Shown: positions 1-64,000 of the stretch, one piece after another
How positions within the stretch are numbered: the first letter of the stretch is position 1
Layout of the letters: each line of letters opens with the position of its first letter
From: Hyalella azteca
Lineage: Eukaryota > Arthropoda > Malacostraca > Amphipoda > Hyalellidae
Assembly (NCBI RefSeq): GCF_000764305.2
Contig: NW_025937516.1
Span: 1 to 64,000, forward strand
Reading direction: 5' to 3'
Length of the DNA stretch: 64,000 nt
Program-made: the position numbers and the translations under genes
Notes under the pieces: model-generated
Told to the model about the DNA's origin: nothing
Seen by the model: the letters and a program-made list of their open reading frames with translations, nothing else
Database searches by the model: none

Positions 1-114
1 TATTGACATTGGTTACTGACATTCTCATCCTATTGACTTTAGCAACGTAATTTAGAATCTAGCAAATTCAATTATCGAGGATATATACACATCAAACTAC
101 TCACCGCTATGAAC

Positions 115-215
115 TATCTGCAAACGTCGACTGCAGCTCCGGGATTCGAACGCAGATTCTCCGCGTCGTAGTTCACGCCTGTACCAGTTGACCGCCCGGA
201 CACCTTACCAGCCTA
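115..215 (-). mobile_element. tRNA-derived SINE head (fragment)
   Basis: Read on the minus strand, this has a B-box-like core, GTTCGAATCCC (minus strand of about 142-152), and an A-box-like stretch, GGTCAACTGGTACAGG (about 179-194), at tRNA-like spacing. The two ends do not pair as an acceptor stem and the T-stem is poor, so it is not a functional tRNA. A pol III-derived SINE head is the best reading. The rest of 1-430 is AT-rich with no gene seen. Confidence 0.5.
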
Positions 216-429
216 GGCTCTGTGAACTACTTAACTATAATACAGAACAAATTACTCGCCATCATCTAGCAAATCGAGGATTAGCTATATTTGTGGTTGA
301 ACTTGATAGATATTATTCATAATGCACTAATTTAAAAAATGAACGAAGTAGCCATTCGTATGATCCCGTCAGTTAGATGTGAGTATTAGAGCTAAATTTG
401 TTTAGTAATTTATCTTATTGCATTGGCTT

Positions 430-690
430 CATGTCATTCGATAGTCGCTTCATGTCCCCCCATGCGCGGCCTGCGTATCTGCTCTGTACAGCTCCCTGCC
501 GGGCAATCCCAAGTACCAGCGCTAAAACAGCGCAGAGTTCCGGCCCTGCCGAGCTGCTAGAATTTTGTCTCTGTATCAGCCATGGCGCAGCGCAGTTTTA
601 GGGATAGATGGCCGGTTATAGTTTCGCGGCTCCATCCTGCTAAAGCGCGACCAGCCCGGCTAAACCCGGCGCCGGTCTCGGCTCAAAATT
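430..690. other. GC-rich island, no gene recognised
   Basis: A stretch clearly richer in G+C and CpG than its surroundings. Short overlapping open frames on the plus strand have no recognisable protein features. It sits where the GC-rich islands at 31145-31770 and 62377-63000 sit relative to the same downstream type I block, but I could not align it to them. A decayed exon or a transposon piece are both possible. Confidence 0.3.
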
Positions 691-1695
691 TTAACTGGGT
701 AATTGTTGTTGATTCAATTTTCCTTCCACTGAAAAGGAAGGTCGCGCTAAAGTTTTGTACAATATACTGTATCACCAATAGAAAGGCCAAACTTACGCAG
801 GGGGAAAGACCTAAATGCCAGACAATGGGGGCTAAAAAACGCGAAAAATTGTCGATTAACAATATCAAGTGGGTAAACCCATAATAATTGATTAGAAAAA
901 GTTTACTTGAAAAATGTGCAGCGATTCAGAGATCCTTTACCCTGAAGTATCAAAGGCGTAGCCCTAAGTATAAAAATATCTGCCGGAAACAGGGACATCG
1001 AACTGTTCAGTGTCAATTAAGATAAACTATCGATATGAATATATAAATTAGTGGTAATTTTTGACTTGCCCAGTCAAGCAATTTTTTTCTCATAAACCAT
1101 CATTAAGTATTAAAAATAGTAGGACTTACATAGGTAAAAATTCACGGGATTAATTTACCATTTATTCAAGTTAAAAATAACATAATTTAAAAATGAATTT
1201 TTTAGGTAGCGGAAATCAATTTATTAGCTTCTTGCCGTCAACATTATCATTTAACCTATCGGGATACCGAGAATTATTATGGTCAATCAGAGCAAACTGT
1301 AAAATGTGCAAATTAAATTACATGATTGATTTGTAATTATGTATATCGCTATATATAAATGGAGAGCTAAATTACAGGGCCAAAAATGAAAAATTGACAA
1401 GTATGTAATTTCCAGCAGTTTTAAACACACACTTCTTCTACGATACAAAGTATGTATACTTTATATCTACACATTTATATATAGGTTTAATTAGCAATCG
1501 CATACAATGAGGTACAATATCAACCACATTGTGTAACTCTATATTGTATGCTATTTATTCTAACGAGAAACATTGGTAGTAAGCAAGATAGATTTCAAAA
1601 TTTTCTCTTAAACTTATGAAGTAAGCTTGTCATTGACTGAAGTACCACTCCGCTGTGCCGGGCGAACTATGAGATCCGAGTCCACATGCAGTCGC
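691..1695. repeat. Type I 3' flank block, copy 1
   Basis: This matches 31835-32855 and 63067-64000 with scattered substitutions and small indels, and more loosely 51505-51950. Shared landmarks are the run starting ttgttgttgattcaattttc and the gcagggggaaagacctaaat stretch. It lies 3' of the type I gene and carries that gene's second exon at its right end. No other gene is visible. Confidence 0.8.
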
Positions 1696-1843
1696 TGAAA
1701 AATTGTGCAAAAACTTCAAATAATTTTTATGACTAATTATTTCATTAAATTTTTGTATATGTCTGTGAGTATAGTCTCAAATCATTTGAACACAAAAACG
1801 GGCAATATTTTTGGATTTTCCAGACGATATTTCAGATACTTAC
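1553..1843 (-). other. Type I gene 1: 3' UTR intron, exon 2, poly(A) signal
   Basis: On the minus strand a donor CGC|GTAAGTAT lies at 1843, 31 nt after the stop codon. A good acceptor, a T-rich tract ending TTTTTCAG, lies at 1695, giving a 149-nt intron inside the 3' UTR. Exon 2 starts CGACTGCATG and is nearly unchanged in the second type I gene. An AATAAA (minus, 1558-1553) is a candidate poly(A) signal. The short stop-to-junction distance would be expected to escape nonsense-mediated decay. Splicing is inferred from motifs and conservation only. Confidence 0.6.
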
Positions 1844-1874
1844 GCGACAAGTTACTTTTTCAAGCCAACTTCAG

Positions 1875-2252
1875 CTAGCCGAATACTCTGCGCCAGAATC
1901 TTCTCACTTCTTTGCCGATCTTCTCTGCTACCTTTACTATGTCGATTCTCACAGGTTTAAGAGTTGTTGTTGTTTGGCCGGGTATGTTGATTGGGGGACG
2001 AAACTCATTGGGAACTTGGTCGTTTCCATCTTCAATAATAGGAACTAGGCCAATTTTCGTCTTCACTTCGCTTCTGATTCCATTTGTTGGAACTGAAGGA
2101 TCGCCTGAAATTTCTTGACTTGTAGACTCGGCAGATGAATCTTCCTGAGAGTCCGTTAAAGTGAGTTGACCATCTCCGAATTTCAGGGGCTGTGCGAGAA
2201 TCGTATTAGCGACCATTGCAGCAAGTAAGAAGAAGATGATGTTTTTTGCCAT
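1875..2252 (-). CDS. Secreted cationic-tail peptide precursor, type I copy 1
   Basis: A 125-residue single-exon ORF, family not recognised by name. Residues 1-20 form a signal peptide (MAK, a hydrophobic core, then A-M-V) with cleavage expected in LA|QP. Residues 21-80 are acidic and Ser/Thr/Glu-rich. A proline/threonine stretch (about 88-100) precedes a basic amphipathic end, KIGKEVRRFWRRVFG. The final Gly just before the stop could serve as an amide donor. The start is set by homology with the other copies, all beginning MA[KN], and by a TATA box about 100 nt upstream. Compared with copy 2 (33038-33415), the middle differs (residues about 83-104) while both ends are kept. A secreted, processed antimicrobial-like or venom-like peptide is my inference; a salivary or reproductive secreted protein is equally open. 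Confidence 0.75.
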   Translation of the reverse strand: MAKNIIFFLLAAMVANTILAQPLKFGDGQLTLTDSQEDSSAESTSQEISGDPSVPTNGIRSEVKTKIGLVPIIEDGNDQVPNEFRPPINIPGQTTTTLKPVRIDIVKVAEKIGKEVRRFWRRVFG

Positions 2253-2309
2253 CTCAATAATCTGACGAAGAGTTGAAATTGAGGAATGTTCTTGTAGTAA
2301 ACCCTATAA

Positions 2310-2445
2310 GTTTGCTACCGTGATGTTCGGAACAGATCTGCGAGGCCTCTATATAATGTTTCGGCTTATATAGCTAATGTTTCAGCGTATGTAACCATGC
2401 TATGCATTCTAGCGCGCGTTTATTGGGCACTTGACCCTAATCTTG
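2310..2445 (-). promoter_or_regulatory. Type I promoter, copy 1
   Basis: A minus-strand TATA box (TATATAG core, about 2349-2356) lies about 100 nt upstream of the ATG. About 70 nt further upstream lies ATTAGGGTCAAGTGCCC (minus strand of 2425-2441), which resembles AATAGGGTCAAATGTGCC upstream of the type III genes. AGGGTCA is a nuclear-receptor-type half site; no binding has been shown. The same arrangement recurs upstream of the second type I gene. Confidence 0.6.
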
Positions 2446-2459
2446 AATTGTATTCAGAG

Positions 2460-3510
2460 AAATACTCTGAACTGGCTCACTTATTTTCTTGATGATTTTA
2501 CCATCCCCGTTTTGAGTTACGAAGAAATAAATATTAAATTCAGCATGACCTGATCGGCGAATTGATAATTTTCTACTGCAGCAACAAATTGCAATTGCTG
2601 CTCCAGCTAGAACGGGCGTAAAAACACCAGAAAACGAGCGTAAGATATCAAATATATTTTCAAAAAATAAAATAAGATTATAGCAATAATCTTACCGTTA
2701 CATATATCTGAAAAATATAAATGAGGAAGCCTCGAAATAAAGGGATATGGAATAACAGGATTTTCAAATTTCTGCGAGTATAAAAATAATTATCAATCCC
2801 ACATAAAGTTAGTTTTCCGCAGAAATTGTGACATAATTCCCAAAAATTAAAAATCTAAAATCTAATCTTTATTGCGCCATGATTATTTCTGTTATTAGAC
2901 GTGATGAGACATCATTATGAGCCTTAAAAAACTTTTGAATAAAATGGCTGTTGTTTCTACGAAGGAAATTAATTTTTCTCACTGCAATCAGCGTGACATT
3001 ATAATCACAATATTATGGTCTAGTGTCGAATATAAATTTCATAGAAGCTTCAAGTCCCGAAAAATATTGGAGCGTGAAGCATGGAAGGTCACATGCGTTT
3101 CTAATATATTGATAATTCGCTGAAGAAATGTTGGCTTGAACTTTCAAGGTCTAAATAACCTCAAATGACACACCATGTAACTAAAACCTTGATGGTAGGG
3201 ATAAAGCCACAGCATTTAATTGTACCCATACCAATATAGCAGTTTGGCAATACTGTTAACGTGTTGCTCATTATATGCACAATCAAAAAATGTCCAACTT
3301 GAATCCATATTGAGGTGTACGTAGTACTCTTGTAGCACCATTGGGAAAACTTATAATACATCAATAACATATAACCGTAATTTCCATATAAAATTTACCT
3401 TAACCTTCCATAAAATTACCTTCCGTGAATTCTGAATTGAAATCGAAATGAACAAAACTAAAACAACAAACAAATTACAATTTCTCACGACCAGAGTACC
3501 TTGACTTAAA
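2460..3510. repeat. Upstream flank of type I unit, joining block P
   Basis: This is a diverged copy of 33640-34695, also found from 51958 onward. From about 3127 it continues into the start of block P, as at 24605, 34267 and 52367. No conserved ORF is present; the short open frames are not kept between copies. Confidence 0.7.
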
Positions 3511-3530
3511 GGTGAAAAATACTTGTGTCT

Positions 3531-3622
3531 TTACTTTAATATACTTTACTTTATACTTTACTTTATACTTTATATATACTTTACTAATACTTTACTAATA
3601 CTTACTAATACTTTACTTTAAA
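3531..3622. repeat. TACTTTA microsatellite
   Basis: Imperfect repeats of tactttac/tactttata and tactaat units. The equivalent places in the other P copies (25020, 34690) lack the expansion. Confidence 0.85.
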
Positions 3623-3639
3623 GGTGAAAAATACACCGT

Positions 3640-4974
3640 GAGACACAATCTATTGATTGATTTTCTTCAATAACTAGAAACTATTCACTTCCAACGTCTT
3701 TCATCAAATTATAATCATTTGTACCATAAACTAGAAAAATTCGATTGTCCTTGGCCCAGTCGACTTGGTCGACCTAATCTTCAGCTATGAAAGTTCAAGC
3801 ATTTCTTCGGCGAATTATCCAAGTTGTGTAGAGAAGCACTTGACGCCTATCATTTAATAATCTAAATTTTCTCTTGGAATATCACATGCAAAATGTGGAA
3901 CAGCATAAGTGGGGAATTTAAGTGTGAAGTGGCATCTAAGAACACTTGACTCAAATAAAGTGATTAATCAAATTTGTTTTATTTTTAGACGAAAAGACCC
4001 ATTGATATAATGTACGCGTGAATTGGTATATGGCCACTCTGCTCAAATAAAGTGATATTTTTATGAGAAAAGACTTATTGAAGTGATGTATCTGTTAAAT
4101 TGCACAAGTCACTCGTGACCAAAATGAAATGATACATAAAATTTGTAGTATTTATATAAGAAAATCCGCACTGGCATAATGCACGTAAGCTGCCCAAATT
4201 TACAAAATGAAGACACTTGTGATCGCCATACCATTATATAGAACAATAACGAACAATAACGATGTTGTGTCGTGTCAGGAACCAAAATTATTATTCATGA
4301 TCTAATTTCTTATTTAGATGAATCGTATAAATGAACCTAAAACTCCAAATTCTTTGGAAGAGATTTCTTATCTTAATAACTGAGTTTGCTGTCAACTCGG
4401 AATGATCCGTTTTCATGAGGAAATTTCCGCTATAAGAAATGAATTTTAATACATTGAATTCATTTTTGTTTAGTAACATATGCTATCAGTTGAATTTTCC
4501 GACTTGCCAGACTCCTTATCCCGCGATGGCACAAACCAGACTTCGGTTTTGGTTGAATTTTGTGGTATCGTCTTTGACTCGGCTTGCTTTTATTGTTATT
4601 TCGGTGGCTTGGCTTGAGGACGTTCCTACTTGTGATTATTTTCATTTAACAAATCTGGCCGAGGTAGGCGATCGCCTACTTATAAAGAGATTTTAAGTTT
4701 AACTAGTAAGTTTAATTTCAACAGTCGCCTCTATATTGATGGTTTTCTCATCGAAAGCGGATACGGTTGAATGCATTTCTGTTATAGAAGAGGTCCGAGG
4801 CTTTACCCGCGAAAGTATTCCTGTAGATTATTGTGGAACGTGAACAAATTACGGAATGAGGAGATTATATATAATTGATGCTCTTGATACAGAGCACCCT
4901 TAATAGGGCTATTCGTATCATATAGACTCCACAATGTGGGAAATGCAGAACTTTGATCGTTTCTACCAACATTT
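3640..4974. repeat. Block P remnant
   Basis: It resembles 25050-28140 and 52750-55930 but has internal losses. The 4550-4900 part also resembles the inverted segment at 30170-30550. It ends abruptly at about 4974 inside the stretch that elsewhere leads into a type III promoter. No gene is seen. Confidence 0.65.
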
Positions 4975-5640
4975 GAGATCCAATTTATAATGAATAACGT
5001 AACGACTGTCTCTCCAGTTTTCGAGGCTTGCCATTGTTGACCAGGGGCCATACTTTCAAAACTCACTAAGTGAACGTAAAAACTTAAGCTCTATTTTCTT
5101 GTCGATGATTGGTGGATTTGGCTTGAAAGGCCGTCTATGATTGGCTGATGAACTTCCGATCTCTTAACTTTTTTTGAAAGCATAGACCCTGAGCACAACA
5201 TGCGTGGTTCAGTCGAAAATGTGTATTCTGAACGGTGGCCACGACAACCGATATTTTCTGGACATTTTCCTTAGTGGATTACACGATCGACGCGGTTCAT
5301 TCCGCTAGGAAATGTTAAGCTGAAAGCATAAACTTTTTGACTTCGGTTCAAAGGCTATACTGCCACATTGACAAAAATTAATATTGATTTAAACTTTGCT
5401 CATTGAGTTTTAATAAAGATTATTTAAGTTTAACAGACATATTCTGCTCTGTTTTCAAGGAATATAAACTGAATTTTACAGTAGAATAATTAGACTTTTT
5501 CATATGCTTTACAGTATACTTAAGTTATTCAAGAACTGCAAAATCTGCTGCCCAGGTGTCTGCAAAATGGTTTAGTAATCATGATAGTTCCATCGCATGT
5601 CATCATGATTAATGATATACAACTCTCAACTTAGTTGAAA
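4975..5640. repeat. Block R, copy 1
   Basis: It matches 21670-22300 in the same orientation, and 35760-36430 and 44600-45360 in reverse. It normally lies beyond the 3' end of a type III gene but here is fused directly to P, so the intervening type III gene is missing. A short foldback element sits inside it at 5043-5190. Confidence 0.7.
5043..5190 (+). mobile_element. Small TIR element (MITE-like), copy A
   Basis: About 148 bp between near-inverted ends: AGGGGCCATACTTTCAAAA on the left and, read inward on the other strand, AGGGTCTATGCTTTCAAAA on the right. It has no coding capacity. The block R copies at 21730 and 36330 lack it, so it is an insertion. A second copy, at the same target, is at 45115-45260. 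The superfamily is unknown. Confidence 0.7.
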
Positions 5641-6270
5641 AGATAATGCGTATACAGGATTGAAATGATTCTAAACATATATATTGATTTTTTTGCCGAT
5701 ATATTCATCAACCATCACTTGAATAGGAGAACAGAAAACAGGGAAAATTGAGTTTGCAGTTTTTGCCTCAAGTTTTGGACCGTTTTAGGTTTAAAAGCAA
5801 GCTTCTTGCAGTGCTATGGCATTAATTGCAGATGGATCACGCGCTGAAATAATAAGTCAACGCGGTTTTTGGAATTTTGTTAAAGCTGTTTAAAGTCTAC
5901 AGCAGATATTTTTTACTCTTAATTAGATGTCTGTTGGATCATGTTGCACTAGCAAAATTAGGAACCATGATGAGTCTAAAGATATTCGTATCCTATCCAA
6001 AAGACTCCTATTAAATTTCGACAGGCCAATTAAGCAGATACTGAATTTATGGATAGCGATTTAAAATATTACTCCAAAATCACGGAAATTTACTTATGTT
6101 GAACATCAACATCAGGATTTATGGCATGGACCAGAAAAATCCTAGAGACAACCTGCTGAACGAACGATAGTTAGCGGGCGATGGACTGTGGATTCAGAAT
6201 TCGATATTATTGAAGCTGCGATGCTACCACTAAAATAAGCGTTAATCGTATAGCCCGCCATGTTCGTATA
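5640..6270. other. Gene-free AT-rich DNA
   Basis: No open frame of note, no RNA gene and no clear match to the duplicated blocks. Confidence 0.5.
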
Positions 6271-6273
6271 GAG

Positions 6274-6661
6274 TTTCGATATGACTGTGAGTCATATTTG
6301 AAATTATTAGAATTTGAAATTAGTTTTATTAGACTTTCGATATGACTGTAAGTCAAATTTGAAATTATTAGAATTTGAAATTATAGTATTATTAGGCTTT
6401 CGATATGACTGTAAGTCAAAATTGAAATTATTAGAATTTGAAATTAGTATTATTAGACTTTCGATATGACTGTAAGTCAAATTTGAAATTATTAGATTTT
6501 GAAATTATAGTATTATTAGGCTTTCGATATGACTGTAAGCCATATTTGAAATTATTAGTGTTTTAAATTAGTATTATTAGACTTTCGATTTGACTGTAAG
6601 TCAAATTTGAAATTATTAGAATTTGAAATTAGTATTATCAGAGTTTCGATATGACTGTAAG
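6274..6661 (+). repeat. 61/63-bp tandem repeat with alternating unit length
   Basis: Units beginning TTTCGATATGACTG start at 6274, 6335, 6398, 6459, 6522, 6583 and 6644, giving spacings of 61, 63, 61, 63, 61 and 61. The long form carries attatagtattattaggc and the short form attagtattattagac, so the array is partly a 124-bp dimer repeat. It is not coding. Confidence 0.95.
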
Positions 6662-6669
6662 TCTTTTTA

Positions 6670-7640
6670 AGTCTTGAAATCGAATGAACCATTATTCACT
6701 TCATGAAAACGAAGTGATGTTTCAAAACAGTGTTTCTGAACAAGGAAAGGATGAAACGGAGTAATCAATCTGTATGGTGTCTATGCATCATAAAGAGATA
6801 ATACCTGAGACATTGTTTATAAATTACTCCCCTATAGTATTAGCATTGTATAGAAAAATAACTGTCCTCAATTAAAATACGAAACAAGACTTTGGCCAAA
6901 GTTAACTTTTCCATCTATGTAGTTTTAGAGCAGCGGGAGGAACATTTCAAAATTACTTTTATTTCATGAATTTTAAAATGAAATTGTGTATGAGACTACA
7001 TCAACAATTTAGAGTTTAGTGCGGTTATTTTTCTGTGACTCGGAATTTAAAATAATCCCCATTAAATCGACGTTCACATTGAGAAGAGATCCTTTATTTC
7101 CACGAGTTAACCGAAAGCATTGCCGATGAAACGCTATAACACGATCGTACATCAAAGAATGTTGTAACTTCATGAAAAAGTAAATTTTTTTGAATGAATA
7201 TTATATAATAATTTTCATAAAAAAGTTAAATATTATCAGATTATTTACATTTATTTCTGTCATCAAGTGAAAGATTCGAGGGAAAAGGCAAAGAAGTAGT
7301 GCGACTTACATCTTTTTAATTAATTTTCAGCTACTGTTCTGCTCATTATGTGTCATTACATACATTTAATGAAGTAAATAAGTAGTGTATATTTTCTTCT
7401 GACCGCTCATTTAGTGTTTGGCGCTCGGATTTGGTGTTAAACGAAGCTTCAAACAATCAAATATCTAACTCCTCGCTTCCGTCTTATCTCCGTTGTTAAG
7501 TCCCACTTGTCGCCACCATTTTTACAGGTCAATTTTGTTTGAGTACGACGAAACAAATATTCCCTTCCACGATGATAATGCAGGTACTTGAACATGAAGA
7601 TAATTCGCACAATAAACTCGCTTGCGGCAGTTCAATTCAT
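6670..7640. other. Gene-free DNA upstream of the type II gene
   Basis: AT-rich single-copy-looking sequence. I see no gene, RNA gene or match to the duplicated blocks. Confidence 0.5.
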
Positions 7641-7644
7641 CAGG

Positions 7645-7745
7645 GGCTATATAAGCCAGGTCACCGACATTAGGTCTCATACGAGACACCACAGAGTCAT
7701 TCCAAACATCTCTGTCGCATTTTCAAACATCGTACCATCTTAATG
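7645..7745 (+). promoter_or_regulatory. Type II promoter and 5' UTR
   Basis: TATATAAG at 7648-7655 lies about 95 nt before the chosen ATG, a layout like that of the type I and III genes. Transcription would start about 30 nt downstream, near the tctcatacg stretch at 7676. The GGGTCAA-like element of types I and III is not evident here. Confidence 0.65.
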
Positions 7746-8204
7746 ATGGCAAATAACTTCATCTTTATATTCTTCCTGGCCATGGGATTCCATTTGCTTC
7801 TCGCACTACCAGAGAACTATGGAAACAAAGAAATTACTTTCACTAATGAGGTGAAAATTAAGGCTCCCTCGTTAACCAGTCAAAAAATCAATACAACGAG
7901 TTCTGAAGTTCATTCAACGGAAGATGGAAACGTTACCGACACAACAAGCGTTGTTTCAAGCACTGGAGATGAAAATGAAGTAGACGCCACAACTAGCCCT
8001 TTTCCAGCAAGTGAAAATGGAAACGGAGTTGGAACGACCAGCCTTTTCTCAACAATTCAAGAAACTTCAATGGAACCTTCAACAACGGAAACTTCAACAA
8101 CGGAATCTTCAACAACTACAACGACTCCAACAACTACAACTGCGACTCCGAGACCAAAATGGTATAAACGAGTCTGGAGGAAAGTTAAAAAATGGTTTGG
8201 CTGA
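7746..8204 (+). CDS. Secreted Thr-rich cationic-tail peptide precursor, type II
   Basis: A 152-residue ORF. An ATG three bases earlier (7743) is in frame, but the second ATG gives MANNFIF, matching the MAK starts of types I and III. Residues 1-20 are a signal peptide with cleavage in LA|LP; A12-M13, L19-A20 and P22 fall exactly as in the other types. Residues 45-95 hold three loose repeats of about 16 residues (EDGN/DENE/ENGN followed by TTS). Residues 100-135 are a Thr/Ser-rich, mucin-like linker likely to be O-glycosylated. The end, RPKWYKRVWRKVKKWFG, is strongly basic and aromatic and finishes in Gly. N-glycosylation sequons NTT and NVT are present. It is the only type II copy here. A membrane-active amidated peptide released from a glycosylated precursor is inference; a glycosylated secreted protein of other use is possible. 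Confidence 0.75.
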   Translation: MANNFIFIFFLAMGFHLLLALPENYGNKEITFTNEVKIKAPSLTSQKINTTSSEVHSTEDGNVTDTTSVVSSTGDENEVDATTSPFPASENGNGVGTTSLFSTIQETSMEPSTTETSTTESSTTTTTPTTTTATPRPKWYKRVWRKVKKWFG

Positions 8205-8644
8205 AACGTTCATAAACTGAAATGTAGCCTAAAAACTGAGGAGGGTGGAAATTAATTTCCCAGTAAGATAACTCCCCCGTTATTGGTTTAGTTGGTGATA
8301 GAAAACTATCTTTGGCTCTTCTTCATTCAAATGGCATCAATGTAAATTAAAATGCTGCGTACGTACTGCTTTAAAATAACATTAAATTTGCTGTACCTAT
8401 GGAATGAAAAATTCTTGAATTAATGAGCTGAAAAAATATTGGCTGACGTACACATGGCTTGAAAAAAAAACTTCTCGGCTAATCTTACTCCAAAATCTAT
8501 TTGCCGCCTTCTAGGAGCCATACTGGCGAGTCAAGCCGGAAAAATATTATGTTTACGTGCTCCTGCATTTTAAAAATATGATTTACCGCATTTATAATTT
8601 GACTGGTTACAACGCTATACTTTGTTCATGTGCATAGCAATAAA
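8205..8644 (+). other. Type II 3' UTR with candidate poly(A) signal
   Basis: A weak donor, CCA|GTAAGATA, lies at 8263, 59 nt after the stop. AATAAA at 8639-8644 is a candidate poly(A) signal. No acceptor could be chosen with confidence, so the 3' UTR intron seen in types I and III is unproven here. Confidence 0.35.
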
Positions 8645-8649
8645 GTTGG

Positions 8650-11600
8650 AATTATGAGTTCATCCTTAACCCCCAAAAATTCCAAATGTGGATTTCCAAA
8701 TGTGGGAAGAAACAGACCCGACAAGTTTCACAAGTGAAGAAGAGGTTTTATTTATTGTATATTGTTAATCAATTTATATTCACATCAACTTCTGCCAGAA
8801 TGCAGTTATCGATTTGATTTTTTTTGCTTGCAATCAGACTACTTTCTTGATTGCAAGGAAGTAGTCTCCTAGGTTCTCAGAAAATTCCATAGATTCAAAT
8901 TTAAATATTGAGTAGTTCATATTAACTTCTCTTCGTGTTGAAAATTTTATAATATCTCAAATCAGGTAATTTTTACTATAAACATCAGTGTCGCTGCACT
9001 TTTGAAAAATTGTATTTCCAATCGAATCCATAATAATCTCTATTAACCAGGGAAAACCGTTTGAGCTCTTTCATTTAAGTTCAAGCATCACATGATAGTT
9101 GATTACAAGCTCTTCGATACTAATTAAAAAAATATTTAAAATTTTGTTTGTTATTACATTGTTCCTTAGCATCGAAAACTTTCACAGACATGCTACAAAC
9201 CATCTTCACTTTTTTACCGTTTGAAAAACTGATGAAGCATTCGAATACCGATGAACAATACAATTCTATCGCAGAGTGTCATGGACTAGTAAAATGTCTA
9301 AGATTAGACATTTTACAAGATTGGCATTAGATTGACATTAGACAAGATTAGAAAAATTCGACGGTGAGCAATCACCGATGATGTCCCAATTAGTTTTTCT
9401 TGCATAAATTAATTGCCGCCGTCACGTTTTCAAGTTCATATCTCAAATAATCACATAGCTTGAGAAGTAAATGCTGGAACAATTTCAGTATTTTGTCAAA
9501 CCTATTAATTTTTATATTATGAGAAAATCTGTTTATTTATGAAAATTTGAAATAAAGGTATTAATTTTATTACATAGAAAATCACTAGCTATTAGAGATG
9601 TCACTTTTAAAACCAAATTTTTGCATCTATGAAATTCCATCAGCTCCAAGAGTTAAAAATGTAAACCGTGGTGACATCCATGTGAGGTTGCGCACAAGCC
9701 CATTAATTGAATAAAAAAACCGCAGCGGCACTGGTTAACCAGCTCACAAATTCCAGGTTCCACCTGAAATTTCTCCATGGATCGGTTCAAAGTTCATTTT
9801 ATCCGAGTAATCGTACCCTTTCGTGATCATTTGAAAAATCCTCGGGAATTCCTAAACGATTTTTCAATTTCAAGTAATTTTGCGTCAGCAGTAAACATTT
9901 TTACAAGAAGCGGGTTCAAACAAATTTTTCCATTTGAATGAACCGTTCAACGATATACCAAATGGCATATCTCTAATGTACATACAAATTAAAAGGGCAT
10001 ATAATGAGAAAGATCTTATTAATTATGGTATATATTTTTAATTATTAGTGTGCTCTCCTCAGGTTTCTGTTAAATTTTGCGTGCAATTCATAACTCTTAC
10101 ACTCAGTAATATTCAATACCATGCGGCAATTTTATTATTTGAGTGCAAATTTATAACGTGACGATTTTTCTATAAAATGAAAATATTCCGTCAAAATATA
10201 AATTTTATTTAAGCTAATTTCGAAATGAAGTCCACCGTAAGAAAAAGTGAAAATAGCCAATCCATTCTTTGCCACAATTTAGAACCAATTGAGAACAATT
10301 TTCTCTGAAGTGCGTTTGGACAATTCTGAAATTGAATATGTAAACTCTATTTAAATGCGTTTTTAATTGAAATTTACCCATTAAACCGGCAATATTTTAT
10401 TGAATTAGAGTGCTTCTAAACATTAACTCGCATATCTTAATAAACGTCCAGTGATATTTTCAATTTTCTTACCAGAATCGTATGACTTCTTTGATGCGTT
10501 GATCGCTTGTAAATTTCTCTTCTTTATCAGTTATTTAGTTAAATGTTCTCTGTGTTAAAAAATTGCAGGCTCAAGCTTATGTATGTACTCGGCAAATCCA
10601 TATAATTGAATAGCTCTGTTGTGGTTTGCAAAAATTCTCTGTCACAAGAGAACTAAAATTTTTTAATTTTTCCTGAAGATAAGAGAAAATTTGTAAAATC
10701 TTTGGGTAACTTAGTCCAAGCAAGTCCGGGTTACTCTAGTAAAGATTTAGATGTTCGCCTAAAGGTTCTGTTAGCTTTCGAACTTCATGATCCGTAAACC
10801 AAATATAACGACAAAACTAAGCAGAGTAAATAAGCGATTTCCATGTAAGTGAAACATATATATTTAATTCTACTGCTACTATAGTACAACGACTGAATAA
10901 TATGAAAATTTTATTATTTGAGCATTTTCATTCTCCTTTTCCTTCCCTAATACGATATTTTGTTTTGTTTGAAAAACTATAAGAAAAATAGTTCTTAAAA
11001 AATTGCGCTCTAAAAAGAGAGCAAATACGACGTTAAAAGTTAAGCATGCGCAGCTTGTTGCTACTATTCTTATAGAAATCTGATTGAATTTGCAGAGTGT
11101 TTATTTCAGATATTTATTGTATTCAGTTTTTTAAATTTTGCATCTCAGAGTAAGTTTAGTCAGCATAAAAATTATTGAAGTGGTAATTTTCATTTATAGA
11201 AATTTTACGTTTTCTATGGCACAGTATCTTTAAATTCGATGAAAATGGAAAGTCGGGAGAGCAACAAATAGTATTAGGTGGTGGTGACGGGTTATAGGTG
11301 CAGAGATGACCTCACTTCAGGCCAGCCGTTGCACCTGGACATGGCAGAGGTTGATGAAGTTTCTAGATTGTTTTCTTCACTTTAGGAATATTAGTAAGTG
11401 CCATAATAAATTCAAAATTGTGAACAGGTTGTATAAGAAGAATAAATTTTTGTGAGAAGTGAGAACTACATATAAATAAAGGATGAATACGAATGAATGA
11501 CCCGTACCACTGTAGACTATTTCAGGTTCTGAATGACAACTGAAGTTAATCACAGGAACGCGATGTTGAAATTAAGCTGGACTTGGCTCACGAGCATCGC

Positions 11601-12110
11601 ATTTGCATTTGAAACGCACGAAATAAAAAACAGGTTTAAAACATAAGATGAAGATTATTACTTAAGTTGTCGATGTCCTCCTAGAAACTTTTTTATTTTT
11701 GTTTGCGAAATCTATCATCTGCGAGGTCGTTTCAATTCATCGAACAATGATCACATGTATGTTTTCACAACTCATTGTCATATATATCGAATACAACAAA
11801 AAGTATTAAGAATTAATGTAAAGTTAAAAGAAAAATAGTGATAATGAATGAAGCTTGTGACTCAGTTAGCTTAGAGTTCTCCGGGTGATTAAAGTTATTT
11901 TTAAACGCTCACGTTGGAAAGTGTCCCGATCTAAATGTAATAGACATTAAATATACTTATGCTGTACCGAAAAAATTTCATCACAAAAAAATCTTCGCTA
12001 ACTGCGAATGCCTGCTGAAGTAAAGCATTTGTTTGAAAACTGTATATTCCGTTGCATTCATTGGAAAATATTTGGTGCGTTTTGTCGTTCTTAACATGAA
12101 ACGAATGGCT
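8650..12110. other. Gene-free AT-rich DNA
   Basis: About 3.5 kb with no supportable ORF, RNA gene or match to the duplicated blocks. The only structure noted is the perfect short inverted repeat at 9290-9315. Confidence 0.5.
9290..9315. repeat. Perfect 12-bp inverted repeat
   Basis: TAAAATGTCTAA, a 2-nt spacer, then TTAGACATTTTA: a perfect palindrome-like hairpin. A degenerate attagac motif repeats just downstream (9329-9351). It may be a protein-binding site or chance in AT-rich DNA. Confidence 0.8.
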
Positions 12111-12116
12111 TGCTTT

Positions 12117-12562
12117 ACTGCTCACTCTATGAGAGGAACAACGCGCTCTGCTGCTCTCTGTATGAGAGGAACAACGCGCTCTGCTGCTCTCTGTATGAGA
12201 GGAACAACGCGCTCTGCTGCTCTCTGTATGAGAGGAACAACGTGCTCTGCTGCTCTCTGTATGAGAGGAACAACGTGCTCGGCTGCTCTCTTTATGAGAG
12301 GAACAACGTGCTCTGCTGCTCTCTTTATGAGAGGAACAACGTGCTCTGCTGCTCTCTGTACGAGAGGAACATTGTGCTCTGCTGCTCTCTGTACGAGAGG
12401 AACAACGCGCTCTGCTGCTCTCTGTAAAACGTGCTCGGCTGCTCTCTTTATTAGAGGAACAACGTGCTCGGCTGCTCTCTTCATGAGAGGAATAACATGC
12501 TCGGCTGCTCTCTGTATGAGAGGAACGACGTGCTCTGCTGCTTTCTGTATGAGAGGAACAAC
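12117..12562 (+). repeat. 33-bp minisatellite, about 14 units
   Basis: Units with the core gagaggaacaacgcgctctg start every 33 bp (12131, 12164, 12197 up to 12395, then 12452, 12485, 12518, 12551). One unit near 12428 lacks 9 bp. Because 33 is a multiple of three and the unit has no stops, frames stay open on both strands (12033-12620 +, 12122-12484 -). Each unit has CTCTC-5 nt-GAGAG hairpin potential, and several unit differences are C/T changes at CpG. No coding evidence beyond openness. Confidence 0.95.
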
Positions 12563-12564
12563 CC

Positions 12565-15000
12565 TATCGAAATTCGGGTTCCATTTTGAGTCGCCCTGCA
12601 GTCCATCGAGTCGCCTTTGACGTAAATCAGGCGTTAATCGGCCATCTGCTGTATTACGCTGCTATTTAGACGTGTTTTTCTGGGTACATGGCCTGATGTG
12701 CCGAATCTGCTTAATATAACCGAAAGAGCCGCTGGTCAAGCTTCCTCACGATGTTTCTCGTCAGACGCTGGTATTTGAGCGTACCATGACCATCTCCAGC
12801 TCATAGAATGGCGTCGATGTATGTGCATGCGCACATACATCCCACAAGCTTTTATATATTATTATTATATTATTATTATATTATTATAGCCCACAAGCTT
12901 TTTATATATTCAGGTATGTGTTTTTGAGATGGCATTGCTTGAAACAGTGATGACAGTTTACACAGTAACAGGCATTATACAATGTATCTCCGGTTATACA
13001 CATCAGGGCTTCAAAATTTGGATATTCTATGTCAATGTGACACTGTAGTGAGATTCACATTATTCTTTCCTTCGTCAGTGAATTAAGATCGTTTTATTCA
13101 ATGGCGGTTGTGCGTGCTGGGCAAGACGCATCGTGGCGTATTATCATGGCACCAGGCTATTTTTTGAACAAATTAACACAATTTATATTCGTTGGTACAA
13201 AAGACATCGATGACAAAACTAAGTCCATGCCTTACGGTTTTTATTTCACGTAGTTACTTTATTTTGTTCGTTGCGCGAAATTTGTTGGTTGACATGTAAA
13301 ATATTTAACCCCCACCCATAAAACTCTTCCATTAGGTGGGGTTACCACTACTCCGGTTTAGGGTTTGCAGGAGACATGTGAAAACACGGAGACTGCTGGC
13401 GGCAGCTGCCTAGTTTCGCAAGTCTTGTTAACACGTGGAGTGAAACTCGCTTCTAATTTCAGTTGTGCAATCGTACGGTGGAAAATGAAATATGCGACTT
13501 GAAAATAATTTAATTTCAAGATGCCAATGCTAATTTTTAACTTTTTTAGTAGCACAACTTTCTTAGCTTCTTAAAGTGATGTTAGTTGGAAAACCCGGCC
13601 TGGTATGGCGGCATTCAAGAACATGATAGTACAGCTAAGATTTCTGCAGTCACAGAAATTTTCAACTTGGTGTATATGTTGGCATGAGCGTGTTATATGA
13701 GCTGCTCGTGCTCATTTGCCCTAGGATCTAATCTCTAATTCTCCATAATAGCTGAATCGATTTGTGAAACTGAAAGTTAAGCATTACCAACAGTCGACTG
13801 CGTGATTAGCAAATTTAACATCCGAAAGTCTTCACCATCGAGCCGCTGCAAGCAAAACATGTATGAACATGGTTGCAGAGCGTTGTCGTAAGTAATTAAG
13901 CTGCTCGTTTTCTGTGATTATGTGTTTTTTAACAATTATCATCAGGTTTTTCATGAGTGAAATCGAAGTGTCGTTATGAATTGGATGAATACATTTTCGG
14001 AGAATTACCAAGTATGAGAGGATAAATTGCTGAAGTTGCCATAGAACATGGCAATGTTAGAGAGGCAACAAATTCCAACTGCAATTTCGACGGTTGTAAT
14101 AGTTTTATTCTTCTCTACAGCCGCTGTAGGCAGGATATCTTCTTTACAGCCTTTGTAAGCAAAACCGCTAGCTGAACGGAACTTACTAGTGACGTATCGT
14201 TGAATGACAAGTCGTTAGCAAATTGCACTAGATGTTACGCATGCATGAAGGAGGAAGTAGGAATGCACGCGGGTCTCCCCTTGAAGTGCATTACCCGAAC
14301 AATTAATTATATTTGGAGTATTTCATACCTAGAAACACATGTACGAAATTATTAGCTACTAGATTGAATCTGCATTATGTTGAATGGGTTAAAGTTGAGC
14401 CTTGTGGATGCACTAGGCGGTTGTTTGCAAATATTTTGGGAGAACTGAAGGGGATTTGAGACTGATTTAAGTAATCATTGTGGGAGAATGCTTTAGCCGA
14501 TATAATGCTTAAACCTATATGCATTCAGTTTATAGTTCTATTACGTGGCTGCACGTTCTCTATGAAATTTAAATATGCCTTGTGGCCTTTGAAATTCGCT
14601 GATCTATATTAATTAATCCTCCTACGTTTCTGAGTCATTTGCTTATCCTCAAGTGTAAGTCATTTGCATCATTGTACCGCAGTGATACTTTTTTATTTTT
14701 CCGTCTAGTTTGTATAAATATAATAACGTACAGCAATTAAAAGGCCCCCTCACTTCCCCCAATTTGGGAGGAATGGAGGGGCGTTTTTTAACGCTTTTTT
14801 AAGATTAGGCCGTGTCCATGCCGAAGCTATTATGTGCCAGATACACTCACCCCACAAACGCACCAAGCTCACTCCAAGCTTTAATCAGACGTTTATTTCT
14901 CTCGTACAACTAGAGCGTTAGAACCGACATAGAGTCGCTAATTTACGCGCTGGGCGAGCTAGAGAAAGCCAAACCACCTCAGAAGCTAACCACCCTCAAA
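12565..15000. other. Gene-free DNA with short repeats
   Basis: No supportable gene. It contains an ATT microsatellite (about 12858-12890), a flanking duplication of cccacaagctttt, and a GC hairpin-like stretch at 14745-14790 (CCCCCTC against GGAGGGG). Confidence 0.5.
12858..12890. repeat. ATT/TTA microsatellite
   Basis: Tandem tattattat units, flanked on both sides by cccacaagctttt, which suggests local slippage or duplication. Confidence 0.85.
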
Positions 15001-15134
15001 ATTTCGAAAGGGTAGGCCATACGTGGCAAAAAAAACTGAAGTAATTGTACGTACAATCAAATTCGAACAACTAGGATCAAATTACTACCCGTAGCTCCAT
15101 TATTCTCAATATAATGATGGTAGGTCCATTACTG

Positions 15135-15466
15135 TTAATAATAATATAATAGTAATATAGTGGTTTCAGCGTTTATTAGGCCCTAGGCCTGTCGCCGATT
15201 CTTAACATTGAAGATCATCCACAGCTTTTTCTGGGCTTCAACTCGCAACTCACTGCTTCAATTTTTTTTTGATCAACCGCCCGGCAACCGCCCTGACCAG
15301 AAACTGGCGCACAGAGCTGGGATCGAACCCGCGCCTCTCTGTTTGATTCAATATTGGTACTCTGAACTTTAACCACTGAGCCACCCTGCCTTAACCACTG
15401 AGCCACCCTGCCTTAACCACTGGGCCACCCTGCCTTAACCACTGGGCCACCCTGCCTTGAGTGCCA
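15135..15466 (-). mobile_element. tRNA-derived SINE with repeated A box
   Basis: On the minus strand a head with A box GTGGCTCAGTGGTTAAAG and B box GCGGGTTCGATCCC precedes a tRNA-unrelated body and an AT-rich tail. Block Q at 23310 lacks it. A body-only relative lies at 35395-35535. The A-box region is present four times in tandem (15379-15466). No clear target-site duplication was found. Confidence 0.75.
15379..15466 (-). repeat. 22-bp repeat of the SINE A-box region, four units
   Basis: Units of ttaaccactgrgccaccctgcc follow one another in plus-strand reading. The first two have gag and the last two ggg, so duplication was probably stepwise. Confidence 0.95.
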
Positions 15467-16299
15467 TTGAGTGCCTGCCTGTTGTTGAGTGCTATTCTAT
15501 TTCTGATTGTCAGTATTACAAATGATTTCGAGTTGATGTTCAGGGATTCGGGCTTTAATATTTTTTCTATCACACCAGTATTCCACAATATTTTGAATCC
15601 TATATAAACGGAGTTGAAAAATATTTATTAAATATTTTATATCCTATTGTGATCCCGACTTCATTTTACTTTGAAATTAACCCTTAAATCCTCAAAACTT
15701 AGTAAGCTGTGGGGAGCCTAACTGCTCTGTATAACGCAGATACTTCTGATCAGCCGTACTAGCAGGAATGATCCTTGTTGGCGGAGATTGTGTGTAAACC
15801 AACAGGAAAATGCTTTTATTTAAAGTTCCATGAACCTCCCCACCACAACGTTTCTTCGAGGAAGGTCTGGACTTGTCATTCTACAGAAGAAATGCATCAC
15901 AACTTCTACCCCACATCAGGGGTCTCCGCTGGCGCGTGTAGCGACAGGCCGGGGAGTCACGTCGAGCCAAGGAAAACCCAGAATAATTATTTCAGTCTGA
16001 GAAGTTAACATAAAGTCAAAATAATTTAAAATATTTTTCTTCCACGCCAAAAAATGTATGAATACCATTGTTGAAGATTTCTTTAGAAGGAAAAAATGTA
16101 CATGGTTAATTGAAGCTACGAATAAGTATATTCATTTCTTTGGGATTTTTTAATACTGATCCTATTTTATTGTCCTATGGATTTGAGTCAATAAAGAAAT
16201 TAGGGTGTTAAAAATAGGTGCAGCGACAAGTGCGATTTTATAAACTAAATAATTCGCAGAAGATGTAATTTAACCTGCAAAAAAAAGATATGAAAGAGA

Positions 16300-17272
16300 T
16301 TTAGGTCACGCAAAGCTATACCAATACTATCAAACTTTTTTTGCAGCAAATAATAGAACTACGATGCTTGATATATTCATCAATAAGAGCCTTAAAGGTA
16401 GAGGTACCTGGAAATGATTAAGTGTGATATATATATAACTTGAATTTCAAGTACAGGTTGTACTATCTTACGTATACGACAAAGGGAAAGGCTTCTAATA
16501 TTTCAAACTCAATACAATTGCGGTTTATTAATAAAGGCTTACGAAACAGAAAAATTTAGCCTGCAATTAGTAGTGCATTTAGAAGCAAGAAAACCTTTTT
16601 TTTTTCATTATCATGCGCGCATAAAAACATTTTATTTTCTCCCTGTGAAATTCAATATAAATTGTTTTTGATCACATCAACTTCCCGATAGAGGCTCATT
16701 ACTAAATGCAACTGAAATAAGGACAAGTTAGATGGATGAAAATATAGAGAAGCAGGCAGCATTACTCAGAAGTGCATTATCTATGGGACTACAGATTATC
16801 TTAATCCTAACGTTTTTCCTGCAAGGATAAAAATGGGGTGAAAGAATAGTAATATACGTTTAAAAATTACTTTTTAAAGACAACACTTCTAAAGAATCCA
16901 GTGTCTCCAATGTTAAAGATGTACAATGAATTTATCATTTTATTTTCGAATAATAAAAAATTCATTTTAATTTTTTTAATATATAATTTTTTTTTTCAAA
17001 ATTATTTATTCTGTCAATTGATTCATGCATTGCCTCCGACTTCACACAAGTGTGCAAAATTTCAGATCAATTGGACAGGTAAAAGTGTGTCAAATATAAA
17101 TTATTAAGATTTGTAGCTGACAAAATTATTTTTTTTTAATTTTTTAATATTGGAAAAAAAAATGTTATTCCTTAAATTATTTATTTTGTCATTTGATTCA
17201 TGCATTGTCTCCAACTTTACGCAAGTGTGCAAAATTTCAGATCGATACGATAAGTAGAAGTGTATTAAATTT
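16300..17272. repeat. AT-rich DNA with a direct repeat next to a gap
   Basis: 16985-17103 and 17167-17272 are similar direct copies; both contain attcatgcattg and aagtgtgcaaaatttcagatc. The second copy runs into the N gap, which probably reflects collapse of this repeat. No gene is seen. Confidence 0.65.
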
Positions 17273-17323
17273 NNNNNNNNNNNNNNNNNNNNNNNNNNNN
17301 NNNNNNNNNNNNNNNNNNNNNNN
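17273..17323. other. Assembly gap (51 N)
   Basis: A run of N. To its right, block P starts in the middle (gatgtggactttacg, compare 26280 and 54008), so part of P is missing or misjoined. Confidence 1.
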
Positions 17324-19400
17324 GATGTGGACTTTACGAATCGAATGTTTCCCTCGATGTTGCAGCACGTTAGTTGAATGAGGCGATACATTTTTACAGT
17401 AACCCTCTTTTTTGCCGCTCTAATTAAGCGAATTTCACGTTTTCTTTCATTTTTCCGAAAATTTTTACACGAACATAAAAGTCTTAAATTTTCATTTTAT
17501 ATGTGCGTAACAAGTTTCAAAATGATAAATGAATATTTTTTTTACGTTCATGCTGCCCTATAAACCGGAATTGGAATTTTATTACTTTCCATGTCCATAA
17601 GAAAAGAACATAAAACTTTTACGAAATAAATTTTCAAATGAAGAATTTCGCGTTAGTTTGCATGTGTTAAAATAAGAATTTACCAGGATGTACTGCGTTG
17701 AATTGTATGTTTTCATCGTCGCAAGGACACTCCAACTCTGCCTACATGATCGCACAGAGTCTTGTGATCATCGATAGTGTTTAATTAAAGCCACTTAGTA
17801 TTGCATCGAACAGACTGCCGGCATTAACAATTAATATACGCGCTGGTTAGAACTTAAATTCGACCCTCCTTAGAACTCTATCCCTTGAATTTTATTACTT
17901 TATAATTGGAGCGTAAGATATAGTCTTGATGCTTTTCTACGAGTATAAATAAACATATATTGGGATTCCGACTCGTTGTCAACGTTAAAAAATCTATTTA
18001 ATAAAGCATTTGAAGAAATCATTTACATCGATTCGTATATTCTACTGAATAATTCAGGTCATGACCTAACACACTACACACCTTCGGTCAAGCTTTATAC
18101 CGTATAACAATTTACCTTCCGTAAATTCTAAGTAAACATTGAAATGAACATAACCAAAACAACAAACAAATTACAACTATAAATTCTCACAACCAAAATG
18201 CCTTGATTTAATTGTAAAAAATACATAGTGGTCTACTGTATGACGCATCCTTCCGATTGATTTTCTTCAATAACTAGAAGCTATGCACTACCAACATCTT
18301 TCATCGAATTATACATCATTTGCAGCATAAACTAAAAATATTCGAGTGTCTTTGACCCAGGCGGCAAGGTCGACCTAATCTTCAGCTATGAAGGTTCAAG
18401 CATTTCTCCGGAGAATTATCCAAGTTGTGTAGAGAAGCACTTGACGCCTCCAATTTAATAATCCAAATTTTCTATGTGAATATTGCATGCAGAGTGTGTA
18501 ACAGCATAAGTGCACAATTTGAGTGTGAAATAACATCTCGAAATGGTATATGGCCCACTCGGCTCAAATAAATTAATAATACGACTTCGTTATATTTTCA
18601 TGTGAAAAATACTTATTGATGTGATATACAATTGTATTCATTATATTGCACAAGTTACGTAGGACAAATATGAAATGATACATCAAATTTGTACTATTTT
18701 TATGAGAAAATTTCTACTGCTCTAATGTAAGCTGCTCAGATTTACAAAATGAAGACACTTGTAATCGCCTATACCATTATAGATCATACAACATGAAACC
18801 AATATTTAGAGATCCAGTTTATTGCATAGTTTCATGAAGTAAATGAGCTTGGCTAAAACGACTACAAATTGTAAGCGATTGATGCAGAGTATTGTAATAG
18901 AATAATCATATGGTTGCATGCATAAATACTGAAACATTTTTGTTACAACAAACAACTGAAACAATTAATGTTGATGTTTTCCTTTCGGAATAAAATAACA
19001 AATTTCGCAGTAACCGATTCGTGTTTAGTCCCGGCTGAGCGTCAGGGTGGTCTGGCTGGTCAGTTTGAACCTAGTACATTCAGCTCCGTTAATGAATAAT
19101 GTACAATTTTTAGTCCTCCCTGCAATTAAATTAAACCACTAGAATTGAATTTAACCACTGCAACTAAATTAAACCCTCGAGTACTAATTTCTTAAAATGA
19201 GTTGGACCCATACATTTGTAAATGTACATACGATGAAGCGCAAATAAATTTCTCCCACGAGAGGACCATCAACATAATGTTAATGGTTGCGTTTATGATG
19301 CTAAAAGTATAAGCGCCCTAATTTTTTGCCATCTTGAGTGCATTTATGGCACCGTTTCTCCGAAAGGAACAAATGTGCCATATACATGAGTGAGCCGTCA
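17324..19400. repeat. Block P leading to type III gene 1
   Basis: It matches 26280-28770 and 54008-56510, with a loss near 18790-18800 relative to them. It is the 5' flank of the type III gene. The short open frames in it are not conserved between copies. Confidence 0.8.
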
Positions 19401-19404
19401 CCGT

Positions 19405-19523
19405 CTCCTAAGCTATAAAAGCCGCAGCATCGCCAGGACCACAAAGAGACATCACAGGTCTACTCCAGGCATCACGGTCCCTTGAGAAGATTGCGAATTT
19501 TGCTTCATATTAACTTCATTGAG
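19405..19523 (+). promoter_or_regulatory. Type III promoter and 5' UTR, copy 1
   Basis: TATAAAA at 19414-19420 lies 110 nt before the ATG. The segment from TATA through gccgcagcatcgccaggacc to the ATG is almost the same in all type III copies. Upstream, at 19367-19381, aggaacaaatgtgcc is a decayed form of the GGGTCAAATGTGCC element. Confidence 0.75.
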
Positions 19524-19955
19524 ATGGCAAAATACATCCCAGTCTTCTTCCTTGTGGCGATGATCGTCCACTCGCTTCTGGCGCATCCTCTGAATTTGGA
19601 TGAACTTGTACCCACGGGTACGAACTCTCAGGAAAGTTCGATTATAAGTCAACAAGGTTCAACAGATAACCCGTTGGAATCGGATACCGAAAATGAAAAC
19701 GAAGTTGACCTAAACGACGTCATAATTTCGTTGAATGGAACTGATAATGACGTCACAGGAGCAATTCGTCCCCTACTGCCGATCATAATACAAGGGGCAA
19801 GGAAAATTGGGGGGCCAGTAATACGAGGGGGAAAGAAAATTGTGGAGGCAGCAATCCAAAAATATGTTATAGACGTACTTCTAGGGGGCCCTAAAAAGCC
19901 TGCGACGAAAGTGCAGAGAAAAGTGAAAAAATCCGTCAAGAAACCCGTTGGCTAA
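19524..19955 (+). CDS. Secreted cationic-tail peptide precursor, type III copy 1
   Basis: 143 residues starting at MAKYIPVFF. The open frame continues upstream, but the promoter and the other family starts fix this ATG. Signal peptide 1-20, cleavage in LA|HP. An acidic Ser/Asp/Glu-rich part spans about 24-72 and carries an NGT sequon. Then comes a hydrophobic/basic stretch rich in Ile, Gly and Lys (GARKIGGPVIRGGKK) and the tail KVKKSVKKPVG-stop. The GGKK and final Gly are possible amidation or dibasic processing points. The downstream 3' UTR intron is intact. The body from about residue 75 is unlike that of the other type III copies except 46949-47344, which shares a Lys/Pro-rich end. A secreted host-defence or venom-type peptide is inferred, not shown. 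Confidence 0.78.
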   Translation: MAKYIPVFFLVAMIVHSLLAHPLNLDELVPTGTNSQESSIISQQGSTDNPLESDTENENEVDLNDVIISLNGTDNDVTGAIRPLLPIIIQGARKIGGPVIRGGKKIVEAAIQKYVIDVLLGGPKKPATKVQRKVKKSVKKPVG

Positions 19956-19983
19956 AATATATGTTCTCTAAAATAATAATGAG

Positions 19984-20264
19984 GTAAGTTTCTAGCAAAT
20001 AGATTTCAATATTTATGCAACTTTCCTCTTTCTGGTAAGTTGATGAAACAAATTTTAATTTGTCATTTTCAACGACTAATAAGCATTATCAATCTTTCAA
20101 CAATTAACAATCATCCTATATCTTTGATAAAATCACTTTTTATAAATTAAATCACTTTAGTCAGTTGATAATAAATTGATAAACGTTTAGATAAAAATAA
20201 AACGGAAACAAGAGTATGCTAATTAAATTTAATACTAATATCATTTGTGCCTGAATTGTTTCAG
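19984..20264 (+). other. 3' UTR intron of type III copy 1
   Basis: Donor GAG|GTAAGT at 19984, 28 nt after the stop; a perfect TACTAAT branch-point-like sequence at 20233-20239; acceptor TTGTTTCAG ending at 20264. The 281-nt intron has equivalents in the copies at 38748, 41358 and 46949. Exon 2 starts TTGCTGATGAACTGGAAGG. Confidence 0.75.
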
Positions 20265-22340
20265 TTGCTGATGAACTGGAAGGACTTCGCTGCTAATTGA
20301 CCCGTGGAGCCGTCAAACATCTGCTTGGAAAGTCAACTAATGAAAAGAAATAATTTATAAGTGATTATTATTGTTACGCAACATTAATCAATATTGTGGT
20401 AAAACTGACCATGTATTTTCATGGAATGGTATCTTAAGTCTCAAGAAATCAAACGAAAATCCATTTCTCCTATTAATAAGATTACCTTATGACATTAGAA
20501 TTAATTTTTTCTTTTTGTTTTTCCGATCCGTGAAGACAGTTTGATTTTCTTTGATTAGAAAAAGTAGCTAGACTGGCGAATTTCGGTTAATTAGTTTCAG
20601 TTCTTCAGTAGCACATTAAAATAATTATATTTCAGTTGTTCAGTATTTAATTCAGTTGTTCAGTCGCACATTAAAATTATTATATGTGACGCTATTTTTT
20701 TCTAGGCATTATTGGCAATGACATGTTTTAGTTCCTGAATGCACATGTATGTGAAATTTCTTTCCTATAAATATAAGTCTGTGCCCAATTTCTTTCAATT
20801 CATGAAATTTCGGCGTAGCTTGAAAAAAGCCTGTCGGAATTTCTCAGCCCACAAAAAAATAAGAAAGAGGAGATAGGGATACCGCAACAATGCTCTATAA
20901 ATTGCTCGTCTGCTGATAATAAGTATGTATGTATTGGTATATATCATGTTGCTTTTCTGACACAAGTAGAGACGTAGGGTTAGTGATACAATGAAGTAGG
21001 TTTAGGTACAATCATGCAGTGACAAGCTCCTCAATACAAATGTAGGAGCGGTGTTCAGATTATTCTGCTTGAAAACAATCTTTAATTTGTAACAACATTA
21101 ATGCACGCGCTTTCATTCAAACGTCAAGAGATACAAAATTGTAAGTTAATGTATGGTTATTGGGTGATCTTACATGCATCTTTGCTTTAATTATGAATTA
21201 CCATTGAAAAATACAGTTTACCTATCATCATTTATAAAAAGTTTGCCATTTATTGGTTATAGGTTAGGTAGGATATAGATAAAAAAGTTACTGAAAATAT
21301 CTGTGGAAGAATAAGATGTCAATTAGCTGCAACAATAAGTATGAGAAAGTCATTAATTGACATTATTGACTGATATGGTGATAACGTAATGAAAGTAATA
21401 AAACAAAAAATATATCGTGTTTTCATTGCATATAACATGTTCAAAAATTACGATGCCAAAATGTCAGATATTTCTCCTATTTTGTCCAACCCTGTACATC
21501 AAACCAAATAATTTATATACATTATTTGGATTTGGTTTAAATTATTTCGCTTCTTTAAAAGAAACGAATTCTAATTGATTTTTGTATCAAATAAACAAAG
21601 ATAAAAATGGCAACTCAAAGAGAAATGCAAAGTTAAGAGCGGGAGCAGTCAAGCTGCATGTCCAATCCTCGCGAGATCCCAATTTATAATGAATAAATTA
21701 ACGACTGTTTATCCAGTTAGAAAGTTTGCCAATGTTGACCAGAGCACAACATGAGTCGAAAATGTGTATTCTGAACGAGGTGGCCACGGCGACCAACAGA
21801 GACGACCTACAGGTATTCTATTTTGCTTGCAGGATCGCTTCAGATTCAAATGCTGAATTTTGAATTGTCTACATTGCGGTACTTCCTCGACATTTTTCTT
21901 CAGTGGATTATAAAATAGAAGCGTTTCTTTCCGCTAGGAAATATTAAGCTGAAAGCATAAAGTTTTTGACTTCGGTTCAGAGGCTACTTCTTCGGATTTT
22001 TAATAAAGATTTATAAAGTGAGATAGGCATATTCTGTATAACAATCAGTCTCATGCACATCCTAAACTAGCACTAAGCATTGACAGCAAAAAAAAAAATT
22101 CTTAAGGTTTTCAAAGATTTCTCATGATCTAAAATGTCACCATAGCAATCGGGAAAAAATATACGAAAAGCAATACGAATTCAATAGGCTGAGCTATAAA
22201 ATCTGCTACCCAGGTGTATACAAGATGGTACTTAGGAATCATGATATTTTCATCGTATCCCATCATGAATAATAATAAACAACTCTCAAATGCCTTCATT
22301 AATTCTGTATAGGCGTGCCTGTGCTCACAGCGTTGATTAA
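20265..22340. repeat. Type III exon 2, then blocks T and R
   Basis: Exon 2 (20265 to about 20350), then block T (compare 42000-43500, 57060-58330, and reverse at 36880-38400 and 45700-46560), then block R from about 21500. The shared landmark is caatcatgcagtgacaagct. No gene beyond the UTR. Confidence 0.75.
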
Positions 22341-23190
22341 CCTCCTTGTTAAGGTAATTAATCCCACCATCCGTGTAGCAAAATAATAATTATGATTTCT
22401 TTCTACTTTTATTTACGCTGCATCTTTATATTGGAAGGAACAGCGGATCGAACAAGATTGTTACTTTGTAACTTGATTATGATAAGGGAACAAGATTGTT
22501 ATTCGGTTATATGGGTAGGATATGAAGGATTGAGAAAATTGCCAAAGGAAATCTACTGAAAATCGCAATCGGAAATCTAATGCGGAAATGCGGAAAGATA
22601 TCTAGTGAAAAGGATTGCGAAAATCAAGAATTTTTTCAGTACTGTACAGTTTGAAGCAATGTTTTGAACATTGAACCGGTATGCAAGCATCAGACGAATT
22701 TCCAGTTTAGTTCAAAGATTTAATTTTAGTTGTGCTTCTGAAAAAAATGCCACAGATGAAGTATCCTCTTCAAGGCATTGTTGAGAAAATTAAACACAAT
22801 TTCATTCGTTGACGTCACAAGTCTTGCTAAGGTGAAGGCAGTCTTCGCATATTCTTATACTTTATCTGTGGTATTGCTTTCAAAAGCAAAACTAAATTCA
22901 AATCTTTGAACTAAATTGGAAATTCATCCGATGCCTGCATACCTGTTCAATACCTTGTTTTAATTTGTACAATTGTGAAAAAAACTCTTTCTCTTCGCAA
23001 TCCTATTTGCTACCGCTGCGGTAAAGCGATCTGAGTTATGAACCAGTAACCGCCTGTGCCGTACTTTCAAAAATAGCTACGAAATCGTACCTCCGTCAGT
23101 CAATAAACGACGGCATTTCTAGGTACACGCACGTGGGCGTGAAAGCCATTGAAGGCGACTGCGGAGATCATGAGGACTTGATACAGCGCC
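22340..23190. other. Unique DNA with a long inverted repeat
   Basis: No gene. The main content is the inverted repeat 22611-23003, listed separately. Confidence 0.5.
22611..23003. repeat. Long inverted repeat, ~150-bp arms
   Basis: 22611-22764 and 22857-23003 are reverse complements of each other with scattered mismatches, separated by about 92 bp. Inner landmarks are gaatttccagtttagttcaa on the left and, reversed, gaatttccaatttagttcaa on the right. The outer ends share aggattgcgaa. It has no coding capacity. It could be a foldback element or the source of a long hairpin RNA. Confidence 0.85.
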
Positions 23191-24603
23191 TACCTAGGCC
23201 ATACGTATCAAAAAATATAAGATAATTAGGGCCAATAATCCTCTTTCGAACAACACAAAGAAAAAAATACCCGTAGCTCCATTATGCTCGACATTAGAGG
23301 TATGTATGTCTTTTAATTTTCTCGAGTGCCATTTTATGCATCAGTGTTCTGATTGCCATCATTAAAAATGATTCCGCGTTGATGTTCAGGGATTGGGGCC
23401 TCAATCTTTTTTTCTATCACACCAGTATTCAACCACAAGTGTAGTCCTATATTAACGGAATTGAAGGATCTTAATATTATATTCTGTATCTAATGGTGAT
23501 CGCGACTTTATTTTACTTTGAACTTTGCTCTTAAATCTTGAAAACTTGGTAAGCTGGGGAGCCTCACTTCTCTGCAAAGCGGACACTTTTGATCAGCCGT
23601 ACGATCAGGAATCGTACGAGCAGGAATGAGCCTTGTTGGCGGAAATTGAGTAAACCAAAAGAAAAATAACTCTTATATAGAGTGCCATGAACCTCCCCAA
23701 CACAACGTTTCTTCGAGGAAGGTCTGGACTTGTCATTCTACAGAAGAAATGCATCACAACTTCCACCCTACATCAGGGGTCTCCGCTGGTGCGTGTAGTG
23801 ACAGGCCGGGGAGCTATACGGCGTACCTAGAAAAACCCAGAATAACTATTTAAGCATGGCAAGTCAAGACAAAATCAGAATAATTTAAAATATTTTTCTT
23901 CCTCACCATAAAATGTATGAATAATATTGTGGAGGATTTTTTTAGAAGGAAAAAATGTACATGGTTAATTGAAACTACGAAAAAATATTTTAATTTCTTT
24001 TAGAATTTCAAAATGCCGATTAAAATACAGAAAATAAATGAATCATATTTTATTGTCCTGTCATCCTATACTAATTTGGAATTCTACTGACCCTACCTTG
24101 ACTCTCATTCATAGCACTGCATGAATATGTTCACCACAACCTTCTACATTTTTGCTATTCTCAAACTTTCAGGCGCAACGGAGTCACAGATTCCATTATT
24201 TTGTTCAAAATTTTTGTTATTTTCAGACTTGCTGGTGCAACTTGGAGTCACAGATGCCATTATATTCTTACGTGTAAGCAAGGGCGAGCTTCGTACGTAC
24301 AGATTACCCAGCCTTCTCTCCGTCTTCTGAAGCACAACATTCAGGTTCACTACCACCTTATGAACATGGATCTGCGCCTTCCATTGATTTGAATACAGAA
24401 AATAAATACATTCGAATGAATCCATTAGTTTGCAGTTTTTTTAACACCAGAGGCTCAAGTAGGACGTCAATGTATTAAGGTAAAGTGTATGATCTTTTCA
24501 TTTAGGTGGATTTGAGTCAATAAAGAAATTAGGGTGTTAAAAATAGGTGCAGCGACAAGTGCGTTTTCACAAACTAAAAAATTCACAGAAGAAGTAATTT
24601 AAC
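23190..24603. repeat. Block Q, copy 2
   Basis: A second copy of 15005-16295 without the SINE but with an extra segment at about 24062-24498. Inside that segment is a ~62-bp tandem duplication (24149-24210 and 24211-24272; tttttgctattctcaaac against tttttgttattttcagac). It ends at the single N. No gene is seen. Confidence 0.75.
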
Positions 24604-24604
24604 N
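24604..24604. other. Single N at a join
   Basis: Left of the N is block Q (gaagtaatttaac, as at 16270); right of it is block P (aatgttggcttgaac, as at 3127). The join may be artificial. Confidence 0.9.
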
Positions 24605-27600
24605 AATGTTGGCTTGAACTTTCAAGGTCTAAATAATCTCAAATGACACACAATGTAACTAAAGGTGCAGCTTTATCTGCACCTAGAGGGTGCAGATAAA
24701 GCCGCGACATTTAATAGTACCCATACTAATATAGCAGTTTGTCAATACTGTTAAAGTGTTGATCATTATATGCACAATATATGCCCAACTTGAATCAATA
24801 TTGGGGTGTGCGTGGTACTCTTGTGGTACTAATGGGAAAACTTCTACACTTTCAAGCATATACATCAATGACATATAAATCGCAATTTTCCTTTCACATT
24901 TACCTTAACATTCCGCAAAATTACCTTCCGTAAATTCTGAGTTATATCGAAATGAACATAACTAAAATAACAAACAAATTTAAACTCCAATTTTTCACGA
25001 CCAGATTACCGTGACTCAATGGGAATAAATAAATGGTGCTTTATTGTACGACGCCTTCCATTGATTGATTTTCTTCAATAACTAGAAGCTATGAACTACC
25101 AACATCTTTCATCGAATTATACATCATTTGCACCATGAACTAAAAATATTCTAGTGTCTTTGACCCAGGCGGCAAGGTCACCCTAATCTTCAGCTATGCA
25201 GGTTCAAGCATTTCTTCCAAGTTGTGTAGAGAAGCACTTGACGCCTCCAATTTAATAATCTAAATTTTCTATGTGAATATTGGATGCAGAGTGTGGAACA
25301 GCTTAAGTGGAGAATTTAAGTGTGAAGTGACATCTAAGAACACTTGACTCAAATAACGTGATTAATCAAATTTGTTTTATTTTTAGACGAAAAGACCCAT
25401 TGATATAATGTACGCGTGAATTGGTACTGTATATGGCCCACTCAGCCCAAATAAAGTGATATTATGAATTCGTTACATTTTCTTGTGAATAACTTAAGGA
25501 TGCAATGTATTCATTAAATTGCATAAGTCACGCGTGACCTGAATGAAATGATGCATAAAATTTGTTCTTTTTATAATTATAGAATTATATAATTATATCT
25601 TACCAGGATCACACTTTCGTTAAAGAATTTTTGTCGCTGCTGCTTAATGGTAAGGATATTCCGTGGCATGACTTAAAACATTTGGAAACCATTTGAAAAT
25701 TCAAAAACGAGAGCAAAAAATTAATTGTTTCATACAACGTGAAACTATCTGAATGAATGCTTACGAAATTTTGTTGAATTTGTCTCAATTCGTGAATGAG
25801 CTGGTATAGTGGACGCAGGTTCTCATGTCGAATCATTCGTAACGAGCTCATTTTAAGAGGAGCATGTACGTCAAACATCGATTATATTGACTTTTCCAGT
25901 TTTTAGGATCATTTTAAAGGTCCAAGAACTGCGTACTCAAAGAGCCTAATGCCATATGTCTGTGCGTTCATTTGTGCGTTCACGACAGCCGCCGAAGCGC
26001 AAGTAAAACCTATACCTTCAATGATCACTATAAATTTCAGTTTTTTGCTCTCCTGGAAACTTGGAATTTTCATCTTGAAAATCTATCTCCTCTTAGGATT
26101 TTTAAGCTACAACATTGAGAGATACACCATTAGATTCGTAACGACAACTTTTAGCGATCTTTGGGTCACTTTCTGATTTTTTCTTTGATTGAATTATATA
26201 TTGGAGAAATGGGGAGGGGGTTGCTAAAATTGAAAATAAATCCCCTAAAAAATGGGAAAAAGTGATTGGATGATTGCTAGATGTGGACTTTACGAATCGA
26301 ATGTTTCCCTCGATGTTGCAGCACGTTAGTTGAATGAGGCGATACATTTTTACAATAACCCTCTTTTTTGCCGCTCTAATTAAGCGAATTTCACGTTTTC
26401 TTTCATTTTTCCGAAAATTTTTACACAAACATAAAAGTCTTAGATTTTCATTTCATATATGCGTTACAAGTTTCAAAATGATAAATGATCATTTTATTAC
26501 GTTCATGCTGCCCTCTTAACCGGATTTGGAATTTTATTATTTTCCGTGTCCATAAGAAAAGAACATAAAACTTTTACGAAATAAATTTTCTCATGAAGAA
26601 TTTCGCGTTATAGTTTGCATGTGTGAAAATAAGAATTTACCAGGATGTAATGCGTTGAATTGTATGTTTTCATCGTCGCAAGGACACTCCAACTCTGCCT
26701 ACATGATAGCACAGAGTCTTGTGATCATCGATAGACTAGTATTAAATTATAACCACTTATTATTGCATCGATCAGACGGCCTGCATTAACATTAATATAC
26801 GCGCTGGTTGGAACTTGAATTCGACCCTCCTTAGAACTCTCTCCCTTGAATTTTATTACTTTATAATTGGAGCGTAAGATATAGTCTTGATGCTTTTCTA
26901 CGAGTACAAATAAACATATATTGGGATTCCGACTTGTTGTTAAGGTTAAAAAATCTATTAAGTAAAGCATTTCAAGAAATCATTCACATCGATTCATATA
27001 TTCAACTGAATAATTCAGGACATGACCTAACACACTACATACCTTCGCTCAAGCTTTATACCGTATAGCAATTTACCTTCCGTAAATTCTAAGTAAAAAT
27101 TGAAATGAAGTTAATGAACATAACTAAAACAACAAACAAATTAAAATTATAAATTCTCACAACCAAAATGCCTTTATTTAATTGTAAAAAATACATAGTG
27201 GTCTACTGTACGACGCATCCTTCTGATTGATTTTCTTCAATAACTAGAAGCTATGCACTATCAACAGCTTTCATCGAATTATACATCATTTGCAGCATAA
27301 ACTAAAAATATTCTAGTGTCTTTGACCCAGGCGGCAAGGTCAACCTAATCTTCAGCTATGAAGGTTCTAGCATTTCTTCGGCGAATTATCCAAGTTGTGT
27401 AGAGAAGCACGTGTCGCCTCCAATTTAATAATCTAAAGTTTCTATGAGAATATTGCGCGCAAAGCGTGCAACAGCATAAGTGCACAATTTGAGTGCGAAG
27501 TGGCATCTCGAAATGGTATATGGCCCACTCGGCCCAAATAAAGTAATAATACGACTTCTTTATATTTTCATGCGAAAAAAGACTTATTCATGTATTCGTC

Positions 27601-28770
27601 GAATTGCACATGATACACGTGGCCTTCATCAAATTTTAATTATTTTTATGAAGAAATTCCCACTGATATAATGTAAGCTGCTCAAATTCACAGAATGAAG
27701 ACACTTGTGATCGCCTATACCATTATTGATCATACAAAGCAACTATAACAATGTGGTGTCGTGCCTGGAAACTAAATTATTATTCATGCTCTCATTTATC
27801 ATTAGGATAATTCGTATAAATGGAGCCAAAAATTTTACATCCTTCGGAACAGAGATTTCATATCTTAATAACTGAGTTTGTCGTTAACTTGAAATGATCC
27901 GTCTTCAAGAGGAAATTTTCGATGAAAGAAAGGAATTTCAGGACATTGAATTCATTTTCATTTCGTAACTACAAGTATCAGTTGAATTTTCCTATATGCC
28001 GGATACCTTTAACCCCGCGTCAGCACAAACCAGATCGGTTTTGGTTGAATTTTGTGGTGTCGTTTATGGTATCATATAGGCGCTTCGTATCATATAGACT
28101 CCACAATGTGGGAAATGCAGAACTTTTATAGATTTTACCAACGTTTAGCGATCCAGTTTATTGCATAGTTTCTTGAAGTAAATTGACTTGGCAAAAAAGT
28201 CTAAAGATTGTAGGCGATTGATGGCAATCTATCTTAATAAAATAATCATATGGTTCCAAATATAATACTGAAACTTTCATAGTTAAATTGTGGATATTTT
28301 AAATGGAATAATAATATTAAAAACTGTTCAGTTGTTTTCTTTCGGCATAAAATAGCAAATTTCGTAGTAACCGGTACGTGTTTAGTCCCGGCTTAGCGTC
28401 AGCGTGGTCTGGCTGGTCAGTGTGAACCTAGTACATTCAGTTCCGTAAATTAATAAAGTAAAATTTTTAGTCCTCCCTGCAATTAAATTAAACCACTAGA
28501 ATTGAATTGAACCACTGTAACTAAATTAAATCACTAGAGTACTAATTTATTAAAATGAGTTGGACCTATACATTTGTAAACGTGCATACGATAAAGCGCA
28601 TATAAATTTCTCCCATGAGAGGACCATCAACATAATGTTAATGGTTGCGTTTATGATGCTAAAATTATAAGCACCCTAATTTTTTACCAACTTAAGTGCA
28701 TTTATGGCACCGTTTCTCCGAAAGGAACAAATGTGCAATATACATGAGTGAGCTGTCACCGTCTCCTAAG
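24605..28770. repeat. Block P, long copy, 5' of the deleted type III gene
   Basis: It is colinear with 52367-56510 over about 4.1 kb with small indels, and partly with 17324-19400, 34267-34695 and 3127-4974. No conserved ORF was found; differing frameshifts between copies argue against genes here. Confidence 0.85.
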
Positions 28771-28771
28771 C

Positions 28772-28925
28772 TATAAAAGCCGCAGCATCGCCAGGACCAC
28801 AAAGAGACATAGATGAACTGGAAGGACTTCGCTGCTAATTGACCCGTGGAGCCGTCAAACATCTGCTTGGAAAGTCAACTAATGAAAAGATTTCGAACGA
28901 AACTTTTTGTTTAAGTTGTAACCGA
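28772..28925 (+). pseudogene. Type III relic: promoter joined to exon 2
   Basis: TATAAAA (28772-28778) and the 5' UTR start up to agagacat are intact. The sequence then jumps to atgaactggaaggacttcgc of exon 2. The rest of the 5' UTR, the whole coding region and the intron are gone. The promoter may still fire but no family peptide can be made. Confidence 0.85.
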
Positions 28926-29511
28926 ATATATTTTTATGCACTGCACATTACATAATGTCCATGTTCTTCGGGCCATCCTATACCATCAAATGAATTTTTC
29001 TCAGCATTATTTTGTTCTAAGTAGAAATAATTTATAAGTGATTATTATGGTCACAATATCCACAGCTTAAATCAATATGGTAGTATAAATGACCATGTAT
29101 TTTAATGGAATGGTATCTTTAGTCTTAAGAAATCAAACGGAAATCCATTTCTCCGATTGACAGGATTACTTTATGACATCGTTATTAATTTTTTCTGATT
29201 GTTTTTCCGATCCGTGAAGACAATTTGATTTTCTTTGATTAGAAGAAGTAGCTAAACTGTCGAATTTCAGTTAATTCGTTTCAGTTGCTCAGTCGCACAT
29301 TAAAATTATTATAGTTTAGTTGTTCAGTATTTAATTCAGTTGTTCAGTCGCACATTAAAATTATTATATGTGACGATAATTGTTTTGTTTTCCTTAAAAT
29401 CAAAGGCAATGACAAGTTTTAGCTCCTGAATATGCATGCATGTGAAATTTCTTTTCTATAAATATATATATGTCTGCGTCCAATTTCTTCCAATTCATGA
29501 AATTCATGAAA
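28926..29511. repeat. Block T, partial
   Basis: It matches 57000-57515, the 3' flank of a type III gene. It stops at the junction near 29512. No gene is seen. Confidence 0.7.
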
Positions 29512-29580
29512 TTCAGCGCACTCATGTATATGACGCATTTGACCCTATTGAAGAAGCGTTGCCCTAAATGCACTTGAGAT
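29512..29580 (-). pseudogene. Orphan upstream promoter element of a lost type III gene
   Basis: cagcgcactcatgtatatga followed by catttgaccctattg equals the region upstream of the minus-strand type III genes (39185-39222, 47475-47510, 59680-59715). The TATA box and gene that should lie to its left are absent; block T of the neighbouring relic abuts directly. Confidence 0.7.
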
Positions 29581-30780
29581 GGTAAAAAAAATTATAGTGC
29601 TTATACTTTTAGTATATTATAAGCAACCATTACCATTATGATGATGGTCTTCACGTAGGAAAAATTTACTTGTGCTCTAACGTATAAACGTTGTGCAAAT
29701 GTATGGGTACTACTCATTTTCAGAAATTAGTACTCTAGTGGTGCGAAAATTTAATTGCAGGGAGGACTAAAAATTTTACCTTATTAATTTACGGAACTGA
29801 ATGTACTAGGTTCTAACTGACCAGTCAGACCACACTGACGCTCAGCCGGGACTAAACACGTACCGGTTACTACGAAATTTGCTATTTTATTCCGAAATGA
29901 AACGTCTGAAAAAATTTTTGATTCTATTATTCCATTTAAATTATCCATAATTCAACTATGAAAGTTTCAGTATTTATTTTTGCAACCAGATAATTATTTC
30001 AACAATCCAACAATCGCTTACAATTATTAGTCTTTTTAGCCAAGTCAATTCACTTCAAGAAACTACTGGGAGCAATAAACTGGATCTCAAACTACTGGTA
30101 AGTTCTGCATTTCCCACATTGTGGAGTCTACATTACACGAAGCGCCTACTAAGGGTGCTTTGTATCAAGGGCATCATATTTATATTCTTCTCATTCCGTT
30201 ATTTGTTCACGTTCCACAATAATCTACAGGAATACTTTCGCGGATAAAGCCTCCGACATCTTCCATAAAAAAAATCTTCCATAACAGAAATGAATACAAC
30301 CGTGTCCGCTTGTTGATGAGCAAACCATCAATGTAGAGACGACTCTTGATATCAAACTTTATAGTTTAACTATAAATCTCTTTATAAGTAGACGGTCACT
30401 TGCCTCAGCCATGTTTGATAAATGAAAATAATCACTATTATTTTATCACTATTTATTATCACTGCACTTCAAGCAAAGCCATCTAAAAAACAGAAAAAAA
30501 ACAGAATAAAAGCAAGCGAAGTGTACCGAAAATGACACCACAAAATTCAACCAACACCGAAGTCTGGTCTGTGCTGGCGCGGAATAAGGTGTCTGGCATC
30601 TCGGAAAAACTCAACTGATAGCATGAGTTATTAAACAAAAATGGATTCAATATCCTGCAATTCCTTTCTTCTATCGAAAATTTCCTCTTGAAAACGGAGC
30701 ATTTCAAGTTAACACAAAACTCGGTTATTGAGATGAGAAATCTCTTCCATTTAAGCTCTAATAGGTTCCTTTTTATTATT
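29581..30780. repeat. Block P, inverted copy
   Basis: It matches 59735-61080 and, more diverged, 39225-40080. It carries no gene. The 74-codon frame near 30483-30707(-) recurs at 60784-61044 but has no protein features. Confidence 0.75.
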
Positions 30781-31140
30781 TGAATAATTGATATATCGTA
30801 TTATTGTTTCTTTATTCATCTTCAACGAAGACTATTTATTAGATTTACTCTTCAACAGATACGCTCGTTGTCAAGGGTATTAGTTACACTATTTTTCCAT
30901 AGCTTGGTATTTATGTTCGAAGCCCACCATGTTATTTATTTTCACTGCATTAAAATCTCAGTTCTGGCCGGCTACAGTTTCTGAACATTTCTTGCACTGG
31001 TGTGGACAGATTCCGCAATTCTTCAAATCCGCATTTGAAGACAAAAGATAACTCCAACCTCTAGTCAGATTCAGAGACAACCCGAGAATCAGATTCTTTA
31101 CGACTGCCAAAGACGCCACACCTTCATTTTTCGTCTGCTT
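30781..31140. repeat. Spacer duplicated at 62005-62372
   Basis: It is a close copy of 62005-62372. A 61-codon minus frame (30958-31143) and its counterpart at 62178-62375 differ by small indels, including a frame change near the C-terminus. I see no domain. It could be the remnant of a captured exon. Confidence 0.55.
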
Positions 31141-31144
31141 CATC

Positions 31145-31770
31145 GTCCCTATGGAGTGAGACCTCTAGCGTGCGTCTCGTCTGAGGTGGCGGCCGCGAGG
31201 TGTTGGGACGATCTGGGGACTGCGGCATCAGCTCGTCTTCTTACGGAGGACGGGTCTCTGCAAGAGCTGAGGCGAGGACCGGTTGCTGCAAGTTGGTTGT
31301 CCGTCACTAAAGCTCAGGGTGTCGTGGAAATTTGTGGCTCCTGCGGGTTTCAATTTTGGATAACCGTTTCCACTTCACTACTCTTAACCCAAATAATAAA
31401 AACCTCCTGTCTTCCAACTGATCATATGTTTATTAGATACCAATTTATTCATAGCCTCTTATTTTTAAGATGACTATACAACTTTTAGCGCACAGCTGCT
31501 AGGTCCGTGAATTTAAACAGTTCACAACATTTGGACCCTAATATTCAGCGTGCGCCAATTCTCTATTACATAAGTTTGTTTTCTTTTCATTCATAGCAGT
31601 TGACATTTATTTTGACAGGATGGGCGGCACGGAGCTTAGCGCTTCAGTTTCTCTGCGCTATCCTGGCTGGCTTTCGCTGGCCAGGTGAAGCTCTTGCTCC
31701 CGATTTTCTGAGGACTTCTACCGGGCAGCAGCTCGGTCAAATTCATTCTTCGCATGATTATTTTTGTGTT
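31145..31770. other. GC-rich island pair, copy 1
   Basis: Two G+C-rich stretches (31145-31345 and about 31610-31770) are repeated at 62377-62577 and 62842-63002. Frames are open on the plus strand (31156-31473, 31600-31797) without recognisable domains. The first frame's C-terminal part differs between the copies because of single-base changes. A tract ending tttattttgacag before 31619 looks like a splice acceptor. It may be a fragment of an unrelated gene or transposon. Confidence 0.4.
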
Positions 31771-31834
31771 CCCATGAACACAGTTAAGAATGAATAAATA
31801 ATTAACTTTGAGACGTTTCTTTCCATCTTTAATT

Positions 31835-32855
31835 GTTGTTGATTCAATTTTCCTTCCACTGAAAAGGGAGGTCGCGCTAAAGTTTTCTACAATATACTGT
31901 ATCACCAACAGAAAGTCCAAACTTACGCAGGGGGAAAGACCTAAATGCCAGACAATGGGGGCTAAAGAACGCAAAAACTTGTCGATTAACAATATCTAGT
32001 GGGTAAACCCATAATAATTGGTTAGAAAAAGTATACTTTAAAAATTTACAGCGATTCCGAGATCCTTAAACCTGAAGTGTCAAAGGCGTAGCTCTAAATA
32101 TAAAAATATCTCCCGAAAAGAGGGACATCGATTTGTTCAGTGTCAATTAAAATAAACTAACGAAATGAATATATAAATTACTGGTTATTTTTTGATTTGC
32201 CAGTCAAGCAATTTTTTTCTCAAAAACCATCATTAAGTTGGAAAAATAGCAGGACCTACATATAGGTGAAAAAATTCACGGGATTAATTTACCATTTATT
32301 CAAGTTAAAAATAACATTATTTATAGAATGAATTTTTCAGGGAGCGGAAATCAATTTATTAGCTTCTTGCCGCCAACATTATCATTTAACCTATCGGGTT
32401 CTTAGAATTATGGTAAATCAGAGCAAACTGTAAAAAGTGCAAATTAAATTACATAATTGATTTGTAATTATGAATATCGCTATATATAAATGGAGAGCTA
32501 AATTACAGGGCCAAAAATGAAAAATTGACAAGTTTGTCATTTCCAGCAGTTTTGAACACACACTTCTGTACGATACAAAATGTATATATATTATTTGTGT
32601 GTTGCATATTTATGTGTATATATGTACCTACATATTTAAATATAAGTTTAATTAGCCAGCATTCAGAATGAGGTACAATATCAACCACATTGTGTAACTC
32701 TATATTGTATGCTATTTATTCTAACGAGAAACATTAGTAGTAAGCAAGATAGAACTCAAAATTTTCTCTTAAACTTATGAAGTAAGCTTGTCATTGACTG
32801 AAGTACCACTCCGCTGTGCCGGGCGAACTATGAGATCCGAGTCCACATGCAGTCG
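31835..32855. repeat. Type I 3' flank block, copy 2
   Basis: It pairs with 691-1695 and with 63067-64000. Against the latter (offset 31232) I found no difference from about 31800 to 32768. Confidence 0.9.
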
Positions 32856-33006
32856 CTGAAAAATTGTGCAAAAACTTTAAATAATTTTTATGACTAATTA
32901 TTTCATTAAATTTTTGTATATATCTGTGAGTATATAGTCTCAAATCATTTGAACACAAAAACGGGCAATATTTTTGGATTTTCCAGACGATGTTTCAGAT
33001 ACTTAC
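32856..33006 (-). other. 3' UTR intron of type I gene 2
   Basis: Donor CGC|GTAAGTAT at 33006, 31 nt after the stop; acceptor TTTTTCAG at 32856; 151 nt. Exon 2 (CGACTGCATG onward) and an AATAAA around 32715 match copy 1. Confidence 0.65.
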
Positions 33007-33037
33007 GCGACAAGTTACTTTTTCAAGCCAACTCCAG

Positions 33038-33415
33038 CTAGCCAAATACTCTGCGCCAGAATCTTCTCACTTCTTTGCCGATCTTCTCTGCCACTTTCAC
33101 TACGGCTTTTATAATTTTTTTAGCAGCGTCCTTTCTGTCTGAAGGCGAGGGGGTTGGGATTATAACATTATTGAAAACTTGGTCCTTGCCATCTTCAATA
33201 ATAGGAACTAGGTCAATTTTTGTCTTCACTTCGCTTCTGATTCCAGTTGGTGGAACTGAAGGATCGCCTGAAATTTCTTGACTTGTAGACTCGGCAGATA
33301 AATCTTCCTGAAAGTCTGTCAAAGTGAGTTGACTATCTCCGAGTTTCAGAGGCTGTGCGAGAATGGTATTAACGACCATTGCGGCAGCAAAGAAGAAGAT
33401 GATGTTTTTTGCCAT
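33038..33415 (-). CDS. Secreted cationic-tail peptide precursor, type I copy 2
   Basis: 125 residues, the same length as copy 1. Signal peptide MAKNIIFFF...LA|QP with a slightly changed core. The acidic, Ser/Glu-rich residues 21-80 are close to copy 1. Residues about 83-104 are replaced by a different stretch ending in a basic DAAKKIIKAVVKVAEK, which lengthens the amphipathic basic end. The final EVRRFWRRVFG is the same as copy 1. Equal length with a different internal stretch suggests gene conversion or balanced indels. Promoter, 3' UTR intron and poly(A) signal are all kept. Its 3' flank is nearly identical to the right end of the window, so a further copy probably lies just outside. Function is inferred as for copy 1. 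Confidence 0.78.
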   Translation of the reverse strand: MAKNIIFFFAAAMVVNTILAQPLKLGDSQLTLTDFQEDLSAESTSQEISGDPSVPPTGIRSEVKTKIDLVPIIEDGKDQVFNNVIIPTPSPSDRKDAAKKIIKAVVKVAEKIGKEVRRFWRRVFG

Positions 33416-33474
33416 CTCAATAATCTGACGATGAGTTGAAATTAAGGAATATTCTTGTAGTAAACCCTATAAGT

Positions 33475-33612
33475 TTGCTACCGTGATGTTCGGAATAGAT
33501 CTGCGAGGGCTCTATATAATGTTTCGGCTTATATAGCTAATGTTTCAGCGTATATACATAACCTGCTATACATTCTAGCGCGTGTTTATTGCGCACTTGA
33601 CCCTAATCTTGA
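33475..33612 (-). promoter_or_regulatory. Type I promoter, copy 2
   Basis: TATATAG (minus) within 33510-33521, about 100 nt upstream of the ATG. ATTAGGGTCAAGTGCGC (minus strand of 33591-33607) is the shared upstream element. The layout is the same as in copy 1. Confidence 0.6.
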
Positions 33613-33639
33613 ATTGTATTCTGAGAAATGTTCTGAACT

Positions 33640-34695
33640 GGCTTACTTGACGATGTTACCAACCCCGTTTTGAGTTACAAAGAAATAAGAAATGAATTTC
33701 AGCTAGACCTGAACGTCGAGTTGCAAATTTTTTACTACAACACCAAATTCATCTCCTACACAAAAAAAACAGCCGTAAAGGATTAGATATTAACAAAATT
33801 ATATCAATAATTTAATAGTTACATATACAATAATTTAACAGTTACATGAACATAAATGAGAAAACCTCAAAATAAAAGGATGTGGAATAACAGGATTTTA
33901 AGATGTCAGCGAGTATAAAACTAATTATCAATCACACATAAAGTAAGGTTTTGGCAGAAATTGAGATTTAATTCCCAAATAATAATAATACAAAATCTAT
34001 AGTCTTTCCTGCGCCATGATTATTTATGTTATTAGACAAGATGAGGCATGATTATGAGCATCAAAACAATCTTTTGAACAAAATGGTTGTTGTTTTTATG
34101 AAATAAATAAATTTTTCTCACCGCGATCAGCGTAACATTATCATCACAAGATTATGATCAAATGTTGCATATACAATTTCATGTAGCTTCGAGTCCCGAA
34201 AAATATTAGAGCGTTAAGCATCAAAGGTCACTTGCGTTTCTACAACATTGACAATTCGCTGAAGAAATGTTGACTTGAACCTTCAAAGTCTAAATAATCT
34301 CAAATGACACACAATGTAACTAAAGGTGCAGCTTTATCTGCGCCTAGAGGGTGCAGATAAAGCCGCGGCATTTAATAGTCCCATACTAATATAGCAGTTT
34401 GTCAATACTGTTAAAGTGTTGATCATTATATGCACAATATATGCCCAACTTGAATCAATATTGGGGTGTGCGTGGTACTCTTGTGGTACTAATGGGAAAA
34501 CTTCTACACTTTCAAGCATATACATCAATGACATATAAATCGCAATTTTCCTTTCACATTTACCTTAACATTCCGCAAAATTACCTTCCGTAAATTCTGA
34601 GTTATATCGAAATGAACATAACTAAAATAACAAACAAATTTAAACTACAATTTTTCACGACCAGAGTACCGTGACTCAATGGGAAAAAATAAATG
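33640..34695. repeat. Upstream flank of type I copy 2 and start of block P
   Basis: It matches 2460-3510 and, from 33850, 51958-52720. The 34267-34695 part is nearly the same as 24605-25030. No gene is seen; the 66-codon frame at 34334-34534(-) merely persists because the sequence is duplicated. Confidence 0.8.
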
Positions 34696-34724
34696 GTAGG
34701 CCTATCCAGGCCTATTTATTTAAT

Positions 34725-34768
34725 GCCGAAGATACTATACTATACTATACTATACTACTAATCTGCTG
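34725..34768. repeat. TATAC microsatellite
   Basis: Tandem actat/tatac units at the point where block P breaks off. Confidence 0.85.
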
Positions 34769-34769
34769 A

Positions 34770-35390
34770 ATCCCAACTCAAGTGACGAGTTAGCCTCAGA
34801 TTTATGTAAAAAAACTGGTGATTCGTTTACTGAAGGCCGTAAAATGATTCTGGTGATTCATTCTTACTAGGCCGCAAAAAATCCTCTTAGAGGCAGATGT
34901 GAACGAAAGCTCGGGAAAATGTGAAAATTTCTATATAGGCTCACATCTAAATTGTGCTTTCTATTGATTTCGTAGAAAATGATTGAGTCGTACTGGTAGC
35001 GCTAAAGGGCAAACTTATGTAAACGAAGCTGTACATAGTCATATATATTATTTTATTATTTTTCATGTGGAAACGTTAGCAACAGTCAACATAAGACAAA
35101 ATTATAAATTGATCATGGTTTGAATATATTGGCACATGAGGCATCTCTTGGATTTCTAGAAAACTTTCTTTCCATCCTAGATTCAATTTGCACTTGAGAA
35201 ATTAAACCGATATTAGACGAATAAAAAATGAATTCAATATATTTCGTGAACATTGTTATTTTTGTCAACATATTTCATGAAGTGCATGTTATTTAACAAC
35301 ATGCAGTTGTTAAATTAAAAATTAAAATTACTTCGAGAAGAGTAATGTTTTAGTTAAATTTCCCAATGATGAAATCCTTTGAATTAAAAA
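34770..35390. other. Gene-free DNA
   Basis: AT-rich, no ORF of note and no clear match to other blocks. Confidence 0.5.
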
Positions 35391-35394
35391 TATT

Positions 35395-35535
35395 ATATAG
35401 CGGTTTATATAGCGGTTTCAGCGTTTATTAGCCCGAAAGCTTGTCGCCGATTCTTAACACCGCAGAGCATCCACAGCTTGTTGCGGTCTCGAACTCGTAA
35501 CTCACTGCTTCAATTTTTGCTTTGCTTAACCGCCC
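35395..35535 (-). mobile_element. SINE body fragment
   Basis: Related to 15160-15290 (shared tttcagcgtttattag and cttgtcgccgattcttaaca). The tRNA-like head with A and B boxes is missing. Confidence 0.65.
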
Positions 35536-35689
35536 TCTTGTTCTTGCTCCGTTTTCGTAAGTTCGTAACCAAGTAACAATCATGTTCGATCAGCTGTCCC
35601 TTCCAGTATAAAGATAAACTACATCACAATTGAAAGTAGAGAGAAATCGCAATTCTTATTTTTGCTGCATGGACGGTGGGACCAGCCAT

Positions 35690-36880
35690 CTTAACCAGCA
35701 GGTTAATCAAAGCTTTGAGCTCTGGCACGCCTATATGTACTGAACTGATAAAAAGCATTTGAGAGCTGTTTATTATTATTAATGATGGGATACGATGACA
35801 ATATCATGATTAATAAATACTATTTTGTTGACACCTGGGCAGCATATTTTGCAGCTCTACTCATTGAATTCATAGAGAATTTCGTATATTTTTTCTGATT
35901 AGCAAGATGACTTTTTAAGTCAAGAGAATTCTTTGAAAACCTTAGTATGTTTTTTTTTGCTGTCAGAGCTCAGTGTTAGTTTAAGATGTGCATGAAACTG
36001 GTTATTATGCAGAATATGTCTGTCTCACTTAACGAAGATTTATTAAAACTCAGGGAGAGAAGTTTAAAATATTATTAATTTTTGTTAAGGTGGAATTAGC
36101 CTTTGAACCGAAGTCAAATACTGTATGCTTCATGCTCAACATTTTCTAGCGGAATAAACCTCGTCAGTCTTATAATCCACCAAAAGAAAATGTCCGGAAA
36201 ATAACGAAACGTAGACAATTCAAAATTAAAAATTTGATTCTGATGCGATCCTGCAAGCAAAATAAAATACCTGTTGGGCGTCTCTGTTGGTCGCCGTGGC
36301 CAGCATACACATTTTCGACGCATGTTGTGCTCTGATCAACACTGGCAAGCCTTGAAGCTTGATAGACAGTCATTACTTTATTCATTATAAATTGGGATCT
36401 CGCGAGGATTGAACATGAAGCCTGAATGCTTCCGCTCTTAACTCTGCATTTCTCTTTGAGTTGCCATTTTTATCTTCATTCGTTGATAAAAAATACAATT
36501 AGAATTCGATTTTTAATTATTTTCCGGTCGGCTCAGGCTAAATAATTTATTATAGTATTCGAATTTAAATTGTCCTGTTATCAAAGAAGATAAATAATTT
36601 AACCCAAATCCAAATGTATAAAGTATTTATTTGGATAAACAGGGGTTGGACAAAATGAGAAAAATAGCTGGCATTTAGATATCGTAATTTTTAACATGTT
36701 ACAAACAATGAAAACGTTAAATATTTTTATTTTTTATTGTTTAGTGTTGCTGCTGATTGATATCTTATCCTTGCACAGATATTTTCAGTTAATTTTTTGG
36801 TCTATATCCTAACCAATGACCTATAAATGACAAACTTTTTACAAATAAAAATAGGTGAACTATAGTTGCAAGAATTTTCA
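35690..36880. repeat. Block R, inverted
   Basis: Reverse of 21530-22340. The site where the small TIR element sits in other copies is empty here (gttgtgctctgatcaacact, about 36325-36344). No gene is seen. Confidence 0.7.
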
Positions 36881-38400
36881 AGAGCAACCCATAATTAAAA
36901 CAAATATGCAAGCAATGCCACCCAATAACCCCATATTAACTTACAATTTTGTATCTTTTGGCGTTTACACGTGCATTAATGTTATTATCACGTGCAATAA
37001 TGTAGTTACATATTATTGATTGTTTTAAAGTAGAATAATTTGAGCACCGCTCCTACATTTGTATAGAGGAGCTTGTCACTGCATGATTGTACCTAATCCT
37101 ACTTCATTGTATCACTAAACCATACGTCTCTACTTGTGTCAGAAAAAGTAACCATGACATATATAAATAAATGCATAGTTATTTTCAGCACACGAGCAAT
37201 TTGAAGAGCATTGTTCTGGTTTCCCTCTATCCAAGCGTTTTTGTTTCACTGCGTTGCTATGTTGCAATGTTATTTAAGATTAGGGTCATCGTTGTGACGT
37301 ATTTTACAACTCTTCTAAGACAATAATAAGCCTTCAACTGCTGCGTTTGTATCTCTTGTTGAATCACCGTTGCTAACGCACCTGCCTTTAATGTGAGTTA
37401 CATCAGTTGCTACCGAGCTCATTGGCAATCTAGCTGTCATTGGCATTGCAATCCGAGCTCATTGGCAACGTTTTCAATTATATGGACATCTACATTCGTA
37501 TCGCCATGTTCTCAAATAATCTTTGAATCCCATTCTTTCTTATTATTTTGTGCGTAAAGAAATTACAACAGGCTAAAACCCGCCCTTTAATCGAGTGTAG
37601 CATGATGGCATTAATTGCAGGTCATCTAGAACCACTTCCACTCAAGAAGCATGTTGATTACATAGTGCACTGTCGTAGTGACGATTATATGTACATTAAG
37701 TAATGTACATACCCAATCGTCAGTAATGTACACAATTAAATGTACACACCCAATGTACAAATACTTTCATTTTTTCAAACGCTGCCGAAGTTTCATGAAT
37801 TGAAAAGATTTGGGTTCAGACATATATTTGTGGGAAAGAAATTTCAAGTACATGTACAAGAACGAACTAAAGCTTGTCATTGCATTAAAATGTTTAGGGA
37901 ACTCTCCCCACATATAATAATTTTAATGTGCGACTGAACAACTGAATTAAATACTGAACAACTGAACTGTAATAATTGTAATATGCGACCGAACAACGGG
38001 AATGAATTAAGTGAAATTCGCCAGTTAAGTTAGTTCTTCGAATCAGAGAAAATCAAATTGTTTCCAACTATCGGAAATATGGACAGAAAAATATCAATTA
38101 TGATGTCATAAGGTAATCTTGTTAATAGGAGAAATGGATTTTCGTTTGATTTTTTCAGACTTGAGATACGATTCCATTAAAACACATATAGTCATTCATA
38201 CCGTAATATTGATTTATATTGCGGATATTGTGAAAATAATAATCACTTATAAATTATTTATTCTTATAACTAAATATTTTTGAGCAATTAATTTGATGGT
38301 ATTGGATGGCCCGAAGAATATTGACATTGTGCAGTGTGCAGTGCTTTAGAATAGATTCGGTTACAATTAACTTAAACATAAAGTTTCGTTCGATTTTTTT
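36880..38400. repeat. Block T, inverted
   Basis: Reverse of the type III 3' flank (compare 20350-21250 and 42100-43450). Contains no gene. Confidence 0.7.
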
Positions 38401-38482
38401 TTTTCGTTAGTTGGCTCTCCGAGCAGATGTTTGACGGCTCCACGGGTCAATTAGCAGCGAAGTCCTTCCAGTTCATCAGCAA

Positions 38483-38719
38483 CTGAAACAATTTAGGTAC
38501 AAATGAAATTATTAAGAAATTAAATTAAAGTAATATACTCTTGTTTCTGCCTTTCTTTGTATCAAAACGTTTAACAATTCCAAGTTATTGCTTCTATAAA
38601 ATGATTGTACAGTTGATGATGGTTATTATATAGTTATTGAAAATCAAACTTTGTTTCATCAAATTAACAAGTAAGAGGAAAATTGTTTAAATATTCTAAG
38701 GTATTTCCTGAAAACTTAC
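38483..38719 (-). other. 3' UTR intron of type III copy 2
   Basis: Donor GTAAGT (minus) at 38719, 28 nt after the stop; acceptor at 38483, but reading TTGTTTCAG only one base before the exon 2 start, as in the other copies; 237 nt. Exon 2 starts TTGCTGATGAACTGG. Confidence 0.7.
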
Positions 38720-38747
38720 CCCATTGCTTTTCTAGAGCAAATATATT

Positions 38748-39056
38748 CTAACCAAAGATTTTCTTGATGAATCTTTTCACTTCAGGTAAAATGTACGGTA
38801 GTAGGGCAACAACTACTCCCGTGGCTCCGTCATTATCATTTCCATCCAACGAAATTATGACGTTATTTGGGTCAACTTCGTCTTCATTTTCGGTATCCGA
38901 TTCCAAAAGGTTATCTGTTGAATCTTGTTGACTTTTAATCGAACTTTCCTGAGCGTTCGTACCCGAGGGTACAAGTTCTTCCAAATTCAGGGGATGCGCC
39001 AGAAGAGAATGGACGATCATCGCTACAACGAAGAAGACTAGGAAGTATTTCGCCAT
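38748..39056 (-). CDS. Secreted cationic-tail peptide precursor, type III copy 2
   Basis: 102 residues, the shortest intact type III copy. Signal peptide MAKYFLVFFVVAMIVHSLLA|HP. The acidic part (about 22-75) is close to the other copies, with extra Asp. After GDNDND-like residues there is only a short hydrophobic stretch (GVVVALLPYILP) and then EVKRFIKKIFG-stop, which matches the shared tail. The start is set by the promoter 110 nt upstream. It is head-to-head with the gene at 41358. It may represent the minimal form: signal, acidic part, tail. Function is inferred. Confidence 0.78.
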   Translation of the reverse strand: MAKYFLVFFVVAMIVHSLLAHPLNLEELVPSGTNAQESSIKSQQDSTDNLLESDTENEDEVDPNNVIISLDGNDNDGATGVVVALLPYILPEVKRFIKKIFG

Positions 39057-39222
39057 CTCAATGAAGTTAATATGAAGCAAAACTTGCAATCTTCTCAAGG
39101 GACCGTGATGCCTGGAGTAGACCTGTGATGTCTCTTTGTGGTCCTGGCGATGCTGCGGCTTTTATAGCTTAACAGAACTGGGACAGCGCACTCGTGTGTA
39201 TGGCACATTTGACCCTATTGGA
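39057..39222 (-). promoter_or_regulatory. Type III promoter, copy 2
   Basis: TATAAAA (minus strand of 39160-39166). The upstream element AATAGGGTCAAATGTGCC (minus strand of 39202-39219) is the best-kept version. Confidence 0.7.
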
Positions 39223-40080
39223 GAAGTGTCGCCATAAATGCACTTGAGAAGGTAAAAAAACTATTGTGCTTATACTTTTAGTATCTTAGAAGCAACCATT
39301 ACCATTATGATGATGGTCTTCACGTGGGAAAAGTTTATTTGCTCTCTATCGTTTATACGTAAACAAATGTATATGACCTACTAATTTTCACAAATTAGTA
39401 CTCTAGTTGTGTGAAAATTTAATTGCAGGGAGGACTCAAAATTCCCCTTATTCACCTACGTAACTGAATGTACTAGGTTCAAACTAACCAGCCAGACCAC
39501 GCTGACGGAGTTCTGTTCTGACCGCTGAAGCGGAAGGTGTGCTGTGTTGAGCTCCCATGACGAAAGCCGGCTTCAGCCGGCTGCCACGTCATCGTTCTCA
39601 AATTTTAAGTGCCCGTGGATGCTGTACATTGCTGTCTCGCTCCGAGGCGTTGAGCCGGCGAAGGAGCTACTTACTAACACCGTAATTTCCTTAAACCGTC
39701 CTGTCATGGGGCCACATTGAACTAGTATTCAGAGGCTCCCATAAACTTTGATTTAAGAAGAAGACCACGCTGACGCTCAGTCGGGATTAAACACGTAACG
39801 GTTACTACGAAATTTGCTATTTTATTCCGAAAGGAAATAACTGAACAATTTTTTATTCTATTATTCCATTTAAAATATCCATAATTTAACTATGAAAGTT
39901 TCAGTATTTATGTTTGCAATCATATGATTATTTTATTACAATACTTTGTCATCACTCGCTTACAATTTTCAGTCATTTTAGCCATGTCAATTTACTTCAA
40001 CAAACTATGCAATAAACTGGATCCCAATAGGCTGCAAAAATCGCTCAAAGTTCTGCATTTCCCACATTGTGTAGTCGTTA
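39223..40080. repeat. Block P, inverted, left arm of the divergent pair
   Basis: Reverse complement relative to 40400-41240; together they form an imperfect palindrome around about 40240, with genes at both outer ends. A 254-bp retroposon is inserted at 39508-39761. Confidence 0.75.
39508..39761 (+). mobile_element. Short retroposon with 14-bp target-site duplication
   Basis: agaccacgctgacg occurs at 39494-39507 and again at 39762-39775, flanking a 254-bp G+C-richer insert. Its 3' part ends ggctcccataaactttg, then ttaagaaga. Homologous P copies near 29835 and 59990 show the empty site. A reverse-strand relative of its 3' part lies at about 50793-50865. It has no ORF; a SINE or 5'-truncated LINE are both possible. 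Confidence 0.85.
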
Positions 40081-40399
40081 AGTGAGACACGACCCAACGG
40101 TGGGTTACAGAGTCTTTTTCCTGACAAATTCCGCAATTTAGTTTTTTTTAATTGCATATATCGACAAAAATTTATAATGGCAGTACTACCGCATTAAATT
40201 CCAAAATGTACGATAGAAATAAAATTTAATTTTCGCACCGGAGCCTACAAAGTTACCAGAATATTTTGAATTATAGTCCTTTTTATCTGTGGACTTGGCC
40301 GTTTTTAGCGCATTTTCTCTTTATAGAAAAAATGCACTATTGTGCTCGCCATGTCCGTCTGTCTGTCTGTCCGTCTGTCCGTCCGTGACTTCACGTACG
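40081..40399. other. Spacer between inverted arms
   Basis: Unlike the flanking arms. It carries a GTCTGTCTGTCC-type simple repeat (about 40349-40386), common in dispersed animal repeats. No gene is seen. Confidence 0.5.
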
Positions 40400-41190
40400 T
40401 GCAACAGCATAAGTGCACAATTTGAGTGCGAAGTGGCATCTAGAAATGGTATACGGCCCACTCGGCTCAAATAAAGTAATAATAAGACTTCGTTATATTT
40501 TCATACGAAAAATACTTATTGATGTGATATATTCGTTAAATTGCACAAGTTACGTGGGACTAATATGAAATGATACATCAAATTTTTACTATTTTTTTGA
40601 GAAAATTTCTACTGATGTAATGTACGGTAAGCAACTCAGATTTACAAAATGAAGACGCTTGTAATCGCCTATACCATTATGGATCATACTACGTGATACC
40701 AATGTTTATAAATCCAGTTTATTGCATAGTTTCATTAAGTAAATTAGCTTGGCTAAAAAGACTACAAATTGTTAGCGATTGATGCAGAGTATTGTAATAG
40801 AATAATCATATGGTTGTATGCATAAATACTGAAACATTCAATATTGTTACAACAAATAACTGAAACTATTATTGTTTAGTGTTTTCCTTTCGGCATAAAA
40901 TAGCAAATTCCGTATTAACCGATACATGTTTAGTCCCGTCTGAGAGCCAGCGTGGTCTGGTTGGTCAGTTTTTTTTTTTTAACCTAGTACATTCAGTTCC
41001 GTAAATGAATAAGGGCAGTCCTTATTAAGGTAGTCCAATTTTTAGTCCGCCTGTAATTAAAATTTATATACGATAAAGCGTAAATAAATTTCTCCCATGA
41101 GAGGACCAGCAACATAATGTTAATGGTTGCGTTTATGATGATAAAAGTATAAGCACCCTAATTTTTTTAACTGCATTTATGGCACCGCTT
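40400..41190. repeat. Block P, right arm of the divergent pair
   Basis: It matches 18490-19370 and 55195-56440. At 41011-41031 it has an odd short insertion, aagggcagtccttattaagg, and at about 40970-40980 a T run, both absent from the other copies. Confidence 0.7.
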
Positions 41191-41194
41191 CTCG

Positions 41195-41357
41195 GAAAGG
41201 ATCAAACGTGCCATACACATGAGTGAGCTGTCACCGTCTCTTGAGCTATAAAAGCCGCAGCATCGCCAGGACCACAAAGAGACATCACAGGTCTACTCCA
41301 GGCATCACGGTCCCTTTGAGAAGATTGCGAATTTTGCTTCCTAGTAACGTCATTGAG
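41195..41357 (+). promoter_or_regulatory. Type III promoter, copy 3
   Basis: TATAAAA at 41247-41253, 111 nt before the ATG. AGGATCAAACGTGCC at about 41199-41213 is the upstream element with a changed core. Confidence 0.7.
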
Positions 41358-41726
41358 ATGGCAAAATACTTCCCAATCTTCTTCGTTGTGGCGATGATCG
41401 TCCATTCGCTTCTGGCGCATCCCCTGAATTTGGATGAACTTGTACCCACGGGTACGGAGGAAAGTTCGATTATAAGTCAACAAGGTTCAACAGATAACTC
41501 TTTGGAATCGGATACCGAAAATGAAGACGAAGTTGACCTAGACGACGTCATAAATTCGTTGAATGGAACTGATAATGACGTCATCAAGGAAGTAATTACC
41601 CTACCGCCGCCCATAATAAAAGAGGTAGAGAAAGCCCTGAAGAAAGTAATTAGAGAAGCTGTTGTAGTGCCTCAAAAGAAAGTGTACCGAGAAGTGAAAA
41701 GATTCTGGAAGAAACTCTTTGGCTAG
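41358..41726 (+). CDS. Secreted cationic-tail peptide precursor, type III copy 3
   Basis: 122 residues. Signal peptide 1-20, LA|HP. The acidic part ends at NGTDNDV. Then comes a long Lys/Glu/Val-rich amphipathic part (about 75-122) containing EVEKALKKVIREAV and finishing EVKRFWKKLFG-stop. That tail is nearly the same as the type I tail EVRRFWRRVFG, linking the two types. The frame is also open upstream through the 5' UTR and TATA box, which is chance. The 3' UTR intron is intact. It diverges from the gene at 38748 and converges on 46949. Function is inferred. Confidence 0.78.
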   Translation: MAKYFPIFFVVAMIVHSLLAHPLNLDELVPTGTEESSIISQQGSTDNSLESDTENEDEVDLDDVINSLNGTDNDVIKEVITLPPPIIKEVEKALKKVIREAVVVPQKKVYREVKRFWKKLFG

Positions 41727-41754
41727 ATTATACGTGCTCTAGAAATATAATGAG

Positions 41755-41997
41755 GTAAGTTTCTAGGAAATAATTTTAAATATTTAAACAATTTTCCTCT
41801 TAATTGTAAGTTGATGAAATAAATTCAGATTTTTAATTTCAATAACAAATAAGCATTTTCAACTGTACAATCGTCTTATATCTCTCATAAAATAACCTAG
41901 AATTGATAAACGTTTTGATACAAAGAAAAACAGATACAAGAGTATGTTACTTTAATTGAATTCAATACTTATTTCATTTGTGTCTGAATTGTTTCAG
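41755..41997 (+). other. 3' UTR intron of type III copy 3
   Basis: Donor GAG|GTAAGT at 41755, 28 nt after the stop; acceptor TTGTTTCAG ending at 41997; 243 nt. Exon 2 begins TTGCTGATGAACTGAAAGG. Confidence 0.72.
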
Positions 41998-43990
41998 TTG
42001 CTGATGAACTGAAAGGACTTCGCTGCTAATTGACCCGTGGAGCCGTCAAACATCTGCTTGGAGAGCCAACTAATGAAAAGATTCCGAACAAAACTTTATG
42101 TTTAAGTTGTAACCGAATATATTTTTACGCACTGCACATTGCATAATGTCCATGTTCTTCGGGCCATGTTTATGTTAAAGTTTATGTTCATTGTCATCCA
42201 AAACAATCAAATTAATTGCTCAACATTATTTTGTTCTAAGTAGAAATAATTTATAAATGATTATCATTGTCACAATATCCGCAAAACTAATCAATATTGT
42301 GGTATAAAATACTATGTATTTTAATGGAATGGTATCTTAATTCTTAAGAAGTCAAACGGAAATCCATTTCTCCGATTGACAGAATTACCTTATGATATCA
42401 TAATTAATTTTTTCCGTTTATTTATCCGATCCGTGAAGACAATTTGAATTTCTTTGGTTAGAGGAAGTAGCTAAACTGACGAATTTCAGTTAATTTGTTT
42501 AAGTTGTTCAGTCGCACATTAAATTTGTTATTTGTGGCGAGAGTCGTTTTGTTTTTCTCAACATTAATGGCAATGAAAAGTCTTCGTTCTTTAATATGTA
42601 TTTGATATTTTTAACGTGTATTTGATATTTCTCTCTTCTAAATATATGTCTGCACCCAATTTTTTTTAATTCGTGACCTCGGTCGCAATGAGCTCGGTCG
42701 CAACTGATGTAACTCTCAAGGCAAGTGCGTTCGCAACGAAGATTCAACAAGAGATACAAACGCAGTAGGTGAAGGCTTACTATAATCTTAGCAGAGTTGT
42801 AAAATAGGTTACAACGATGACACTTATATTAAATAACATTGCAACACAGTAAAATAAAAACGCTCGGAGAGAGGAATGCCATAACAACGCTCTTCAAATT
42901 GCTCGTCTGCTGATAATACCTATATGTACGTACTTTTATATATCATGGTTGCTTTTTCAGACACAAGTGCAGACGTTTAGTAGTGACACAAAGACGTAGG
43001 ATTAGGTACAATTATGCAGTGACAAGCTCCTCCATACAAATATAGGAGCGGTGTTCAGATTATTCTACTTGAAAACAATCTATAATATGTAACAACATTA
43101 ATTAATGCACGTGTTTTAATTCAAACGTCAAGAGATACGAAATTGTAATGCTGGGGGACTACCTCTTTACCATTGTAGTATCTCGACACGGTCGTGAAAA
43201 GGTTTCAGTTCATATAAAACACTGATTATTCACAATATATTCAGTAAAACATGTCTGTACATTTGCGTTGTGCCCCTGTAGTCCTTACCAGCGCGTAACT
43301 AAAACATGAATGAATGAAGCCCGGATGTTTGCATAACCTAAAGTATGGAAAGATCTAAATGAAAATGGAAACATTTTTAGCATGAGATATGAATAAATTT
43401 TTACCATTCCGTTACAGTAACTTAATGTATGGTTATTGGGTGACATTACTTGTATCTATTCTTTAAAACTCTGAGTTGCCCTCGAAAATTCTCGCAACTA
43501 CAGTTTACCTATTATCGGCATGTTAAAGGTGCACGCTTCAATTTCTTTTTAGTGTATTCATAATTTAAAATGATATGAAAGATAATATCTCACGAAATAA
43601 ATGATAATAATTTATAATATTCGCTTAATTTTCAATCAAAGCACATCTTTGGTCTCGTTGGCAAATTAATGCCATAAACTTACCTCAGGTAAGATAGCTA
43701 TAATGTAGCATTTAACCTGTAATGTAAATGCATATACAACCAAATAATTTATATACTTGGATTTGGTTTAAATTATTTCTCTCCTTTGAAAACAGTATAA
43801 TTTCAATTCGAATGCTTTCATAAATTATTTATTCTGAACCGACCAGACAGTTAAGAAACGAATTCTAACTGATTTTTGTATCAAATAAATTAAGATAAAA
43901 TGGCAACTCAAAGGGAAGTGCAAAGTTACGAGCAGGAGCACTCAGGTCGCATGTCCAAGCCTCGCGAAATTCCAATACATAATACTCGTT
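41998..43990. repeat. Exon 2, block T and start of block R
   Basis: Same order as 20265-21700. A ~270-bp stretch at 43145-43420 is extra relative to 21130. No gene is seen. Confidence 0.7.
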
Positions 43991-44117
43991 GAACTCGTTG
44001 AATTTTTTAGCACCAGCCTTCTTGGGCATCTGGTGCTTTGGTCAGAGCTTGTGGTATTGTTCTTTAGAGCTTATCAATGATGTCCGTCTTTGACAGAAAG
44101 GTAACTAGTTTCTCAGC

Positions 44118-44225
44118 TACTTTAATCTACCAATCTCAAAAATTAACCACATATATATATACAAATAAAAGACTGATTTTTTATATGTATTTGTGGATAA
44201 TTTTTGAGATTCGTAGATTAAAGTA
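44118..44225. repeat. Inverted repeat, ~40-bp arms
   Basis: tactttaatctaccaatctc on the left pairs with gagattcgtagattaaagta on the right; arms of about 40 bp with a few mismatches around an AT-rich loop. Foldback element or hairpin. Confidence 0.85.
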
Positions 44226-44414
44226 GACATCCATGTAAGGAAGGTAAAACATAAAAATAACTAACTTTTGTTAACTGTATCCAACCCGTACTATTTCAGT
44301 TTGGTTAATTGCAATAATGTTGCATTGATATGTTTTGACAATGTTTTATTATCATTAAATGTTTATGAGTAAATCCCAATAGCAGAACAATAAATATTTA
44401 GAGATTTCCAATAA

Positions 44415-44579
44415 TTTTGGCCACTGTAGTGGCTAATGTAGCGGCGCTACATTTTACTGTAGCGGTAGCGGTAACGCCCGCTACAATCTAGTGGGTGTAG
44501 CGGTAGCGCCCGCAACATTTAAAGCATGTAGCGGTAGCGGTAGCTCCGCTACATTTCAAAGTAGCGCTGCCCAGCTCTG
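44415..44579. mobile_element. hAT-like terminal fragment with GTAGCGGTAGCG repeats
   Basis: Repeated gtagcggtagcg motifs in both orientations end in gcagcgcta...gcccagctctg. CAGAGCTGGGC, read from the right end inward, is typical of hAT-type termini. No transposase, no second terminus and no clear 8-bp duplication were found, so the assignment is tentative. Confidence 0.45.
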
Positions 44580-44584
44580 TAATA

Positions 44585-45700
44585 ATCAATACTATTTTGC
44601 AGACACCATAGCAGTAGATTTTGCAGCTCTACTCATTGAATTCATATTGCATTTCGTACATTTTTTTTCAGATTAACAAGATGACTTTTTAATTCAAGAG
44701 AATTCTCTGAAAACCTTATGAGTTTTTTCTTTGCTGTCAAAGCTCAGCATTAGTTTAGGATGTGCATGAGACTGATTGTATGCAGAATATGTCTGTCTCA
44801 CATAATGAATCTTTATTAAAACTCAGAGAGGGAAGTTTAACCTAATATTAAACTTTGTTAATGTGGAATTAGCCTTTGAACCGAGGTCAAGAACTTTATA
44901 ATTTCAGCTTAACATTTCCTAGCGGAATGAACCGCGTCTATTTTAAAATCCACTGCAGGAAAATGTCGAGTAAGTACCGAAATGTAAACAACTGAAAATT
45001 CAAAATTTGAACCTGAAGCGATCCTGCAAGCAAAATAGAATACCTATAAGGTGTTTCTGTCGGTCGCCGTGACCACCTAGTTCAGAATACACATTTTCGA
45101 CTCATGTTGTGCTCAGGGGCCATACTTTCAAAACTCGCGAAGTGAACGTAAGTACTTACGCTCTATTTTCTGGTCTATGATTGGTGGATTTTGCTTGAAA
45201 GGCCGTCAATGATTGGCTGATGAACTTACGATCTCTTAACTTTTTTGAAAGTATGGGCTCTGGTCAACATTGGCAAACCTTCTAAACTGAACAAGGCAGT
45301 CATTATTTTATTCATTACAAATTGGGATTTCGCGAGGATTGAACATGCAGCCTGAGTGCTCCTGCTCTTAACTCTGCATTTCTCTTTGAGTTGCCATTTT
45401 ATCTTCATTTATTTGACAACAAATGAAATTAGAATTCGTTTCTCAATAATCTGGTCGGTGCAGCTAAATAACTTATTAAAGTATTAGAATTGAAATTTTC
45501 CTGTTTTTAAAGAAGAGAAATAATTTAAACCAAATCCAAATATATAAATTATTTGGTTGGAGATACAGGGTTGGATAAAATAGGGGAAATAGCTTACATT
45601 TTGGCACCGTAATTTTTGAACATGTTATAAGCAATGAAAACTCATTGCATCTCCGTTGCGAACGCACTTGCCTTCGAGAATTACATCACTTGGGACCGAG
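44585..45700. repeat. Block R, inverted, with TIR element
   Basis: Reverse of 21530-22300. It belongs to the unit of the gene at 46949. The TIR element is inserted at 45115-45260. No gene is seen. Confidence 0.7.
45115..45260 (+). mobile_element. Small TIR element (MITE-like), copy B
   Basis: Starts AGGGGCCATACTTTCAAAA and ends with TTTTTTGAAAGTATGGGCTC. Its internal sequence runs in the same plus-strand direction as copy A at 5043, although the flanking block R is inverted. The element is therefore flipped relative to its flanks. Confidence 0.75.
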
Positions 45701-46637
45701 CTCATTGGCAATGCTTTAGATTATATAGACTGCCACATTCGCATCATTAAGTTCTCAAATTATTTTTTATTCTGATTATATCTTATTTTTTTGTGGGCTG
45801 AGAAGTTCCGATAGGCTAAATCCCGCCGTTTAATCGAGTGTTGCATGGCAGCATTGCAGGTCTTCTAGGGCCACTTCCACCAAAGCATGTCGATTACAAA
45901 GCGTAATGTCGTAGTGATGATTTAATATACATTAGGTTATCAAGTAATTTTTCCAATGTGCAAACAAATCGTTTTTTTTTTCAAGCGCTGCCAAAATTTC
46001 AGGAATTGAAAGAAATTGGGTGCAGACATATATTTATAGGAAAGAAATTTCACATACATGAACATTAATGAACTAAAACATGTCTTGCCACTGATGTTTA
46101 GAAAACTGAAAAAAACTCTTGCCACATATAATATTTTTAATGTGCGACTGAACAACTGAAATGAATTAACTGAAATTCGCCAGTCTAGCTAGTTATTCTA
46201 ACCAAAGAAAATCAAATTGTCTTCACGGATCGGAAAAATAAACGGAAAATATCAATTATGATGTCATAAGGTAATCTTGTTAATCGGAAAAATGGATTTT
46301 TATTTGACTTCTTAAGAATTAAGATACCATTCCATTAAAACACATAGTCATTTATACCATCATATTGATTTATGTTGCGGATATTGTGACAATAATAACC
46401 ACTTATAAATTATTTCTACTTATAGCAAAATATTGTTGAGCAATTAATTTGATGGTAGGATGACCCGAAGAACATGGACATTATGCAATGTGTAGTGCAT
46501 AAAAATATATTCGGTTACAACTTAAACATAAAGTTTTGTTAGGAATATTTTCATTAGTTGACTTTCCAAGATGTTCGCCGTGATGTTGACGGCTCCATGG
46601 GTCAATTAGCAGCGAAGTCATTCCAGTTCATCAGCAA
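45700..46637. repeat. Block T, inverted, and exon 2 of type III copy 4
   Basis: Reverse of the type III 3' flank. It ends in exon 2 (about 46555-46637), where a small change near 46570-46585 alters the otherwise conserved run. Confidence 0.7.
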
Positions 46638-46920
46638 CTGAAACAATTCAGGCACAAATTAAATTAATATTAAATCAAATTAGCATACTCTTGTTTCTGT
46701 TTTTATTTTTATCTGAACGTTGATCAATTTATTATCAACTGATTAAAGTGATTTAATTTATTAAAAAATGATTTTATTAAAGATATAGGATGATTGTTAA
46801 TTGTTGAAAGATTGATAATGCTTATTAGTAGTTGAAAATGAAAAATTACAATTTGTTTCATCAACTTACCAAAAAGAGGAAAGTTGGATAAATATTGAAA
46901 TCTATTTGCTAGAAACTTAC
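46638..46920 (-). other. 3' UTR intron of type III copy 4
   Basis: Donor GAG|GTAAGT at 46920, 28 nt after the stop; acceptor at 46638; 283 nt, close in length and sequence to the intron at 19984-20264. Confidence 0.72.
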
Positions 46921-46948
46921 CTCATTATTATTTTAGAGAACATATATT

Positions 46949-47344
46949 TTAGCCAACGGGTTTCTTGACAGGTTTTTTCACTTCTCTCTGCCCTTTCTTC
47001 GGAGGCTTTCGAACTGGTACTTTCTTCCCAGACCCTAGAGCTCTTTCAATTACTCCCCCCACAATTTTAATTCCCTCTCCTATTATGATCGGAAGTAGGG
47101 GACGAACTAATTCCGGTATTATGATGGCGTTATTATCAGCTCCATTCAACGAAATTATGATGTCGTTTAGGTCAACTTCGTTTTCATTTCCGGTATCCGA
47201 TTCCAAAGGGCTATATGTTGAACCTTGTTGACTTATAATCGAACTTTCCTCCGAAGGTACAAGTTCTTCCAAATTCAGGGGATGCGCCAGCAGCGAATGG
47301 ACGATCATCGCCACAACGAAGAAGGTTGGGATGTATTTTGCCAT
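46949..47344 (-). CDS. Secreted cationic-tail peptide precursor, type III copy 4
   Basis: 131 residues. Signal peptide 1-20, LA|HP. The acidic part is about three residues shorter near 32-35 (VPSEESS instead of VPTGTNSQESS). Then comes a hydrophobic Ile/Gly-rich stretch (LLPIIIGEGIKIVGG), a GSGKK that could be a processing site, a Pro/Lys-rich linker, and REVKKPVKKPVG-stop. It is closest to 19524-19955, with which it also shares intron sequence, but in opposite orientation. Tail prolines would break an amphipathic helix, unlike the FW tails of copies 2 and 3. Function is inferred. Confidence 0.78.
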   Translation of the reverse strand: MAKYIPTFFVVAMIVHSLLAHPLNLEELVPSEESSIISQQGSTYSPLESDTGNENEVDLNDIIISLNGADNNAIIIPELVRPLLPIIIGEGIKIVGGVIERALGSGKKVPVRKPPKKGQREVKKPVKKPVG

Positions 47345-47512
47345 CTCAATGACGTTACTAGGAAGCAAACTTCGTAATCTTCTCAAAGGGACCCTGATGC
47401 CTGGAGTAGACCTGTGACGTCTCTTTGTGGTCCTGGCGATGCTGCGGCTTTTATAGATTAAGAGACGGTGACAGCGCACTCATGTGTATGGCACATTTGA
47501 CCTTATTGGAGA
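47345..47512 (-). promoter_or_regulatory. Type III promoter, copy 4
   Basis: TATAAAA (minus strand of 47449-47455). AATAAGGTCAAATGTGCC (minus strand of about 47490-47507) contains an AGGTCA core. Confidence 0.7.
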
Positions 47513-50060
47513 AGTGTTGCCATAAATGCACTTGAGGAGACTTAAAACGTATCGGTTACTACACAATTTGCTATTTTATTCTGAAAGGAAATAACTGAAC
47601 AATTTTTTGATACCATTATTCCATTCGAAATATCCATTATTTAACTATGAAACTTTCAGTATTTATGTTTGCAACCATATGATTATTCTATTATAATACT
47701 CTGCATCAATCGCTTACAATTTGTAGTCTTTTTAGCCAAGCTAATTTTCTTCATGAAACTATGAAATAAACTGGATTTCTAAACATTGGTATCACGTTGT
47801 ATGATCTATAATGGTATAGGCGATTACAAGTGTCTTCATTTTGTAAATTTGAGCAGCTTACATTACATCAGTAGAAATTTTCTCATAAAAATGGAACAAA
47901 TTCGATGTATCATTTCATATTAGTCCCACGTAACTTGTGCAATTTAACGGATATCTCGCATCAATAAGTATTTTTCACATGAAAATATAACGTAGTCGTA
48001 TTATTACTTTATTTGGGCAGAGTGGGCCATATACCATTTCTAGATGCCACTTCGCACTCAAATTGTGCACTCACGCTGTTCCACGCTTTGCACGCAATAT
48101 TGGCATAGAAAATTTAGATTATGAAATTGAATGCGTCAAGTGCTTCTCTACACAACTTGAATAATTCGCCGAAGAATTGCTAGAACCTTCATAGCTGAAG
48201 ATTAGGTTGACCTTGCCGCCTGGGTCAAAGACACTCGTTTTTTCAGTTTACGGTGCAAATGATATTTAATTTGATGAAGGATGTTGGTAGTGCATTGCTT
48301 ATAGTTTTAAAGAAAATCAGTCAATAGAATGTGTCGCACGGTAAACTATGTATTTTTTACCAATAAGTCAAGGTACTCTGGTTGTGAGAAATTGTAGTTT
48401 TTACTTGTTTGTTCATGTAGTTTTGTTCATTTTGATTTTAATTTATAATTTAAGGAAGGTAATTGCTGTACGGTATAAAGCTTGAGCGGACATTTATGTA
48501 GTGTATTAGGTCATAACCTAAATTATTAAATAGAATCTATGAATATATATATTCATGGACATAAATAATTCTTCAAATGCATTATGATTGATTTTTTAAC
48601 TATTTTCTTAACGAGGAAGAATCCTAAATATTTATTTATATGAACTCGCAGAAAATCATCAAGACTATATCCTACGCTCCAATTGTAAAATAAAACAAAT
48701 AAAAAACTTTTAAAAACCACGTTTTCTTAACGGACAAAAAGAAAAACATTTACTCTTACTAACATTTAAGTTATGTAAAATGTTATGTAATGTTATGTAT
48801 GAGTAAATGTTTTTCTTTTTTGTCCGTTAAGAAAACGTGGTTTTTAATAGTTTTTTTATTTGTTTTATTTCACTATTTTTAGTTTTGTAAAAACCAGAAA
48901 AACGTGGTTTTTGAAAATGTTTTTTTATATTTATTCATTTTCTACTTTTTAGTTTAGCAATTTTAGCAATTCTAATCAATTTCCAGGGTTGGCAAGTCTG
49001 GATGTTCGAGAAAAAACTCGATTCCGAACCGTGAAATTTTAGTTTTCTGTAATTTTTTTCTAACTTTTTTTTCAATTATTATTTCTGATTAATCAAATCT
49101 TGAAGTGTTAGGTAGCATAAGCATGCATGCCAAATTTCAAGATTCTATGATCTTCATAAGTGCTCTAAATTAAGGTTTGAATTTTTGATGACAGACAGAT
49201 AGACGAGAAACGAAGCTAAGAAAAACATGGTAATAAAACAAATAAAAAACTTTTAAAAATCACGTTTTCTTAACGGACAAAAAAGAAAAACATTTACTCC
49301 TACATAACATTTAAGTTATGTAAAATGTTATGTAATGTTATGTAAGAGTAAATGTTTTTCTTTTTTGCCCGTTAAGGAAACGTGGTTTTTAAAAGTTTTT
49401 TATTTGTTTTATTTCACTACTTTTAGTTTTGTAAAAACCAGAAAAACGTGGTTTTTAAACATATTTTTTATATTTATTTATTTTCTACTTTTTAGTTAGC
49501 AATTTTAGCAATTCAAATCAATTTCCAGGGTTGGCAAGTGTAGATGTTCGAGAAAAAACTCAATTCCAAACCGTGAATTTTTAACAATTCGACATTATCA
49601 AATCTTGGTAAATTTTTACTTTCACACTAATAACTAATGCGAAATTATTTATAGAAAATTTATTTTATATAAGCTTTATGTTTCCTTTTTAATGGACACG
49701 TAAAATAATAAAATTACAAATCCGGTTTTAAAGTAAGCTCGTTGCGACAGCTTCGACTCGAGAACCTGCATCCATTGTACCAGTATATTCATGACTTGAA
49801 AACAATTCTTTTTAGGCACGTCATACGGATAATTTTTCGTTTTGAGTAGCCATTTATTTTTTGCTCTCGTTGCACATAAATTTGTTGCTCTCAGATCAAT
49901 ATATCATTTTAAAGCGAAATATTTTTCACCGGAATCAAGATCTGTTAATTTAGGACGCGGTTTAACTCATGCCTTTGAATATCCTTGCTGTTAAGCAGCA
50001 ACGATAAGAATTTATTTAATGAAACTTTGATCCTGGTAAGGTGTAATGCAGTGAGTTCTA
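47513..50060. repeat. Block P, inverted, interrupted by palindromes
   Basis: Reverse of 25600-28770 with losses. It is broken at about 48688-49585 by a ~0.9-kb insert of palindromic repeats. It resumes at about 49590 and ends near ttgatcctggtaag (50027). No gene is seen. Confidence 0.7.
48688..49585. mobile_element. Insert with two large palindromes
   Basis: Palindromes 48688-48870 and 49232-49414 each have ~68-bp arms (aaataaaacaaataaaaaac outward end, gtccgttaagaaaacgtgg inside) around a ~45-bp loop with repeated ttatgtaa motifs. Each is followed by a similar ~150-bp stretch containing caatttccagggttggcaag. The two halves are direct repeats about 544 bp apart. No ORF. Probably a non-autonomous foldback element, inserted twice or tandemly duplicated. 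Confidence 0.8.
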
Positions 50061-50790
50061 TATAAGGAATATATTAACAACAACAATAATAATATATAAA
50101 TAATTGTTCTATTTTATTGACTGATTGAAAAAAATTCGTGAAAAAAAACAGGAATCAACATGAATACAGGTAGGGCGATTGCTACTGTACCGTAGAAATC
50201 TTGTGAGAGTGGAATTAATTTCGAATAAATTATTCATTGCTTAATTCTGTTGCGTTTTTACTATACAAGATTGACCCTGCAATAACTTCTCATAAATAAT
50301 CTATCAATAATTTTTTAGATATGTTGTAAAAATCATGCCTTGACCGTTTCTTGATCGGCAGTCGTTATACTGCATCAGTTTATAAATGTAACTATGCTAC
50401 CTTCCTAAATTAATGTGAATAACATGATATGAATAATCTTGTGAATCCACTAGTTTTCAACGCTGATGCCGGACAAATATGACCGTATTCATTGAAATAT
50501 ATTTATTTCAGTTTCAATAATAAGGACCTTATTTTAAAATTATCGAAAGCGCATATTTATTATTGTCCCAGGTATCAAAGTAAAAAGGCTTCCTCCCGGT
50601 GGTAGATTGCAGAGACAAATTTCACCGATTACGTAGATTACACAGCTGTGGGAGTTATAATTGAATAACACGTCACTGATTGCTATATGAATAATTGTTC
50701 TTACTCGATGTGAGTTTTCTACTTTAATTGAAAACAGTGCTAAGGTTTGGTTGAAAGAATAAGCCAGCAAACCAATTTCTTTCTTTCTTT
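50061..50790. other. Gene-free DNA
   Basis: AT-rich single-copy-looking sequence. A 76-codon minus frame (50540-50770) has no recognisable feature. Confidence 0.45.
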
Positions 50791-50792
50791 AG

Positions 50793-50870
50793 TTGGAGTT
50801 TATGGGAGCCTCTGAAGACTTGTTCAATGCGGCCCCACGTCAGAACAGTTCAAGGAATTTGACTGAATTT
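50793..50870 (-). mobile_element. Retroposon 3' fragment
   Basis: gtttatgggagcctctgaag and the following ~55 bp match, in reverse, the 3' part of the retroposon at 39508-39761. A cttt-rich run at 50781-50792 would be its tail. Confidence 0.65.
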
Positions 50871-50926
50871 TGTTTTCAGGTACAAAATTGGGTGTCTTGA
50901 AAAAAGAAAACTCAAGATTTCTCAAT

Positions 50927-50945
50927 AGATGTGTATAAGAGACAG
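50927..50945 (+). other. Tn5 mosaic end (Nextera adapter) sequence
   Basis: agatgtgtataagagacag is exactly the 19-bp hyperactive Tn5 mosaic end used in tagmentation libraries. It lies 21 nt before a single N and a minisatellite. It is almost surely library-derived and not genomic. Confidence 0.93.
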
Positions 50946-50965
50946 ACCTTAATAAGGACTGCCTT

Positions 50966-51132
50966 NCCTGGGGACACTAACCACTACCTGGGGACACTAA
51001 CCACTACCTGGGGACACTAACCACTACCTGGGGACACTAACCACTCACCTGGGGACACTAACCACTACCTGGGGGACACTAACCACTACCTGGGGGACAC
51101 TAACCACTACCTGGGGGACACTAACCACTACC
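50966..51132 (+). repeat. 20/21-bp minisatellite after a single N
   Basis: Eight units of cctggggacactaaccacta, later units with five G, start at 50967, 50987, 51007, 51027, 51048, 51068, 51089 and 51110. The preceding N marks a join, so the true array length is unknown. Confidence 0.93.
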
Positions 51133-51504
51133 TTAATTGAAGCCTGAAGGTAACTATAAAAAAATATCTTTAGAAGGTGAAATAAATGTTGACCGTAAAG
51201 AGATAACATCGACCCCTTTCGACGATAAAGGATCTATTTCAACCGAAATTTCTGAAGGAGGCCGAATCTTTATTTTCATTATATATTTTTCATTCTGTTT
51301 TCATCATAAATATATTTTCATCAGTTCTTTTCAGTAAGTATTCGGAATGTTGAAAATATTTGCTGACATGTAACTGTGATTCGTCGAATTAAGTAAAAGA
51401 CGAAATCCAAACTGAATAACATGTTATTAATTAATAATAGGACGATTCCATGGAGACCAGCTTTATCGTCAGCTTAAGACGCCCAGAATACAAGTACGAG
51501 TATG
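51133..51504. other. Unassigned stretch
   Basis: A 66-codon plus frame (51137-51337) has an acidic start and a hydrophobic end, but no start context, promoter or second copy. I do not call it a gene. Confidence 0.4.
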
Positions 51505-52366
51505 ACCAACAAAAAGACCAAACTTACGCAGGGGGACAACCTGAATGCAGACAAAGGGGCTAAGGAACGCAAAAACTTATCGATTAAGAATAATAAGAGG
51601 ATAAAACCCATAATCATTGGTTAAAAATTGTTTAATTTAAAAATGTGCAGTGATTCTAAGATCCTTTAATCTGAAGTATGAAGAGAGTAACTCAAAATAT
51701 GAAAGCAGCTCACAGAGACAGGAACATCGATATGTTCACTGTCTAAGTAAACTAACATGAATAACTACATAACGAAAATATAAATTAGTGGTCATTTTTG
51801 ACTTGTCAGTCAGGCAATTTTCTTCTCACAAACCATCATTAAATAGGAAAAATAGCAGGACTTCAATGAGTGAGAAAATTCACAGGATTAAGATCCTAAT
51901 TTAGAAAATGAATTTTTCAGAGAAGTGGAAATCAATTTGATAGTTCTTGGCGCCAAAAATGAGAAAACCTCAAAATAAAAGGATGTGGAATAACAGGATT
52001 TTCAGATCTTAGCGAGTATAAAAATAATTGTCAATCCCACATAACGTAAAGTTTTTGCAGAAATTGTGATTTAACTCCCAAATATTAATAATCCAAAATC
52101 TAGTCTCTATTGCTCCATGATTATTTCTGTTATTAGACAAAATGAGACATAATTATGAGCATCAAAACAATCTCTTCAAAAAATGGTAGTAGTTTTTATT
52201 AAATAAATTAATTTTTTTTCACTGCGAACAGCGGAACATTATCATCATGAGATTATGTCAAATGTTGCATATACAATTTCATGTAGCTTCGAGTCCCGAA
52301 AAATATTAGAGCGTTAAGCATTAAAGGTCACATGCGTTTCTACAACATTTATAATTCGCTGAAGAA
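51505..52366. pseudogene. Type I unit with the gene deleted
   Basis: 51505-51957 follows the type I 3' flank (compare 31905-32365). At about 51957 it jumps to sequence equal to 33856 onward, upstream of the type I gene. The second exon, intron, coding region and promoter are all missing, about 1.5 kb. Confidence 0.8.
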
Positions 52367-55300
52367 ATGTTGACTTGAACCTTCAAAGTCTAAACAACCT
52401 CAAATCACACACAATGTAACTAAAACCTAGAGGGTGCAGATAAAGCCGCGGCATCTAATAGTACCCATACTAATATAGCAGTTTGGCAATACTGTTAAAG
52501 TGTTGATCATTATATGCACAATATATGCCCAACTTGAATCAATCTTGGGGTGTACGTGGTTCTCTTATGGTACTAATGGGAAAACTTCTACACTTTCAAG
52601 CATATACATCAATGACATATAATCGCAATTTCCCTAACAAATTTACCTTAACATTCTGTAAAATTACCTTCCGTAAATTATGAATTAAATCGAAATGCAC
52701 ATAACTAAAACAACAATGGTAAAAAATACATAGCGCTTTATTGTACGACGCATTCCATTGATTGATTTTCTTCAATAACTAGAAGCTATGCACTAACAAC
52801 ATCTTTCATCGAATTATACATCACTTGCAGCATAAACTAAAAATATTCGAGTGTCGTTGACCCAGGCGGCAAGGTCAACCTAATCTTCAGCTATAAGGAT
52901 CGAGCATTTCTTCGGCGAATTATCCAAGTTGTGTAGAGAAGCACTTGACGCCTCCAATTTAATAATCTAAATTTTCTATGTGAATATTGGATGCAGAGTG
53001 TGGAACAGCTTAAGTGGAGAATTTAAGTGTGAAGTGACATCTAAGAACTCTTGACTCAAATAATGTGATTAATCAAATTTGTTTTATTTTTAGACGAAAA
53101 GACCCATTGAAATAATGTACGCGTGAATTGGTATGTGGCCCACTCAGCCCAAATAAAGTGATAATACGACTTCGCTGCATTTTCTTGTGAAAAACTTATG
53201 GATATAATGTACTCATTAAATTGCATAAGTCACGCGTGACCTGAATGAAATGATACATCAAATTTGTTATTTTTATAATTATAGAATTATATAATTATAT
53301 CTTACCAGGATCACACTTTCGTTAAATTAATTTTTGTCGCTGCTGCTTAATGGTAAGGATATTCCGTGGCATGACTTAAACCATTTGGAAACCATTTGAA
53401 AATGATAAAATAATCGGAAAACAACACATTTAAGTCAATGAGAGCAAAAAAAATCAATTGCTTCATACAACGTGAAACTGTCTGAATGAATGCTTACAAA
53501 ATTTTGTCGAATTTGTCTCAATTCATGAATACACTGGTATAGTGGATGCAGGTTCTCAAGTCGAAGCTTTCAAAACGAGCTCATTTTAAGAGGAGCATGT
53601 ACGTCAAAAATCGATTATATTGACTTTTCTAGTTTTTAGGCTCATTTTAAAGGTCCAAGAACTGCGTACTCAAAGAGCCTAATGCCATATGTCTGTGCGT
53701 TCATTTGTGCGTTCACGACAGCCGCCGAAGTGCAAGTAAAACCTATACCTTCAATGATCACTATGAATTTCAGTTTTTGCTCTCCTGAAAACTTAGAATT
53801 TTCATCTTGAAAATCTATCTTCTCTTATGATTTGCAAGCTACAGCATTGAAAGATACACCATCTGATTTGTAACGACCATTTTTAGCGATCTTTGGGTCA
53901 CTTTCTGATTTCATCTTTGATTGAATTATATATTGGAGAAATGAGGGGGCTTGCTAAAATTGAAAAAAAATCCCCTAAAAAATGGGAAAAGTGATTGGAT
54001 GATTGCTAGATGTGGACTTTACGAAAAATCGAATGTTTCCCTCGATGTTGCAGCACGTTAGTTGAATGAGGCGACACATTTTTACAGTAACCCTTTTTTT
54101 TGCCGCTCTAATTAAGCGAATTTCACGTTTTCTTTCATTTTTCCGAAATTTTTTACACGAACATAAAAGTCTTAAATTTTTATTTTATATATGCGTAACA
54201 AGTTTCAAAATGATAAATGAACATTTTTTTTTGCGTTCATGTTGCCCTCTTAACCGGATTTGGAATTTTATTATTTTCCGTGTCCAAAAGAAAAGAACAT
54301 AAAACTTTTACGAAATTAATTTTCTTATGAAGAATTTCGCGTTAGTTTGTACGTGTGAAAATAAGAATTTACCAGGATGTAATGCGTCGAATTGTATATT
54401 TTCATCGTCGCAAGGACAATCCAACTCTGCCTTCATGATCGCACAGAGTCGTGTGGTCATCAATAGTATTTAATTAAGACCACTCATTATTGCATTGAAC
54501 AGACTGCCTTCATTAACAATTAACATACGCGCTGGTTAGAACTTAAATTCGACCCTCCTTAGAACTCTATCCCTTGAATTTTATTACTTTATAATTGGAG
54601 CGTAAGATATAGTCTTGATGCTTTTCTACGAGTATAAATAAACATATATTGGGATTCCGACTCGTTGTTAAGGTTAAAAAATCTATTAATAAAGCATTTG
54701 AAGAAATCATTTACATCGATTCATATATTCAACTGAATAATTCAGTACATGACCTAACACACTACATACCTTCGTTCAAGCTTTATACCGTATAACAATT
54801 TACCTTCCGTAAATTCTAAGTAAAAATTGAAATGAAGTTAATGAACATAACTAAAACAACAAACAAATTACAACTATAAATTCTCACAACCAAAATGCCT
54901 TGATTTAATTGTAAAAAATACATAGTGGTCTACTGTACGACGCATCCTTCTGATTGATTTTCTTCAATAACTAGAAGCTATGCACTACCAACATCTTTCA
55001 TCAAATTATACATCATTTGCAGCATAAACTAAAAATATTCTAGTGTCTTTGACCCAGGCGGCAAGGTCAACCTAATCTTCAGCTATGAAGGTTCAAGCAT
55101 TTCTCCGGCGAATTATCCAAGTTGTGTAGAGAAACACGTGGCGCCTCCAATTTAATAATCTAAAGTTTCTATGAGAATATAGCGCGCAAAGCGTGCAACA
55201 GCATAAGTGCACAATTTGAGTGCGAAGTGGCATCTCGAAATGGTATATGGCCCACTCGGCTCAAATAAAGTAATAATAAGACTTCTTTATATTTTCATGC

Positions 55301-56455
55301 GAAAAAAAGACTTATTCATGTATTCGTTGAATTGCACATGATACACGTGGCCTATATTGATGTATTCGTTGAATTGCACAAGATACGCGTGGCCTTCATC
55401 AAATTTGTATTATTTTTATGAAGAAATTCCTACTGATATAATGTAAGCTGCCCAAATTCACAGAATGAAGACACTTTTGATCGCCTATCCCATTATTGAT
55501 CATACAACGCAACAATAACATTGTGGTATCGTGCCTGGAAACTAGGAAACTAAATTATTATTCATGCTCTCATTTCTCATAAAGATAATTCTTATAAATG
55601 GAGCAAAAAATTTTACATTCTTCGGAAGAGAGATTTCATATCTTAATAGCTGAGTTTGTTGTTAACTTGAAATGATCCGTCTTCAAGAGGAAATTTTCCA
55701 TGAAAGAAAGAAATTTCAGGACGTTGAATTCATTTTCATTTAGTAACTCATGCAATCAGTTGAATTTTCCTATATGCCGGATACCTTTAACCCCGCGTCA
55801 GCACAAACCAGATCGGTTTTGGTGGAATTTTGTGGTGTCATTTATGGTATCATACAGGCGCTTCGTATCATATAGACTCCACAATGTGGGAAATGCAGAA
55901 CTCTTATAGATTTTACCAACGTTTAGAGATCCAGTTTATTGTATAGTTTCTTGAAGTAAATTGACTTGGCAAAAAAGTCTAAAAATTGTAGGCGATTGAT
56001 GGCAATGTATTGTAATAAAATAATCATATGGTTCCAAATATAATACTGAAACTTTCATAGTTAAATTGTGAATATTTTAAAATGAATAATAATATTAAAA
56101 ACAGTTCAGTTGTTTTCTTTCGGCATAAAATAGCAAATTTCGTAGTAATCGGTACGTGTTTAGTCCCGGCTCAGCGTCAGCGTGGTCTGGCTGGTCAGTT
56201 TGAACCTAGTACATTCAGTTACGTAGTTGAGTAAGGTAAAATTTTGAGTCCTCCCTGCAATTAAATTTTCGCACCACTAGAGTACTAATTTCTGAAAATG
56301 AGTTGGACATATACATTTGCACAACGTTTATACGTTAGAGCACAAGTAAATTTTTCTTATTAGAAGACCAACATCATAATGGTAATGGTTGCTTTTAAGA
56401 TACTAAAAGTATAAGCGCCCTAATTTTTTACCATCTTGAGTGCATTTATGGCACC
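52367..56455. repeat. Block P, long copy 2
   Basis: Colinear with 24605-28735. A short local duplication of a tattcgttgaattgcaca stretch lies at 55320-55390. No gene is seen. Confidence 0.85.
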
Positions 56456-56459
56456 GTTT

Positions 56460-56626
56460 CTCCGAAAGGATCAAATGTGCAATATACATGAGTGAGCTGT
56501 CACCGTCTCTTAAGCTATAAAAGCCGCAGCATCGCCAGGACCACAAAGAGACGTCACAGGTCTACTCCAGGCGTCAGGGTCCCTTTGAGAGGATTGCGAA
56601 TTTTGCTTCCTAGTAACGTCATTGAG
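56460..56626 (+). promoter_or_regulatory. Type III promoter, copy 5
   Basis: TATAAAA at 56516-56522, 111 nt before the ATG. AGGATCAAATGTGC at about 56467-56480 is the upstream element. Confidence 0.7.
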
Positions 56627-57025
56627 ATGGCAAAATACATCCCAATCTTCTTCGTTGTGGCGATGATCGTCCATTCGCTTCTGGCGCATCCCCTGAATTT
56701 GGAAGAACTTGTACCCACGGGTACGAACGCTCAGGAAAGTTCGATTATAAGTCAACAAGGTTCACCAGATAACGATTTGGAATCGGATACCGAAAATGAA
56801 GACGAAGTTGACCTAGACGACGTCATAAATTCGTTGAAAGGAACTGATAATGACGTCATCACGGGAGTAATTACTGCCGCCATAATCAAGGAGATAATAC
56901 CAGAGACATTGACCCGTGGAGCCGTCAAACATCTGCTTGGAAAGTCAACTAATGAAAAGATTTCGAACAAAACTTTATGTTTAAGTTGTAACCGAATATA
57001 TTTTTACGCACTGCACAATGCATAA
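56627..57025 (+). CDS. Type III copy 5 with tail replaced by exon 2 sequence
   Basis: 132 residues. Signal peptide 1-20, LA|HP, and acidic part as in the other copies. After about residue 90 (IIKEIIPETL) a deletion joins the reading frame to what is the non-coding second exon elsewhere. Frame continues as TRGAVKHLLGKSTNEK and then a Cys-containing hydrophobic end. The usual cationic tail, stop codon, donor and intron are gone. The new tail is basic and amphipathic for a dozen residues but does not end in Gly. It is either a pseudogene kept open by chance or a new variant. Promoter and 5' UTR are intact. Confidence 0.6.
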   Translation: MAKYIPIFFVVAMIVHSLLAHPLNLEELVPTGTNAQESSIISQQGSPDNDLESDTENEDEVDLDDVINSLKGTDNDVITGVITAAIIKEIIPETLTRGAVKHLLGKSTNEKISNKTLCLSCNRIYFYALHNA

Positions 57026-58487
57026 TGTCCATTTTTTTCGGGCCATCCAATACCATCAAACGAATTTTTCAACATTAGTTTGTTCTAAGTAGAAATAATT
57101 TATAAGTGATTATTATGGTCACAATATCCGCAGCATAAATCAATTTGGTGGTATATTTGACGGTATTTTAATGGAATGGCATCTTAAAAGTCTTAAGAAA
57201 TCAAACGGAAATCCATTTCTGCGATTAACAAGATTACCTTATGACATTATTATTGATTTTTTTCTGATTGTTTTTCCGATCCGTGAAGACAATTTGATTT
57301 TCTTTAATTAGAAGAAGTAGCTAAACTGTCGAATTTCAGTTAATTCGTTTCAGTTGTTCAGTCGCACATTAAAATTATTAAATGTGACGATATTTGTTTC
57401 ATTTTTCTTAACATCAAAGGCAATGACAATTTTAAGCTCCTGAATGTACATGTATGTGAAATTTCTTTTCTACAAATATATGTCTGCGCTTAATTTCTTT
57501 CAATTCGTGAAATTTCGGCATCGCTTGAAAAAAAAACAAGTTGTTTGTACATTGGGAAATTACTTGATAACCTAACGTACATTAAATCATCACTACGACA
57601 TTACGCTTTGTAATCGACATGCTTCTTGAGTGGAAGTGGCCCTAGAAGACCTGTAATGCCGCCATGCAACACTCGATTAAACGGCGGGATTTAGCCTTTC
57701 CGAATTTTTTAGCGCACACAAAAAAGGGAAAAATCGGAATGAAAGAATATTTGAGAACTTAATGATACGAATGTCGAAGTCTATATGGTCGAAAACGTTG
57801 CCAATGAGCTCGGTACCAACTGATGTAACTGATGTTACTCTCGAAAGCAAGTGCGGTAGCAACGGAGATGCAACAAGCGATACAAACGCAGTAGTTGGAG
57901 GCTTATTATAATATTAGCAGAGTTGTAAAATAGGTTAGAATGACGAAACTAATCTTAAATAACATTGCAACGCATGTGAAACAAAAGCGCTAGGGGAGAG
58001 GGACACCACAATAATGCTCTTCAAATTGCTCGTCTGCTGATAATACATATGGATGTATTCATAGACATCATGGTTGCTTCTCTGACACAAGTAGAGACGT
58101 AGGGTTAGTGATACAATGAAGTAGGATTAGGTACAATCATGCAGTGACAAGCTCCTTAATACACATGTAGGAGCGGTGCTCAAATTCTTCTCCTTGAAAA
58201 CAATCTATAATTTGTAACAACATTAATGCACGTGCTTTCATTCAGACGTCAGGAGATAAAAAAAAAGATAAAAATTCTGAATTACCCTTGAAAACTAAAG
58301 TTTACCTATCATTATTTATAAAAAGTTTGTCATTTATTGGTTATAGGTTAGCATATAGACAAAAAAATTTCCGAAAATATATGTGCAAGGTGCACAATAA
58401 GATATTAATTAGCTGCAACAATAAACTGTATGGAGATAATGGTAATGAGCTTCTCTCGAACCATTATGTACCTGCGGAAATTAATGT
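57026..58487. repeat. Block T, 3' flank of type III copy 5
   Basis: It matches 20345-21310 and 42100-43500, with the 57540-57990 part also reverse-matching 45650-45960. A 67-codon frame (58288-58491) is not conserved. Confidence 0.7.
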
Positions 58488-59390
58488 GTAGGATAGTAGC
58501 ACGAATTGTATGCATTTTATTCTCGTCGGGCGTAGACCCCACATCCGCCTCCGCCACTGCCTGTACATGTTCTTAGCCTACTAGTGCTTTTAATATCTGT
58601 GTTGTTCAGTGGTAACGCTTATAAATGGTGCCCCCGGTCTTGAACTGCTTCTGAAATGGCTCAGTATCGCGCTCCCGACGAGTTGAATTTTGATGGACCA
58701 AAAGGGGATACATGGAAGAGTTGCTTTATGACTTTCCGGAAGGTCATGAAGCTTGATAGCGAGGATGACGAGATTCAGGTCGCCAGCCTTAAATATTGCA
58801 TTGGTAAAGATTCGGAAGATGACGTGAAAACCTTGAGGCTGACAGCGGAAGAACAGAAAAATTTTGATACTGTACTTGGCAGCTTCGACGAGTATTTCAA
58901 GCCGAACTTGAACATCATTAGGTTGAGGCGACAGTTCCAGCGTAGGAATCAGTTAGCCGGCGAGTCTGAGGAGAGAACTATTTGAGAGCCCTTTTTGTAT
59001 TGGCGGAAGATTGTGAATTCGGAGCGGCGAAGAAAGAGCGAATACGGGACCAGTTCGTCGCGGGTATAGCCGACGAGAAGCTGGCAGAGAAACCAGAGTA
59101 CCTTTATCTCTGCGATCGGGATAAATAAACACTAGATCTCGTCATGGAATATACGCGCTCGTATTGCGACGTGAGAACAGGTCGACGCCTCGAGAAAGAA
59201 GACAAGCAGACAGAAAATTTTTACGTATTCGCGACAACCAGCGCAAGACAGGGGAAGCGCTTCAATCGGACAGCGATAACCTGGAATTTTCTTACTGTGG
59301 TTTCGTTCATGGAACAGGTAAATGCACTGCGTTGGGAATAAGTGCAAGAACTGTGGTAAATTTAATCATTTTGGCCAGAATGTTTCAGAA
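58488..59390 (+). mobile_element. Ty3/Gypsy-type gag remnant
   Basis: 58656-58985 encodes a gag N-terminus (MAQYRAPDELNFDGPKGD). A frameshift at about 58983 is followed in another frame by LAEDCEFGAAKKERIRD, a signature of arthropod Gypsy gag. Later, after further shifts, come CCHC zinc-knuckle-like remains (YCGFVHGTGKC and KCKNCGKFNHFG, about 59295-59380). Sequence before 58656 may be LTR and primer-binding region (tggtgcccccgg at 58626), tentatively. Protease and pol are absent. The element stops abruptly where it meets the type III gene on the other strand. It is dead. Confidence 0.8.
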
Positions 59391-59552
59391 CGATTCCGAT
59401 TCCGGAGGGCTATCTGTTGAACCTTGTTGACTTATCGAAATTTCCTGAGAGTTCGTACCCGTGCGTACAAGTTCTTCCAAAATCGAGGGATGCGCCAGAA
59501 GCGAATGGACGATCATCGCCACAACGAAGAAGACTGGGATGTATTTTGCCAT
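59385..59552 (-). pseudogene. Type III copy 6, truncated by gag junction
   Basis: Signal peptide and the first ~30 mature residues are intact (MAKYIPVFF...LA|HP, ISQQGSTDSPPES). At about 59393 the reading frame runs into the gag sequence and ends at once, giving 55 residues. The acidic part, cationic tail and intron are lost. Promoter sequence upstream is intact. Confidence 0.85.
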
Positions 59553-59718
59553 CTCAATGACGTTACTAGGAAGCAAAATTCGCAATATTCTCAAGGGACC
59601 GTGATGCCTGGAGTAGACCTGTGACGTCTCTTTGTGGTCCTGGCGATGCTGCGGCTTTTATAGATTAAGAGACGGTGACAGCGCACTCATGTGTATGGCA
59701 CATTTGACCTTATTGGAG
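59553..59718 (-). promoter_or_regulatory. Type III promoter, copy 6
   Basis: TATAAAA (minus strand of 59656-59662). AATAAGGTCAAATGTGCC (minus strand of about 59697-59714). It would drive only the truncated gene. Confidence 0.65.
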
Positions 59719-61080
59719 AAGTGTTGCCGTAAATGCATTTGAGATGGTAAAAAAAATTATACTGCTAATACTTTTAGTATCTTAAAAGCAACCATTACCA
59801 TTATGATTATGGTCCTCACGTAGTAAAAATTTACTTGTGCTCTAACGTATATACGGTGTGCAAATGTATGGGTTCAACTCATTTTCAGAAATTAGTACTC
59901 TTGTGGTGCGAAAATTTAATTGCAGGAGGGACTCAAAATTTTATCTTATTCATTTACGGAACTGAATGTACTAGGTTCAAACTGACCAGTCAGACCACAC
60001 TGACGCTCAGCCGGGACTAAATACGTACCGGTTACTACGAAATTTGCTATTTTATGCCGAAAGGAAACGACTAACAAATTTTTTAATTCTAATATTCCAT
60101 TTAAAATATCCATAATTCAACTATGAAAGTTTCAGTATTTATTTTTGCAACCAGATAATTATTTTATTACAAACCTTTGCCAACAATCGCTTACAATTAT
60201 TAGTCTTTTTAGCCAAGTCAATTCACTTCAAGAAACTACTGTAAGCAATAAACTGGATCTCAAAAGGTAGGTAAGTTCTGCATTTCCCACATTGTGGAGT
60301 CTATATTACACGAAGCGCCTATTAAGGGTGCTTTGTATCAAGGGCATCATATTTATATTCTTCTCATTCCGGAATTTGTTCACGTTCCACAATAATCTAC
60401 AGGAATACTTTCGCGGATAAAGCCTCCGACATCTTCCATAACAGAAATAAATACAACCGTGTCCGCTTATTGATGAGCAAACCATCAATGTAGAGGCGAC
60501 TCTTGATATCAAACTTTATAGTTTAACTTTAAATCTCTCTATAAGTAGACGGTCACTTGCCTCAGCCATGTTTGATAAATGAAAACTTTCGCGGATAAAG
60601 CCTCCGACATCTTCCATAACAGAAATGCATACAACCGTGTCCGCTTAATGATGAGCAAACCATCAATGTACAGACGACTCTTGATATCAAACTTTATAGT
60701 TTAACTTTAAATCTCTTTATAAGTAGACGGTCACTTGCCTCAGCCATGTTTGATAAATGAAAATAATCACTATTATTTTATCACTATTTATTATCACTGC
60801 ACTTCAAGCAAAGCCATCTAAAAAACAGAAAAAAAAAACAGAATAGAAGCAAACCAAGTGTACCAAAAATGACACCACAAAATTCAACCAAAACCGAAGT
60901 CTGGTCTGTGCTGGCGCGGGATAAGTTGTCTGGCGTCTCGGAAAAACTCAACTGATAGCATGAGTTATTAAACAAAAATGGATTCAATATCCTGCAATTC
61001 CTTTCTTCTATCAAAAATTTCCTCTTGAAAACGGGATATTTCAAGTTAACATAAAACTCGATTATTGAGATGAGAAATGT
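59719..61080. repeat. Block P, inverted, with a 178-bp tandem duplication
   Basis: Matches 29560-30760. The stretch from ctttcgcggataaagcctcc occurs twice in tandem, at 60408 and 60586; the copy at about 30233 has it once. No gene is seen. Confidence 0.8.
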
Positions 61081-62004
61081 CTTCCGGAAAATGTGAAGTT
61101 TTATGCTTCATTTATACGATTTACCTAAATAAGAAATGAGAGCATGATCAATAATTTTGGTTCCAGGCGCGACACAACATTGTTATTGTTGCGTTGTATG
61201 ATCTATAATGGTACAGGCGATCACAAGTGCCTTCATTCTGTGAATTTGAGCAGCTTACATTATATCAGTGGAATTTTTTTCGTGAAAATAGAGAATAGAT
61301 AAATTCTTGCAAATTAATTTATCATCAAATTTTTCTTCGTAAAAATTTGATTAATCATTTCATTTAGGTCATGCGTGACTCAATGAATACATCTCATCAA
61401 TAAGTTTCTTCACATAAAAATATAACGGAGTCGTATTATCACTTTATTTGGGCCGAGTGGGCAATATACCTTTTCACGCGTTCATTCTATCAATAAGTCT
61501 TTTGGTCATATTAATAAAACAAATTTGATTAATCGCATCATCTGGGTCAAGAGTGTTAGATGCCATTTCACACTTAAATTTTCCACTTATGCTGTTCACA
61601 TTTTGCATGTGATATTCACATGGAAAATTTAGATTATTAAATTGGAGGCGTCAAGTGCTTGTCTACACAACTTGAATAATTCGCCGAAGAAATGCTTGAA
61701 CCTTCATAGCTGAAGATTAGGTCGACCTTGCCGACTGGGTCAAGGACACTCAAACTTTTCTGGTTTATGGTGCAAATGATTTATAATTTGATGAAAGATG
61801 GTGGAAATGCATAGCTTCTACATATTGAAAAATTTGTAGTGTTAGCCATTGTGCGAGTTTTATTTTGCTATAAATTATAATATATCTTTACCTTGGCAAC
61901 ACCGTTAGGAAGTTAACGTCGCGCACACAATTTTCTCGTTGATCATTATCGTTCGGCTGGTCCCCGCAGCATGTTAGTTTAAGCTCTAATAGGTTCCTTT
62001 TTAT
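61081..62004. repeat. Further inverted block P segment
   Basis: Reverse of about 3690-4400 and 25050-25600 (landmark gaagaaatgcttgaaccttc). The paired unit at 30755 lacks this stretch. Ends near 61860 in unrelated sequence. No gene is seen. Confidence 0.65.
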
Positions 62005-64000
62005 TATTTTAATAATTGTTATATCGTATTATTGTTTCTTTATTCATCTCCAACGAAGATTATTTATTAGATTTACTTTTCAACAGATACGCACGTTGCC
62101 AAGGGTATTATTTACACTATTTTTCCATAGCTTGATATTTATATTCGAAGCCCACCTTTTTATTTATTTTCACTGCATTAAAATCTCAGTTCTGGCCGGC
62201 TACAGTTTCCCAACATTTCTTGCACTGGTGTGGACAGCCTTCCGCAATTCTTCAAATCCGCATTTGAAGACAAAAGATAACTCCAACCTCTAGTCAGGTT
62301 CAGAGACAGCCCGAGAGTCAGCAGATTCTTTACGACTGCCAAAGACGCCACACCTTCATTTTTCGTCCGCTTCATCGTCCCTATGGAGTGAGACCTCTAG
62401 CGTGCGTCTCGTCTGAGGTGGCGGCCGCGAGGTGTTGGGACGATCTGGGGACTGCGGCATCAGCTCGTCTTCTTACGGAGGACGGGTCTCTGCAAGAGCT
62501 GAGGCGAGGACCGGTTGCTGCAAGTTGGTTGTCCGTCACTAAAGCTCAGGGTGTCGTGGAAATTTGTGGCTCCTGCCGGTTTCCATTTTGGATAACCTTT
62601 TCCACTTCACTACTCTAAACCCAAATAATAAAAACCTCCTGTCTTCCAACTGATCATATGTTTATTAGATACCAATTTATTCATAGCCTCTTATTTTTAA
62701 GATGACTATACAACTTTTAGCGCACAGCTGCTAGGTCCGTGAATTTAAACAGTTCACAACATTTGGACCCTAATATTCAGCGTGCGCCAATTCTCTATTA
62801 CATAAGTTTGTTTTCTTTTCATTCATAGCAGTTGACATTTATTTTGACAGGATGGGCGGCACGGAGCTTAGCGCTTCAGTTTCTCTGCGCTATCCTGGCT
62901 GGCTTTCGCTGGCCAGGTGAAGCTCTTGCTCCCGATTTTCTGAGGACTTCTACCGGGCAGCAGCTCGGTCAAATTCACTCATCGCAAGATTATTTTTGTG
63001 TTCCCATGAACACAGTTAAGAATGAATAAATAATTAACTTTGAGACGTTTCTTTCCATCTTTAATTGTTGTTGATTCAATTTTCCTTCCACTGAAAAGGG
63101 AGGTCGCGCTAAAGTTTTCTACAATATACTGTATCACCAACAGAAAGTCCAAACTTACGCAGGGGGAAAGACCTAAATGCCAGACAATGGGGGCTAAAGA
63201 ACGCAAAAACTTGTCGATTAACAATATCTAGTGGGTAAACCCATAATAATTGGTTAGAAAAAGTATACTTTAAAAATTTACAGCGATTCCGAGATCCTTA
63301 AACCTGAAGTGTCAAAGGCGTAGCTCTAAATATAAAAATATCTCCCGAAAAGAGGGACATCGATTTGTTCAGTGTCAATTAAAATAAACTAACGAAATGA
63401 ATATATAAATTACTGGTTATTTTTTGATTTGCCAGTCAAGCAATTTTTTTCTCAAAAACCATCATTAAGTTGGAAAAATAGCAGGACCTACATATAGGTG
63501 AAAAAATTCACGGGATTAATTTACCATTTATTCAAGTTAAAAATAACATTATTTATAGAATGAATTTTTCAGGGAGCGGAAATCAATTTATTAGCTTCTT
63601 GCCGCCAACATTATCATTTAACCTATCGGGTTCTTAGAATTATGGTAAATCAGAGCAAACTGTAAAAAGTGCAAATTAAATTACATAATTGATTTGTAAT
63701 TATGAATATCGCTATATATAAATGGAGAGCTAAATTACAGGGCCAAAAATGAAAAATTGACAAGTTTGTCATTTCCAGCAGTTTTGAACACACACTTCTG
63801 TACGATACAAAATGTATATATATTATTTGTGTGTTGCATATTTATGTGTATATATGTACCTACATATTTAAATATAAGTTTAATTAGCCAGCATTCAGAA
63901 TGAGGTACAATATCAACCACATTGTGTAACTCTATATTGTATGCTATTTATTCTAACGAGAAACATTAGTAGTAAGCAAGATAGAACTCAAAATTTTCTC
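62005..64000. repeat. Near-identical duplicate of 30781-32768, running off the window
   Basis: From 62388 to the right edge it is colinear with 31156-32768 at a constant offset of 31232. A few substitutions occur up to about 62990 and none were found beyond. It includes the second GC-rich island pair and most of the type I 3' flank block. By this offset a type I gene would fall at about 64270-64647, just outside. Confidence 0.9.

Follow-up and report, generated by a model that had tools for sequence, protein, structure and literature searches.

A cluster of predicted secreted peptide precursors in Hyalella azteca with a constant start and a cationic tail around a variable segment

The window analysed here, the whole stretch of 64,000 nucleotides at positions 1 to 64,000 of contig NW_025937516.1 of the amphipod Hyalella azteca (with 53 N at three places, including one run of 51 N), holds a set of open reading frames that resemble each other at both ends and differ in between, which raises the question of what such a locus makes and how its variable part came about. 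Judging from sequence, the cluster probably encodes secreted precursors of membrane-active peptides that would be cationic and amidated at the C-terminus. All eight genes have a constant start and seven also a constant tail, with a variable segment in between.

The original prediction counted eight reading frames with a common start, and all eight are present, with A12-M13, L19-A20 and P22 invariant in every one. Type I comprises g1 (1875..2252, minus strand; 125 amino acids, tail EVRRFWRRVFG) and g2 (33038..33415, minus strand; 125 amino acids), whose tail is identical. Type II is represented by g3 (7746..8204, plus strand), with a Ser/Thr/Pro-rich middle and the tail RVWRKVKKWFG; its reading frame opens at 7743 and encodes 153 amino acids, or 152 when counted from the second Met, which is the aligning one. 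Type III includes g4 (19524..19955, plus strand; 143 amino acids, Lys/Pro tail KVKKSVKKPVG), g5 (38748..39056, minus strand; 102 amino acids, EVKRFIKKIFG), g6 (41358..41726, plus strand; 122 amino acids, EVKRFWKKLFG), g7 (46949..47344, minus strand; 131 amino acids, EVKKPVKKPVG) and g8 (56627..57025, plus strand; 132 amino acids). This last copy has lost its tail, the frame being fused from about 56908 to downstream sequence that is homologous to what follows the stop codon, in a predicted 3' UTR exon, in the sister genes. The family is larger than predicted, with a ninth, truncated type III copy, g9 (59388..59552, minus strand; 55 codons, with family homology ending at 59395), and three remnants devoid of coding sequence. 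Searches with profiles against six-frame reading frames of at least 25 amino acids and with the signal DNA returned the same nine copies and, across the window, no tenth with a recognisable signal. The duplicate units lie in both orientations, and a self-comparison (E limit 1e-10; 142 rows after removal of self-matches, mirrored duplicates and matches below 150 bases) showed that the contig end, 61978-64000, is 98.5% like 30750-32768, which adjoins g2.

The tail is confined to family members: among 3863 stop-to-stop reading frame ends of at least 11 amino acids across the window, the predicted pattern is matched by seven, all of them family genes. The tails of g4 and g7 are rich in Lys and Pro, unlike the Trp/Phe-type tails. 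That type II shares this tail holds for the protein pattern, but its DNA is identical to the other six tails at only 14-18 of 36 positions, where the 99% level of random 36-mers is 17, so that the sequence does not establish common descent of the type II tail; what links type II to the family is the signal DNA and the TATA element shared with types I and III. The middles had been described as unrelated, which is true of the segment after about residue 76-80, whereas residues 21-76 form an acidic pro-part kept within types, and S45, Q46 and G76 (g1 numbering) are invariant in all eight precursors.

The seven tail-bearing genes fit the plan of linear cationic amidated peptide precursors, which are a kind and not a homology family. 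They present a signal-like start (judged by eye and from the N-terminal helices in two AlphaFold2 models, g2 and g4), an acidic pro-part, a cationic amphipathic end, a Gly immediately before the stop (7/7) and no Cys. Net charge runs from -5 to -16 over residues 21-76 and from +1 to +14 over the remainder. In none of the seven genes did more than 14 of 2000 shuffles reach the helical moment of the 14 residues that precede the terminal Gly. That of the best 18-residue stretch was reached by 36 of 1000 shuffles for g4 and by 0-10 for the other six; in g4 and g6, these strongest 18 residues fall in the variable segment and not in the tail. In the AlphaFold2 model of g2, a disordered pro-part is followed by a single helix (91-124; block pLDDT 67-78 from residue 91 onward), and in that of g4, also with a disordered pro-part, the C-terminal part forms only a weak helix (105-119), both at low mean pLDDT (54.6 and 52.3, respectively). 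Under the proposed mechanism, signal peptidase would cleave after Ala20, the acidic pro-part would hold the cationic part quiet until a protease removes it, the last Gly would be converted to an amide, and the C-terminal part, that is, the variable segment plus the tail (one continuous low-confidence predicted helix in g2), would insert into membranes.

The weak side of the predicted set of diversified, amidated, membrane-active peptides is its release, as no dibasic site is shared across the precursors between the pro-part and the C-terminal part, even though start, pro-part, amphipathic end and terminal Gly all agree with it. This absence speaks for another product, namely the whole secreted protein, acidic and disordered or, in type II, mucin-like, whose basic tail would bind glycans, nucleic acid or a secreted partner. 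The disorder of both modelled pro-parts fits such a protein, and so does the composition of type II, which has 42% Ser/Thr/Pro after the signal and two N-glycosylation sequons. However, the Gly before every stop and the amphipathicity of the tail would be superfluous for simple charge binding, and we regard a whole-protein product as improbable.

No known family emerged from protein, Pfam, NCBIfam, PDB and contig searches, in line with the family having gone unrecognised at first sight, and no relatives were found in collections that contain few animal sequences. The g6 protein yielded 89 candidates, none of them at E up to 10, and an alignment of eight sequences yielded 2416, none confirmed. 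The PDB gave only two matches by sequence (E 1.6 and 9.7). Pfam-A, in which cecropins and frog skin peptides have models, returned for the eight precursors at E up to 1 only unrelated matches below cut-off and no antimicrobial family, and for ten other reading frames of the window nothing above cut-off. The best NCBIfam match of seven precursors had an E of 0.0085, far below cut-off. Neither 49 stretches of GTDB contigs retrieved with one pattern nor eight of IMG/VR retrieved with g6 were confirmed, codons 1-81 of g8 had no match in phage records, and three microRNA matches in Rfam lay far under their gathering scores. Short strings from the peptides led to no paper containing them, in a search that sequences placed in figures or supplements would escape.

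Types I and III have core promoter, 5' UTR and signal DNA in common. The TATA box of g6 (TATAAAA, 41247..41253, plus strand) is common to the six type III copies retaining the ATG-proximal region, and types I and II carry GCTATATAAGCC at a similar distance from the ATG, the element starting 100-122 bases upstream of it in all nine copies. Both type I promoters were recovered by a type III promoter profile (E 1.3e-6 and 1e-4), as were all six of type III by the type I profile; matches to the type II promoter were weak (E 0.095 and 0.036). Splice signals stand directly past the stop in g1, g2 and g4-g7, and it is from these signals that 3' UTR introns are predicted: in g6 at 41755..41997 (plus strand; 243 bases, GAG|GTAAGT ... 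TTTCAG|TTGCTG), in g4 and g7 with like signals (281 and 283 bases), in g5 with a GGG|GTAAGT donor (237 bases), in g1 at 1695..1843 (minus strand; 149 bases, CGC|GTAAGT ... TTTCAG|CGACTG) and in g2 at 32856..33006 (minus strand; 151 bases, signals as in g1).

These upstream regions bear on where such peptides might be expressed. Antimicrobial peptides induced systemically in humoral immunity, cecropin-like and under Toll/Imd control, would share the cationic, amphipathic, Gly-ending C-terminal part. Nevertheless, the Pfam search gave no antimicrobial family, and the 600 bases upstream of the nine copies, scanned with insect consensus sites, hold no strict kB site (two definitions, 0.2 expected under each) and no R1 site (0.8 expected), with one loose kB site (2.0 expected) and nine GATA sites (18.1 expected). 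Since the expected kB and R1 counts are very low, their absence carries little weight against chance and shows only that there is no enrichment. A humoral role looks unlikely to us, and the lack of kB sites weakly favours a steadily expressed gland or epithelial product (venom, salivary, reproductive or gut) over a systemic immune response.

How the variable segment diversified is most visible in type I. Over codons 81-106 (1935..2012 in g1 and 33098..33175 in g2, both minus strand), the two genes differ at 42 of 78 bases, as opposed to 22 of 297 across the remaining coding sequence (P = 1.6e-18), and the next ~400 bases are 97-99% alike. Low local identity also occurs at two noncoding places of this duplication, but those places align only with gaps, which reach 16 and 31-32 per 100 columns, whereas the segment aligns ungapped. 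Silent sites have diverged as well, at about 8 of 19 within the segment and 10 of 67 elsewhere (P = 0.02), so that positive selection is insufficient as its sole maker. The idea that the type I middles are one DNA read in different frames is ruled out by the ungapped alignment and by stops in the other two forward frames. A profile of each segment returned only itself, no other site of the window resembling either.

In type III, the signs of exchange lie in the conflicting histories of the two sides of the coding part, which were found for four copies of the window. The pairing of g4 with g7 is favoured by 28 of 28 informative sites over the tail and 400 bases, and by none of seven over the 170 bases before the ATG (P = 1.5e-7), which points to recombination of copies around the variable segment. 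A chimeric assembly could mimic such a mosaic, but the divergence among the copies, 4-10% for their 5' sides and 6-23% for their 3' sides, makes their collapse unlikely, though not impossible. The peptide set would then be rapidly renewed by duplication, by exchange around the variable segment and by deletion. A more specific version is an undescribed cassette family, in which one promoter, signal and acidic pro-part and one amidated cationic tail serve hypervariable segments exchanged when inverted and direct copies recombine, the mature peptide combining a constant membrane-binding tail with a variable helix; we put this forward tentatively, as a possible rather than a probable account.

Deletion and decay have left their own marks. 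In remnant A (28713..29504, plus strand), the type III promoter and 5' UTR run at about 28810/28812 directly into the beginning of the predicted 3' UTR exon, with neither coding part nor intron; remnant D (29514..30428, minus strand) holds only a type III upstream region ending before the TATA box; and in remnant C (51500..52716, minus strand) the 3' and 5' flanks of a type I gene are fused at 51956/51957, the gene itself missing. With g8 and g9 added to these remnants, many copies are evidently dead, in agreement with the view that the whole array is decaying and largely non-functional, with old copies drifting neutrally and reading frames open by chance. The original prediction had named dN/dS near 1 across signal and tail, with frequent frameshifts in other individuals, as evidence against it, and the outcome is mixed. 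Among type III pairs, the signal has dN below dS in 9 of 10, and the type I tail carries three silent and no amino-acid changes. Conversely, dN exceeds dS in 7 of 10 pairs in the type III pro-part and in 3 of 6 in the type III tail, so that purifying selection is not uniform there (the end of g8, not homologous to its sisters and impossible to align meaningfully, was left out of the C-terminal and tail counts). No frameshifts were seen in g1-g7, as opposed to the broken g8 and g9. Taken together, the 193 codons of variable sequence in g2 and g4-g7 contain no stop (chance ~7e-7), with stops in the +1 and +2 frames of each, a figure that overstates the evidence because the variable part is likewise stop-free in one antisense frame in five of six genes. 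The coding-sequence lengths of g4-g7 differ by multiples of three in 6/6 pairs, unlike many indels in their introns and 3' UTRs. Given these signals, open frames and in-frame length differences, general decay seems very improbable.

The cluster is of interest in two respects. A 78-base block changed by more than half between copies that are 97-99% alike over the next ~400 bases, plus the conflicting type III histories, makes exchange versus point-mutation diversification directly testable; and, if its peptides have activity, the cluster also offers a ready-made series in which the tail stays constant and the attached segment varies.

Linear cationic peptides of arthropods, such as cecropins, ceratotoxins, stomoxyn and the cytolytic peptides of spiders, combine a signal, often an acidic pro-part, an amphipathic cationic helix and often a terminal Gly, and those of spiders have an Arg-ending processing motif between the pro-part and the mature peptide. 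The cluster differs from them in having no Pfam match, no PDB sequence match and no shared basic processing site at the pro-part boundary, where an Arg-ending motif of the spider type was sought by eye in the aligned precursors. These arthropod peptides are not known to carry a constant tail after a variable segment, nor are the pipid frog skin peptides known to have a cationic tail common to all, and the moving part of families with a constant signal and promoter is, as far as we know, seldom seen as sharply in DNA as here.

That signal and promoter stay constant while the mature peptide changes is already known from frog and mussel families (PMC3731216, PMC5577615, PMC12294457). The paralogous precursor genes of the pipid frog skin peptide cluster are oriented both ways, and the coding sequence of some is incomplete; their signal is under purifying selection, promoter motifs are conserved, and six of the cleaved peptides are C-terminally amidated (PMC3731216). 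The present cluster shares with it the orientations, the incomplete copies and the conserved signal and promoter; unlike the cluster, the frog genes have three to five exons, known cleavage sites and an origin from a cholecystokinin gene (PMC3731216). The myticalins of Mytilus form a lineage-restricted multigene family of Cys-free linear cationic peptides, pseudogenes included, with a conserved signal, a hypervariable centre and a conserved C-terminal region, and most members of subfamilies A and B carry amidation signals (PMC5577615, PMC12294457). In the myticalins, a dibasic site is followed by an anionic extension as the conserved C-terminal part, whereas that of the cluster is cationic and Gly-ending in seven genes, its acidic part preceding the variable segment; and the two complete myticalin genes consist of three exons, their first intron directly preceding the ATG, whereas the intron predicted here lies past the stop (PMC5577615, PMC12294457). 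In its general plan, a Cys-free linear cationic multigene family with a constant signal, a hypervariable centre, a constant C-terminal end and pseudogenes, the cluster is like the myticalins.

On its sequence, the cluster is best accounted for as a fast-renewing set of precursors of linear cationic peptides, which may be products of a single gland or epithelium. The eight open reading frames (ORFs) of the original prediction lie where it placed them and, once re-aligned, align as it described, and the cationic tail it defined, [EKR]-V-x-[KR]-x-x-[KR]-[KR]-x-[FV]-G, ends seven of the eight, as claimed; among 3863 six-frame ORF ends in the whole window (ORFs of at least 11 residues), the pattern is restricted to those seven, g1 to g7. 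Type I comprises g1 (1875-2252) and g2 (33038-33415), both on the minus strand; type II is g3 (7746-8204, plus); and type III includes g4 (19524-19955, plus), g5 (38748-39056, minus), g6 (41358-41726, plus), g7 (46949-47344, minus) and the tailless g8 (56627-57025, plus). A ninth copy of 55 codons, g9 (59552-59388, minus), was found by tblastn and profile searches.

The precursors start with a hydrophobic, signal-like stretch (residues 1-20) ending in LA. The seven tail-bearing ones contain no Cys, and their net charge is -5 to -16 in the pro-part (residues 21-76) and +1 to +14 after residue 76, in the C-part formed by the variable segment and the tail. The helical moment of the last 14 residues ahead of the final Gly is matched by at most 14 of 2000 shuffles per gene, or by 13-110 of 2000 when 10 residues are taken. 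The most amphipathic 18 residues of the C-part cover part or all of the tail in g1-g3, g5 and g7 and fall inside the variable segment in g4 and g6, being matched by 36 of 1000 shuffles in g4 and by 0-10 in the other six; g4 and g7 have Lys/Pro-rich tails. Low-confidence AlphaFold2 models, computed from seven sequences, place a helix at 91-124 in g2, across variable segment and tail, and a C-part helix only at 105-119 in g4. No dibasic site common to the precursors was found at the boundary between pro-part and C-part. These peptides would be secreted, cleaved, amidated and active on membranes.

Variation is sharpest in the segment between pro-part and tail. Between g1 and g2, 42 of 78 bases differ in codons 81-106, compared with 22 of 297 in the remaining coding sequence (P = 1.6e-18), and the adjoining 400 bases or so on the 3' side are 97-99% alike. 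The segment has dN 1.12 and dS 0.58, the tail 0 and 0.30, the signal 0.09 and 0.17, and the pro-part 0.06 and 0.13. Silent sites have also diverged more in the segment (about 8 of 19, versus 10 of 67 elsewhere; P = 0.02), which points to exchange-driven replacement in addition to selection. In type III, where the pairs are not independent of one another, dN exceeds dS in three of six g4-g7 pairs for the C-part (dN 0.41-0.74, dS 0.44-0.75, on uncertain alignments), in three of six for the tail and, with g8 included, in seven of ten for the pro-part, while the signal has dN below dS in nine of ten. Coding lengths of g4-g7 differ by multiples of three in all six pairs, and many of their indels in the intron and 3' UTR are not multiples of three. 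The variable parts of g2 and g4-g7 run for 193 codons without a stop (chance about 7e-7), a figure whose weight is reduced because, of six genes examined, five likewise have one antisense frame free of stops.

Exchange is also suggested by conflicting histories among g4-g7. The grouping of g4 with g7 against g5 with g6 is backed by 28 of 28 informative sites in the tail and the 400 bases past the stop, by 0 of 7 in the 170 bases ahead of the ATG, and by 2 of 15 in the 310 bases further upstream (P = 1.5e-7 for the nearest 5' stretch, 4.9e-12 for both pooled). By these sites the two sides have different histories, the switch falling somewhere between the ATG and the tail, where the variable segment sits; codons 1-76, with 1, 2 and 2 informative sites, carry almost no signal and give it no narrower bounds.

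Besides g9, self-comparison revealed four losses in the window. In remnant A (28713-29504, plus), a type III promoter and 5' UTR run straight into the beginning of the exon predicted for the 3' UTR (junction about 28810/28812); in g8, the frame leaves the variable segment and enters that same exon; in remnant C (51500-52716, minus), type I flanks meet at 51956/51957, the gene being gone; and remnant D (29514-30428, minus) keeps only upstream sequence of type III, which breaks off at 29514, ahead of the TATA box. The upstream regions at 28713-28810 (plus) and 29514-29556 (minus), both lacking a coding part, face one another about 700 bases apart. In g9, family homology ends at 59395, and beyond lies sequence adjoining a gag-like ORF at 58656-58985. 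This ORF, named by eye, also occupies 59125-59430, adjoining the truncated end; it had no match in Pfam and three relatives at 60-77% identity (ENA and JGI sources). A further type I copy may follow position 64000, because 61978-64000 is 98.5% identical to 30750-32768, which adjoins g2 on its 3' side; the contig break seems to fall within this near-identical repeat, probably at 64141, the length of the record that carries the gag-like ORF.

Other repeats in the window are tandem arrays at 12111-12562 (33-base unit, about 14 copies, with long frames open on both strands) and 6269-6663 (61-base unit, 6.4 copies), and a repeat of about 200-350 bases that occurs several times, in direct and in inverted orientation, at 48681-49583; within that stretch, 48718-48840 matches a microRNA model far under its gathering score. 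This richness in repeats, the predicted introns and the retroelement suggest that the DNA is animal.

The copies also have parts of their control regions in common. A TATA element starts 100-122 bases ahead of the ATG in all nine, reading GCTATAAAAGCC in g4, g5, g6 and g8, TCTATAAAAGCC in g7 and g9, and GCTATATAAGCC in g1-g3, and the 5' UTRs have blocks in common. With the six type III promoters as a profile, those of type I are recovered at E 1.3e-6 and 1e-4 and that of type II at E 0.095; conversely, a profile built on type I recovers every one of the six from type III, at E 2.9e-6 to 0.0018, and the type II promoter at E 0.036. By eye, a block about 30-65 bases upstream of the TATA element reads TCAAGTG..CAATAAAC in type I and TCAAATG..CCATACAC in most type III copies, CAATAAAC being found in type II too; it may act as a tissue-specific control element. 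Sequences resembling splice sites lie directly past the stop in types I and III (GAG|GTAAGT ... TTTCAG|TTGCTG in g4, g6 and g7, the donor GGG|GTAAGT in g5, and CGC|GTAAGT ... TTTCAG|CGACTG in g1 and g2) and are read as a predicted 3' UTR intron of 149-283 bases; none were seen by eye past the type II stop.

In the 600 bases upstream of the nine copies, both strict definitions of a kB site gave none (0.2 expected for each) and the loose definition gave one (2.0 expected); there were no R1 sites (0.8 expected) and nine GATA sites, half of the 18.1 expected. The test has little power because expected counts are low, and its motifs were insect consensus forms that may not be the host's. These counts make a Toll- or Imd-induced peptide slightly less likely.

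Searches for relatives came up empty in collections that cover chiefly microbes, viruses and metagenomes, or else structurally solved and curated families; relatives in arthropods or molluscs may exist. A common cationic tail after the variable segment, as kept here, is not known from the frog defence-peptide cluster. In other respects this cluster works like that frog one (PMC3731216) and like the mussel defence-peptide clusters (PMC5577615, PMC12294457). An anionic C-terminal extension is the hallmark of the mussel myticalins; this cluster has no such extension and, unlike the mussel clusters, retains the common cationic tail.
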